A DNA stretch of 64,000 bases from Branchiostoma lanceolatum (lineage: Eukaryota > Chordata > Leptocardii > Amphioxiformes > Branchiostomatidae), in assembly GCF_035083965.1 (NCBI RefSeq), contig NC_089723.1:39997193-40061192 (forward strand). Reading direction: 5' to 3'. Below the pieces are notes generated by a model, which saw only the letters and a program-made list of their open reading frames with translations, ran no database searches and was not told the DNA's origin. Position numbers and translations under genes: made by a program. Positions 1 to 64,000 of this stretch are shown here, piece after piece; the first letter of the stretch is position 1, and the number at the start of each line of letters is the position of its first letter.

Positions 1-930
1 GAAAGACATACAGAAGTATAGACTTACAAATTCGCTCTAGATTTGGTCGGCCATGTTGTTCACAGTGTGTGGATGTCAAACGCTGGGATGGCGTGTGGAC
101 CGAGACCGGACCAGGACCTTCGTATCTGCATACTGCGTCTGCTCACGCTGTACAAAGAAATACAGAAAATTGTTATCATGTAAGTTCATCTGACTTAGTA
201 AAATACATTATGAAAAAAAATAAACTGTTCTCAGACGCGAACTAGATTCAGTGGAATATTCGACTTCTTTTCGACTAAGTCTTCTTCAGATGCCTGGCCC
301 GCTCTGGACACGTGATTTTCCGACGCCTGGACGTCATAAATAAATCTTGATCGTATCCTGTAACAAAAAATGACCACGTCTTACTGTGGTGGAGAGGTGG
401 GAACAACACAGACGTACCGGATCCTGTCGCCAGTCAGGCACAGAACAAAGAACGGTCACACACAGAAAGACATAGAGAAGTATAGACTGTCAAATTTGCT
501 CTAGATTTGGTCGGCCATGTTGTTCACAGTGTGTGGATGTCAAACGCTGTGATGGCGTGTGGACCGAGACCGGACCAGGACCTTCGTATCTGCATACTGC
601 GTCTGCTCACGCTGTACAAAGAAATACAGAAAATTGTTATCATGTAAGTTCATCTGACTTAGTAAAATACATTATGAAAAAAAATAAACTGTTCTCAGAC
701 GCGAACTAGATTCAGTGGAATATTCGACTTCTTTTCGACTAAGTCTTCTTCAGATGCCTGGCCCGCTCTGGACACGTGATTTTCCGACGCCTGGACGTCA
801 TAAATAAATCTTGATCGTATCCTGTAACAAAAAATGACCACGTCTTACTGTGGTGGAGAGGTGGGAACAACACAGACGTACCGGATCCTGTCGCCAGTCA
901 GGCACAGAACAAAGAACGGTCACACACAGA
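1..930. repeat. Two tandem copies of a ~465-bp unit
   Basis: Bases 1-465 and 466-930 are nearly identical and differ by only a few substitutions. Both copies carry the same landmarks in the same order: TTTGGTCGGCCATGTTG, CTGCGTCTGCTCACG, a GAAAAAAAATAAACTG tract and GGTGGAGAGGTGGGAAC. No conserved protein is visible in either copy. The first copy runs off the window, so the array could be longer. The low divergence suggests a recent duplication or ongoing homogenisation. Confidence 0.85.
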
Positions 931-931
931 A

Positions 932-1195
932 AATGGCGTCGAGTGGCTAGGTTATCGGACACGAGATCGAAACGTCGAGGGTTCGAAACCTGGCATTCCC
1001 GGCTTAACGTTGTGCCATTGAGAAAGGCACTTTACACGCCTTCCTTCACTCCCACTAGGTCTAAAGGGCTTTGGAAGGATAGGTGTGGGTTTCGCCTTTC
1101 AATTTACCATGCCCTAGACATAGTGGACAACAGCCCTACAGCCTCCGAACGGCTAAGGAACCTTCACCTTTACCCTCTTTACACCCAGAAATAGC
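932..1195 (+). mobile_element. tRNA-derived SINE-like element
   Basis: The left part has a degenerate tRNA-like head with a B-box-like GGTTCGAAACC near 979-991. The body has the segment TTGAGAAAGGCACTTTACA, which recurs in related form near 14305, 31362 and 62212. The tail CTTCACCTTTACCC matches, in inverted form, the end of the copy at 14123-14428. Shared body plus tRNA-like head in four places supports a SINE family rather than single-copy sequence. It follows the 465-bp duplication directly. Confidence 0.55.
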
Positions 1196-1599
1196 GAGGT
1201 CACTCAAAATAACTTCTGCATGAAAATCTGTCTAACCTGTCTGGCAACTAGTACGGCACTACTGAACTATGAAACCTACAATCCTATGGCCGCACATGGG
1301 TTCGCCCTTAGTAATAGCCTCCGGCTAGTTGGGCAACCCTGTCATGTACATGCCGAACCAATAAATAAATAAATAAACTATGAAATTTGCCACTGCGAGA
1401 ATTGTGGCGTTCTACTTGTTGTGCATCATCTCGTGCAGAAGTAATCTTCTGTGACCGCGCTATTTCTGCCCGGGGCACTCCGTTATTGTGTGCCAAGGTA
1501 ACGTTAGGTCCCTCACCCGCTTGAACAAAAGCACTGAGTATAACTCGTTATCCCTTCACCCAAACAAACTACTCTCTGAGCAAAACTTGAGCAATTTTG

Positions 1600-2400
1600 A
1601 AACGTAGCATGTTGTAGCTGAAAACTAGAGGACGCATTCAGTGTGAGAACACCTCTGTCACTAGGCGAAGAAAACTGTTATAGTCTTTTCAAATAGAGGT
1701 AGCAGCTATGGCAGCACATGCTTTCTTGTGCCCGAAAAGGTAACTAACTTTCGACGTAGCGTAGCCAACCTTCGTCAGGTAGAATGTGAACAGTGAATAT
1801 ATACCCACCTGTGAGGCACGAATAACAGGGCGACGTTAGAGATATTTCAGTGATCGTCCGCCATGGAATCACTGCTGCACGAAATGTGGTCTAACTTGTC
1901 CGTTCCTGTGCGCTCTTAGCTGCCTAACTCTGTAGCCAATAGGGAATCGGCTGCCACACGGCTACTTCATTGTGCTAAAGATTAAGCTCGTAATCGGGTG
2001 TCACCTCTGCCATGGGAGTGGCGATAGATTACTATCGCAGCGAGTTAACGAGTGCAGAGGGCGATGTGAGGGCTTGCTTGGGTTGGTTGGGTTTGTTTTT
2101 GGTATGTAGTATTGACTGGATGTCTAGCCTTCATCGATTAACATGTTGTAGTTGAAAACCATTTAGTGAGAGAGAAAATCTCACTGAGCGTAGAAAACTG
2201 TATTTTCAGACAGAGTTAGCAGTCACGGCACCACATGCTTTCTGATACGAAAGAAAACTGTGTGTAACAACTCCCTATGTAGGGGGGGGGTAAACCTTCC
2301 TCATGTATCTAGAACATATTCCCACCTATGAGGCACAAATTGGTGGATGATCCGCCATATAATCACTTTTGTACTTTTCTAACTTGTCCGTTCAATAGTT
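1600..2400. repeat. Older dispersed repeat, 5' part, split by the LINE insertion
   Basis: Segments such as GGCGATAGATTACTATCGCAG, CAGACAGAGTTAGCAGT, CCACATGCTTTCTG, CTCCCTATGTAGGG and ACTTGTCCGTTCAATAG recur in the same order to the right of the retrotransposon (4211-4930). Two or more partial units are present. The sequence stops being repeat-like near 2400, where the retrotransposon begins. No coding potential is seen. Confidence 0.6.
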
Positions 2401-4211
2401 CTTAACGTAATGGAGAAGGCTGAAATCCTCAGCAGGCAGTATGATTCTGTCTTCACAGTTGAGGACCTCACCACCGTACCAGAACTGGGAACTAGTCCCT
2501 ACCCGGACATGCCCCCAGTAGAGGTTACACTAGCAGGTGTACAAAAACTCCTGCAAGGTATCAACCCCGCTAAGGCCTCCGGCCCTGACCTGGTGCCCTG
2601 TAGGATCCTTAGGGACTACGCGACAGAAATCAGTCCCATTTTACACATTACTTTCAACCAGTCACTGGAGAGTGCCCCATCTAACTACCGACCTGTCTCA
2701 CTCACCTGCGTCTGCTGTAAACTGTTAGAACACATCTTATTTTCGGCCACTATGAAACACTTAGAAAACCATCACATTCTACTACCCACTCAACACGGCT
2801 TCAGGGCCAAGCACTCTTGTGAGTCACAACTGATAACGACCTTGTATGACTTAACCTCATGGTTCGACCTGGGATACCAAATTGACATGGCTATACTCGA
2901 CTTTTCAAAAGCGTTTGACAGTGTACCACATAACAGACTTATTCATAAATTACAGTACTACGGTATAAGAGGGGAAACCCTGGCCTGGGTAAAGAACTGG
3001 CTGCTAGACCGGTACCAACAAGTAGTGGTGGACGGAGAGAAATCCAACCCCGTCAAGGTTAAGTCAGGAGTCCCGCAGGGTACTGTCCTGGGGCCCCTGT
3101 TATTTCTTATCTACATTAACGACATCAACAAGGATATAACATCACAACTGAGGCTCTTCGCAGATGATTGTTTGATTTACCGCTCCATACTATCTGACCA
3201 AGACCAATACATACTTCAAGGTGACCTAGACCAACTTTGCAAATGGTCAAGCACTTGGCAGTTGAAATTTAATGTGAAAAAAATGCTCTATTCTACACAT
3301 CCACAAGCCCAGAAGCTCACCAAATTTCCTGTACACAATGTTCAATGAACCCCTAAGCCACAACAACGAACATCCCTACCTAGGTGTCATTCTCACTCAC
3401 AACCTCAAGTGGAAGGCACACATCAACGATATCACAACCAAGGCCAACAGAACCCTGGGGTTCGTGAGGAGAAATATAAGGGGGGCAAGTAAAGAGGTAA
3501 GAGAGAAGGCTTATACATCATTAGTCCGCCCTAAACTTGAATATGCTTCCTCAGTCTGGGATCCACATACACTACACAATGCTCAGTCCAACACGCTAGC
3601 CACTAAGATAGAATCTGTACAGAGGAAAGCTGCACGTTTTGTCACAGGTAATTACAACTACACTGCCAGTAACACCTCACTACAACACTCCCTAGGATGG
3701 GCCACTCTGCAACAACGCAGACACATTGCCCGCTTCACTCTTATGTACAAGGCAGTCCACAATCTGATTGCCATACCCACCGCACACATACTCACTTTCA
3801 ACACCAACAGCACCAGAGGTCACTCACAGCGATTCATTACACTTCCATGCAAAACAGAAACTCATCGCGGCAGCTACTTCCCCAGAACGGTAATCGACTG
3901 GAACAACGGTACCGGTACCCACCCCTAGTAGCCAGTTTCAAATCTGGGTTGGCCAAGTCCCTTGGCCTACCCAGTACCAACATTTAGTCATATAGAGAGT
4001 GTCAGGACAACACCCACTGTAGCCACATGTATATAGCACCGTTTGTTTAATACTCACTTATTTATATAGTTATTGTTGCGTCGATTTAGTTTATTTTTTT
4101 CGGATTTTCACCACCACCGCTGCAGCTGGGCGTGACCCTGACACTTTATCCTCAACGCTATGCCCCTCGCGGGGTTTTGTTGAGTAACGTATAGAAGTAG
4201 AAGTAGAAGTA
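2401..4211 (+). mobile_element. 5'-truncated non-LTR retrotransposon (CR1/jockey-like)
   Basis: It contains a decayed reverse transcriptase, a 3' UTR with a GCCCCTCGCGGGG hairpin, and a short tandem 3' tail of GTAGAA units ending near 4210. The flanks TTCAATAGTTC and GTAATCGGGATTC are contiguous in an uninterrupted copy of the host repeat at 4551-4570, so the element's edges can be read almost to the base. The microsatellite tail instead of poly(A) fits the CR1/L2 class. Clade assignment is by eye. Confidence 0.75.
2410..3987 (+). pseudogene. Non-LTR retrotransposon reverse transcriptase, decayed
   Basis: The first frame (2410-3348) reads through RT landmarks: KASGPDLVPCRIL, SNYRPVSLTCVCCKLLE, QHGFRAKHSCESQL, the catalytic-type AILDFSKAFDSVPH, SGVPQGTVLGPLLFLIYIND and FADDC. 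The block normally between the early RT motif and SNYRP (the segment ending in a WK...P.FKKG-type motif) is missing: LESA runs straight into PSNYRP, so there is an internal deletion. At about 3340 the frame shifts and the RT tail continues in another frame (3338-3928, YLGVILTHNLKWKAHI; ASSVWDPHT; SVQRKAARFV) and then once more to about 3987. It belongs to the element at 2401-4211 and is almost certainly dead. Confidence 0.85.
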
Positions 4212-5085
4212 ATCGGGATTCACCTCTGACTTGGGGGTGGCGACAGATTACTATCGCAGCGAGTTTACGAGTGCAGAGAGCGATGTGAAGGTTGGGTGGG
4301 TTGGTTGGGTTTGTTAAGGTAGGGTGCAGATGTTATGATAGTCGCCAGGCTTTTCAGACAGAGTTAGCAGTAACGTTAATGGCACCACATGCTTTCTGCT
4401 ACGAAAGAAAACTGTGTATATCAACTTTCTATGTAGGGAGGCAATGAACGTATTCCCACCTGTGAGGCACAAATCGGTCGGTAATGTAAGAGATATTTCA
4501 GTGATGATCCGCCATGGTACTTTTGTGCGAAAAGCGGTCCAACTTGTTCGTTCAATAGTTCGTAATCGGGATTCACCTCTGACATGGGACTGGCGACAGT
4601 TAACCATCGCAGCGAGTTTACGAGTGCAGATAGAGCGATGTGAGGGTTGGTCGGGTGTGTTAAGGAAGTGCAGATGTTTTGATAGTCTTTCTGATCCGAA
4701 AGAACCTATGTGTAACAACTCCCTATGTAGGGAGGCAAACCTTAATCAGATATCTACAATGTGCACAAATCGGTCGGTAATGTACGAGATATTTCAGTGA
4801 TGATCCGCCATAGAATCACTTTTACTATCACAGCTAGTTTACGAGTGCAGAGAGTGTAATGTGAAAGTTGGTTGGGTTGGTGTGGTGTGGTTTGTTACGA
4901 CAGGGTGCAGATGTGATGGTAGTCGCCAGGCGGCGCTCCACCACTGACAACCTTCGGTGTCCTTCTTGTGTGTATATCGTGTCACATGTTACTTCTGGTT
5001 TATTCCACGATGAAAGTGGATGGAGTAAATGAGTGAATGGCTCTTGAACGTGAACTTGAACAATGAATCCCGGATCCTTCCACAA
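4211..5085. repeat. Copies of the host repeat interrupted by the LINE
   Basis: At least three partial units begin near 4211, 4560 and 4820. They share CAGCGAGTTTACGAGTGCAG, GAGATATTTCAGTGATGATC and TCCGCCAT. The unit near 4551-4570 preserves the uninterrupted LINE target site. The units diverge by several per cent and vary in length. Open frames here are on both strands, short and unconserved. Confidence 0.6.
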
Positions 5086-5089
5086 CTAA

Positions 5090-6643
5090 AGCTCTGCAAG
5101 TGCGTAGTGTATTTAATAACATAGCATAGATGTTGTACATATAGTTTTTCACACGAAGCATTTCCTACACAAGCTGGTATTCATGATGTTTCGGATGCTC
5201 TAACCTGTTCGGTGCAGGAATGTCGGGATATTTCACATTCTACTCCGTCAAGTCGTACCCTGGTCACCCGGGCTGTAGAGGGCTCTCACTAACGTGTTAA
5301 TAGATTATACATGTACACGTGAAACTGGTAATGTTTATCAGGTGATAATGAAGCATGTGCCTACTATAAGACGTGTCAATGATAATTATCATGCTAGTTG
5401 CGTTTCGATTGTTATGTACGAAATATTATTGCTACGGTACGATATAAGATGTTGTATTGTTGAAATTACATGGAATACTATAAAACATGCGCGTAGCTCC
5501 TTTGAATAATATGATACTTGAATTTCCCATTGACAATCAAAAATATCACTTCCTTACACTTGTTCGGAGTCTGCTCACAGTTCACATTATCAAAACCACA
5601 TAACACAAAATAAAATCTTTCACTTGACCAAAGTGTGGTTGAATTAGTGTCCATCAATTAGATACAATTACAAAAAACTGTTACAATTTGATCGACAGTT
5701 AGTTAAAGATCTAGACTCATCTCTTACATATCGTGTCTTCGACTTTTAATAAAATCTTAATAAGTTAAGTGCAAAAAACTAATAATAAATATCATTGTAA
5801 GGCAACATTACCCGAAAAGGAAACATAAGTTAATTAAAATGAATCTCGTACAAAAGGCTTACTTTAAATTGATACACTTTTCTAACACATCAATGAAGAT
5901 CACGTGTTGAACTGCACAATCTGTCCTATACATTCATCGCAATACTAATCTCCAAGCAGATGTCGGGTGGAGGGCTGTAACGTGTGCTGGCTGACGGGCT
6001 GCATGTAACGGCTGCAGCCCTTCAGCCAGTAAATGTTACAATTTTCCACCATACATCTACTTAAAGATTCCCACAATGCCACGGTACGTTCCTGGTCTGT
6101 AACTGGCCATCGCAAAACGGTGAACTTTGACCTTTATTTATGCAAGTCTCAGTTCCTATGTCTAAGGATAGAGAGTGGAAACAGCCGTTAGCCACGTCCA
6201 GCGCCCATTGAAGGTTTACAGTACCTCATCACGTGGACAGCTTTCCATTTATCAATAAATGATATATAGATATGCGATAGCCGGCCCGTGATAGCCATAA
6301 GTGATTCCTTCCGATCGTGGGGATTACAGTCATTAACAACACCTCCCAGCATATCTAAATGTAGTCGTCGCAAAGATGAAACATTTACTACTGATTGGAG
6401 TTCTCATAAAATAAGCCTGTTCATTATGCCAACTACATGCGTAGCGAGATCTATTGTGGGTAGCCAACGGCCGAGAATGATGTCAAACAGTCATTTCGGT
6501 AGCAAGACGGCTGAATGTTGTACGTGACAAACACGACTATTACAAGAATGCTCTGATCAGTTTGCAGTCGCACGACGATCGTACGACGCTTGTGACCAGG
6601 CCCTTCGTTGCCAGGTTGCGGTTGCCAGGTTACGGTTGCCAGG
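5090..6643. other. Intergenic / 3' flank, no gene seen
   Basis: This is AT-rich sequence without a recognisable exon, tRNA or repeat array. It lies downstream of the minus-strand Ig/Frizzled gene and probably includes its 3' UTR. AATAAA-type sequences on the minus strand occur near 6131-6140, about 0.5 kb past the stop codon. A short duplicated GTTGCCAGGTTACG motif lies at 6608-6647, just beyond and overlapping the stop codon. Confidence 0.5.
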
Positions 6644-9600
6644 TTACGGCCGCCGCGCCGCCTGCAGCGCGCCCTTGTACTCCGCGAGCGGCACGTAGCT
6701 GCTGACCTTGACCTCCACGTCATTCCGGAAGTGTTGCACCACGGGAAGCCTCAGCAGCACCTTCTCCAGGCTGAGCGGCCCCGGAATGCGCATCATCCAC
6801 CGAACCTGGGGGGGGGGGGATTTTGGGGATGATCAAGACATGGAAGGATGTCCTTTTTATGTATTTAAAACAATACCTGGTAATAGTTTCATCAGGTTGG
6901 TTAGTTTCATCAGGTTGGTAAGTCACTGGGTAACTTTCATGAACAATCAAATATGATACGAAAAACTGGTCACATTTGGGACCGCATTTTTGACACTACA
7001 GCAGCGACACCTAACTGCAGTGCGAAGTACGGTCAGTATTAGGGTTGGATAGGGTTAGGTGACGGCAACGCGGGGAAAGATATAACAGATATGACGTTCA
7101 CCTAGTTACAGTCGACGTCCTTGTAGTTGCTAAGGTTAGGGTAGGTTAAGTTGGGTTAGGGTGAAATATACTACAGAACAGAAATTACTTCAATCTCGTT
7201 ACTGCCGTCGTTCTTGCAGTTGACGCAAAGGGTTAGGGTTTATTTGTTTTATTCATCTCTGTCATGTATAATCAGGCGGTGAAATATAGAAATGACTCTG
7301 ACCTCGTTACTGCCGACGTTCTTGTAGTTCCCCAGCAGCACCCCGTCCTGAGTCAGCGTCTTCACCATCCGCAGCTGGTCCCGTAACCGGCCCGACGGCA
7401 TGTCTGAAAACATAGGGCAACCCAAAATGATTAGAAAAAAGAGATAGCTTGGATTAGGAATGTATGGTGACTTATGCCATACGACCCTCAGTAAGCAAGC
7501 GTTTCTGCAATTAGTAAATCTTCTAAAAACTGGTCTTATATAATGTTAGCCTCCAGTTGTAATGATGTCCTTAAGCCCCTGTCATACAGTCGACGAGCTT
7601 CGGTCGTATCTTTTCTCGCAAGAATGACACACGATATTAAACTGGATAGCTATATACAGGGTCGCGCGTGTTGTTTCGCCTAAAGATGTACCCTATCACG
7701 TTTGACGGACATAGGGGACCTGCCGAAAATGACATTTAGATCTCACAGACTCGTCGCCTGATCGATTTTAGTGTTGTGTTAGGAGTTCGATGCGCATAGA
7801 AGAGTCATCCTGTGAGTTTCAGGATGAAGTCCACACGAAGTAGAACAGCCGAAAAGATCATTTGTAGAGCTCACAGGGTTGTCGGCTTGAGTGTTGTGTG
7901 ACAGGGGCTTTGAATGTCTCCACAAGTGTACATGGAAGTGCTCCTGACCTGTGCGTTTGAGAATTATGTGTTATTGCCGAAAATGTCATTTAGAGCTCAA
8001 TTTTCACGTTGTGTGACAGGTGCTTCACCTTGACGCTGTCAGACATTAAAACTGAAGAGTTTGTGACCTGTGCGTTTGAGGATGAAGTCCACGAAGTAGT
8101 GCCAGGAGGTCTCGGTGTCCGTGCTGGTGGAGATCAGCTCCTCGTGGTCCTCCTCAAGCGGCTGGTCCCTGCAATCAGTCAATCAGTCAATCAATCGATC
8201 AACCAAACAATCAATCAATAGATCGATCAACCAGTCACCCATTCATTCAATCAATCAATCGACCAAACTTTATTGCACAATACCTGTAATGTGTGGTACT
8301 TTTGGTGTTGTTTTTATTGTGTGAGAGGGCAATAAATTGTAAAGGAGCGCATGCACCTGTATTGCCCTCCCTTTTACGTTGTGATGAACTGAAATAAATA
8401 GATAAATTGTATCGGAACAATGTATGGCAAGTTCTTGAACAGTGCTAAATCGGGCATGTGTAACCATAGGTAACTCATAGGTCAATGTTGAACTGATGAA
8501 TGTAAGATGGCACCCGATATCACCGATGTTGCCTGGGCTCACCATTGTATTGCCTTGTTGCAATTCTAATAAAAATAAGATAAAATAAAGATAAAGATAA
8601 AGAAATAGAAAATACCTGAATCCGAAGACCTCCTGCCAGTAGTTCTCGTACGGCACGACGAGCGTGCTGCGGACCGACGCCATCAGCCCGTCCTGCGCCT
8701 GGTCCAGCGCCGTCACCACGTCAACAGTGGAGGCCGAGTCCACCTGCACAACTGTGAAAGGATGTGAAAAGTACGTGTGTAAATGGCAGATTTACTAGTT
8801 ATCCTCCCATGCCGCGCCCACCGCTTGTGTATCTCAGGCAGCGACCATGGCGTACCGGCTAGCGACCCGCCATTCTCGCAGCGATACATCCTTGTTGGAG
8901 GGAGAGTTGCCAGCCAATCACGCTGCTGTCAATGGCCAAGAGGCGACGTGATTGGCTGGTAACTTTCCTTCTTACAACAGGAGGGGGAGTATCTGATTGG
9001 TTGACTGCTGACGCAGGGAGAAGGACGGATCGCAGGCCGCTACGCCGGTGTCTGGCATGAGAGGGTAATGATAGTACTTGGCAGACGCATTGTCAGACCG
9101 AAACGCTGAATTTCGTGGAGATGGTTACGATGATTTAACCCCAGAGTTACTGGCACAACAATACCACAATAAAAACAATCTTTTATCCAATCTTAAGATA
9201 TTCTGTAATCACTCAAATCACAGTTTAAAAACAAATACGTACTTGCCATGAATGATGACGAAGGGATCTGAAAGAACAAAAGTGAAGGTCATGATAATTC
9301 CGAGGGTTGTTTTCCGGAGAATAAGCTAATTCACTGCTTGAAGTGCGTATGTGCAGCGTGATGCACAGTGGGTAATATGTCAAAGTTGAAGGCCTGTCCC
9401 GATACATGAAGAATGCCCAAGGGTCATCAAGTTTGAAATATTACTCACCATATCACGCTACGTATTTGCACTTCATGAAACCGAACTACCTTTGAAATAC
9501 AAATTTTAGATATAGGATCAAACACATCAGCGAATCACAGGCGGTAAGACAGGCACCCCACCTTCATCGCGTGTAGAATCGTGGCGTTTTTCTCCTCCAG

Positions 9601-9692
9601 CATTTGTAAGAACCGCTCCAATTGGTCCACCGAGTCCGGCCCCTTACTGGCCGGCTCCAGGTCCAGCCAGTGGATAATCTGCCTTTCGGCGT
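6644..9692 (-). CDS. Exons 23-27: unrecognised C-terminal domain
   Basis: About 207 residues (1022-1229) spread over five exons of 131, 128, 101, 101 and 162 nt with consistent phases. Visible segments include [83 protein letters not shown] and the end LQAARRP. It is soluble and mixed helix/strand in character, has no cysteines that I can see and no membrane span. It is not an NTR, kringle or kinase domain as far as I can judge. Confidence 0.7.
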
Positions 9693-12600
9693 CTGGAGAG
9701 TCGAGAAAGGACAATAAGCCGTTTCACGGTTTCAACTGTGCATACGCAGCGAGATGCATTGAGGGCAATATGTCAAAAGTAAATGCCCATAACCTGTGAA
9801 AAGTTATTGTCTATAGAATGCTTAAAACATGCCCAGAGGTGTCTTATTACCCACAATGCATCTCGTTGTGCATGCACATTTTAACCCGTAAACCAGCTTA
9901 TTAGTGGTCATTGTTATGATACTATCCCTCCTCCTAGCTGTGGTTTATATTTCCGTCGATAGGCGTCGCCTTTTCGTCCACTTCTTGAATTACTTCAGAT
10001 TGGTTTGGTTCGACAACGTTTTAAGGTAAATATCTATAATCCGTCTAGGTGGGGTTTTGGCGGGAGTGAGAAGTAACAAAAGTCTTGCTTATTTATGTGT
10101 TATGCCATGTGATAGGCTTGACGGTTGCTTACTTGTGCTGAACGGGACAGGCTTGCAGTACGGCAGCGGGGAGCATGGCGGCCGGAGGCACTGGATGGGC
10201 TGGAGGGCACACACCTCGTACTCCCCACAACTCGTCTCCTGGCGGGAAACCAAACGCACACGAGGTTTAAATGGACAGATATCCTTTATTGGTGACGCCT
10301 CAGGGGCGTGTCCTCCCATGCCAGGCCCCTCACTTGTAATCGTCAAGCAACAGCCTTGGCGTACCGGCCTGCGACCTGAAATTCTCATTGCGTTAGCGCT
10401 GGCTAGCCGTCACGAGCCAATCGCGTCGTCGACTACAGTCAAGAAGCAACATGATTGGCTGGTAACTTTCCCTCAATCAAGAGGAGGGGAGTGTGTGATT
10501 GGCTGACGGCTGGCCGGCGCTTTTGCAGCGAGAAGGGAGGGTCGCTGGCCGGTGCGCCAGGGACCTTGCTTGGCATGTACGAGCAGCAGGTCAGGTATGA
10601 CCGGATACAGGAGTAGATAGTCTCAAAACATGTGTCATGTTTCGCAAACCGCGTTATTTTTTATGGTGCGAGTTGAAGACATGATCCGTACCTTGCAGGG
10701 GTTGTCGCCGCACTCGCAGATCGGGCACTGGTTCTCGTCAAACTTCGGGCCGTACTCGCAGTCCAGATTACAGTCCTCCAGCTGCTCGCAGGTCGGTAAG
10801 GCTCGTCCTACGGTAAAAGGAAATCAGAACGCTACATTGACGCCAGAGGAAGTAATTATTCTCTGCGGTTTATGCCCCAGACCTCAGCTTGAACCAGATT
10901 ATATACTTAAATATTATCACATAATGGCTCGTCAGGACATTTACCTAATAAGGCATACTGCTCGACGTTGGCTGTTACCTAATAAGGCATACTGCTCGAC
11001 GTTGGCTGTTACCTAATAAGGCATACTGCTCGACGTTGGCTGTTACCTAATAAGGCATACTGCTCGACGTTGGCTGTTACCTAATAAGGCATACTGCTCG
11101 ACGTTGACTGTTACCTAATAAGGCATACTGCTCGACGTTGACTGTTACCTAATAAGGCATACTTCTCGACGTTGACTGTTACCTAATAAGGCATACTGCT
11201 CGACGTTGACTGTTACCTAATAAGGCATACTGCTCAACTTTGGCTATTACCTAATAAGGCATACTGCTCGACGTTGACTGTTACCTAATAAGGCATACTG
11301 CTCGACGTTGACTGTTACCTAATAAGGCATACTGCTCGACGTTGGCTGTTACCTAATAAGGCATACTGCTCGACGTTGGCTGTTACCTAATAAGGCATAC
11401 TGCTCGACGTTGACTGTTACCTAATAAGGCATACTGCTGCTCGTTGGCTATTACCTAATAAGGCATACTACTCGACGTTGACTGTTACCTAATAAGGCAT
11501 ACTGCTCGACGTTGGCCATTACCTAATAAGGCATACTGCTCGACGTTGACTGCTTCCTCCTGGTCCTCCTGCACAGCGTTGATGATGGACTCCGACGGCT
11601 CGGAGGTGTCGGGGATCGGCGTCCAGTCCAGGTCCGGGGCCCACCCTGTGCACTCCTGCTGTGCGTGGATGAATGAATGAATGAATGAATGAATGAATGA
11701 ATGAATGAATGACAGGTTTTTGACAATTCACAATAAAATCACATCCAAATACCTTACCATGTCAGCCACAAAGGGGCTGAATAGACCCCTTTCCAAACTT
11801 CGGCGTCAATTTAAATTTGCTCTCGCTAGAACACAACTTGGCGCGAGCGCGCGTGATTTGAGCAGGCGAGCGGTAAGACGAAGAGACATTATCATAATCC
11901 CTGGTGTCTATATTAACCTACACTGACAAACAAGACCAGCTGTCGTTCAACATTTGTACTAAGAACGGGAAAGTAGTTGTGTCAAACCTGGACGTCGTAG
12001 TAGGACGGGAAGCGTGAGCAGTTCATGACGTCAGGCCATTTGAAGCCGTACTGCGTCATGAGGACTGCGCAGCCGCTGTAGCTGCTCTCGCACATCTCCC
12101 TGCACGGCGGGACGGCGTCGGGGGCGTCCTCACGGCACGGAGGGGCGTACAGCGTGCACAGGAACTCCCTGGGAACAGAGAAGTGTTAACACTTAACCAG
12201 GGGCGTCCTGACGGCACGGAGGGGCGTACAACGTGCACAGGAACTCCCTGGGAACAGAGAAGCGTTAACACTTAACCAGGGGCGTCCTCACGGCACGGAG
12301 GGGCGTACAACGTGCACAGGAGCTCCCTGGGAACAGAGAAGTGTTAACACTTAACCAGGGGCGTCCTGACGGCACGGAGGGGCGTACAGCGTACACAGGA
12401 ACTCCCTGGGAACAGAGAAGGGTTAACACTTAACCAGGGGCGTCCTCACGGCACGGAGGGGCGTACAACGTGCACAGGAGCTCCCTGGGAACAGAGAAGT
12501 GTTAACACTTAACCAGGGGCGTCCTGACGGCACGGAGGGGCGTACAGCGTGCACAGGAACTCCCTGGGAACAGAGAAGTGTTAACACTTAACCAGGGGCG

Positions 12601-14616
12601 TCCTCACGGCACGGCGGGGCGTACAGCGTGCACAGGACCTCCCTGGGAACAGAGAAGTGTTAACACTTAACCAGGGGCGTCCTCTCGGCACGGCGGGGCG
12701 TACAACGTACACAGGAGCTCCCTGGGAACAACGGAAATAACTCACTCACTCACTCATGACCCATGACCTCAGTGGAAATAACTAATGATAACAAAAAGGG
12801 CGTACGGCGTACACAGGAAACTTCTGTGGACATGAATAACTGATTTACCAGCATGGGGGACGCACAACGCGTACAAGAAACTCCTATAGACAATAATAAC
12901 TGGTTTTAGCACTTAACCAGCACGGAGGGACGTACAAAACTTCACAAGGCCGTCCTCTTGGCACGTAAGGGCGCACAGGGTGCTAACTCACTTACTTACT
13001 CACTCTTTATCGCTCACCCACGCACACTGTATTCTCCAAGCAGAGGCTTCGATCGAGAGGGGTAGTTTTGTCCGGGATTTTAACGTTCCTCTCCTCTCAG
13101 TGAGAGGAGAGGAACGTTAAAATCCCGGACAAAACTACACCTCTCGATCGAAACCTGTGCTTGGAGAATACGCACACTGCACACACTCACACACTCACTC
13201 ACTCGCTCGCTCTCACACATTACTCGCCATTAAAAGGACCAGTTGTTCACCTGAAGAATGGCGAGCACTCAATCTCCACCAGCGGCCAGAACTGGTGCAG
13301 CTCCCGCCCGACCTCCTCCTGCGTCGCGTGGCCGAGCCCGTTGGGCAGGCGGGTGGAGTTGTAGGGCAGGCCCTGGCACAGAGGGACCGTCAGCTCGTCG
13401 CACCGCCGGCTGCGGTCTACAGCGAAACACGGGAGGATTTACATAGATGTAGCGACATAGTAAACCTGTGTGTATGTATGTGTATGGCCGAGCCCGTTGG
13501 GCAGGCGGGTGGAGTTGTAGGGCAGGCCCTGGCACAGAGGGACGGTCAGCTCGTCGCACCGGCGGCTGCGGTCTGGGGAAAACACGAGGGATGGACATAC
13601 ATGTAGCGACATAGTAAACCTGTGTGTATGTATGTGTATGTCCGAGCCCGTTGGGCAGGCGGGTGGAGTTGTAGGGCAGGCCCTGGCACAGAGGGACGGT
13701 CAGCTCGTCGCACCGCCGGCTGCGGTCTACAGCGAAACACGGGAGGATTTACATAGATGTAGCGACATAGTAAACCTGTGTGTATGTATGTGTATGGCCG
13801 AGCCCGTTGGGCAGGCGGGTGGAGTTGTAGGGCAGGCCCTGGCACAGAGGGACGGTCAGCTCGTCGCACCGGCGGCTGCGGTCTGGGGAAAACACGAGGG
13901 ATGGACATACATGTAGCGACATAGTAAACCTGTGTGTATGTATGTGTATGTCCGAGCCCGTTGGGCAGGCGGGTGGAGTTGTAGGGCAGGCCCTGGCACA
14001 GAGGGACGGTCAGCTCGTCGCACCGGCGGCTGCGGTCTGCAGCGAAACACGGGAGGATTTCATAGCGAAACAGCAAGCATGTACGTTCGTGTGTGTGCTA
14101 GCGTGCATACGTGAGTGCGTATGGTAAAAAGGTAAAGGTACCATAGCCCTTTTGGGGCCGTTGGAGCAGTGGGTTTTTACCCACCGTGTCTAGGGCACGG
14201 TATTGGAAGGCGGAGCCCATCCCTCTCCTTCCACCGCCTTTTACCTCCCCAACCGAAGTCAGGTACCCATTTCTACACCTGGGTGGAGTGAGGAAAGTCG
14301 TGTAAAGTGCCTTTCCCAAGGGCACAACATCGAGACGCATGTCCAGACATGTCTGGGGGAAAGCCGGGATTGAACCCGAGTCTCCTTGTTTGACAGTCCA
14401 ATGTTCTAACCACTACGCCACGGGATGCCACTCACGTGAGTGCGTATGGGCGCGTGTTAAATAAGGAAAGTGTTGTCCATATTTTGGTGGAGTTGTAGAG
14501 CAGGCCCTAGCACAGAGGGACGGTCAGCTCGTCGCACCGGCGGCTGCGTTCTGCGGCAAAACAAGGGAGGATTTCTGCAGTGAAATGGTAAAGCTGTGCG
14601 TGCGTACGTGTATGTG

Positions 14617-14685
<69 letters not shown>

Positions 14686-17600
14686 GCTCAGAAAAAGACT
14701 AAGCGAGTTGTATTCCTGTTCTGTGATGCTTAACTATCTACAGACTATGTTATGTAATTGATTTTTCATGTCTTTCTGTTTACGCTTTCGTCGGGTGCTT
14801 TCACTGACAATGTTATCTTCAATTGCAAGTGTGTCAACGGGATACTGGTGTGGATAATTTGTTTAAAACCATACATAGATGTCACTAAACAAAGCCAAAA
14901 CTTTGAAGTACCGTTTCAGCAGCTCTGGCTACTGTCCCACCCAGAGCGGGCACTGCTCTGTTCTACAGCCTTACCATGGACCCGCATGTCGAAGGTCTGC
15001 TCGGCGTACCCGAACTTGTTGCTGGCCCTGCACGTGTAGACGGCGGCGTGCGCGCGGGTCACATTCCCGAAGAAAAGCGTAGTTCTCGTCTGAGATGGAA
15101 AAGGTGAGTCGGTCTATTATAACAAGGCCTGGGTACAAATTACCACGAATTTTTTTATGCAGATACGTTAATACATGTAATAAGATGTTATGCAACGAAA
15201 AAAAATAAAGAAGGATAGTGGGACGGAAAAATTGCACCTTCCTAAGACAATGTAAGCCGCGAGCTTTTCGGCCCCATTTTGAATACAATCTTGGGATCTC
15301 TATAACTGTTCAATACTTTCTGTTCCATCCCCGGAGAATCATCTCTTTAAAGCTCATCGATCTTTAAAAAAAGTGGCAAGTTGGTCTTATGGCTGTCGAA
15401 AGGTGCTTGAGTGGATCAGACCTTGCCGTCCGGTACTGTACCGGTTATACGTATCAAACAAAACCCATACCCACTCACCTTCCCATGGTCGGTCTCGTAG
15501 ATGACCTCCCAGCCCTGCAGCCCGCCGTCCTCCGGTCTGACCTCGCGGCCGTTAGAGAACCATGCTGGGTACTCCGCTGGGGGGTCTGACGTCACCCGGC
15601 AGGTTAGCGTCACGGAGGAGCCCTCCCGCGCTCGGACGGTGTGGGGACCTTCCCGGTCCACCTCAGGCGCGCCTGGCGTTAACAGAATAATATAAACATT
15701 AACCCAAACCCTAGGGAACCATGCCGGGTAGTCCGCGGGCGGGTCCGCTGTAACCCGGCAGGTTAACGTCACGGAGGAGCCCTCCCGTGCCCGGACGGTG
15801 TGGGGGCCTTCCCGGTCCACCTCGGGTGCTCCTGGCGTTAACAGAATGATAGAAACATTAACCCTAACACTAGAGAACCATGCCGGGTACTCCGCAGGGG
15901 GGTCTGACGTCACCCGGCAGGTTAGCGACACGCTGGAGCCAGCCCGCGCCCGCACGGTGTGGGGGCCTTCCCGGTCAACCTCAGGCGCGCCTGACGTTCG
16001 TTAAAAGAAAAATGTTTCAAAAATGTTACCCCTAACACTAGAGAACCGTGTCGGGTAGTCCATGGGGGGGGGGCGCCGTCACACGGCAGGTTAGCGTCAC
16101 GCTGGAGCCAACCCGCGCCCGCACGGTGTGGGGGCCTTCCCGGTCCACCTCAGGCGCGCCTGGCGTTAACAGAGTGATAGAAACATTAACCCTAACACTA
16201 GAGAACCATGTCGGGGGGTCCGCTGTAACCCGGCAGGTTAGCGACACGCTGGAACCCTCAGACGCACCTGGCGTTAAGAATAAAATAATCTATCAAAAAC
16301 TTCTGCTTCGGTCACAATTGCAACAAGGGGCCCCGTCGGGTAGTTCATGTGGGGTTTTTTCACTCTCGTGGGCCCGTGGGACACCCTGTGCACATGTGGC
16401 TACCGGGCTATTTTTCTGCACGGACGGGCCCCTCGTTGACTTTAACTCCGACTTAAAACCAATCCGGGACCCGATAACAAATAGGTGAACACCGAGATGT
16501 ATCCCACCCCAGGTCCCCAGTACCCGACAGTCCACCGTAGGGAGCTTCCCAGTCCACCTCTTGTGCACCTGGCGTTTACAGGCACATTGATGTGTCAAAC
16601 AACGATAACTTTAAAATCTTTTCCGATGGGGCGAAGGAAAATTATTAGTTATGCCATTGATTAGTAATGATCAATTCTGGAGGATAACCCTCCTGCTCAT
16701 CCACAATGTTTCAATTCATCTATTGAAGACATATTAAGAATCTCCTTCAGATGAATGTGTTACTCCTGCCAAATTAAAGTTACATGTTTTGATAAGGTAT
16801 AACAACAATCCTTGTATATTGTAGCGTTGACCCTGCAATAAGAAATACTTCCTTATGTAAGTGATCGTACGCGCGCGTCACATAACGTTGATATCATATA
16901 CCGTTATGCAAACGTTACGCAAAGGCACCTAGATTAATGGACAGTCCTGTGAGGTAGTAATCTAAATGCAGCCCTCGTAAAGCAAATTATTTATAAATAT
17001 TCTATACCATTGTGAACTGTAATGTTACTAAATTTCACCAGCCATCTTTATTTTTCTACGGTATTGTCATTTTCAAAATATCCAAGCGAAATAATTTTAA
17101 AAAATATGGGGCATAAGGAAACCTCGTCGCTCACCCAGCTCCCATGTGGTCTAGTGGTTAGGATCCGTGGCTTTCACCCACGTGGCCCGGGTTCGATTCC
17201 CGGCATGGGAAGAAGTACTTTTTTTTCCTTCATATACTAAATTTATATTTAGGTTACCAACTAAGCTTCTTTTCATACCAGATTTACGTTATCATGTTAT
17301 CGTATCTTTGTTTATCTCTGAGCAAAATAATCTGCCGCGGGATCAAAAGCCGTCTATCATTCCCTGTAATTTCAGGTAAGGCGAGGTTGCTAATTGTTCC
17401 CATGACATTATGTGTCTTTAGTTGTTATTACACCCTTGGTAATTTTTCGATTTCTATCTAAGAATATTCTAGGCTTTTATGTCGAAATTTATATCTCTAC
17501 ATGCTGAGGAATGTGAAAAATGCATCTTAGAAAAGCTAAAATGTTTCTATTCCATTCTCCTATCATTTTCTCTTAACTTACAGTGTAACAATTTCCTTTT

Positions 17601-20600
17601 TCATTCATTTAATTTATCAATTTTGATTTTTTATTTATCATATTTATCTATTTACTTTAAGAACACAGTTGAGATTCCTGTACCTTTCACGTCGATGTAT
17701 GTCTCCTTGACGGTCTCCGGGAAGTGCGCGCTGGACGCGACGCACTCGTACGAGCCCTCGGCCGTGTAGTCCACCTTGGAGAAGGCCAGCGGGTTCTTTA
17801 AGTATTCGGCCGTGCCCTTCCGTCTCCACCTGGAGAAACCAAAGAGAAGCAAGGTTGTTTTTACAAGTGTAAAGAATACAAAAGCGTCTTAAAGCAGAGG
17901 CTAGTTTTGACTTTATTGTATGTGAGTATTCACCGAAATACTTGTATTTTACCTTGACCATTACAAAACTTTCGTAGTAGTATTCTACTCCATACAAAGC
18001 GAAGAGACCCCGAAAGAACACCTAAGTGTTGCATACTTTGTTTTGACTAGATGCTACTAGCAGTAAGTCTGGTGTTCTATATACATATACAAGTGAAGTG
18101 TCTAATATCTTCACAAAATGTTTTGGGGAATCTATCTGTAATCCATTCCAAGTCACTTGGTTGTTGTTGTAATTACTCGTGTAACAAGATGTTCTCAAAT
18201 CTCTGTAATTATTCATAAATGATATTTGATACTTTCCAAAAATGCTGCGCTTTATCTTGACGTTCTAGAAGCATTGTAATCGCCCTCAAATAGAACAGTT
18301 ACCTTACAAATACACGTAGAATATCTACTAATAATTAGGCTTACATGACAGAGGGCTTGGGGTTTCCTTCAGCGATGCAGTCCAGGTGGAAGGTCTGTCC
18401 GGACCGCGCGTGGATGTAGTCGCCAAACGTCGCCTGGATGGTGGGAGGGGCTGCGGACACAGACACGGACAAGTTAGGGTAGCAGAACACAGTATTTTGC
18501 GTATGCCGTTATGGGGATTAACATGCATGGATAAGATCCCAAAATGGGAAGCTTCGACGCTTCAAGATCAAGAGTAGGGTGCACGAGTATGGTACAAAAA
18601 TCGACTATGTGAACATAAACTCCGGCTCGTTCTCTTTTTATGTCTTTCATAGTGACGACGTCTTTTATATGACTCTTTTCTCTAAGTCACTATATATTTT
18701 GCACGGTTCACCTCTTCCAAGGAGTACAATTGTTGCAAAAAAATAACAGCTGGCGTAAGACCCTGAGAACGAGCCGGATCCTCACATCTGCTTGGAGATT
18801 GGGGAGGTTACAGAGCTATGCTAGGTTTGCGCACCTTTGACCTGCACCGTGAGTGGAGGCGCGGCCACCGCGGTGGAGGCCACCAGCCGGTCCCTGTTGA
18901 TGCACCGCTCACTGCCGCCCGGCAGGGGGAACCTGGGGGAACATATCAGTGTAAACAGGGGGAACCTGGGGGAACATGTCAGTGTAAACAGGGGGAACCT
19001 GGGGGAACATGGCAATGTAAACAGGGGGAACCTGGGGGAACATGTCAGTGTAAACAGGGGGAACCTGGGGGAACATGTCAGTGTAAACAGGGGGAATATG
19101 GGGGAACATGTCAATGTAAACAGGGGGAACCTGGGGGAACATGTCAGTGTAAACAGGGGGAACCTGGGGGAACATGTCAATATAAACAGGGGGAACCTGG
19201 GGGAACATGTCAGTGTAAACAGGGGGAACCTGGGGGAACATGTCAGTGTAAACAGGGGGAACCTGGGGGGACATGTCAATGTAAACAGGGGGAACCTTGG
19301 GGAACATGTCAACGTAAACAGAGGGCCTGGGGGACATGGCAATGTAACAATGACTAGTATAAACAAAATGTCCACGACTACGCTACAAAGACCATCTTAA
19401 AAGCTACTTCAAGAAATGTTACATCATCCCAGTCATCTAGGAGCGGGATGCACAAACACGATCAGAATTGAAAATATATGCAAAACTGGAGATGAGCTGT
19501 GTTAAACAGAACGTACAAATGAGTTGAAAAAATAGAGCTGCGAGAAAAAGAGCGCCAAGGGCCTCACAAAGTAGTCGAGATGCTCGTCGTCGACCTTGAT
19601 AAGAAACCAAGATAAGCATAACATACAAGTCGGTGGTTCAATGAAAGGAGACTAACCTGGAGCAGTCGAGTTGTTCGGGCCAGGGGAAGCCGAACTTGTT
19701 CATGAGCCGGGCGCAGTCGGACCGGCTGGTCTCGCAGAGCGGGCGGCACGGCGGAATGACGGCCCGGGCGCTGCTCTCAGCGTCGTACGGCGGCGTGTAC
19801 AGGTTACACAGGAAGTACCTGCCGGGAACGTAACGTAAGGTTACACAGGAAGTACCTGGGGGAACGTAACGTACAGGTTACACAGGAAGTACCTGCCGGG
19901 AACGCAACGTACAGGTTACACAGGAAGTACCTGCCGGGAACGCAACGTAAGGTTACACAGGAAGTACCTGCCGGGAACGCAACGTAAGGTTACACAGGAA
20001 GTACCTGCCGGGAACGCAACGTACAGGTTACACAGGAAGTACCTGCCGGGAACGCAACGTACAGGTTACACAGGAAGTACTTGCCGGGAACGCAACGTAC
20101 AGGTTACACAGGAAGTACCTGTCGGGAACGTAACGTACAGGTTACACAGGAAGTACCTGTCGGGAACGTAACGTACAGATGGGGATTACATAGGAAATAC
20201 CTGGGGGGAACGTAACGTAAGGTTACATAGGAAGTACCTGGCGGGAACGTAACGTACAGGTTGCACAGGAAGTACGTCATATCGTAAAGCTAGGTTACAC
20301 AGGAAGTGCGTCATATCGTACAGGTTACACAGGAAGTACATCATATCGTCACTGCCGCTCGCATGTACCGAGTCAATCAGTTTTTTAGACATGTCATTCT
20401 TTCTCCATCGCAACCAATCTGTGAGGTAGTCGAACTTTCACGAGGACAGAGTTCCAGCATTGAGGATCTCCTCACATCCACTGTTTGTTTCGGGTGAAAG
20501 GTGCACAGAAATTGAGTGTAGATTCTGATGAGGAGATTTACTTCTTGTGGATAGGTATGAGTCTAGTCAACTCAGAGACAGACAAAGATTTATTTGACAC

Positions 20601-23600
20601 AGTTAGTCAGGTACAAATGCATATTGAAAGCACCATGCATCGTATGCAATAAAGGTGGCCAAATCTGTAGATTTGAATTCCCTAAACCTCCTATAGAGCA
20701 GATATTTTTGTTCGACTCTGTGGCCCAGCAGGACTTTACCGATGAAGAACTGACATCAAATTCTGTAAGGAAGGGCCAAGCTGAATCCTTCCCGAAAGTA
20801 TAAAGAGAAATGGAACAAAAAGTACCAGTTCCTTTAAAGTTACTTGAGTTCTGGTGAGCAGTGCACGTTGGGTTAGTGTTAGGGGTATATATACTTCCTT
20901 AATTGAGTTCAGGTTAGGGTTACGGAGTTCCTTACTTGAGTTCCGGCGAGCAGCGCACGTTGAGTTAGTGTTAGTGTTACGGAGTTCCTTACTTGAGTTC
21001 AGGTTAGTGTTACGGAGTTCCATACTTGAGTTCCGGCGAGCAGCGCACGTTGAGTTAGTGTTAGTGTTACGGAGTTCCTTACTTGAGTTCCGGCGAGCAG
21101 CGCACGTTGAGTTAGTGTTAGTGTTACGGAGTTCCTTACTTGAGTTCAGGTTAGGGTTACGGAGTTCCTTACTTGAGTTCCGGCGAGCAGCGCACGTTGA
21201 GTTAGTGTTAGTGTTACGGAGTTCCTTACTTGAGTTCAGGTTAGTGTTACGGAGTTCCTTACTTGAGTTCCGGCGAGCAGCGCACGTTGAGAAGGGTTAG
21301 GGTTCAGGTTAGGGTTACGGAGTTTCTTACTTGAGTTCCGGCGAGCAGCGCACGTTGAGGAGCGGCATGAACTTGTGCAGGTGCAGGCGGGCCTCCTCCT
21401 GTGACCTATGACCCAGGATGTTGGGGTAGGTTGTCAGGTTGTACTTCAGGTCTCTGCAGGCGGGGATGTAGATCGGCTCTCGGGTGCGGGTCTTCTTTTC
21501 TGTGGGGTGACCGTAAGGTGGAAAATTTAAAGAAAAACGGATCCGGAGAACTTTTCAACAGAACTGTGTCAGCTTACAGATGTGCCCTATGTGACCCTAT
21601 GTGGCAGAGACTGTCATTCTCATATAGGACTGTTATTGTTAAGCTATAGCCGAAGCTGCAGGGTTGGTATCCACTAGGAAGGAGTTTGGAGGGGGTGAAT
21701 GCAAGGACATGAGTGACAAGTACTTTTGCTGAAACGCCTACCCTTCATCTCCAGCGTGACGAGGAGCTCGTTGGAGCCGAATGAGTTGGTGGCCTTGCAG
21801 ACGTAGTCCCCTGCCTGGTGCAGGCGGATGTTGTAGACGGTCAGCACGCTGTTGGTCACTCCGTCCAGCTCCTGCCGCATGATCTTCACGCGGTCAGCCC
21901 GATCTTTCTCAGAGAGAACCTGGGGAGGGAGGTGGCAACATGAGGGAATTCTCATTAGATAGCTCTAAAAAGTGCTTGAAGCTAGACGTGCAAAGCTTAG
22001 GTGTCACAGGTCGTTCAGTGTAATATAACCAGATCTTCTTCTGCGAGAGAACCTGGGAGAAAACGGAGAACGCCGTCAGGACTGACATGACACCAAGTCT
22101 GCAAATTCGTAGAGTGGATCTCGTTGTCACCCAGTACAGTATGGCAGAATTTGATTTTACTTATTAGATCCGAAGATGTGCCTCGACCGACGCTCGCTTA
22201 TCATCGTCTATCGTTTTTGCCCTGTCGTCTTCCAAAATTCCAGATTGTTCAGAGAAAAAAATCTGCCCCGTGTGAGGATCGAACTCACGACCTTCAGATT
22301 ATGAGACTGACGCGCTGCCTACTGCGCTAACGAGGCTGTGGGTAACATCAGGAAGTAAGGCAATAAAGGCGGACACGGTTGGACCATTTCACCAATCACG
22401 GTTATCTATAAAGAACAGGCGCAGTAAATAGACACGTAGCTAAAGCTGGTCGGTAACGTCATTTTGTCCTTCAAGTTTTTCGGAAGGGCAAGGTTGGAAG
22501 AGGTCAGGAGGCTGAGACCATGGTTGGATTTGTGTGACAGAGGGATTGAGTCGGTGGGGTGTGGGAGGGGTTTGTAGGAGGGTGTGTTTGGATTGGTTGT
22601 AGCAGGTGGTATAGGAGGTGTGGTTGGTCTAATGGTCCAGTCGTGTCCGGCTAGCTGCCTGGTGTTTCCCACAGCCTCGTTAGCGCAGTAGGCAGCGCGT
22701 CAGTCTCATAATCTGAAGGTCGTGAGTTCGATCCTCACATGGGGCAGATTTTTTGATGTTCTTTGACCAATGATATACGGGTATAGAGTTATAGAGGTAT
22801 AGGGGGTGTAAACAAACCTTTTCCCCGCCGTGCTCATCCCGCCAGACCCACATGACGTAAGGAGACGGGTCCGCCAGAACCTCGCACACCATGATGGCGG
22901 TGTCGCCCTCCCGCACCATCAGGGTGGAGGAGCCACCCAGCCGCACGATGGGCCGACCTGCCGGGAAACACACACACGGTCAGACTCTAACCCTAACCCG
23001 CCCAGCCGCACGATGGGCCGACCTGCCGGGAAACACACACACGATCAGACTCTAACCCTAACCCGCCCAGCCGCACGATGGGCCGACCTGCCGGGAAACA
23101 CACACACGATCAGACTCTAACCCTAACCCGCCCAGCTGCACGATGGGCCGACCTGAGGACACACAAACACGGTCAGACTCTAACCCTAACCCGCCCAGCC
23201 GCACGATGGGCCGACCTGAGGACACACAGACGGTCAGACTCTAACCTAACCCGCCCAGCCGCACGATGGGCCGACCTGCCGGGAAACACGCGCACACGGT
23301 CAGACTCTAACCCTAACCCGCCCAGCCGCACGATGGGCCGACCTGAGGACACACACACGGTCAGACTCTAACCCTAACCCGCCCAGCCGCACGATGGGCC
23401 GACCTTCCGGGAAACACACACACGGTCAGACTCTAACCCTAACCCGCCCAGCCGAACTATGGGCCGACCTGAGGACACACACACACGGTCAGACTCTAAC
23501 CCTAACCCGCCCAGCCGCACGATGGGCCGACCTGAGGACACACACACGGTCAGACTCTAACCCTAACCCGCCCAGCCGCACGATGGGCCGACCTGAGGAC

Positions 23601-26600
23601 ACACACACGGTCAGACTCTAACCCTAACCCGCCCAGCCGCACGATGGGCCGACCTGCCGGGAAACACACACGGTCAGACTCTAACCCTAACCCGCCCAGC
23701 CGAACTATGGGCCGACCTGAGGACACACACACGGTCAGGCTCTAACCCTAACCCGCCCAGCCGCACGATGGGCCGACCTGCCGGGAAACACACACACGGT
23801 CAGACTCTAACCCTAACCCGCCCAGCCGCACGATGGGCCGACCTGAGGACACACACACACACGGTCAGACTCTAACCCCAACCCGCCCAGCCGCACGATG
23901 GGCCGACCTGAGGACACACACACACGGTCAAACTCTAACCCTAACCCGCCCAGCCGCACGATGGGCCGACCTGAGGACACACACACACACGGTCAGACTC
24001 TAACCCCAACCCGCCCAGCCGCACGATGGGCCGACCTGAGGGTAATAACACACGGTCAGACTCTAACCCTAACCCGCCCAGCCGCACGATGGGCTGACCT
24101 GAGGATACACACACGGTCAGACTCTAACCCCAACCCGCCCAGCCGCACGATGGGCCGACCTGAGGATAATAACACACGGTCAGACTCTAACCCTAACCCG
24201 CCCAGCCGCACGATGGGCCGACCTGCCGGGAAACACAAACACGGTCAGACTCTAACCCTTACCCACCCAGCCGCACGATGGGCCGACCTGCCGGGAAACA
24301 CACACACGGTCAGACTCTAACCCTAACCCGCCCAGCCGCACGATGGGCCGACCTGAGGACACACACACACACGGTCAGACTCTAACCCTAACCCGCCCAG
24401 CCGCACGATGGGCCGACCTGAGGACACACACACACGGTCAGACTCTAACCCCAACCCGCCCAGCCGCACGATGGGCCGACCTGAGGACACACACGGTCAG
24501 ACTCTAACCCTAACCCGCCCAGCCGCACGATGGGCTGACCTGAGGATACACACACGGTCAGACTCTAACCCTAACCCGCCCAGCCGCACGATGGGCCGAC
24601 CTGAGGACACACACACACACGGTCAGACTCTAACCCCAACCCGCCCAGCCGCACGATGGGCCGACCTGAGGACACACACACGGTCAGACTCTAACCCTAA
24701 CCCGCCCAGCCGCACGATGGGCCGACCTGCCGGGAAACACACACGGTCAGACTCTAACCCTAACCCGCCCAGCCGAACTATGGGCCGACCTGAGGACACA
24801 CACACGGTCAGGCTCTAACCCTAACCCGCCCAGCCGCACGATGGGCCGACCTGCCGGGAAACACACACACGGTCAGACTCTAACCCTAACCCGCCCAGCC
24901 GCACGATGGGCCGACCTGCCGGGAAACACACACGGTCAGACTCTAACCCTAACCCGCCCAGCCGCACGATGGGCCGACCTGCCGGGAAACACAAACACGG
25001 TCAGACTCTAACCCTTACCCACCCAGCCGCACGATGGGCCGACCTGCCGGGAAACACACACACGGTCAGACTCTAACCCTAACCCGCCCAGCCGCACGAT
25101 GGGCCGACCTGCCGGGAAACACAAACACGGTCAGACTCTAACCCTTACCCACCCAGCCGCACGATGGGCCGACCTGCCGGGAAACACACACGGTCAGACT
25201 CTAACCCTAACCCGCCCAGCCGCACGATGGGCCGACCTTCCGGGAAACACACACACGGTCAGACTCTAACCCTAACCCGCCCAGCCGCACGATGGGCCGA
25301 CCTGAGGACACACACAGACGGTCAGGCTCTAACCCTAACCCGCCCAGCCGCACGATGGGCCGACCTGAGGACACACACAGACGGTCAGACTCTAACCCTA
25401 ACCCGCCCAGCCGCACGATGGGCCGACCTGAGGACACACACAGACGGTCAGACTCTAACCCTAACCCGCCCAGCCGCACGATGGGCCGACCTGCCGGGAA
25501 ACACAGACGGTCAGACTCTAACCCTAACCCGCCCAGCCGCACGATGGGCCGACCTGAGGACACACACAGACGGTCAGACTCTAACCCTAACCCGCCCAGC
25601 CGCACGATGGGCCGACCTGAGGACACACACACGGTCAGACTCTAACCCTAACCCGCCCAGCCGCACGATGGGCCGACCTGAGGACACACACGGTCAGGCT
25701 CTAACCCTAACCCGCCCAGCCGCACGATGGGCCGACCTGCCGGGAAACACACACGGTCAGACTCTAACCCTAACCCGCCCAGCCGCACGATGGGCCGACC
25801 TGCGGACACACATGGTCAGACTCTAACCCTAACCCGCCCAGCCGCACGATGGGCCGACCTGCCGGGAAACACACACACGGTCAGACTCTAACCCTAACCC
25901 GCCCAGCCGCACGATGGGCCGACCTGCCGGGAAACACACACACGGTCAGACTCTAACCCTAACCCGCCCAGCCGCACGATGGGCCGACCTGCCGGGAAAC
26001 ACACACGGTCAGACTCTAACCCTAACCCGCCCAGCCGCACGATGGGCCGACCTGAGGACACACACACGGTCAGACTCTAACCCTAACCCGCCCAGCCGCA
26101 CGATGGGCCGACCTGCCGGGAAACACACACGGTCAGACTGTAACCCTAACCCGCCCAGCCGCACGATGGGCCGACCTGCCGGGAAACACACACACGGTCA
26201 GGCTCTAACCCTAACCCGCCCAGCTGCACGATGGGCCGACCTGAGGACACACACACGGTCAGACTCTAACCCTAACCCGCCAGCCGCACGATGGGCCGAC
26301 CTGCCGGGAAACACACACGGTCAGACTGAGGTGAAGCATGATGCTTTTCAAGTCTCTACTGGTGTAATACGTCTTCTGTACCGCTCGCGTTTTTGCCAAG
26401 CACACCGGGTCCCCCTTCTCTTCTCCATAAGTGTTCGGTTCTTTTACACTCGTAAGTGCAAAGGTCCACTCCCTCATACACATTGGCAGGAGGTCTAGAA
26501 AGAGTCCTCTTGCTGCGTCAACAAATGTTTAGACATCCAGGTACTATGTAACAAATACTCAAGCAACTGGCTAGATTATGAAAATGGCCAGACGTTTCAG

Positions 26601-29122
26601 GTAGCATCCACTACCCTTTGTTAGTTTTTCGCCTTAGTTCTTCGCCAGTCCTTTTGTCAGTTTAGCTGAAACTAAAGACTTTCCACATCACGTTACCTTG
26701 GACGTTGATGAAGACTTCCCTGGTGACGTCAGCGAAGCCGTAGCTTGACGCCACGCACTCGTACGTCCCCTCCTCCACGTAGTCCAGCTCCTAAAAATCA
26801 TCATCATCAGGTCATGAGAAGTTCAGAAAAATCGGAACCCACAAATTACAGAAAACCGTTGCTTTACGTCTTCCTCTGCTTCCAAAAGAAAGGCCAAACT
26901 TGTATTGCGGATATAGTCAACAGCCTAGCTTTTTTAATCAATTTCTTGTTACAATAATGTTCATCACTGTCCTTGTCACATGTATTTGTTATGTCTGTAC
27001 CACGTGTATATTTTTAAGTCTACGTACACGCAATTAACCTTAGGGCACGAACTTGGAAATTAGGGAACAAATTAGAACAAAAACATGCAAATAAGGGCAT
27101 GAAACTGCAACTTTAAGCACGAACATGCAAATTAGGGCATGAACATGCAAATTAGGGCACGAACATGCAAATTAGGGCACGAACATGCGAATTTCAACAC
27201 GAACTTGCAAATCACTTGACTTACCTTGAACGTGAGCGGGTTGTCCCGGTACAGGGTGGTGTTCTGGCGTCTCCAGCGAACGCGCGGCTCGGGGTTGCCG
27301 TCCGCCTCGCAAAACAGCGAGAAGTCCTTCCCCGCGCCCACGATAAGCTTCTTCGGGAAGGTGGGAGCGATCTTTGGGGGACCTGGGCAAGCGGGGGGAT
27401 TAGAGGTTTATTTGGTCATTGATTCAAAATCAATCCGACGGGCACAAGTTTCATCGTAGGTAATGCAACCTCTGAAAACTTGGTATAGTTGCACCAAAGT
27501 CAGCAAACCCAAAAATTATTTTTATCTATCATACAGTTAATCAGATTCTCAGCCAACGTAAGTCTCATTCTGCAGTCAACATTACTATAATGATGCAACC
27601 TGTAGCGCTCTGCTGTAATGCACTATGCCAGTGGTATGTGCGCTGTACTGTATTATGCAATGCTGCTCTGTGCAGAGATGTGTTTGTACTAACGTGCTGG
27701 CTCGTTGTTGATGACCGGCAGCACGGTGACCTCTGCAGGCACCATAGTGTCCTTACTGATGCAGCCCGGACCCGTGTTCTCCTCAGGGAAGTGGCTGGAG
27801 GGGCGACACAACACGCTAAGTACGTTTCACGTGTTCTCCGTATGAACGTCTATGCCAGATGAAATATAATTATGATGCTAAATTTTATACTTTCCTACGA
27901 CGAAAACCAAAACAGCTGGACGCCGTTCCGCTGTACGGATGTATCACCTACTAAAAATGGGCGCAACATTTGTTCTTATTCGACATTTGCTAATGGGGTC
28001 GTTATTGTATAACAAGTTTTCTTTTCAACGTTATGATACTTCGTGTTATTTGTGACCCAGGGCCCGACTGTAATGCAGTGGTCACACCGCTGAGTTAAAA
28101 TACCCTGGTTGAACATGACAGAAACTAATATAGAATAAAATCGAGATACCGTACCTGCACTCGAGCTGTCTCGGCCACTGGAAGCCGAACTTGTTCATGA
28201 GGTTCTCGCAGCCCCGGCGGCTGCTCTGGCAGAACTCCCGGCAGGGCGGCAGGGCGGCGCCGGCAGCGGTCTGGGGGAGACACGGGGCACACGGTGTGTC
28301 ATACGGGTGAAGACAGTTTCCACGCACTCAAACTTGCGCGCCCGACGAGTCCGAGGGCTCTAGAGAACATTTTCGAATGCAACATATCGCGCGTTGATCG
28401 AGAGAGAGCACCGTGCATATTATTGAATAAAATGTAATTTAGAGCTCGCGGACTCGTCGGCTGATCGATTTTCGTGCTGTGTGCCAGGGGCTTAAGGACA
28501 ATCATTGTGCTGGACAGTTCAATGTTCCGCAAACATATTTTACTTCATGGAAATTACATTGCTATAAAAAGTGACATCATGTTCAAACGACCTGCTTGTA
28601 ATCTATAACACGTTGTCCTGGATGCCAGCCCTTTTCTTAGCTTAAGTATGCACTCTCGGTCGCTTTTCGGCCCGGGAAGTGACAGAGAGAGCGAACAAGA
28701 GTTGAAAAGGCTGGCACCCAAACAAACAAACGAAGCCAGGCTAATAACCGGCCCGGAAAGCCCCCCTCTCACTGGACCCGCGGCTTAACCCCCTACCTTC
28801 TTGTCGCACGGCGGCGCGTACAGCGTGCAGATGAAGCTGAGGATGTCGGGAGAACACGGCATCTTGGCGAGCGGGTGGAACCGCTGGATGTCTGTGGCGG
28901 CCTCCGTCTGCACGGCGTGCCCCAGGAAGTTCGGGTAGCTGGTCAGGCTGTAGGGCTGATTCACGCACATCGGGATCTCCACCTCCTCACATTCAGTACG
29001 GTTAGAGTCTGAGACATTGGGGAGAGAAAGGGGGTCACTTACATTTGTCCCCTGTCTCTCTCCGTCTGTTTACGTCTCCCTCTCTCTGTCTCTGACTCTC
29101 TCCCTCCCTCCGTCCCTCTCTC

Positions 29123-29171
<49 letters not shown>

Positions 29172-32100
29172 CTCTATCTCTCTCGCTATCCCTCTCTCTT
29201 TCCAACACCCTCTCTTCTGTCTCCCTCTCCCTCTCTCCCCATCTCCCTTTCTCGCCCTCTCTCTCACTATCTCCCACTCCTCTCTCTTCCCCACTCACCG
29301 TCCACCTTGAGGTACGTCTTGCCCTTGACGCTCCCGGAGACGCTGAGCGCCTTGCAGACGTACCAGCCCTGGTCCTCCTTGTTCACCCGCCTGATGACGA
29401 GCTCTCCGCTGTTCGTCACGCGCAGGCGCCCTGCCGTCTTACCGGGGAAGTGAAGATTCTGCAGGACGGGAAGAGAAATATGTCGAGACTCTTTGAGGCT
29501 CTATTGAAAAAAATGGACACAACATGTTGCTCTCAAACAATATATGGAAGTCTTTCACGGCTTTCTCAAAAGCTCACCCGCAGCCAAGTGACATTTTCTG
29601 GACATTGCTGTCGAGCCAAGCAGGGAATATTTTCTGACGTCCACCTATGGCAACCATGAGGCCAGGTGCATTGTAAAGTTTGAATTTTACTGACACTGGA
29701 GTTGTATATGAACGCGTAGAAAAAAATATACTTGATAGGGCAATGTGGAGTGAAATATGTACTTCTTGTCTGGTCCCGGCTGATACAGGCCGATAGATGC
29801 TGTTGATAATGAAGAAAATACAAGTGGGGTGCCCTTGGACCTAAGCTTCTTCACATTACAATTAAACAATACGCAATATTATGAGTTTACATAAAATGGC
29901 CACATTTCGGCCAAAATCCTTGTTACAATCTGTTGAACTCCTTAACGTAGATACGACTCTTCATCCTGTTCTACTAGAATTCCTTTAGCTTTGATGATAG
30001 ATATGTTAAACAAGTTCTCTTCTCCCTGTTTATAGGACTTTAGAGGGCCTAGATATGTAGCACTGTAGTACTGACCCAAGTACACGGAAGCACGATTCAT
30101 CTGGTAAGTAAAATAGACACACTCGTGACGTATCAACAGTGGGGCTTTGTGCAGGATCTGGAGCGTAGCTGGATTTCCGTCGGCCTTGAACGAAATGTGG
30201 ACCGTTTGAATATTTACTGCCTGACCTACATTTCATTTATCTTGTGTCTGCCAAGTTTCCACGAGTCACTGCGTTTCCCCACTGGGTCGAACGTCAGGCG
30301 CGAGGTCTGTAAACTGTTGGGGCTTTGAGGTTATAAATAGGACTTTCTCAGAAACTGTTCCAGATCATTTCATCTGCTTTGAAGTGATTGCCGCTTCCTC
30401 TGCGTATTCGTTTTGTTTCATACAGAGACGCTCCTCCAACTTATGGACTTTTTATAAGCTTTCAAAAGCATCATGAATGGCTTTCGACTATATCTGTACT
30501 TTCTTGAACGACCACACCAACACCACACCAAATTCAATGTGGACTCCCTTAATTGTTTGCATTGCAAGTAGAGCAGGCTTTTGTATTTCCCACCACCGCC
30601 CCCTGCGCTGAAGCATGTACATGTTTCATCATATATTTTCTTCTTTGAAAACACAGAACGTAAGAGCAATATATAACGTTATATATAGGTAAAACGATAC
30701 AAATATCATTTTTTTCTGTGGAAAACTGTTTCAGTGCCATCTTAAGCCAGAAGTATGAGAAGTTCGGTACCTGGCTGCCTTCCTTGTACTAGAAGATGGC
30801 GGGTGGGAGGTTAGTTGAGGGTTAGGGCTAGGGTTAGTCAGAAGTATGACGCGTGTGTTACGTTATGTAAATGTAGTACCTGGTTGCCCTCCTTGTACCA
30901 GAAGATGGCGGATGGGGGGTTGGGTTAGAGTTAGGGTTAGGGTTAGGGTTAGGGTTAGGGTAAGGGTTAGTTATGTAAATGTATTACCTGGCTGCCCTCC
31001 TTGTACCAGAAGATGGCGGGTGGGGGGTTCCCTGTTGCCTGACATTTGAACGTCGCCGTCTCCTTCCAGGCTATTGTGACGTTCTCAGGGTACACCAGGA
31101 CGGCCGGGCGCACACGGGCTGCGGAAGGGGGAAATAGGGATCTCATTAGCTTATTACAAGTTGCGTAAGACCTGTAAGATATGATCCAGTCACACTGGGA
31201 TGGACCCCTACTCTTTTCGATAAGTGTGGTGGGTTCTTTAACATGCTCGAAGTGTGACTCTCCTCAAACACGGGACCTCCGGCTTTACATCCCATCAGAG
31301 AGGGCGTCCCTAACTGAAGTTAGGTACTCATTTTTACCTGAGTCGAGTGAGGATATAAAGTGCCTTTCCCAATGGCACAACATTGGTGTCCGCTAGGGAT
31401 TGCAGCCCTGAACCTGCCACCTATGTACGATGCATACCAAGCTGAGACCATGATCTCCCCATCCCTACAGCTGTTGGGCATTAATCACGTCTTGTCTGGG
31501 ATCACCTGGCCGCTGTTGTCTTGTCCTGTATCTCAGGACGCCTGACGGACCTGTGCGAAACCGCCAAGTACACATACACCGTCTGGGGAACCTGACATTG
31601 GGGCTGTTTCGTGCGGGTGTGACAACACGTGTAGGCTGACAGGACACCCAGAACCTCCAGATTCTAAGTCAACAACCCTAACCATCAACATCATCACTTG
31701 TCGTCTACCTTAACCACAAGACTAGCATGCTACCTACATGTTTGTATTCATACAAAGCTAAGACCATGGTCTATCCTTCCCTAGGGCTTGTAAGTAGTAG
31801 TCACGTCTTGTCTTGAATCACCTGTATATTGTCGTCTGTTGCGAATCCGCCGAGTACACACCGTCTGTGGGAACCTGACATTGGGTCTGTCTCGTGCGGG
31901 TGCGACAACACGTGAAGGCTGACAGGACAGAAGGACGGTGTACGTTCCGTGCGGGCTGGGCATGCACGTGCAAAGGACAGCCCAATTTATCCTAGCTTGC
32001 ATCATGCTTCCTGTGTGCATACCGCGAGTTTCCGAGGATTGATGGGATAGATGACCCTCAAGCCGGTGCTACGCCGTCGCTGCCATTTGAAACGGTCGAT

Positions 32101-35100
32101 GCAATATCGCTGACTAATTGATGTCATATCCAAGCCGTGAGAATAGGTTCTAACAAGAGGCAAAAACATAGTAAGAGCGACAAGTTTGTGAAAATAGTGA
32201 AGAATTTAGAGGGGAAGAAGAAAGTGCCCCAGCTCAGGTTGGAACCTGACATTGAGGCTGTCTCGTGCTGGTGTGACAACACGTGCGGTTTGCTAGGCCT
32301 ATAGGGGGCACGTGCGGGTGCGACAACACGAGTGTGCTAGGCCTATAGGGGGTACGTGCGCAGGACAGCTGCTCCATACAGACATTCATCATGCACCATG
32401 TACCTAAATCATTATGCTCGAATGTATGCTATATATATCTAAAGACAATTCAAACTCAATTCAGACAATCCTTTTCTGCTTTTTCATGCGCTTGCCATCA
32501 AAAAGACAGTTTCGGTTCTTTCCCACCAAGTAAAGTATACCCGACTGCTGGAGCTATCCATTCATCCATCTAGCCACCAGGCGCGGGGTGCGTATGCTAC
32601 ACGGACGATGACTCTGTCTTCAACCCGGTTGTTTTCGTCCGGACCGACACGGCCCATTAATCTTACCCAGCCGACGGTTCAGTAGGCCGTCTGTTTACTA
32701 ACTTCCTCAGGGCGATGCTAACTGGTTCTACTTCATATTGCAACGAAAGGTGACAGATGATGGTCGAAATATCCGCTAGGTATAAAAACTTGGTTGTGTA
32801 CAAAAAACTTTGTTATCCAGTGACATACCAACCTGATGAAACCATTCACTGATATGCCAAAAAAATAGTTACTCAAGCAACTGGATAAAATTTTGAAACA
32901 GTCAGACGTTTCAGACAGCATCCGCAATCTTTCGTCAGTGACTAAGGAAAGATCTGAAAAACCAGGTTTTATACCAAAATCCTGAATGAACATTTTAATG
33001 AGGTCTTTTCAGTACTGGAATTCATAATATTCGTCCGTAAGGAGGGGAGCGCCTTATCCTAAGTGCCTGAGAGTTCGACGCGTAGACCTCCTTTCCTGTT
33101 AAGGGTGGGATTGTGCATTCTCTCATATATTGCTTCTCTAACTCCCCGTTCAAACGAGCGGTCACTGGTAAACTAATTTCTTTTTCCTATCTAAACTTTC
33201 TTGGGTGCTTACACGGGCGAGTCTGTCTTCAATCCTTGTTGTTTTCGTTGAAACCGTCACGGCCCATTTTCCACCAAAGCTACACAACTCCCCCCGGCAT
33301 GGCCGCGTGACCTTTACAACACCATCACTCTTCCCGGTCGGAGGACGGGCTGTCAGATGTGAGTCTTCCTTCTTCAGTAAACATCCGAACAGTAGCGGTA
33401 ACCGAAACAGTAGCACGAAAACAAACAGTTGTCAGAGGTAGATGGGCCAAGGAGAGGACGGCGGATCCTTCCAGCCTGGTAAACTATTTTCCCCATCATC
33501 ACTCTTCCCGTATTGTCAGATGAGAGTCTTCCTTCTGCGGTAAACACCCGAACAGCAGCACGAAAACAAACAGTTGTGGCAGTCGGCACAAGGCGACATG
33601 ACGGCCGACCTTCCTCTTTGACACTGAGTGTGGGGGAGAGGTGGATGAACGAGAGGGTAGGGCAACACTGGACATACTGTGCAAAGGTTATGCGCTGTAC
33701 AAAGGGAAAGGAAAAGGAAAGTGATCTCGATCCAGTTTAGCTCACTGCCTGAGAGCTAATCTTTCACTGGTCGTGACAGAGAAGACAGACGATATGTGCA
33801 GTATTTACAGGTTCATTATACCGGAGAAATTACCCTAGCTCTTTTCGACAAGCACAATGAACATTGCCGGCATGCCATTGGACCACGGCATAACGTCTCG
33901 TCCTAAGGACTGCGACCCTTTCGGGTAGCGTGCATGCCGGGTGAGCGACACAGTCGGGATCGAACTCACGGCTTCTAGTTCCAGAGGCAAGATCGCTAAC
34001 CACTGGACTACGCACGGATGGACCTGATGGCTTTTCATCAGGTACAGAATCTTGTCGAGTGGAGACGAGTTAATGTTTGATAATCACGATTCAACGAGAA
34101 AACTGTATGAATTCGTTTGCCATCACTCTTGCCCTTCAGAAGACGAACTGTCAATTGTGACTCGTCCTTCTGCGGTAAAGACACAGTCGTGGCAGGCGGT
34201 ATGTGGCTGACCTTCCTGTGTAACCCAACGGGTAGGGAAGGGGAAAATGAACGAAAGGGGCGGGCAGCACTGGACATACTGTGCAAACGTGATACACTGA
34301 ACAATTGACCTGGCGGTTTCAATATAAGGGGTTAAAAGGTTCTGAACAGTCTCTCGCTTTCGGCGGTGTCTATCAGATGTATAATCTCCTTCCGCTGATT
34401 TGAAATTATATCCTTATTCCATTTTCTGGAGGGATAAAAAAAGCTCAACATTTAACTTGTAATAAAACCCTAATAAAATTCCCATAGCTGGATGGGCAAA
34501 GTAGTGGGCAACCTAATGCCAACCGTACACACTCACGCCGTAGCCGCATAACTTTATTCAAGCCCACATCCAGACTAGTTTCCCCTTGTGTGTGGCTTTC
34601 TCGATGGTTTAGGCTCGAATCAGTTTCCAGAGCTGGGTTCACATGTTAGCGATCGTGTCAGTTCTGGGTGGTAACGTTACACCTCACGACACGACACGAG
34701 GGCACAGGGACGACATGGCGACACGTGTCCGAGTCGTGCCCTCCGTTTTACCACTTAGAGCCAGTCTTGTCAAGTCTAGTCACAGACATCACAGGAGGTA
34801 ATGCAGCAAGAGAAGGCTATCAGAGTTACTTAGTAGTCTAAACGACAATTCATGAGACACATGTTCTAGTAACGTCACGCCCAAATGACACGCTACGACA
34901 GAACACAGGGACCACGTGGTGGTACATGTTCGGGCCGTTACCTTCCGTTTTACCACTTAGCACCAGCCTTGTCACGTCTACTTGTAGACATCACAGGTGG
35001 GAATGCAACATGAGCAGAGCTACTTTGTAGTCTAGGCGACACGGATGTCACGATAGGACACACAAACGACATGGTGGCATATGTTCGGGTCAGAACCCTT

Positions 35101-36999
35101 CCATTTTTACCACTTAGCTTTAGACTCGTCACGTCTAGTCACAGACATCACAAGCGGAAATACAACATGAGCAGATGGTAAGAGCTGATTAGTAGTCTAA
35201 GCGACATGGGTGTCACGACAGGGCACACGAACGACATGGTGGCACATGTTCAGGTCGTACCCTTCCATTTCTACCACTTAGATTCAGACTCGTCACGTTT
35301 GCAGGGCAAAACCCAACCAGAGCAGACTATACTTGGCAGTCTGCGCGACAGTGACGTCACCTCTGGTGTGAACATGTCAAACGGTGGGTGAACAGGTCTC
35401 CATGCAGGTGGTGGCAGGGGGGGTACTGTGGGGGGGGGGGGCGTTTCGCAAGGATTCAGCTGACTCAACAGAGACTATCAGACATCCAAGATGAATTAGA
35501 AACAAAGATACTTCGATGAAGGTTAGACATCTAGGTAAGGAGATAGTCAATGCAAAAGAAAGTTACTCAAACAACTGGATAAGTTTATAAACGATGTTTC
35601 AGACAGCATCCACTGTCTTTTGTCAGAAAGAAGGATATTGCAGAGCTAGACCACGCTGGATATCTAACGTTACAGACAACAATGATATTATGTTTAGCTT
35701 CTTGCCAAAGAAAATAGAGAAGAAGTAGACATACAGGTCTCCATCATCATCATAAAGACTCGGTGGCAACGTCATGAAAACGATGCTTAGATAGTGTCGT
35801 CTGCTACGTTGTCGATCAATTTGTTCCATATAATGTTATGACAGAAAAGAAACATCGCCGAGAGAATAAGGAAAGAATGATAAGAATTATGTTACAAAAC
35901 CGCTTGTGTCAGCAAAACGGGTGCCACTGCACAATCTAGTTCCTCCTAACGACTTGCAGGGTTGTAGTTTTAGCATCACGTGTCATTTAGAGAGGCTGAT
36001 TCTCAACAGTAGTCAAAACATCAGACCGACGGGCTCAGCCATGTCCACGGCCGCCCAGAAGCACGTCTCGAGTTTCTTATGTCAACGCGCTCCTCCAGAC
36101 GGTTTGTGTCGGCGAAACGCGGAGGGAAAGTTTGAGGCTCCGCTGAAGGATGCGGGGATAAGTCCTGCCAGATGCGGCCGGTGCGGAGGAAGTCAGCAAA
36201 ACGGCACCAAGTACAAGTTCAAGTGACACGTCAAGGCTGAACCGCGCATAGTATCAGCCTTTGATATTCGCACCTGAGGATTGATGATATGAACTTTCCT
36301 GTACACTGCGTTACAAAGGAAGTACGATTCTTACCGTTATTAAAAATGATAAAGAAAACGGATAAACTAAACCTACCTGACTTTGAGAAAGGGAGCTAAG
36401 AAGAGTTTATAGTCAGATGTCATCATTAACAAAACCACAATTCTTTTAACTGTTTTTCAGGGCAGAGGTCTAGAACTTCCAGGTATATTCATATGATAAC
36501 TACAAACCTAACGAACAAACTAAGCACAGCATCTTTGATGCGCTTACAGCAACTTTACGTCAATGTTCAGTGACCCAGAAACAGAAAAGAGATAGGTTCG
36601 TTATCGTTTGTTGCCTGATCAAATACATCAAGTATCATTCTAGTCCAAAGAAATTTTGTGTGTTTGTGTGTGTGCATATGCCTGATAAAGAAATGCTTAA
36701 ATCATCCTATACAAAAAAAACACCCTATACGTAAAACAACTTAGCGACCCAGAAACGGCAAAGAGATAGATTCATTACTATTTGTAGCCAGACCTGATGG
36801 CAAAACGTATCCTAGCCAAGAAATATTCTGTGTGTTCGTGTGTGTGTACATGTCTGGTAAAGAAATGCTTAATTCCTCCTATGCAAAAACCTACGTAAAA
36901 CAACATAAAACATTTACCAGTTCGCGGCTCCGCCCCGTGGTCCGAGACGCAGGCTGCGACGCACACGGACAGGAAAAACACGGCGCGTGTCAGCTCCAT
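6644..36999 (-). CDS. Secreted multi-Ig, triple-Frizzled-CRD protein (27 exons, ~1229 aa)
   Basis: Exons, 5' to 3' on the minus strand: 36999-36918, 31118-30988, 29458-29299, 29008-28797, 28270-28155, 27794-27694, 27382-27225, 26790-26697, 22957-22818, 21919-21742, 21499-21331, 19818-19657, 18932-18835, 18450-18345, 17829-17684, 15672-15479, 15089-14975, 13416-13251, 12168-11988, 11658-11523, 10807-10692, 10238-10133, 9692-9562, 8743-8616, 8168-8068, 7403-7303, 6805-6644. All have AG/GT borders and every junction phase closes, giving 3690 nt to a TAA stop. Order: signal peptide, Ig1, Fz1, Ig2, Ig3, Fz2, Ig4, Ig5, Fz3, antistasin-like, Cys-rich and an unknown C-terminus. No transmembrane or kinase segment follows. 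Ig plus Fz recalls ROR/MuSK ectodomains, but three Fz domains in one secreted chain is unlike either. Wnt binding is inference from the CRD family. The ATG has a strong context (AGG before ATGG). Nine boundary minisatellites make some splice choices ambiguous. Confidence 0.85.
7571..7912. mobile_element. MITE-like element with AAGCCCCTGTCA termini
   Basis: The left end AAGCCCCTGTCATACA and the right end TGTGTGACAGGGGCTT are inverted repeats, and the interior holds repeated GAGCTCACAG and CGCTTGA-type blocks. A right-end-like fragment occurs again at 28441-28495 and partially at 8005-8030. It lies in intron 25 of the Ig/Frizzled gene, close to exon 26. Confidence 0.5.
8166..8275. repeat. Degenerate (TCAA)n simple repeat
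   Basis: AATCAATCAGTCAATC-type tetranucleotide repeats start a few bases beyond the acceptor of exon 25 (8168) and thus occupy the polypyrimidine region on the minus strand. Confidence 0.8.
8800..9065. mobile_element. Palindromic MITE, family A, copy 1
   Basis: The ends CCTCCCATGCC and GGCATGAGAGG are inverted. The interior contains CAGCGACC, GGCGTACCGGC and a repeated GTGATTGGCTGGTAACTTTC block. Copy 2 is at 10308-10585 with the same order of blocks. Both lie in introns of the Ig/Frizzled gene. Confidence 0.6.
9325..9490. mobile_element. Palindromic MITE, family B, copy 1
   Basis: Left TTGAAGTGCGTATGTGCAGC and right GTATTTGCACTTCATGAAAC are inverted, as are GTGGGTAATATGTCAAA and TTTGAAATATTACTCACC. 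It is related to the element at 9712-9902 and to fragments at 42655-42790 and 63885-64000. Confidence 0.6.
9712..9902. mobile_element. Palindromic MITE, family B, copy 2
   Basis: Left AATAAGCCGTTTCACGGTTT and right end AACCCGTAAACCAGCTTATT are inverted repeats, and the inner GCAGCGAGATGCATTG matches CAATGCATCTCGTTG. The whole ~190 bp is an imperfect hairpin. It lies next to the acceptor of exon 23. Confidence 0.65.
10133..11658 (-). CDS. Exons 20-22: linker, antistasin-like and Cys-rich modules
   Basis: Exon 20 (alternatively starting at 11655) supplies Fz3's last Cys and an acidic linker. Exon 21 encodes about 38 residues with the spacing C-x5-C-x3-C-x4-G-x6-C-x2-C-x-C, seen in [16 protein letters not shown] and [12 protein letters not shown], typical of antistasin-like domains. 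Exon 22 has [15 protein letters not shown] and PPCSPLPYC, a second compact Cys-rich module found in various extracellular and inhibitor proteins. Protease inhibition is only a possibility. Confidence 0.75.
10308..10585. mobile_element. Palindromic MITE, family A, copy 2
   Basis: Shares CCTCCCATGCC, TGGCGTACCGGC, GATTGGCTGGTAACTTTC and GTGATTGGCTGAC with the copy at 8800-9065. The outer parts (TTGGCGTACCGGCCTGCGAC and GGTCGCTGGCCGGTGCGCCA) are inverted relative to each other. Confidence 0.6.
10930..11523. repeat. 34-bp minisatellite repeating the exon 20 donor border
   Basis: About 17 copies of a 34-bp unit (TTACCTAATAAGGCATACTG then CTCGACGTTGGCTG). On the minus strand each unit reads as the last ~20 nt of exon 20 followed by TTAG|GTAAC, so every unit has a complete 5' splice site. 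A G/A change splits units into GTTGGCTG and GTTGACTG types in runs. A real exon-intron border lies at 11523. Confidence 0.9.
11664..11712. repeat. (ATGA)n microsatellite
   Basis: About twelve ATGA/GAAT units directly next to the acceptor of exon 20. Confidence 0.9.
11988..13416 (-). CDS. Exons 18-19: Frizzled CRD 3, complete
   Basis: Residues about 787-903, with C10 in the next exon (QEC). All ten cysteines are present: RRC, VPLC, EC, FLC, PPC, PPCREMC (two), GC, MNC and QEC. Motifs [14 protein letters not shown] and [10 protein letters not shown] are intact, and NST is a potential N-glycosylation site. Exon 18 is preceded by five further partial copies of its 5' half and exon 19 by seven copies of its acceptor border. 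Confidence 0.88.
12168..12740. repeat. ~80-bp minisatellite repeating the exon 19 acceptor border
   Basis: Seven units each contain GGAACTCCCTGGGAACAG (the minus-strand acceptor CCCAG|GGAGTTCC) preceded by the first ~45 nt of exon 19 and followed by AGTGTTAACACTTAACCAGG from the intron. Units alternate between two subtypes (ACGGCACGGAGG following CTC or CTG). Degenerate remains continue to about 12980. Confidence 0.9.
13030..13168. mobile_element. Foldback element, near-perfect ~68-bp arms
   Basis: ATTCTCCAAGCAGAGG...TTCCTCTCCTCTCA is followed almost directly by its reverse complement ending GCTTGGAGAAT, with mismatches only near the ends. ACGCACACTG flanks both sides (13020-13029 and 13168-13177), a likely target-site duplication of 8-10 bp. 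A TGCTTGGAGAAT end is also seen at 48200. It lies in intron 18 of the Ig/Frizzled gene. Confidence 0.75.
13416..14565. repeat. ~155-bp repeats of the exon 18 acceptor half, split by a SINE
   Basis: Four copies follow directly (about 13484, 13640, 13795, 13950), and a fifth degenerate one is at 14485-14565 beyond the SINE at 14123-14428. Each carries the first ~85 nt of exon 18 (the [17 protein letters not shown] region) with its AG acceptor, plus intron containing TGTGTATGTATGTG. Copies alternate in the sequence beyond the acceptor (CTACAGCGAAACACGG versus CTGGGGAAAACACGAG), so the unit may be a 311-bp dimer. Confidence 0.88.
14123..14428 (-). mobile_element. tRNA-derived SINE
   Basis: On the minus strand it opens with a tRNA-like head (GGCATCCCGTGGCGTAGTGG, then a B-box-like GGGTTCAATCCC), followed by a body with TTGGGAAAGGCACTTTACAC and ending in ACCTTTACC at 14133. 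Flanking GTGAGTGCGTATGG (14111-14124 and 14437-14450) is a clear target-site duplication. It inserted inside the exon 18 boundary array. Confidence 0.8.
14612..14682. repeat. (TG)n microsatellite
   Basis: More than 30 uninterrupted TG units in intron 17 of the Ig/Frizzled gene. Confidence 0.95.
14975..15672 (-). CDS. Exons 16-17: Ig domain 5
   Basis: Residues about 684-787. Core motifs are [24 protein letters not shown] and [16 protein letters not shown]. The first exon's acceptor half is repeated four or more times in the preceding intron (15715-16280), and each copy keeps an AG and a stretch resembling the start of the domain. Confidence 0.85.
15672..16280. repeat. ~160-bp repeats of the exon 16 acceptor half
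   Basis: Copies near 15713-15840, 15875-15997, 16042-16165 and 16200-16275 each contain exon 16's first ~110 nt ([15 protein letters not shown] and TLTCRVT regions on the minus strand), an AG acceptor (GCCAG, or GTCAG in one copy) and the intron block ACATTAACCCTAACACTAGA. A degenerate copy sits at 16500-16580. Copies lack the rest of the exon and its donor. Confidence 0.85.
16308..16475. repeat. Dispersed repeat shared with 50152-50312
   Basis: Shares CACAATTG, AAGGGGCCC, CACCCTGTG, TGGCTACCGGGCTATTTT and GGGCCCC-type blocks with the copy in an intron of the UDP-glycosyltransferase gene. No termini can be fixed. Confidence 0.55.
17140..17211 (+). tRNA. tRNA-Glu (UUC)
   Basis: A 72-nt cloverleaf: acceptor TCCCATG pairs with CATGGGA, the D arm has GTGGTCTAGTGGTTAGG, the anticodon loop CTTTCAC has TTC at 17173-17175, and the T arm is CCCGGGTTCGATTCCCGG. 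A T-run starting at 17219 is a Pol III terminator. It lies in intron 15 of the Ig/Frizzled gene, opposite strand. No intron and no mismatches in the stems, so it looks functional. Confidence 0.95.
17684..18450 (-). CDS. Exons 14-15: Ig domain 4
   Basis: Residues about 600-684. Core motifs are [20 protein letters not shown] and [14 protein letters not shown]. The intron splits the domain right before the core Trp (phase 2), unlike Ig2. A possible NxS/T glycosylation site is not evident in this domain. Confidence 0.85.
18835..21499 (-). CDS. Exons 11-13: Frizzled CRD 2, lacking C1 and C5
   Basis: Residues about 457-600. It is clearly a [64 protein letters not shown] and C10 in SERC. C1 is absent upstream of IPAC, and C5 is Tyr (TPPY instead of APPC, TAC codon near 19783). 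The other eight cysteines are kept. C1 and C5 form one disulfide in this fold, so the loss is paired. Both ends of the intron between exons 11 and 12 carry boundary arrays. Confidence 0.88.
18932..19345. repeat. 33-bp minisatellite repeating the exon 13 acceptor border
   Basis: About 12-13 units with GGAACCTGGGGGAACATGTC and AGTGTAAACAGGG. On the minus strand the border reads CCCCCAG|GTTCCCCCTG, the acceptor of exon 13, followed by the first bases of that exon. Unit length is a multiple of three, so long open frames run through it on both strands; those are not genes. Confidence 0.9.
19818..20340. repeat. 36-38-bp minisatellite repeating the exon 12 acceptor border
   Basis: About 13 units, each with AGGTTACACAGGAAGTACCT and GCCGGGAACG. 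On the minus strand each has the acceptor CCCGGCAG|GTACTTCCTG and about 20 nt of exon 12. Some units change the AG context (GTCGGGAACG; the CCTG of the acceptor becomes CTTG or CGTC in a few). Confidence 0.9.
20850..21331. repeat. Minisatellite repeating the exon 11 donor border
   Basis: Units of about 33 and 66 nt alternate, with CTTACTTGAGTTCCGGCGAG and CAGCGCACGTTGAG. On the minus strand these repeat exon 11's last ~35 nt and the donor CTCAA|GTAAG, followed by TAACACTAAC-type intron. The intron that begins here ends in another array (19818-20340). Confidence 0.9.
21742..22957 (-). CDS. Exons 9-10: Ig domain 3
   Basis: Residues about 351-457. Core motifs are [20 protein letters not shown] and [16 protein letters not shown]. 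The intron between the halves is phase 0 and contains the inverted pair of tRNA-Met genes. The acceptor of exon 9 begins a 3.4-kb array with about 50 further copies of the same acceptor border. Confidence 0.85.
22264..22336 (-). tRNA. tRNA-Met (CAU), elongator type
   Basis: A 73-nt cloverleaf on the minus strand: acceptor GCCTCGT pairs with ACGGGGC, the D arm has TTAGCGCAGTAGGCAGCGC, the anticodon CAT is at 22301-22303, the T arm GTGAGTTCGATCCTCAC is intact, and a T-run follows (complement of 22254-22260). It lies in intron 9 of the Ig/Frizzled gene, the same strand as the host gene. Confidence 0.95.
22674..22746 (+). tRNA. tRNA-Met (CAU), elongator type, inverted partner
   Basis: Identical to the copy at 22264-22336 except one base in the acceptor 3' strand (ATGGGGC in place of ACGGGGC, giving a G-U pair). 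Pol III terminator T-run at 22748. The 5' flank CCCACAGCC is also shared, so the inverted duplication extends beyond the gene. The two genes point away from a ~340-bp spacer's ends towards each other's 5' ends. Confidence 0.95.
22957..26330. repeat. 3.4-kb, ~65-bp minisatellite repeating the exon 9 acceptor border
   Basis: About 50 copies. Each has CGCCCAGCCGCACGATGGGC, then CGACCTG and either CCGGGAAACACAC or AGGACACACAC, then GGTCAGACTCTAACCCTAAC. On the minus strand every unit gives CAG|GTCGGCCCATCGTG, that is, the exon 9 acceptor and its first ~24 nt. Variation in the CA run changes unit length by 2-6 bp. Each unit also holds two telomere-type CTAACC repeats. Open frames through it are repeat artefacts. 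Confidence 0.93.
26697..27382 (-). CDS. Exons 7-8: Ig domain 2
   Basis: Residues about 267-351. The Cys-Trp-Cys core is in [19 protein letters not shown] and [10 protein letters not shown]. It resembles Ig4 in the RWRR and EG-YECVASS blocks, which supports duplication of an Ig-Ig-Fz unit, although the internal intron lies at a different place from that in Ig4. Confidence 0.85.
27040..27215. repeat. ~20-bp minisatellite
   Basis: About eight units of AAATTAGGGCACGAACATGC with substitutions, in intron 7 of the Ig/Frizzled gene, ending a few bases from the donor of exon 7 but not including it. Confidence 0.85.
27694..29008 (-). CDS. Exons 4-6: Frizzled CRD 1, complete
   Basis: Residues about 124-267. 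All ten CRD cysteines are present: TEC, IPMC, MPC, FIC, PPC, PPCREFC (two), GC, LEC and the C10 in the linker exon (GPGC). Family motifs SYPNFLGH and [13 protein letters not shown] are clear. Exon 4 reaches past C5, whereas in Fz2 and Fz3 the intron falls between C3 and C4, so Fz1 has a different gene structure. Confidence 0.9.
29085..29296. repeat. (TC)n-rich low-complexity tract
   Basis: CTCTCT runs with interruptions, directly next to the donor of exon 3 (29299). Open frames on both strands here are Ser/Leu or Arg/Glu low complexity and are not coding. Confidence 0.9.
29299..31118 (-). CDS. Exons 2-3: Ig domain 1
   Basis: Residues about 28-124. The first half (31118-30988) carries the B-strand Cys in [14 protein letters not shown] and the core Trp in IFWYKEG. 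The second half (29458-29299) carries the F-strand motif DQGWYVCKA. The intron between them is phase 0, and it contains extra copies of the exon 2 donor border (30768-30988). Confidence 0.85.
30768..30988. repeat. Three copies of the exon 2 donor border with TTAGGG tract
   Basis: TACCTGGTTGCCCTCCTTGT plus CCAGAAGATGGCGG occurs at 30768 and 30877 as well as at the real border (30986). On the minus strand each is exon 2's last ~35 nt with a GTA donor. Between them lies a TTAGGG tract (30915-30968) with five perfect telomere-type units. Confidence 0.85.
33840..34016 (-). mobile_element. tRNA-derived SINE, short
   Basis: On the minus strand from 34016 it starts CCGTGCGTAGTCCAGTGG, with a good A-box, and has a B-box-like GAGTTCGATCCC. 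The anticodon arm is poor and there is no acceptor pairing, so it is not a working tRNA. The body includes CATGCACGCTACCCG. Confidence 0.6.
34668..35400. repeat. Four imperfect ~175-bp tandem units
   Basis: Units near 34668, 34862, 35032 and 35203 share CACGACA, GGGCACA, GACATGGTGGCACATGTTC, CCTTCCATTTTACCACTTAG and GTCTAGTCACAGACATCACA. They are much more diverged than the boundary minisatellites and do not contact an exon. Confidence 0.75.
36918..36999 (-). CDS. Exon 1: signal peptide
   Basis: It encodes 27 residues starting [19 protein letters not shown], a classic signal peptide with a basic residue, a hydrophobic core and small residues near a likely cleavage site after CVS or nearby. 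It ends in a GTAAAT donor leaving one base, which matches the two-base lead of exon 2 almost 5.8 kb away. Confidence 0.85.
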
Positions 37000-37299
37000 C
37001 CTCCCCTGACTAACTGAAGACTTCTTCTCCAGAAAAAAAGTAGGAAACTTTCAGAAAGGAAGTTCTACGGACCAATAGAGAAGACGCTGGTTGAAGCTTG
37101 AAACTGCCTTCAGGTGCGATTCACGGAGTGAAGAAAACGTCAAGTTCACAGACTGAGGTGCAGCGCAGTGCGAGCTAACTTGTTAACTCCAAACTACGAT
37201 GATCCTTCAGGCGGAATGGAAGCGCTCCGCTCGTGTAAACTGCCTTCATCTGGCGAGTGGCCGCTCGAGTGCAAACAGCAGAAGCGGGCTGACCTCTTA

Positions 37300-37307
37300 T
37301 ATTTATA
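37300..37307 (-). promoter_or_regulatory. TATA box of the Ig/Frizzled gene
   Basis: Minus strand reads GAGTATAAATATAAGAGG, a TATAAATA match. It would place the transcription start near 37270 and give a ~270-nt 5' leader before the ATG at 36999. The GC-rich minisatellite begins ~80 bp further upstream. Motif only; no transcript evidence. Confidence 0.5.
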
Positions 37308-37384
37308 CTCGCACCGTCAAAGCCGCGCCGATGTTGAGGTTTACCGCAAGTCAACACTGGTACCGCCTGAGAGAGCGCGTGGCG

Positions 37385-39010
37385 CCGGGGGTCAGGGGAG
37401 AGGTCTGCGGGGGACTCACGTGCGCCGGCCGACGGGCGATCGGTCACGCCCCGCTCCAGACCCGGGCCCGGGGGTCAGGGGAGAGGTCTGCGGGGGACTC
37501 ACGTGTGCCGGCCGACGGGCGATCGGTCACGCCCCGCTCCAGACCCGGGCCCGGGGGTCAGGGGAGAGGTCTGCGGGGGACTCACGTGTGCCGGCCGACG
37601 CGCTAGCGGTCACGCCCCGCTCCAGACCCGGGCCCGGGGGTCAGGGGAAAGGTCCGCGGGGGAACCACGTGCGCCGGCCGACGAGCTAGCGGTCACGCCC
37701 CGCTCCAGACCCGGGCCCGGGGGTCAGGGGAAAGGTCCGCGGGGGAACCACGTGCGCCGGCCGACGAGCTAGCGGTCACGCCCCGCTCCAGACCCGGGCC
37801 CGGGGGTCAGGGGAAAGGTCCGCGGGAGACTCACGTGTGCCGGCCGACGAGCTAGCGGTCACGCCCCGCTCCAGACCCGGGCCCGGGGGTCAGGGTAGAG
37901 GTCAACGGGAGACTCACGTGCGACGGCCGACGCGCTAGCGGTCACGCCCCGCTCCAGACCCGGGTCCGGGGTCAGGGGAAAGGTCCGCGGGAGACTCACG
38001 TGCGCCGGCCGACGCGCTAGCGGTCACGCCCCGCTCCAGACCCGGGTCCGGGGTCAGGGGAAAGGTCTGCGGGGGACTCACGTGCGCCGGCCGACGAGCT
38101 AGCGGTCACGCCCCGCTCCAGACCCGGGTCCGGGGTTAGGGGAAAGGTCCGCGGGGGACTCACGTGCGCCGGCCGACGCGCTAGCGGTCACGCCCCGCTC
38201 CAGACCCGGGCCCGGGGTCAGGGGAAAGGTCCGCGGGGGAACCACGTGCGCCGGCCGACGCGCTAGCGGTCACGCCCCGCTCCAGACGCGGCCCCGGGGG
38301 TCAGGGGAGAGGTCTGCGGGGGACTCACGTGCGCCGACCGACGCGCTAGCGGTCACGCCCCGCTCCAGACACGGGCCCGGGGGTCAGGGTAGAGGTCTGC
38401 GGGGGACTCACGTGCGCCGGCCGACGCGCTAGCGGTCACGCCCCGCTCCAGACCCGGGCCCGGGGTCAGGGGAAAGGTCCGCGGGGGAACCACGTGCGCC
38501 GGCCGACGCGCTAGCGGTCACGCCCCGCTCCAGACGCGGCCCCGGGGGTCAGGGGAAAGGTCTGCGGGGGACTCACGTGCGCCGACCGACGCGCTAGCGG
38601 TCACGTCCCGCTCCAGACGCGGCCCCGGGGGTCAGTGGAGGGGTCCGCTGGGGATCCTCGTGCTCCGGCCGACGCGCTAGCGGTCACGCCCCGCTCCAGA
38701 CCCGGGCCCCCGGGGGTCAGGGAAGAGGTCTGCGGGGGGGCACGTGCGCGGCCCCGGGGGTCAGGGGAGAGGTCGGCGGGAGACCCACGTGCTCGGCGCC
38801 GGGGGGCAGGGAAAAGGTCCGCGGGGGAACCACGTGCGCCGGCCGACGCTCGCTCGGGCACGCCCCGCTCCAGACCCGGGCCCCCGGGGGTCAGGGGAGA
38901 GGTCTGCGGGGGACCCACGTGCGCCGGCCGACGAGCTAGCGGTCACGCCCCGCTCCAGACCTGGGCCCCGGGGGTCAGGGGAGAGGTCCGCGGGGGACCC
39001 ACGTGCGCGG
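37385..39010. repeat. 83-bp GC-rich minisatellite upstream of the Ig/Frizzled promoter
   Basis: About 19 units with GGGGTCAGGGGAGAGGTCTG, ACTCACGTGCGCCGGCCGAC, CGCTAGCGGTCACGCC and CCGCTCCAGACCCGGG. Most units have an ACTCACGTG or CCACGTG (CACGTG E-box when preceded by C). CpG content is high. Later units (38600-38900) are irregular and partly deleted. The open frames on both strands are repeat artefacts. Confidence 0.92.
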
Positions 39011-39222
39011 GCCGACGGGCCAGATGGAAGCCAACCGACAAGACAGGAAGGTGCTCCTCAAACAGTCACGGAGAGGGAGGGGCGGGCCACGTGCTGCATT
39101 GCGGATTTAACAATACTCAAAATTAGTTAATTAAGATAAAACATAGAAACATTATTATCATAAAAGGCAGTGGAAAACTGACGTTTGGCTATACATTGAT
39201 AGAATCTAAAATATACTACCAC

Positions 39223-39440
39223 AAGGCCCCCTTTCCACTAGACGGCAATCGCTGAGCGACCGTAGAGCGACCAAAATTGGATTTGTGTGACCCTTGTTTT
39301 CGAAATATTACTCTTAATGCAAAAGTATGATTTCAAAGCAAAATAAAAAACGTAAAAAGAATCGTTCTTCATCTATGAAATTTGTTGACAAATCTGTAAG
39401 ATCGTTGTCGCTGAGCGGTCGTATCCTCTAGTAGAAAGGT
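39223..39440. mobile_element. MITE-like element, CTTTCCACTAGA termini
   Basis: Left CCCTTTCCACTAGACGGC and right end CCTCTAGTAGAAAGG are inverted, and inner CGCTGAGCGACC pairs with CGCTGAGCGGTCG. The interior is AT-rich. Confidence 0.6.
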
Positions 39441-39772
39441 AGTGTAAACAGTGTAAAACAGGTTGGATGTCATTCTGTACTTTTGTGTCGGAAAAACGTA
39501 TTCAAACACTGAGAACTCCATCTGGCCGGGACGTGTGAGAATGTGCCCGTACAGGTTGCCATGGACACGCTGTAGAGATGACGCCGTCGCTAGGCGCGTT
39601 TCCATGGTAACGCTTCCAAGTTCGGTCAGTGTCAGTTCGCGTATGAAACTCGGCGAGCGAAGCCTGCAGAGGTGCGCGACAGGATGACTATGATAATAAA
39701 CAGGAGTTTCTCAGCAGCAGTACACGCCGGCACGTGCCCCCGCCGGCTCCGGTGAAACGCTTTTCCGTCTCG

Positions 39773-39976
39773 ATATGCTTCGGTCCTATTTCCAATCCGG
39801 GCCCCGACCGGACAGCTTGTGGGAACGAAAAAGATGACACATAAGACAACAAAACGCACAAAATGTAAGAAAATTAGTCCCAAACATTAATTGTGTATTT
39901 TCTTGATATGAATTTTTTTTTCGTTGTCGCAAACAGCCCGGTCGGGCCCCGGAATGGAAATAGGACCGAAGCATAA
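39773..39976. mobile_element. MITE with ~40-bp terminal inverted repeats
   Basis: Left TATGCTTCGGTCCTATTTCC continuing through CCGGGCCCCGACCGG, and right CCGGTCGGGCCCCGG continuing through GGAAATAGGACCGAAGCATA, match over about 40 bp with two or three differences. Confidence 0.75.
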
Positions 39977-41354
39977 ACGGTCGTTGCCATTTGGAACGGT
40001 CTATGCCATATCGATGACCGGTCGATACCATGTTCCAGCATATCATAATGTTAACAGGACGCAAAAACGTAAAGTTATGTAAAGAGTAACATTTCAATTT
40101 TAAATGTAAGACAGTATCTGAGAAGCGCCATCCTACCTCTAACAACCCCGCGCGGTCTACCCGTGGTGTTATTGACCTAGCCTGACTGAGACTAAAATGG
40201 TCCCCTGCCTGACAGACATGCTATAGGGGAGACTAAAGAGTTACAATAAATGTCATTAATGCATTTAGCCCTATGGGGAAGTGAAGAAAAAGAAGGTGTC
40301 ATTATCTCAGGGATCAAAACAACTGACTACAAAAACTTACCCTCAAATACTAACCAATTATGTCAATTGTCATCAGATTCATTCCTGACAAATTCTATAC
40401 GACTATTCTCAGATAAACCCCCCTAATCAGAGCCCTTGGATAGGTCCTACAGGCTTCAGACACCCAGTTGAAGACCATCCCACTATATCAGGGGGGTGCC
40501 AAAACCCACAAGGTAGAGGAAGGCCATTCAATTCAGCAAATACAGAGTCTATCCCACCACAGTAACTCCTATACTGCCCAGATTTCACACAAAAATCCCA
40601 CACACAAAAAAAAATTTCAATGGTTTAAACCCTGTCTTTTACTTGTCTCTCATCGTGGGGTCTAGGCGCAGGCGCAATCCCTTTAGTCTCCCCTCCACCT
40701 CTCCACACTCCGGAGCAAGCGGATTGGCTCCGTTTCCGATACAGACCACAGGCGGAAGCGATCACCTCCGGGAAGGGAACTACGCCTTCCTCTGACCGAC
40801 AGAGCGAAAGTTTACGGACCATGTTCACTGATAACATCCTTTGCAACTATGTTTAGGTCACTAGGTTGAGGTTACGTTTATATCGCGCCTTTTAGCTTGC
40901 ACATGCTTTCACCGTTTCCATGGTTAAATGACAGTGCGTTTTCCGAACGGGGCCATGCCTACCTTTGACCGATAGAGCTGGTAACCTTAACATGACTTAC
41001 AGCACATGCTCGCTGATAACATCCTTTGCAACAGCGTTTCGGTTCTTTAGGGGCAGCGTTAACCGTAGACTTTCACCGTTTTCATGGTTGAAAGACTCCG
41101 GAGCGTTGCTGTCGATTGTTTATGGAAGATTGGGTTCAGTGTCCCGCGGTGTACACTGAGTTTACACGTTGAGTTCATCACCGGTCCCTCCGGTCGCATG
41201 TGGGGGCGGCCTTGACCGCGGCCTTGACCGCACGGTCCAGTTCAGAACAGCATCAACACTGCCCCCAGCACGGGGCTTCTGGGAAAGCGGAGAAAGCCCC
41301 GGATGAGCTAAAGGAGCCTCAACAACTCAAGCGGTCTGGATCACAGCTAAAAAT

Positions 41355-41585
41355 GACGTAACGTTCGTGTGCAAAATCTGCAACCTTTCGTGTGCAACAT
41401 CTGTAACGCTTCGAGTGCAAAACTTGTAACGTTTCGTGTGCAAAATATGGAACGTATCGTGTGCAAAATATATAACGTATCGTGTGCAAAATATGGAACG
41501 TTTCGTGTGCAAAGTCTGTAACGTTTCGTGTGCAAAATCTGTAACATATCCTGTGTAGAGTCTGAAACGTTACATGTGAAAAATT
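41355..41585. repeat. 22-bp minisatellite
   Basis: About ten units of AACGTTTCGTGTGCAAAATC with T/A changes. It is intergenic and not at an exon border. Confidence 0.9.
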
Positions 41586-41864
41586 AGACACCAAATAGAG
41601 ACGGCTGTGTCTGTGAAACATGTTAGAAAGTAGTGATTAATAGTTTTCGAGGATTTCGATCATGAAGATATTGAGGTAAACTGTTAAAATGCTACATAAA
41701 TGATAGAAATCATAGAGTAAGTGGTATTTGTGTTCGTGGATCTGTGATGTTCGTATGGTTTCATTACTCATATCAATATCATAAAGTGTATACCGTTAAC
41801 GTTATGGCTATAGGTTGCTTCAAGTCACGACGGTCATGATCACTGCTGCATGCATAACAAGCTC

Positions 41865-41870
41865 TTTATT
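41865..41870 (-). terminator. Candidate polyadenylation signal of the oxidase gene
   Basis: AATAAA on the minus strand, about 420 nt past the stop at 42293. Position is plausible but the hexamer is common by chance. Confidence 0.35.
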
Positions 41871-42292
41871 CAGAAAACGTTGGTGAGATCTTTCAGTATG
41901 ATAGAACGGGAGTGTAGGTCCTGACAATAGGGCACACGTGGCATTTGCTGGTCTCGTAAGACTATGATCCTACACAATTTGCTTATTGTTTAGAAGTCTG
42001 AGTTCTGGGGCAAGTCCCAGTTTCTGAAAACACAGATTGGAGTTGAAAACTCCGGCAGCTAATCAGTTTGGAAAAAAAGTCGTATTTGGTACGTATAGAG
42101 TTTTTTTTCTCCTCCACTCGCAGCCTGCACAAGCGGATGATAGCTCGTATTGATCCTGAAGAAGGCGACAGTGGTCGTCGAAAATTCGATCCGTGAATAC
42201 CTTAGTGTTGGAAGAAAGTTTAGCATTGTATTATGATTACTACCAACACAGATGAGCTTTCATTATAAGCGGATGATAGATTAAGCGCCGGG

Positions 42293-45200
42293 TTACAGTT
42301 TAGACTTCCGTTGGGTTTCAGCCCATCTAACTCTGAACTGATCCCTGGGAAGATCGTAGTCCCATTGCCCTTTGACGATCATCTTTGCTGCCATTCGTCC
42401 GATCTCGTCACATGACTTTGCGGCCCATCCGTTGCCACCCAGAGCCACGCCCAGAGACGGGGTTACCATGTCAACGTACAGTTGTTGGGTCGGCGTCTTC
42501 ACTGTTACGCATGCGTCGCCGTGAACAGAGATCGGCTTAACTCCTGATGATTTAAATTTAAAAAAAGGAAGAAAATATTTTAGCTTCAAAATGACGAAAT
42601 AACCTTCAAATGGTAAACAAATCAGCCCGTCTTTTTTCTTTGCTATAAGCCTGTTTATGCTTTCAACTGCGCATGAACTGCGAGATGCATTGTGGGAAAT
42701 TTGTCAAATGTCGAGGCCCACCACCTGTAAGCAGTTCACGTCTAGAATAAACATTCTACATGTCCAGACGTGTTTTATTTGTGTCCCGGGGGCCTTCAAC
42801 TTCGACATGTCCCCCACAGTGCATTTCTCTGTTCATGAGCAGTTGGGATCATGAACTTCCTTATGGAGAAAAGTTTGTCGCCCCTAGAGCGGTACCATCC
42901 CGGACCTCCCCCTCCCCGTGCAGCAGCGCCTCCCAGCGGAAACCGTACCAAGCACACGTACCTGTGACCAGCTCCAGTAGCGCGGCCGCCATGACGCTGA
43001 CCGCCTCCGGGTCCCCCCCTGAGCGGTACCAGTTCCGGACCTGCTCCTCCCCGTGCAGCAGCGCCTCCCAGCGGAAACCGTACTAAGCACACGTACCTGT
43101 GACTAGCTCCAGGAGCGCGGCCGCCATGACGCTGACCGCCTCCGGGTCCCCCCTAGAGCGGTACCAGTCCCGGACCTCCCCCTCCGTGTGCAGCAGCTTC
43201 TCCCGATGACCGTGGCCGACCTTCATGTAGAACTTTCCTGGAGGGTCGAGCATAAACACAGATCTGGTCCGGATGCAAAAGTCTAATTTTGTGAGATTAG
43301 ATTCATTCATCAAGGAACGTCTTGGACACATGTTGTCTAAACCTTTATTCTAAGACATTGAAGGTGTTCTATTCCGATCCCCCATCCTTCAAATGTTAAT
43401 CTCTATGATATGAAGTTCTGAAGGTGAAGGAACTGTTTTTCCTCACCGTCCGGGTAGCGAATCGGCGGCAGAATGTAGGACTGATTTACTCACCGTCCGG
43501 GTAGCGAATCGGCGGCAGGATGTAGGGCTGATTTACTCACCGTCCGGGTAGCGAATCGGCGGCAGAATGCAGGACTGATTTACTCACCGTCCGGGTAGCA
43601 AATCGGCGGCAGAATGTAGGACTGATTTACTCACCGTCCGGGTAGCGAATCGGCGGCAGAATGTAGGACTGATTTACTCACCGTCCGGGTGGCGAATCGG
43701 CGGCAGAATGTAGGACTGATTTACTCACCGTCCGGGTAGCGAATCGGCGGCAGAATGTAGGACTGCTTTACTCACCGTCCGGGTAGCGAATCGGCGGCAG
43801 AATGTAGGACTGATTTACTCACCGTCCGGGTAGCGAATCGGCGGCAGAATGTAGGACTGATTTTCTCACCGTCCGGGTAGCGAATCGGCGGCAGAATGTA
43901 GGACTGATTTACTCACCGTCCGGGTAGCGAATCGGCGGCAGAATGTAGGACTGATTTACTCACCGTCCGGGTAGCAAATCGGCGGCAGAATGTAGGGCTG
44001 ATTTTCTCACCGTCCGGGTAGCGAATCGGCGGCAGAATGTAGGACTGATTTACTCACCGTCCGGGTAGCGAATCGGCGGCAGAATGCAGGACTGATTTAC
44101 TCACCGTCCGGGTAGCGAATCGGCGGCAGAATGTAGGACTGATTTACTCACCGTCCGGGTAGCGAATCGGCGGCAGAATGTAGGACTGATTTACTCACCG
44201 TCCGGGTAGCAAATCGGCGGCAGAATGTAGGACTGATTTACTCACCGTCCGGGTAGCGAATCGGCGGCAGAATGTAGGACTGATTTACTCACCGTCCGGG
44301 TAGCGAATCGGCGGCAGAAAGTAGAACGACCTCCCTAGGTCTGTGGGGTGCCTGAAGTACATACTGGGCATGCGCTGTAGACGGTCGGCGTCACTGTCGC
44401 TAATCTCCACCTTAAAACCAGAAATAAGACTAGATTAAAGGAAATTGTAGGACTGTGTTTTCTCACCGTCCGGGTAGCGAATCGGCGGCAGTATGTAGAA
44501 CCATCTCCCAAGGTCTGTGTGGTGTCTGTACTGTATACCATACTTGGCATGCGCCGTAGACGCTCTGCGTCACTCTCACTAATCTCCACCTTAAAGACAA
44601 GAGAGCAAATATACATTCTAGGCAAATAGCATGTCCGCAAGAACGGGGCAGTCGGAAAACGTTACTCCCTTTCCTCCAAACATCTGCTTGGTTATTAAGC
44701 TCTTCGTCACATGGATGAAATATCAGAGCTCGGGTATGTTGTAAGGGATTGCATTCGTCATTCCGGATTATGATGTAAAGCTGGCGGTCCCGTACGCGTG
44801 TATGAGGGAGCCTCAGGTGTCCAACCTCTGCATGTTAAGTTCACTTATCGAGGAGTGAGTAGGGGAGACCCGGTGGGCTTGGCTATAAAAGCAGAGCTAT
44901 AACAAAGCTATTGTACGATCAGCTATCAAACAAAGTTACGCTTCTTCTGAAGCATTGCGCTCCGTCTCAAGCAGTACGCTCCATCTCAAACATTACGCTT
45001 CGTTTCAAGCACAAAAATAAGAAGGATGCCGTACCAGCGAGACGGTCTGCCCGGTGAGCCTGACGTCCGGGCGGAGCGCTGCCGGCAGCAGGCGGCGGAA
45101 CGACGTGAAGGCGCCCGTGGCCAGCAGGACCCGTCTGGCGTGTATGACGCCCCCCGTCTCGGTCCGCACGGCCAGGTTGGCGCCTGCACTTCTAGCCCAA

Positions 45201-47260
45201 CTCGCAGGCGGCTCTACTGAGGCAACCACGTCATCAACAACGTCACAGCCCTGAAATGGACACAATTTATCATAAACTACTTGTGAAACAGTTTTGGAGA
45301 CATATTCCCCTTCACTTATGGGTGTATTTCACAACTTAAAACATTTGCGTTGAGCATGTATATCTTGTAGATCACCATATACGATTTATTGCGTGTGATA
45401 TATCATAATATGAGGGGGAAAAGGCTATTAGAGCGGATATTATAAGAACGGGCCCTTACCTGCAGGTGTGCGGCGGTCTGCAGTGCCGCCACAAGTCGCC
45501 TGGGGGAGACGTGTCCGCAGTTCCGGGAATCTAACAGCCCCACCATCCCCGCCCCGATGTCCAGGAACGGGAACCTCTCCCGGGTCTGGGCGCGGGAAAA
45601 CGTCTGGGTGGTGACGTCATGACGTCGCGCGTTTTCCTGCACGCTTCTGACGTAGTCGCCGTCAGGCGAACCGATAACGAGGTACCCGACGTCATGGAAG
45701 AAGTTTATCCCTGAAAAACCGACAGCAAAACTTACATGCTAATTGACCACATCAATATGATGCAACCATGATCATTCCACCAAAAATAGTTTTGTCTGTG
45801 TGTGAGCTCTTCCTGGCTCTAAACTAAATCATCATTGGACCAAAACCGAAGCATACTTCCAATTCTACAAGTACCCTATCACACCACATGCTCCCACAAT
45901 GCAATATTCACATAATGCGGACGCAACAATGACAAACAAACAAACACACCAATGTTGGCTACACGGAGGTAACAAGAATGATAAGGGTACACATGTTGTT
46001 AACACCTCACTGAATGTGCTATTGTTGAACCTCCCGACTACATGGTGATTTGCTGTTGTGACGTATTTCTTACCGGTTTTTCTCTCCAACTCACGATATC
46101 TGCGGATGGATCTCTGCGCAAGTAGTGCCCAGGTCGGGTCAGGGTCAAGGACACGAGTGATGCGGCCTTCGTCGTAATGCGCGCCGAAAATAGTGCGGTT
46201 CATTCGATCCTGGGTGGAATCAGGATAGAAATCAGGAGAAACGTTAACACAAGAGGAGGCCACAAACCCATAATGGGTCTAACCTTGCCGCTACCACAAA
46301 AATACATAACTTATTGTTTACTCTTCACGTAGAGCAAAAGGCCAACATCGGTGGCACAGATCACCTTGTGTACCGAAACATCGTACCTGAATACTGACAA
46401 ACGCACAGAAAAAAAGTCCTGTGGATAATATGAAATTTAAATGTAATGCAGAATCTAGGGGGATTTATAACACAAATTGCACAGAACTTAAGAAGCTCAG
46501 AAAAGAAAATGGTCGAAAGGGGGAATTTGAAATGCATTTCTGATTTCACTCCATCCATGTTAACTGTTCTAGTACAGAGACTGCGAAGATTTGTACCTGG
46601 TCTTGAAGTTGGACTTACAGCTGCTGTACGTGTAACACTCACTTACCTTGAACTTTGAACTCTATTGACAAATCAGCTTGGCAGTCTCGCAGAGAGACTG
46701 AATTGCGCAGACTCACAGTTCACCTTTTCTAAAACTTCATCATTGTTAAAATAACGGTACAAATTTACACAAGACAGTTAAAAATGAACATGACAACATA
46801 TAGTCTCAACTCGGCACCTCAGTACCTTCGGCTCCCCGGGCCCGACCAGACACACCCGGGCCCCGGGGGTCTCGGGGGCGTGCCGGGCGGGTTAGAGTTA
46901 GAGCCAGGGTTAGGGTTGGGGTAAGGGTTAGAGTTTAGGGTTGGGGTTAGGGTTAGGGTTGGGTTAGCCCTCGGGTCCCGGTGTGAACGGTGACTTACCT
47001 GCGGCTCCCCGGGGCCGACCGGACACACCCGTGTGCCGGGGGTCTCGGAGGCGTGCCGGGCGGGTTAGGGTTAGGGTTGGGGTAAGGGTTAGAGTTAGGG
47101 TTGGGTCCTGGTGTGAACGGTGACTTACCTGTGGCTCCCCGGGCCCGACCAGACACACCCGGGCCCCGGGGGTCTCGGAGGCGTGCCGGGCGGCCGCCGA
47201 GCCAATCATGCCCGCCCCGACCACGCACACGTCGTACACCCGGCCTCCTGCAGCAGGCAT
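42293..47260 (-). CDS. Peroxisomal FAD-dependent oxidoreductase, sarcosine-oxidase-like (7 exons, 414 aa)
   Basis: Exons: 47260-47129, 46209-46074, 45710-45460, 45250-45035, 44410-44293, 43237-43097, 42543-42293; all phases close, 1245 nt. The N-terminus has the dinucleotide-binding GxGxxG (GAGMIG, residues 15-20) after VYDVCVV. Exon 2 has the family stretch HYDEGRITRVLDPDP and ARRVLLATGAF is in exon 4. The last exon has GDACVTVKTPTQQ, where the Cys is placed like the covalent-flavin Cys of monomeric sarcosine oxidases (inference), and ends RKSKL, a type-1 peroxisomal signal. Expected reaction is oxidation of an N-methyl or cyclic amino acid with H2O2 release; the substrate cannot be told. 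The ATG has a good context (ACAATGC). Three introns carry repeats of the adjacent donor border. It is transcribed away from the glycosyltransferase at 48641. Confidence 0.88.
42655..42790. mobile_element. Palindromic MITE family B fragment
   Basis: CAACTGCGCATG, GAGATGCATTGTGGG and TGTCCAGACGTGTTTT match the pieces at 9712 and 63885-64000. It lies in intron 6 of the oxidase gene. Confidence 0.5.
42885..43097. repeat. Partial copies of the exon 6 donor half of the oxidase gene
   Basis: A ~143-bp segment with exon 6's last ~110 nt (WYRSRGDPEAVSVMAAALLELV on the minus strand, shown by CGCGGCCGCCATGACGCTGA) and the ACAG|GTACGTGTG donor is repeated once fully (42945-43090) and once partly (42885-42945). 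Single-base indels shift the frame in copies. Confidence 0.85.
43440..44293. repeat. 47-bp minisatellite repeating the exon 5 donor border of the oxidase gene
   Basis: About 19 highly uniform units of CTCACCGTCCGGGTAGCGAA, TCGGCGGCAGAATGTAGGAC, TGATTTA. On the minus strand each has 25 nt of exon 5 and a consensus donor CCGGACG|GTGAGTAAAT. Units differ by a few single substitutions. Confidence 0.93.
44468..44592 (-). pseudogene. Frameshifted duplicate of oxidase exon 5
   Basis: It matches exon 5 (44410-44293) from GTGGAGATTAG to CCGGACGGTGAG, but has a net +5 nt in the middle (after the SMV... point, around 44545) and so loses the frame before the donor. It keeps both splice sites. The downstream copy is intact and phase-correct, and is taken as the functional exon. 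Confidence 0.8.
46825..47129. repeat. Two copies of the oxidase exon 1 donor half with TTAGGG-like spacer
   Basis: GGCTCCCCGGGGCCGACC-type segments at about 46829-46890 and 47000-47065 repeat exon 1's last ~65 nt and the donor region (CAG|GTAAGTCACC at 46999; a mutated AAG|GTACTG at 46828). Spacers are GGGTTAGGGTTGGGGTAAGG. The real donor is at 47129. Confidence 0.8.
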
Positions 47261-48640
47261 TGTAACGGAGCCGCATACACAGACAGGCCGTACACTCCTG
47301 CACAGACAGGCCGTACACTCCTGCACTTCCGCCTGCTTCGTACGGACATTGACATATGATACGTCTAACCTGTGACCGGTATAAAGGTTATGCCATAGCC
47401 GCCCAGCGATAAGGAATAAAACTGCAGGTTTAGAATGCATGGCGCGGATGTTGTATCATAAGATTGTATTGAAACATTAGACAGTAGTATGGAATTTGTT
47501 TAAAGGTTACAGAGATTGTTTTAGATAAAGGGCACCCTTTTACGTGAATGATCGATGAAAAGTCCTTTCACTGCCACTTATTGAGTACTGCAGCACCGCC
47601 TGGCGACTATCATAATATTTGCACACAAAGACGTTACCTATGGGGTCGATGACCTACAGATACTACTGCTGACCTGCTAGCAAACCTGAAGTCCAGCCAA
47701 CAGAACCAGTGGGGAGGCCGAAGCGCAGATAGCGAGACCGCAAACTCTTCCCGCAGTGACCGAAAATCCAGTGCACAGCAGAATAAAACTCGCTGGCTTC
47801 ACATTCGGTAGTAACTAGACTCTACCAGCCTCCGCGGGTCGCTGGGAAAATAGTAGAAATTGGCCAAATAGAGTCAACTGTATGAAGGGAGTCGGCTATG
47901 GAGATAGGGACCAATATTGCAGCTGCGGCTGCGAATGTTACCCTCCATGGCCAAAGTCCCCCGGCAAATGTTCTTATAGCCGGCGCGGTTAGTCTGGTAG
48001 AGACTAGGTAGTAACAAACTTATTCAACTTCCGCAGCATTTCGGAGGAGGGTACGGTACGGATGTGAGACATTGTGCGTGTAAAGATGTGGGATAACAGG
48101 AACTAACACGTACTCAGAGGTTTCGAGGGGGGATAGTATACGTAGTGGCCGCGATTTTTTTCATCGGTCTGAGCTCATGAGGGAAGCTAGTACCCTCTGC
48201 TTGGAGAATAGTTAGTCAACATTCTTTGCCTATTCAATAAATGTGAACACATTATGTACAGCCGCTTCCCACGCAGGTCTATCCAGCAGCTTGGTGACTT
48301 GAAGTTTAAACAGAGCTTGATTTGGAAGATTCCGACCTTCCCCAATGCCCCGTTTCTGTGCCCAGTTGATCGGACCGACTGTCTGTGAACTTGAACTGGG
48401 TATATGAGAAGGTCACAATCATCCCAATCAACTTCTGTATGGAGGTTGATTCATGTGAGTGAGGGAACGAGGTCAGGTTTTAAGGTGCATCTGGTTAGAA
48501 TTACATGATGGCGTTAGCTCGTAATCCTGGTACAAAACAGGATGCAAGGAAGGACACTGTTAAACTTGTTCACGTGTGCCACTACTTGCAGGGACTCGCC
48601 CTACTCTATGGGGTGGCTGTCAGCACTATCAGGTACAGAC
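47261..48640. promoter_or_regulatory. Divergent intergenic region between oxidase and glycosyltransferase
   Basis: A 1.38-kb region separates two divergently transcribed genes and so should contain both promoters. No convincing TATA pair was found. Its centre is occupied by the MITE at 47810-48012. Confidence 0.4.
47810..48014. mobile_element. MITE-like element, CTCTACCAG termini
   Basis: Left GTAGTAACTAGACTCTACCA and right TGGTAGAGACTAGGTAGTAA are inverted apart from a small indel. About 200 bp, non-coding. Confidence 0.6.
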
Positions 48641-51600
48641 ATGTCCTCGGTACAGGGAATGTCGTTTTTCTCCTCTCTGTTCATTCTAGCCTTCTGTACG
48701 AACTTTAAACCCGGCCGTCCGGGTAGGATCCTGGTCCCAGGTCCGCCGCTCGGGAGCCGGTGGAGGTTGGTGAACAAAGTGGCGACGGAACTGTCCAGGG
48801 CGGGTCATGACGTCACCATGCTGGTGCCAGACGGGATGGAGGACAACATACGGGACATTGAGAACTTTTCCCTGCTGCTGACGTCACACCCAGAGGCTGT
48901 GCGTTATTACAGAGAGCGTTTGAACAAGCGCCTGAGCATCGCCTTAAACGCTGTAAGGTTTCTCCCCGAGGACGTGTACTCGGCTCTTTCTTATGTCGTC
49001 GATCACGCCGAGCTGTACGAACTCCTTGCGTCCGAATGTGAGGCGACGTTTCAGCAGGGCTTGTTGAACGGCTCGCGGTTCGACCTGGTGCTGTCGGACT
49101 TCCTCTCGCCGTGCGCCGTCATCCTGGCGAGGCACCTGCACGTCCCGGTGGTGTCCGTGGCTCGGGGCACGGCGGGCGGGTACGACCTGTGGGCGGCCGG
49201 AGTCCCCGCGCCCGCCGCGTACATCCCGCAGCTCGGCCTGGCGCTCACAGACGACATGAGCTTCGTGCAGCGCCTGGAGAACTTCGTGGTTCAGCTGGTG
49301 ACGAGCGCGCTGACAGGTAGTGTGCTTTATTCTATTACCTTTGCCAAGAAGGTTAATAACAGTACATAATAATATGTTTTTGGTACCATTTGGATGGATG
49401 TTTTTTTCTGTGAATGTATGACGTTTAGCATCATAACTCAAGAAGCTATGGATGGTTCGTCATGAATCTTAGTACATTGTATGTGGTAAGGTAATCAAAT
49501 ATTTTGGCCTTCTAGCGGCTTTCCTTGGCACTGCAAGAGAATGTTTTGATATATCGTGTTTTATGCAAGCTGTGGTCACGGTTTCGCTGATAGATAGCTC
49601 TCGTTGCAACAACACACAAAGCATAAAATATTTATTTCTTATCGATGAAATTCGTTGGGCACTCGGTGCTTGAATAGCCTGATTTCAATCAAGTACTGTC
49701 ACCGCTCGCTGCCCTGTAACCGCTCGCCGCCCTACGGTTACGCGGGGAGGGGGACGGAAATCCCCGGACAGCTGGAGTTTGCGTTATACAGACTAGGGCT
49801 TAATGCTATGGAACGATTTTTACCTTTACCTCCCCAGGCAGCATGCTGCTTCGTCCGTTCGACGACATCGCCAGGAAACGGACCGGACTCTCCATCCGGG
49901 ACCTGCTGGCGGGCACGGACCTCTGGTTACGTCACACCGACCCGCTGTTCGAGGCGCCCCGGCCGCGCATGCCCAACATGGTCTACATCGGCGGGATCAG
50001 CGCCTCTCCGGCTGAGCCGCTAACACAGGTAGGCTGGTGAAGTCTTGGAGGTACTTTGAATGTTGTTCCCAGGGCTAACCTGGCGGCTAGTAGGGTAGCC
50101 CTGGCTGTCCTTTTTTACACCCAAATAAATGAATAAAATAAAATCATGCTTAGATCACAATTGGACAAAGGGGCCCTGCCGGGCAGCTCACGGACTGTCT
50201 TTTTTTTTGCACTTTTGGGCGTGACCCCTGCGTGACCCTGTGGGGCACCCTGTGGCTACCGGGCTATTTTGAGGCCCGGCCGGGACCCCTAATAATTTGA
50301 ACTCGGACTTCTTCTTTCTTACAGAAAAAAAGGTCATTTTTGTTTTTATTCAAAATGATCCATAATTATATGTTGTCAAAATCTCAAAGAAATCAAATTA
50401 GAATCATAGTTACATCCAAAACGGCTATCTCTTACAGGCGGTAAGATGTCTTTTTAACGTGTGGTATCACAGGTTTTCATGTTTAAATCTCCCCAGGGTA
50501 CACTGTCTCCAAAAATGCTAAACCCCAAGTTCAAGTCTGAATCCATATCGCTATGCAGGAACTTGAGGAGGCTCTCGCCAGAGTGAGGGGAGAAAACATC
50601 GCGGTGGTGACGTTCGGCTCCATGGTGGATCAATTCGATGCACACCTAGCAGAAGTCCTGAGTACTGCACTTAGCCGCTTGCCCTACAAAGTCGTTTGGA
50701 GGTAACCACCAATACTATCTTCTTCTTCTTTTGTCATCCTGTATATCACGGGTTGGGTCGAGTACATTATAAAACATGAATAATAAGGTTAAAGCAGTCA
50801 TCCTCAACTGAGGTGAAGTATTTTGCTTCTTCAAGTAGCTTGTGGACAAGGGCAATGCAGTTTCATTACCGCTCAAGTTTTTAAGCCAAGCACACCGGGT
50901 CAGCTTTACTATTGTCGATGATTGTATTGGGTTCTTTTGCGTGTAGAGGCTTGCAATTGGCGCGTGAGGCTAACTTGCGAAATTGAAATACATCTATTAT
51001 ACTACTTTGCGGCATCACTAACCTAAAGTTGCCATATTGTTTTAGAGGGCTCCTAATACTGGACCTTTTTTCTCAGATACCGCGGGCCGACTCCTCGCAC
51101 CCTCGGCAACAACACCGTCCTACTGCCCTGGCTACCACAGAACGACCTGCTAGGTAACATGACGTCATTGCCACCATCTTTTCTTACCTTTCAAAATGCT
51201 TTTCTTATTCTATCAAAGAAAATATTAAGACGTATAGATTATGCGAACTTACAAATACCAAAATGAATTAGTAAATGGGTTATATTCGAATTGCGTTTAT
51301 TTTCCGTACACGCGTAGTATGTTCGATTCGAACGATTCGAACTCGCTTCGCGTGCGCCGGTGCCCCGTTGTCGAAAATGCCAATACCGAATTCGGACGTT
51401 GGAATCGATGCTGTTATCTTTTTCTTCGAGGACACAAAACTATCTCAACTTCTGGCGCATTTCGCAGTGAAATATGTCTTTTTTCGGGTAGGTACGACAT
51501 AAACAACATTCAACACGGTGTACTCCACTTTATCTTCACATTGTGTAAAGCTATTTCATTAATTTTATTGTAAAGATCGACATAATTCAGTACCAAACTG

Positions 51601-53163
51601 ATAAAATAATTGGAATAGGTGTGCCAGGTGACCAGGTGATCCGCGGACTCACCTGTTTGTGACGCACGGAGGTGCGAGTGGCGTGCAGGAGGCGCTGTTC
51701 CATGGCGTCCCGCTAGTCGGCGCCGTACTACGGTGGATCTAACATTTGGCATTTTTATTCCCCTCTCCCTGTGCCAGGTGATCCGCGGACTCGCCTGTTT
51801 GTGACGCATGGAGGCGCGGGCGGCGTGCAGGAGGCGCTGTTCCACGGCGTGCCGCTAGTCGGCGCTGTTCCACGGCGTGCCGCTAGCTATCAGTCGGCGC
51901 TGTACCACGGCGTGTCGCTAGTCGGCGCTGTGCTACGGCGGATCTAACAGTTGGCTTTTTTTCGCCTCCCCCTGTGCTAGGTGCCCCGCGGACTCGCCTG
52001 TTCGTGACGCACGGAGGCGCGAGCGGCTTGCAGGAGGCGCTGTACCACGGCGTGCCGCTAGTCGGCGCTGTACCACGGCGTCCCGGCAGGAAGCGCTGTT
52101 CCACGGCGTGCCGCTAGTCGGCGCTGTGCTACCGCGGATCTAACATTTGGCTTGTTCCTCCCCTCCCCCTGTGCTAGGTGACCCGCGGACTCGCCTGTTC
52201 GTGACGCACGGAGGCGCTAGCGGCGTGCAGGAGGCGCTGTTCCACGGCGTGCCGCTAGTCGGCGTTCCTCTGTTCCGGGACCAGTTCACCAACATGGCCC
52301 GGGTAGAGTCTCTCGGCAGTGGCAGGGCGGTGCCGCTAGGGGGCCTCACAGCCGACAGGTTATACAGAGCCTTACAGGATGTCACCAGCAACCAGACGTA
52401 CGGTTGTCTTATATTTTTCATGAAATCAATCAGTTCTATATGAAATTAAACATCATTTTGACATTTTAAAGCAAAGTTTCTAAAGGTTTTGAAAATCAGT
52501 AGATTCTAGGAACACTAGAATATAAGCGTACTATAACAATAAGACATTGCACTGTTCATTTTTTAGTCCAGCATAAAGGTTTTCTTGCATATTTGTTTCT
52601 TTGTTTCTTTGTTCGTTCGTTCGTTTGGGCCTTTGTCTACTCAAGAAAAACTAAAATGGGCCTGATGGTCGCTTTTCGTTGAGGTCATGAGAGAAGAGGT
52701 GAGGGTCTGACAAAAGATACATGTTTGAAGTCCGAATGAATACATGAATATATAGTCTTAATAAATCAAATTTGTTAACGTTTCAGCTGTATTTTTATTC
52801 ATTTACGATGACAATGTATTTGTGTGTGTTTTTATCTTTTTGAATCTCAGGTTCGCAAACAAAGCCAGACGCCTGTCCCGCCTGTACAGGGACCAACCCA
52901 TGCAGCGCGCCGTGTGGTGGATCAGTCACGTGATGAGGCATGGCGGACTACCTCACATCCGGTCACAGGCAACGCAACTTCCGGTCTACCAATATCTGAT
53001 GATTGACATTTTATTGTTTTTGCTTTTGTGTATTGGGATCGTTCTCTGGTGTGTTAGAAAACTGTGGAAGTTTGTCCGAATACTTCTAACTAATGCAAAA
53101 TACACGCTGCAATGGGTCCATTCAGTGATAAGGTTCTTCACTCAAAATATGTCCAAAGAGTAA
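48641..53163 (+). CDS. UDP-glycosyltransferase (UGT, GT1 family), 6 exons, 539 aa
   Basis: Exons: 48641-49316, 49838-50028, 50559-50701, 51077-51153, 52178-52397, 52851-53163; phases close to 1620 nt. The N-terminal exon carries a hydrophobic leader ([12 protein letters not shown]) and the acceptor-binding domain. The C-terminal domain has the UGT signature: [30 protein letters not shown] and [30 protein letters not shown] near the end is the membrane anchor, with a short basic tail, as in ER-bound UGTs. Length is usual for the family. The residue after GS in PPLGSRW is Arg40 (48758-48760), where animal UGTs normally have the catalytic His; the Asp partner region [10 protein letters not shown] is kept. 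An upstream in-frame ATG at 48542 exists, but 48641 or 48659 best suits the leader. Three partial copies of exon 5 precede the intact one. Confidence 0.88.
50152..50312. repeat. Dispersed repeat shared with 16308-16475
   Basis: Lies in UGT intron 2 and shares AAGGGGCCCTG, ACCCTGTGG and TGGCTACCGGGCTATTTT with the other copy. A SINE/MITE-like fragment AAGCACACCGGGTC...GGGTTCTTTTGCG also occurs in intron 3 (50886-50945), as at 26398-26450. Confidence 0.5.
51610..52178. repeat. Three partial copies of UGT exon 5 before the real exon
   Basis: Copies begin at about 51617, 51778 and 51981. Each has an acceptor-like CCTGTGCCAG or CTGTGCTAG, then the exon's first ~85 nt ([20 protein letters not shown] coding, GACGCACGGAGG), then GGCGCTGTnCTACGGCGGAT and TAACATTTGGC intron-like sequence instead of the rest of the exon. 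Internal mini-duplications of CACGGCGTGCCGCTAGTCGG occur in the second and third copies. Only the fourth (52178) continues into the full exon and donor. Confidence 0.88.
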
Positions 53164-53669
53164 ATTCGATTAACTAAAAAACAAGGCCATTGGGTTGGGA
53201 TAGCCTCCTTTGCAGACTCTCTGGTTGGCACAGGTATTTATTTTTGGGGGAGGGCGCTGATTTGCGATTTTAAGCATATCGGGGCGAGGTTCTTTTGCTG
53301 TAGCCGGCAATTACGATTCCTGCACAGTTATGACATTAATCAATAATTTTACGTATCCATTATCAATTGCTTATTTTCAATATGTTAAAAAAAATCAGTA
53401 AATCTGTAAACTTATTGTAAGCTTTACATCGATGCTCAAAGTCATTAGTTAACTTAGAATTGTATTTTATTGGATTTACTAAATGACAGAATTGGAAAGA
53501 AAGTATATGGCACTGCTGTTGAAGGGACATGACTTGGGTACACACATACAAGACATGACTCCAAATGTTTTGATAAAACCCACAACTATTTGGGAAACAT
53601 TTATTGATAACATTGGAAGACATGTGTTTTTCTGAGTAGAACCAAAACGTTCCCAGAAATTTCACACCT
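53164..53669. other. 3' flank of UGT, no gene seen
   Basis: AT-rich, non-coding. A stop codon at 53161-53163 ends the UGT. No strong polyadenylation signal was identified before the retrotransposon remnant. Confidence 0.4.
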
Positions 53670-54240
53670 GTTCTAAAATCAAGAAATATCTATGTCGAGA
53701 AAAATATCTCACATCAACTCAAAATGAATCCTTCAGAAACAACATGACCAAAGTAAGAATTAGTGCACATGGCCCAGAAGAGAAAGACCGTCACTGCAAG
53801 ACACTATTCAATCAGAGACTGTGTTCCACTTGTAATAAAACTGCTGAAGATGAATTTCATTTTGTACTGTCTTCTCCTTATTGTGAAGAAAGAAAGTCAT
53901 TAATGCACATAATTGTAGCTAAGACCGATTTCAGATTACCTTGTACACAGATCGACATTTTCAGATGCTGTTATCATGTCCAACGCCTATATCATACCTA
54001 TCTAGGTCAATAAACATATACTGTACATGATTTCAAAAGTGAGACAAAACAGTAGACGTAACAATATCGCTGTACCCACAAACAAAATATCCGAATTTAT
54101 GTAATTGTTTCTTCCTCGTTACTATCATTAGTTTTGATTATTAGTGTATGCAACATGTGAATTAGTCTTTGTTGTTGCTGTTTGCCATACATTGTTCCCT
54201 GTATCTTGTGCAATAAAGTTCATTTATTTGTATTTGATAA
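53670..54240 (+). mobile_element. 3' remnant of a non-LTR retrotransposon
   Basis: The frame 53744-54013 has a C-terminal zinc-knuckle-like motif of LINE polymerases: RLCSTCNKTAEDEFHFVLSS and YCEERKSL. The last Cys of the knuckle appears mutated. The 3' end has GCAATAAAGTTCATTTATTTG near 54209-54232. It is 5'-truncated with no RT core. Confidence 0.6.
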
Positions 54241-54715
54241 GAGAAATATGTCAGAGCTTCCATCCCCAACACGCTCGCCCCCCCTCACTTCCCCCTAACG
54301 CGGTACGCAAAGATCCGTACTAGAATTGCATGCTCACTGTGATTAATCTGATTCTGATAATATGATTCTGGCGCAACCCGCTTTTTAAGAATCATTTCAT
54401 GTTACCATAGAGTAAATGAAGCGCTGTTCAGTTCAACGTAACTAGCGATTCTACATGTATTTTAAGCAGGACAGTTGTGTCTTATCTTGTAGATTTCTCT
54501 GACTGCACTTGCTTGTGTCGCCCACTCGTGGTTTCTCTGCTACTGCAGAAAATAACAGAGTGCAAACTTAACATAAGTATCAGAAGAGCAAAGGCAATGT
54601 TATCTTATATATATGTGTGACATAAGTGTAACAAACATGTAGCAAATCGAACTTGATAGCACAGCAGGACAAATGGGTCAACAGACTTTGCTGAATGCAA
54701 TGGATGCCAATTTAC

Positions 54716-54721
54716 TTTATT
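54716..54721 (-). terminator. Candidate polyadenylation signal of the ankyrin/Death gene
   Basis: AATAAA on the minus strand, about 300 nt past the stop codon at 55019. Weak evidence by itself. Confidence 0.35.
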
Positions 54722-55018
54722 TGTATTGTACTTTTGGAATGCATAATCTATCTGCTACGTACCTTTACAGTGGACATTTCACTTTTTGTCCTCTTTCTGT
54801 TCAGAGATCACTGAAAGAGGTGAGGAAAATAAGAATACGTTTCGCAAAGTTAATTAGGTACTCGCCTTAATCACAAACGAAATGCCATCAAACCGATGCA
54901 ATACAGATAAAACACAATGCTGTAATTCCATTCTTTCTGCTTCTCTCTATGAATATCAAATTGCGTGTTTTCATGACATACTTGCCCGACATACAAGAAG
55001 CAATGACTGTTGCACTCC

Positions 55019-58000
55019 TTAATGATACCTACCGATGTCTGGGAATTTGTTCCTCATACCATCAACGACGCTCTGTAGCTCTGCCTCTGACAGAGCCTCC
55101 ATCAGGACCTCTGCGGTGGCGGCGTCTCCCTCCCGCTTCTGCCACTCCCACAGCAGGTCAAAACAGCGGGACTTGTCGTCCGGGTTTCTGCCGGCAATGT
55201 TTCTGATGTCAGCCCCCTTAATTCCAAGATGGATAGCCAAGTCAATCCAGTCGATGCTGACGTTTTCCTTGATGAAGTAGAAGCACCTCTCAACACCTAG
55301 TGGGTAAGGATAGAGGTAAAAGGTACGATATAGAGCTCGTGTATGTTGATTAAATTACCATATATTGGATATAGAATTATGAAGAATTTCATTTTGAGTT
55401 ACAATTGGTAAGCCTGCACATCAACTTGACTATAAAGTGTGTATTGAACAATGATGTACTTGAAAGAGCCTGAAAAAAATGGCAGTGACATCAAAGTGTC
55501 ATAGTATTGTGCAAGGAAGGCTTATACTGGGCGTGGCATTTTGTTGTGCCTTCTTTGGCAAATTTACTAGCACAGTACGGCCCATTTTGCAGCCCATTTT
55601 GCGTTAAGGAATTCTAAGCGCGCCCAAAGCCCGATGATGCCGGCATTGGTTACGTCAGTGCCTCACCTTTTGACGTACTGGCAGCTTGCTCTGCAATCTG
55701 TGAATACAAGACAATTGTATCAGTCCCTGCAATATTTGAAGTTTGACCAGGGACAGTCTGTCTACTAAAGGGCAAATACATAGCGGTGTGTCGGGTATCA
55801 CGTGATAGCACTGCCCGCCTCAGTGAATGGACTGAAAAGCGGCGGAGAGTGAGTGAGTGAGTGAGTGAGTCAGTCAGTCAGTCAGTCAGTCAGTGAGTCA
55901 GTCAGTGAGTCAGTGAGTGAGTGAGTGAGTGAGTCAGTGAGTGAGTGAGATAGCACTGAGCTGAGATACATTATGGACATATTTGGTCATAACACAAATA
56001 GTTATAATACGTTCTGTGTCAATAATTGCGAAAACATGTCATTTCACATTCACATTCGGTCTAACGTTGGAACTGAAAAGAGAGTAAACTCATTACTTCT
56101 CTTTCGCTCGTTATCGAACAAGCAAAAACAAAATGATTTTTATTTACCAGTTTTGGAGTCTCATACGGCACGTGGATTGGGAGCTGGCACAGCAGTGTTG
56201 GCTCCTGAAACGCTTCGCCTGGTGGATGCCCCCATTCCTGGCGTCTCTTCCGCACGAGAGTTGCCTTTACTTTCCGTTTTTCCTCTTTGGCGACTTTGAC
56301 GCGTGGTAAGGCAAAGAACGCAGCTCGCCCTTTGCCATCCAAACCCATTTGCCCCCTGGCCTCCAACGCCATGACCTGCATGTGAAGCCGGTTGTCCTTC
56401 TGACTGTGGAAGGTGATCTGTTGTTTCGCGCTGCTTCCAAATGCTGCGATTGACACGTTTCCCAGCAAGCTTATTTCGACTATCTGGCCTTCGAATAAGT
56501 CTACTGAGTCAGTCGGCACCGGGCCCTTGTACCCCTTTCCAAGCAGTGCTGCGTGTTTCTTTTCTGTATCTTCTTTTGTAGCGCATTCTATGACAAATTC
56601 ATTTGCGTTGTCCTCCCGCTGTACTAGTATGAACTGCACTGCGCGATGTTGAAGCCATCTGCAAAGCTTCAATGGGATCGGTTCAAACTCTTTTGGGTCA
56701 TCGTATTTGTCTGTGACGACGATTACAATCCATCTGGAAGTGAAATATACAATAACCTGTTAACTTCAGTGAAAAATGCATGCTGATGAATTTTTACTCT
56801 CAACAGATTAATAAAAAAAACGTCAGTACAGGTTAAGTGATAGCCGTTGTATCTAAACAACGACACGCTAACCTTAGTAGACTACATAATCTAGTAGATC
56901 TGGTAATTTTTCCTGTTCTCCTTAATTTCTGATTACAAAAGAAAATAAAAATATAGAATTACCTGGTAAAATGGCTGACTTCAAACTCCACAAACTCATC
57001 TGTAACCCGGATTTTAGTGTTATCTGTTTCGTCTACCCAGTCTTCTGTCCCCTCCTCACATGACATCACTCTCAATTTGGTTTCCCCCTCATGTTGGATG
57101 TCCATGTAGTGTTGAGGATGTGGGACTCGCACTGTGACTGGTTTGAGGAACTGGACCTCAGAGTCCGACACAGTTTCCACGTTGACTATTGGGCTGGTGC
57201 TGACAAGACCGCGGGAAGACTGGTCCTTTACTTTCATGTCCTCAACTGCTGTTTTTGGAACTTCTTGCACCTACAGTTGAAATAAACCGCTGTGTTATAT
57301 CACTAAACTTACATAGTAGAGTCACATATCAAGTAAGATTCATATCAATATCACGTTATAACGTCAGTGAATCTAGCATCAGATATATCAGAATAATTCC
57401 ATGATTATATCAATGGTTTATTTGATCAAAAACAAAAAAATTGCCCCACAGTGACAGCCATTAGTCTGATTTTTGATATCCACCATTTCCGTGACCGCCA
57501 AAATTGACTAGATTGTTTTTCTTCTTAATCAGCCCTGAGTTATTTTCATTTCACATGCATGCTTAACATGGGATTTGTGGGTACATTGTCATTGACTCCT
57601 CTATGATCAAGCATACAAATTTTATAATAAAAGACCTCGTCTACAAAATTTGCAGCAGATGAAGCTGAACACAATCCTGACCTGTATCGTGACGTGTGTC
57701 GGTGTGCTCACCGCCTCTTCCGGGAAGCTGATTTGTACCGCAGGCTGCGTTGATGACGTCAGAGTGCACTCCCCTGTAGGCACAGTGAACTGGTCCTGTT
57801 TGGGCCGGCTGACGACGGCAAAGGTGGAGAAGTGGTCCACTGATACTGAGACTCTGTCTCCGTCCTAAAATGGAAAAAAGGGCCGTTTTATTGTCTGTTT
57901 TTGATAACATTTCCTATTGAAAAAGGTAGGACCGTGAGTGATTATTGTGTCATAGCTTGGAAGAAACATCCGTGAACAGTTTGATGAGGTTCGCAAGGCA

Positions 58001-61000
58001 CTGGCCATCAAAGGTCTTTTGCACACAACCAAGTGTTTTATTCAAGACCTATGTATACGTTTTTGTGACCGACTGTCACCTTCCTTAGGGCAATCTCTAC
58101 CAGTTCTGTTAGTGTTACGCATGTTTGGGACCGCATTTGTTAGCAGCGACACCTACTTGTAGCGCGTAACAGAACCTGTCAGAATTGCCCTGAGGAAGGT
58201 GACAGGCGGTCACCGAAAGGTTGGTCTTGAATAAAACACTTGGTTGTGTATTTTACCTCTCATTTTGTTATCAACTTGACTGATTTTGCATTCTTTAAGA
58301 AATTGCATGTTTGCCAACGTACTTTTTTACGGGTGGGAAGTTTTGTCCACTGTGACCTGTCTTTAGTGACCCACACGACAGGCTCCCTGGCGCCACCTGA
58401 CGATCCACTGCTGTACTGCATCTGCACAGTGACAGGTTGGTGGAAGGTTGTCCCGTGTGGACCAAGCTCTATGACGTCACTCACTAGCATCGCTCCGTCT
58501 TCCAAGGGCAGAGTGACGTCATTAGGGTTGATGACCTGACAGGTAATTTCAGTTTCCATAGCAACGGCCCCACGCGGTACAGTAAGGGTACAAGACTCGG
58601 TTTGTAGTTCACCTCCCTCTGGACCCACTTTACGCCTGAAAGGGCTGTGGCAGGAAACAGAATTCTAATGTACCTACTTCACATGGAAAATACAACCGAG
58701 GAGGAACTGACAAAAGTATCTTACTAGATCAGGCTCTCATTTTTACGTGTTCATATTTATCAGCTTGTCTATAAGATACAATGGGCAAGAACGTACTCTT
58801 TATGAAAGGCATCAGTTGTATGTTTTAAGTTTTCACGTTTTATTCTATTTTGATTCCCGCCTTGTCTTTGCGCCACTCTTGTTCGCGCACGTTTCCACCA
58901 GAAATGTATCCCTGGATTTTTACTGATTATGAATTAGATAATAGTTCTATGATACCCTTTAATACGTGTGCTTACCCGACCGCCATTACAGTTGCGAAAA
59001 TCTCGAGAATTTTCTTCCTTCCCTCCAGGATACGTTGTTTCACGGGAAGAGAGTACCATGGAACATCAGTACTTTCTACCATGTCCTTTGGAGTCCTGTC
59101 GCCCTACACAGAAAACAGCAGACATTGAACCAACACTTCTAAGGTCATTCTTAGATAAGAGTCAGATATTTCAGAGAAGTGGACTAAAGATAAGTCACTT
59201 GATTTGAAATGCCATTGAACAAAAGATATTGAAATATACACGTCACTACCGTATGAATCTTCTACAACGATATATGTATCTACACTCTGTGCGCAGGTTT
59301 AAATACAAGCATGGGCAAACCTGCTGTCCTTCTGAAATAGTGTGACAATTCTCAACATAAATACACCAAATATTTTCCTGAAATTAAAAAAAGACCATGG
59401 TTAACAATATTACGTAAACTGTTAATTTTGTCACACAGCATTGATATCATAATTTATGCACATGACATTACCCACCGGATATGGGAACATGCCAGAAGTA
59501 AGCATCAACCCTTACCCGATCCCTACTGTCCACCTGTGCTCCGGCCTTCAGGAGGAGTTCAACTACACCAACATGTCCTCCTGAAGCTGCCAGGTGAAGT
59601 GGTGTGTCTTCAGACTGTGACAGTGGGAACAATGATGGTATTACATGGAAAGAGAATCCTATCCCCCTTTTCATAATCAACGCTTTTTTTCAAATGATCA
59701 AAACTATCATATTACATCAAAATAATCATATTACATTACATTATTTCATACTAATTTATCATGGGTCAGCCCATTACAACTCTGATGATAGACACTAAAC
59801 ATACTTGACGTTCAACACTCAAACATGGCAATCATCTGTAGCTAAAACCCTAATTACCCCATCCCTACTGTCCACCTGTGCTCCAGCCTTCAGAAGGAGT
59901 TCAGCAACACCAACATGTCCTCTTGAAGCTGCATAGTGAAGGGGTGTGTCTATATACTGCAACAGCAGGCACAATGATGGTATTACATGGAAAGAGAATC
60001 CTATCCCCCTTTTCATAACTAACTCCTTTTTTTCAAATGATCAAAATAATAATATCAAATAAAAATAATCATATAACACTACATAATTTCATTCTATATT
60101 ATCATGCGTAAGCCTATCCAAACGCTGTTGTTGTTTTCTACACATTAGTAGCATCTAGCATCGTTAATCTGGTTTCCAGCCTCAGTCTCTGTTAGTAAGC
60201 GTTAGAAAGCGTTCAGTCCATGGTCAAGGTTCAATAATTCTGAACGAATTCCCAGGCATGCCACGGGCCGTGGACAGCGGTGCCCACGTATTCATACGAT
60301 CCTTACGGAATTCAATACTAAGAAACATACGATCCTTACGGAACTCATACGATCCACTACTAAGATACAGACGATCCTTACGGAATACGTCGGATCCTTA
60401 CTAATTTGTTGCCCCGGCGCTTGGTGACTCCCAGTCTCGCCCTGCTAGTTGGTCTAAATAACACCGGCATGTCGCCGAAGAAGCCAGCATTAGTGCAGGC
60501 TGAGGTTTTTTGGTGTTTAGCAGGATGGGATAAGTCTGTACGTTCTTTAAAGCCAACATATCGTAGCAAGAAATTGAAGTCCCCAGTCCACCATATTGAA
60601 TTCACCTCCCATGTCACGTGACCAGGGGCTGTTAGTATAATTATTAAGGATCAGTACTGATCGTTTGCATTCCCGTAAGGATCGGACCTGATGGGGTCAT
60701 TTGGGGGTTTAGCTAAAGTTGAAAGTTGAAGTTTAAGTATGTTTCTTAGTACTTGATCGTATGAATACTTATGTACCCCTGGTGGGCATCTGTGACCTTT
60801 TATGAAACAGGTTCATGATAGAAAAAGTGGCTCCTCCCTACTCACCCTGCTACAGTTGACATCCACTCCCTGCTGGAGCAGCCGCGCCACCTTCTCTACA
60901 TCTCCGCTATCAGCTGCAAACACAAGTTCCTAAAACGGGGCAGTCATCAAAATACAACAGCAGTAAATAAAGTATATAGGTAGGGAAATCGGCGGTAATA

Positions 61001-61653
61001 TCGTAACTCATCCTGCTACGAGTATCTAGGTTAAATGATGTTTATCATATCTAAGGATGTCGAGTCGCTGCTGTTATCTTTGAAAGTAATTCCCTAAATT
61101 CAATAATAGCAAACACTGCATGTTTCCTTGGTATTACCGTAACGCAAGTATGCATGTGGAGAATTTCCCTCGCTATTCTAACAAAGGAGAGGAAACAAGG
61201 GAATTTATTATCCATTATTAACCAAATCTATTCAAACGCCTTCGACAATACTTCTTCTTCAAACAGTCCTAGCAGCAAATCCTGTTGAACATTATCAGGT
61301 GAGACACGGTTACCAGGTAAGCATAAACCTAAACGTAAACATAGTACCAGACGTTCAAAGTCCGCAGACGCTGGGGCACGTACACGGTACACACTAAGTA
61401 TTTCATACCTTGAATTTTGTACACACTAAGTGCTTTGACAACATGAATTTTGTACAGATTTGTTCGTATCCAGGTTTTTATCAATCAAAAGGTCTCGTTT
61501 CCGCTATGTTTATTCCCATCAATCAACCAAAGTTGTTGTTTTTACCTTGCGGGACCACAACTAGTTACAAATACAACCTACGTGTAACCGACACTAACAC
61601 AAAATGTAGTCAATAAGTTTAACTGTTACCACTTCAAGCTCCGTCTCGGACAT
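55019..61653 (-). CDS. Ankyrin-repeat / ZU5-ZU5-UPA / Death-domain protein (11 exons, 710 aa)
   Basis: Exons: 61653-61630, 60929-60846, 59956-59858, 59614-59516, 59103-58976, 58635-58323, 57864-57682, 57270-56963, 56733-56148, 55699-55669, 55296-55019; all phases close, 2133 nt. Start MSETELEV. Three ankyrin repeats follow (AADSGDVEKVARLLQQGVDV; DTPLHYAASRGHVGVAELLL; DTPLHLAASGGHVGVVELLL) and a cap with GDRTPKDMVE. ZU5a (from ~148) starts VGPEGGEL and ends VSVDHFSTFAVVS; ZU5b starts QFTVPTGECTL and ends EVSHFTR; a UPA-like region runs to ~608. The Death domain (~619-710) has WIDLAIHLGIKGADIRNIAG and DLLWEWQKREGDAATAEVL. ZU5-ZU5-UPA-DD is the supramodule of ankyrins and PIDD. HFS (residues 260-262) is the PIDD/UNC5CL-type self-cleavage motif. 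A role in death or NF-kB-type signalling is inference. Confidence 0.88.
55845..55950. repeat. (GTGA)n/(GTCA)n simple repeat
   Basis: GAGTGAGTGAGTCAGTCAGT-type tetranucleotide units in intron 9 of the ankyrin/Death gene. Confidence 0.9.
57826..57834 (-). other. HFS putative autoproteolysis site in ZU5a
   Basis: Codons CAC TTC TCC within VDHFSTF, at the end of the first ZU5. In PIDD1 and UNC5CL the same HFS motif is where the chain cleaves itself between Phe and Ser. The equivalent place in ZU5b is HFT (near 56970). Cleavage here would separate ankyrin repeats from ZU5b-UPA-DD. Confidence 0.6.
58028..58247. mobile_element. MITE with ~60-bp terminal inverted repeats
   Basis: Left CCAAGTGTTTTATTCAAGAC through GACTGTCACCTTCCTTAGGG and right CCCTGAGGAAGGTGACAGGC through GTCTTGAATAAAACACTTGG are near-perfect inverted repeats. 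Fragments with GGGACCGCATTT and AGCAGCGACACCTA recur at 6978-7010. It lies in intron 6 of the ankyrin/Death gene. Confidence 0.8.
60280..60790. mobile_element. ~510-bp element with inverted ends and GGATC-rich subrepeats
   Basis: Left TGCCCACGTATTCATACGAT and right ATCGTATGAATACTTATG...GGTGGGCA are inverted. TACGATCCTTACGGAA is repeated four times inside the left part, and TAAGGATCAG/GTAAGGATCGG inverted on the right. Lies between the first and second ankyrin exons. Confidence 0.65.
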
Positions 61654-62120
61654 CTTGCTTGGATTTTCAAAGAACGCCGTGTGTCTTGCGTGTCGTCACA
61701 AGTACGAGTTTATCAGAACAGTCTCTTCTCTTTGGTCGGCGACGTTCAACGGTGGGGTACACTCCTACCTGTTCGCCGTTTTCATCGATTAATTTCACGT
61801 GACCTGGTGTGGACTATTCCATTCTGTTAGTTGTGGGGCAGAAGGCTCGTAAGTGTAAATACGCTGTGTACACCACTCATTGTATTTGATATACCACTAG
61901 TCCGTTTTTCCATAATAAAATTATAACAATAGCGATTAATAATGTTCTACAGTTCTCCAGATGCAGGTTAAACAAGACTTACAGTATGAGAGACAGTGTC
62001 CCCAGAGTGCCCCTTATGCGTGGAATGGAACTTGCCTACCTGGTCTCACTGCACACCCGTTTGTGTCAAAGTCAGTTTATCGTCCTGGTGTTTAAAGTAT
62101 ATTCCGTGCAGTAGTGCATC
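61654..62120. promoter_or_regulatory. 5' flank of the ankyrin/Death gene
   Basis: Upstream of the ATG at 61653. The ATG is preceded by AAG (good context). No TATA box is obvious, so a dispersed promoter is likely. Nothing else was recognised. Confidence 0.35.
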
Positions 62121-62124
62121 ATTC

Positions 62125-62480
62125 CGTGTTGGTGTAACGGTTGGGGTGTTTGGCCCAGAAGCCAGAGGTCCTGGGTTAGAATCCCCTGACATGCCACCGA
62201 TGTTGTGCCTTGAGAAAGGCACTTAACATGATTTACCTCACTCCACCCATGTGTAAATATGGATACCTCGGTTGGGGAGGTAAACGGCCGCAAACACCCT
62301 AACCCAAACCTTGAACCTTGACCTTTAACGGGGACATCTAGCGATGTCAACACGGGGAACAATGGGTTCTTCTGCTCTCCACTCTGCCCTGTCTTCCATC
62401 AGAGAGCGACGTTCTGCTGTGGACATGGTATTGGAAGGCGGAGCCCAACCCTCTCCGTCCACGGCCTTTTAGTTCACCAA
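62125..62480 (+). mobile_element. tRNA-derived SINE
   Basis: The head CCGTGTTGGTGTAACGGTTG has an A-box-like core and GGGTTAGAATCCCC is B-box-like. The body has TTGAGAAAGGCACTTAACA and ACCTCACTCCACCCATGTG, and the later piece GGTATTGGAAGGCGGAGCCC is also in the SINE at 14123-14428. So both carry the same family body. Confidence 0.65.
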
Positions 62481-63884
62481 TTAAGACGCACATATGAGGG
62501 ATACTTTGAGTAATAGAATCGCACCTGCCCTCTTTTCTACCAGCTACACACCGATTATCACTGGTGGTGCGGGATGTTCTCAGGGGCAATAGAATTTTGA
62601 TTCCTGTCCTGTATTTTTGTTATGTGCATGTGATTCATCCCTGGCCTAAGTCATTGAACTAGGAAAATATAGATTTAACTGTCCAGGCTTTGGCGTAAAG
62701 CAGGGGGCCCTGTAATTGTAATCATATATCATTACTTCACCTCAAAAGGTGAAGTATTTTTTTTTTGTTCTCATGTATTAACAGCTTGGAATGGTGGGAT
62801 ATACCTTTAGTTTATCTATACCTCTGTTGTTTTGTATTTTCATGTTGCATTGCTTGCTATAATCATAAATTTGTGTAGTTTATGTAGTTATTTGTAGATG
62901 TGTACTTTCAGTTTGGCCAAGAATGGAGCTACAAGTTTCTATGATGACGAATTCATTACATGAAAAATGCTTTATCTGAATTATAGAAATAATCACATTT
63001 CAATAACGCCACTGGCAGGTGAAGGAGAACCTGAATAACGGTGAAACGACGAAGAGAAAACAGCAGTCAGATGTGGTTCTTACTTAGTAGAGGCCTTTAT
63101 TGTGTATTAATATTCAGCACATTCCATCGGACTTTGCACGTCAAATGTAGATATTCACGTAGACAACACATAGAAAATGTTTATTTGTTTATCAAACTTT
63201 GTATGAACGTTCCATAAACAACAAAAACAAAGTAGGCCATCGTGGTTACCATAGAGACGTGCACACAAACATAAACAACCCGTTTTCCCACGGGTATCAG
63301 GTTACGCAGTGAAATTGCTACATTTCCGCAGATTTCCGCACGAGGCAGTCTGGCTTCTGTCTGTTCGTGTTTAACACATGATATAAACCAACACTCAGCA
63401 AATCATATAGCCTCTCATCCCGCGTATAACTGGCCACAATGAACCAAATGAATGTTAAGAATATTGATGAATGATTATTTGCTATAAGTTGGTTTAACAC
63501 AGATAACGCCTAAAACTGTAATTTGTTTGTCAAAGGTAGAAATATCTATATGAACAGAACTCTCTCAGAGGTGCAGGTATAAATAAACGTGACAGAAACT
63601 CGCCCAATGGTCACAAGATATGCTTCCAAGTCCATGCATAGTTAGTTGGCAGCGACATTAACTGCAGTTACCTCCGATAGACAGTGATTTGTCCAACTAG
63701 ATTTACCTACGATATAATCTTCTTAGCTTTGACATCGTGCACTAGCGATCATGCAACTTCGTGTGCTCTATTTTGTGTATCTATGTACTTTTATAACAGC
63801 TCTTATTGTTTCTACATTTTAAGTATACACTGTGGGTAGGATTACGTCATGTCGTTACAATAAGGAGGTTCGTGGTTCCAAGTG
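62481..63884. other. Intergenic, no gene seen
   Basis: AT-rich. A short palindrome CTTCACCTCAAAAGGTGAAG is at 62737-62756; GAGGTGAAGTATTTTGCTTC at 50811 is a related fragment. No coding or RNA feature recognised. Confidence 0.4.
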
Positions 63885-64000
63885 CGCATCCGCAGCGAAA
63901 TGCATTGTGGGTGATATGTCAAAGGTGAAGGCCCCTAATTTGTAAACAGTTGTTGTCCAGACCATGCCTGTTGCATGTCCAGACGTGTTTTGTTTATGTC
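63885..64000. mobile_element. Palindromic MITE family B, cut by the window end
   Basis: AAGTGCGCATCCGCAGCGAAATGCATTGTGGGT and ATATGTCAAAGGTGAAGGCC match the left end of the elements at 9325 and 9712; TGTCCAGACGTGTTTTG matches 42764-42780. The right end lies outside the window. Confidence 0.6.

Follow-up and report, generated by a model that had tools for sequence, protein, structure and literature searches.

Tandem arrays across splice borders in three adjacent amphioxus genes

Three genes and their border-spanning arrays

The window, a 64,000-nucleotide stretch of Branchiostoma lanceolatum DNA (contig NC_089723.1, positions 39,997,193 to 40,061,192), contains three adjacent genes whose best-matching proteins are all from Branchiostoma, with B. 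lanceolatum the closest. G1 (6641..36999, minus strand) encodes a protein with a signal-peptide-like start, Ig domains and three Frizzled (FZ) domains (Pfam: Fz, 3.4e-93, three stretches; Ig_3 and I-set, five stretches each). It was modelled as 22 exons to the base and six approximate downstream exons (tblastn of P0003), and its identity over aligned parts is 90% with orthologue P0001, 87% with P0002 and 97% with P0003 of B. lanceolatum. G2 (42293..47260, minus strand, 7 exons) encodes a PIPOX/sarcosine-oxidase-like FAD oxidase (DAO match, 1e-37) that is 94% identical over aligned parts to P0083, the B. lanceolatum PIPOX. G3 (48641..53163, plus strand, 6 exons) encodes a UDP-glucuronosyltransferase (UGT; UDPGT match, 6.3e-105), 93% identical over aligned parts to a B. 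lanceolatum protein.

The first-pass annotation had placed 13 tandem arrays across splice junctions of these genes. All 13 coordinates coincide to the base with predicted GT/AG borders, and an array across each junction was found independently by TRF; at a period of at least 30 and a score of at least 150, 13 of the 17 arrays in the window straddle a junction. Among the 76 predicted borders of the three genes, 13 (about one in six) bear an array, or 15 counting decayed examples. The three proteins stay in frame across all 13 borders, in agreement with their orthologues: Branchiostoma proteins spanning these junctions in most cases carry no insert longer than two residues (none at the borders in P0001 or P0002), the exceptions being P0003 and P0204. 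Faulty gene models or a faulty assembly, with arrays lying off the real splice borders, would be hard to reconcile with three in-frame proteins and concordant orthologues, and this explanation is very improbable; similar repeats of amphioxus PGBD5 held up on re-examined Sanger and new Illumina data, according to PMC3902484.

Seven arrays cover acceptors. Six of these are in G1 (minus strand): at E19 (junction 12168; array 12121..12730), with eight copies of a 79-bp unit (48 bp of exon and 31 of intron); at E18 (13416; 13329..14065), with five copies of a unit of about 155 bp (88 and 67) and one further decayed copy at 14480-14551; at E16 (15672; 15553..16290), with five irregular junction copies of a unit of about 159 bp (120 and 39), the TRF limit of 16223 having been extended by hand; at E13 (18932; 18923..19347), with 12 scanned copies of a 33-bp unit (10 and 23); at E12 (19818; 19797..20349), with 12 scanned copies of a 38-bp unit (22 and 16); and at E9 (22957; 22936..26327), with 54 copies of a unit of about 65 bp (22 and 43). 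The seventh, at G3 E5 (52178; 51620..52264, plus strand), consists of four copies of a unit of about 200 bp with 87 bp of exon; its start was extended by hand from the TRF start of 51685.

The six donor arrays all lie on the minus strand. In G1 they are found at E20 (11523; 10941..11552; 34-bp unit, 30 bp of exon and 4 of intron, 18 copies), at E11 (21331; 20841..21359; compound 90/147-bp unit with 29 bp of exon, six junction copies), which shares one intron with the E12 array at its opposite end, and at E2 (30988; 30767..31029; 109-bp unit, 42 and 67, three junction copies). In G2 they are found at E6 (43097; 42881..43204; 135-bp unit, 108 and 27, 2.4 copies), whose intronic copies encode RWEALLH, the state in most aligned orthologues; at E5 (44293; 43438..44324; 47-bp unit, 32 and 15, 19 copies); and at E1 (47129; 46822..47193, extended by hand from a TRF start of 46910; unit of about 130 bp, 65 and 65, two junction copies and a decayed third).

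Some details of the first-pass description needed revision. The arrays had been said to begin exactly at an exon; they start 10-120 bp inside it, and the splice site may fall anywhere within the unit (mean exon fraction 0.55; Kolmogorov-Smirnov test against uniform, P = 0.15). The lower ends of the reported ranges (33-bp units, two copies) stand, but the upper ends of about 160 bp and about 50 copies become about 203 bp and 54. The six repeats said to avoid exons depend on the TRF period and score: non-straddling arrays number 4 of 17 at minima of 30 and 150, 10 of 23 at 20 and 60, and 17 of 30 at 10 and 50.

The first-pass parallel with a 'mirage' minisatellite at amphioxus Adh proved correct. 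Such repeats are known from the amphioxus Adh3, TnC, globin and PGBD5 genes (PMC3087553 and PMC3902484, the latter citing the TnC case), and the arrays of the window share their defining features: a unit spanning the exon-intron border in 13 of 13, an AG or GT in nearly all copies and a cephalochordate host. Adh3 mirages likewise carry splice signals in many copies, with reported length and somatic instability (PMC3087553); their units, however, measure 10-72 bp (Canestro et al. 2002, as cited there), whereas those of the window measure 33-203 bp and occupy 13 to 15 borders of three adjacent genes. In the globins, the acceptor border of BflGb6 and the donor border of BflGb9 are duplicated in 150-160 bp units, with six copies in one BflGb6 haplotype and three in another (PMC3087553); both border types are affected there as here, but in two genes of one family, to which the window adds a chance test, decayed mirages and copy-variation tests. 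The 60- and 108-bp PGBD5 repeats, which also overlap splice sites and differ in copy number between two genome versions (PMC3902484), are two arrays in one gene, compared with 13 arrays in three. In amphioxus VCBP3, introns hold copies of whole exons or of parts of them that are extensively identical to the neighbouring exons, and canonical splice sites accompany some of these (PMC2632668, data not shown there); they resemble the window's mirages, although the available part of that report does not name them so. What is new here is the density, the quantitative controls, the decayed mirages, the decoy traces in deposited proteins and a tentative connection with an intron that has shifted.

Decoy copies and decayed mirages

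In all 13 arrays the predicted true junction is the exon-side terminal copy, and the remaining copies, or decoys, are intronic. The GT or AG is kept in 135 of the 137 decoys found by a core scan, a total that leaves aside two spurious E16 hits and any outer copies too decayed to reach the scan threshold. If used, 124 of the 137 would disrupt the frame or introduce a stop, and 13 are in frame and stop-free. The copies vary in much the same way as the array as a whole. Among decoys only, with array-edge copies and linked blocks removed, exon-derived sites show 0.081 variation events each and intron-derived sites 0.117 (P = 0.14); with the authentic copy included, the values are 0.099 and 0.162 (P = 0.014, the sites not being independent). 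Variants favour third codon positions at P = 0.014 with the authentic copy and 0.07 without it. Both signals fade when this copy is removed, which leaves it conceivable that constraint acts weakly or that sequence is converted from the exon. Constraint on decoys is not claimed, although hints remain. An apparently strong conservation of the exon part (odds ratio 0.21; none of 2000 circular shifts gave a value as low) was rejected as mostly spurious: copies at array edges, microsatellite tails and linked blocks had produced it. Among internal copies there is no significant polarity (P = 0.18-0.29) that would indicate polar growth from the exon.

Two decayed donor mirages missed by TRF lie further along G1 (minus strand), at E27 (junction 7300; 7090..7331; true site and two diverged copies at a spacing of about 105 bp) and at E26 (8070; 7805..8105; true site and two diverged copies). 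One copy of each was recovered by a local-copy search and both by eye; by eye, the GT is gone from one of the two copies in each case. Loss in two of four decoys fits the expectation for neutral copies. In addition, a whole-exon pseudo-copy of G2 E5 with a broken reading frame lies upstream of the true exon (about 44460..44600, minus strand). The local-copy search found a same-sense copy at 15 of 76 junctions: every array junction but that of E13, whose short unit escaped it (12 in all), both decayed mirages and the G2 E5 pseudo-exon. An inverted copy was found at 0 of 76 in the reverse-complement control.

Placement of arrays relative to chance

The claim that chance alone would not put so many arrays on splice borders was borne out. 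When one collapsed unit per array was placed at random in the gene spans, wholly exonic placements excluded, 3.93 straddling arrays were expected and 13 of 17 genic arrays were observed (period at least 20, score at least 60; P = 1.1e-6). The excess persists without the long first intron (P = 2.1e-6) and with a fourth, approximately modelled gene added (13 of 19 against 4.28 expected, P = 7.6e-6; GC-matched 7.28, P = 7.6e-4). Array units are GC-rich (69% in the exon part, 51% in the intron part), and GC matching raises the expectation to 7.06 (P = 2.6e-4), removing about one third of the excess. A count with hand-chosen decayed families gives 15 of 23 straddling (P = 1.3e-4); it is built from the TRF list at minima of 20 and 60, to which both decayed mirages, spaced only approximately, and four old G1 intron 1 families were added, and it omits the dispersed repeat pairs 8802-10558 and 9316-9787, the TC run 29056-29287 and all intergenic families.

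A control on 60-bp windows gave a different picture. Any local copy was found at 15 of 76 junctions and in 38 of 272 intron-interior windows, which is no excess (P = 0.21, with unequal shuffle numbers of 100 and 60 in the two samples); at a GC of at least 0.5 the intron-interior count was 21 of 76 against the same 15 of 76 junctions (P = 0.34). G1 intron 1 supplies 33 of the 38 positive intron-interior windows, and inverted copies occur in 21 of the 272. Exon-interior windows have a copy in a flanking intron in 3 of 37 cases (13311, 15539 and 52238), all in array-bearing exons. Median best-match identity is 88% in 12 border-straddling families and 74% in five families of G1 intron 1 (P = 6e-4). 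Taken together, some birth bias to exon flanks persists after GC matching, though the 60-bp-window control shows no excess.

Origin and consequences of the arrays

The arrays are amphioxus mirages that probably arose by ordinary short tandem duplication near exons and were tolerated, near-neutral and subject to some birth bias. Units of 30-200 bp would be seeded beside exons by slippage or unequal exchange. Duplications lying wholly within exons would be purged by selection, and those spanning a border would be tolerated because splicing still picks the exon-side site, exon definition presumably pairing that site with the far end of the exon and ignoring the decoys. Arrays may then grow, shrink and homogenise in a near-neutral manner. 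The leftover border excess could reflect a higher birth or renewal rate next to conserved exons of high GC content; where a genome is highly polymorphic, such exons may be the anchor stretches for homologous exchange between haplotypes, and an intact exon would be a permanent template for restarting arrays.

Selection sparing only arrays with a working site had been offered earlier as a mechanism. It accounts for the invariable position of the true copy on the exon side, but does not alone explain the excess. As a complete account, in which duplications arise uniformly along genes, exonic ones are lost and border arrays are visible because genes are compact and exons GC-rich, it is plausible but unlikely. 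The GC-matched expectation already reaches 7.1 of 17, arrays wholly within exons number zero (1.8 expected, P of zero 0.14), decayed duplications are common in G1 intron 1, the window count lacks a junction excess, and array-bearing flanks are only slightly GC-richer than others (47% versus 41%, P = 0.06); against this, the excess survives GC matching (P = 2.6e-4 to 7.6e-4) and the addition of the hand-chosen decayed families.

The other mechanism proposed at first, acting through splicing, an RNA template or R-loops, was not supported. An origin linked to transcription or splicing (R-loops, splice-site pausing or RNA-templated repair) could account for the splice site in every unit and for three adjacent genes being affected, yet it appears improbable: donors and acceptors are about equally affected (6 and 7), breakpoints lie at no set distance from the splice site, and on the sense strand 9 of 13 arrays have a negative GC skew (just -0.01 in one) and 4 a positive one, negative being the wrong sign for R-loops, which call for a G-rich non-template strand. 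Spliced exon-exon sequence was absent from the junction-centred copies inspected, which comprised all those of 8 of the 13 arrays and the distinct E9 copies. Retention of the decoys for a function, as splice enhancers or in regulated alternative splicing, would fit the loss of the splice dinucleotide in only 2 of 137 (other non-CpG pairs predict about 10-12 variant cells, and two were observed), the E13 array, in which all 11 scanned decoys are in frame without a stop, and the third-position bias. The dinucleotide deficit, however, weakens from an uncorrected P = 0.003 to 0.09 with the authentic copy and 0.17 without it, and is not claimed; only 13 of 137 decoys are in frame and stop-free, GT has been lost in old mirages, and PMC3087553 reports that splicing seems regular, on RT-PCR of globin genes and on Adh3 data. 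A functional role appears improbable.

The arrays may also bear on protein models. The deposited B. lanceolatum FZD8 protein (P0003) contains stretches that look like translated decoys, and on protein evidence its E16 unit would fall 12 bp short of the exon-adjoining copy in the window. The B. belcheri UGT protein P0204 contains a stretch that looks like a translated decoy, an insert of 20 residues (equivalent to a unit of about 60 bp) at the E5 border, where the window has its mirage of about 200 bp. Mirages thus appear to harm gene annotation. In the cited reports they are described gene by gene; 13 of 76 borders suffice to test what drives them, and this density allows some mechanisms to be argued against. 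They are also natural experiments in splice-site choice, with as many as 54 nearly identical candidates for a single site.

Mirages are, in addition, a proposed source of new introns. If exons are exchange anchors in a hyper-polymorphic genome, exon edges would go on yielding mirages, and these might be raw material for intron shift or birth, a speculative proposal with the chances against it. On this view the UGT E5 border, with its insert in the B. belcheri protein and its mirage in the window, could have been struck repeatedly. In an alignment by eye, the FZ2 and FZ3 modules of G1 share a phase 2 intron position with mirages at both, whereas the FZ1 module lacks that intron and has one about 43 nt downstream in phase 0. 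This offset is close to the exon part (48 bp) of the E19 mirage unit.

Tandem arrays at splice borders of three genes

Gene models built by hand from reading frame and GT/AG borders comprise G1 (6.6-37.0 kb, minus strand), with Ig and three Frizzled domains (Pfam Fz, 3.4e-93) downstream of a signal-peptide-like start; G2 (42.3-47.3 kb, minus strand), a PIPOX/sarcosine-oxidase-like enzyme; and G3 (48.6-53.2 kb, plus strand), a UDP-glucuronosyltransferase (UGT). The closest proteins for all three are from Branchiostoma; over the aligned parts only, identities to B. lanceolatum FZD8, PIPOX and UGT8 are 97%, 94% and 93%, which makes that species the best match to the window. A fourth gene (55-61 kb), with ankyrin, ZU5 and death domains, is represented by a rough model only, and its region contains an 83% tandem duplication including an ankyrin-repeat exon (59512-60145).

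The first-pass annotation had placed the start of tandem arrays at thirteen splice borders between 10930 and 52178, and all 13 are borders of these models, exact to the base (7 acceptor type, 6 donor type). TRF, run blind to gene positions, returned arrays spanning all 13 junctions. These make up 13/17 of the arrays in the window at a period of at least 30 and a score of at least 150, 13/23 at 20 and 60, and 13/30 at 10 and 50. Thus 13 of the 76 borders in G1, G2 and G3 bear an array, and the intron between exons 11 and 12 of G1 has arrays at both ends. Hybrid-genome records supply two G1 proteins, P0001 (B. floridae x B. japonicum) and P0002 (B. floridae x B. belcheri), both of which cross every array-bearing G1 border with inserts of at most 2 residues, as do five of six aligned Branchiostoma proteins at the G2 borders with arrays; the exception is P0088, a shorter isoform without one exon. 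At the G3 exon 5 border, three Branchiostoma UGT proteins differ: P0203 passes cleanly, P0204 carries an insert and P0205 stops short of it.

Such arrays, whose unit holds an exon end, a splice site and adjoining intron, are known in amphioxus as mirages. A globin study (PMC3087553) describes them for two genes of that family and, citing earlier work, for Adh3, the Adh case named by the first-pass annotation; it also cites further loci, reports haplotype differences, presents data suggesting that regular splicing is left undisturbed, and puts mirages forward as a source of introns. Other papers add mirages in PGBD5 and cite TnC (PMC3902484), describe VCBP3 introns with exon copies, some carrying splice sites (PMC2632668), and report huntingtin scaffolds with tandem repeats (PMC2206037). 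Within the literature and terms searched, no genome-wide mirage count was recognised from titles and abstracts. The arrays in the window are real and striking members of this already known kind, to which they add density, controls, decayed members and cross-species traces.

The earlier contention that chance does not explain arrays at borders holds: with each array collapsed to one unit and placed randomly within genes, wholly exonic placements being barred, 3.93 of 17 are expected to straddle a border versus 13 observed (P=1.1e-6). When GC is matched to within 5 points, the expectation rises to 7.06/17 (P=2.6e-4), a control that is partly too strict because exon content makes the units GC-rich. 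Without the long first intron the count is 13/16 (P=2.1e-6), and adding the fourth gene gives P=7.6e-6 plain and 7.6e-4 GC-matched. A recurrence scan, in which the 60 exon bases beside each border were sought in the neighbouring intron in both senses, found a same-sense copy at 15/76 borders and an inverted copy at 0/76. However, a local copy is likewise present in 38/272 windows from intron interiors (P=0.21 for the comparison with junctions), which counts against a border excess; 33 of these 38 fall in G1 intron 1 (31119-36917), which is rich in old local direct duplications that have diverged to 70-79% identity. Local duplication is therefore common in introns of G1-G3, and the peculiarity of the borders is short-period arrays of high identity rather than local duplication as such.

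Unit structure, decay and traces in other lancelets

In the 13 arrays, exon sequence makes up 10-120 bp of the unit and intron sequence 4-116 bp (limits of three arrays extended by hand), and the authentic border is the exon-side terminal copy in 13/13. The proportion of exon in the unit is scattered over its range, so that the splice site does not appear to determine the breakpoints. A splicing-specific mechanism, one of those offered by the first-pass annotation, is unsupported. GT or AG is kept in 135/137 decoys (intronic copies of a border), and use of a decoy is predicted to yield an in-frame, stop-free product for 13/137 (11 in the exon 13 array, 2 in the exon 16 array). The exon 16 scan also gave two false core matches, which were dropped; one falls within the exon and the other at an identical offset in a decoy.

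The recurrence scan also detected two decayed donor mirages, at 7300 and 8070. In each, the authentic site is accompanied by two diverged copies, the second of them recognised by eye, and the splice signal is lost in 2/4 of these decoys, in keeping with near-neutral turnover. The G1 exon 10 acceptor has a further, weak copy ~120 bp into the intron (21908-22058; z=3.2, below the scan threshold). At 44460-44600 lies a whole-exon pseudo-copy of G2 exon 5, whose second half is closer to P0084, the second B. lanceolatum PIPOX paralogue, than to the adjacent exon.

In the G2 exon 6 mirage (42881-43237), the intronic copies encode RWEALLH, with a RWEALL core also present in proteins P0084 to P0088, whereas the real exon and B. 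lanceolatum P0083 have HREKLLH at the same place. From these residues, the duplication appears to predate the exon change, unless the copies derive from P0084. RWEALLH is the state of most aligned lancelet orthologues and appears to have been lost from the real exon.

Two inserts occur in P0003, the FZD8 protein of B. lanceolatum. One lies precisely at the exon 18/19 border; the other, a tandem insert of 49 residues, is equivalent to an insert at the exon 16 border, the alignment gap falling within the repeated exon segment. Each aligns non-identically to decoys in the window, and the aligned exon 16 unit is 4 residues (12 bp) shorter than the window copy adjoining the exon. The inserts suggest that a different haplotype has mirages at these same borders and that the gene model was misled by them. 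In B. belcheri P0204, GDRQSRLFVTVSYPSLLKAT is inserted directly before GDRRTRLFVT, the matching start of UGT exon 5, and reads like one translated decoy unit of ~60 bp.

Origin and turnover

A three-step course fits the pattern. Short tandem duplications would first arise frequently near exons; GC content accounts for part of this exon-proximal birth, and the remainder suggests exchange anchored in conserved exons. Only duplications leaving one intact exon with its own border would then survive, which would explain the fixed place of the authentic copy. Exon definition, the joint recognition of both ends of an exon, is well established and would account for decoys being passed over. Turnover of the arrays would thereafter be near-neutral. 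Among decoys alone, exon-derived and intron-derived sequence show 0.081 versus 0.117 events per site (P=0.14), the deficit of splice-dinucleotide changes is non-significant (P=0.17), and variants weakly favour third codon positions (P=0.07). With the authentic copy included, the corresponding values are lower (P=0.014, 0.09 and 0.014), so the constrained exon may exert a weak pull on decoys. Internal copies show no significant polarity along the arrays (P=0.18-0.29).

Other features of the window

A 14-bp x3 array (6607-6649) starts at the last codon and stop of G1 (CCG TAA, then repeats); an array therefore also adjoins a non-splice coding border. A CpG-rich 83-bp x 19.7 array (37385-39017) is situated ~400 bp 5' of the G1 start codon; it contains 11 GTGAGT in the sense of G1 and could represent a donor mirage of an untranslated first exon. 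Comparison of the Frizzled-domain introns (11988-13416, 19657-21499 and 28155-29008) places those of FZ2 and FZ3 at a common position in phase 2 and that of FZ1 ~43 nt downstream in phase 0, an offset of roughly mirage-unit size that possibly reflects movement of an intron.

The window also contains a 143-bp near-perfect palindrome (13029-13171, 95%), a tRNA-Glu (17140-17211), an inverted-repeat segment (22244-22771) bearing, close to its ends, two tRNA-Met genes in opposite orientations, and a reverse transcriptase fragment (2386-3348; RVT_1, 8.3e-30). At its left edge, a 464-bp unit occurs twice with 98-99% identity (1-932) and may extend past the window.
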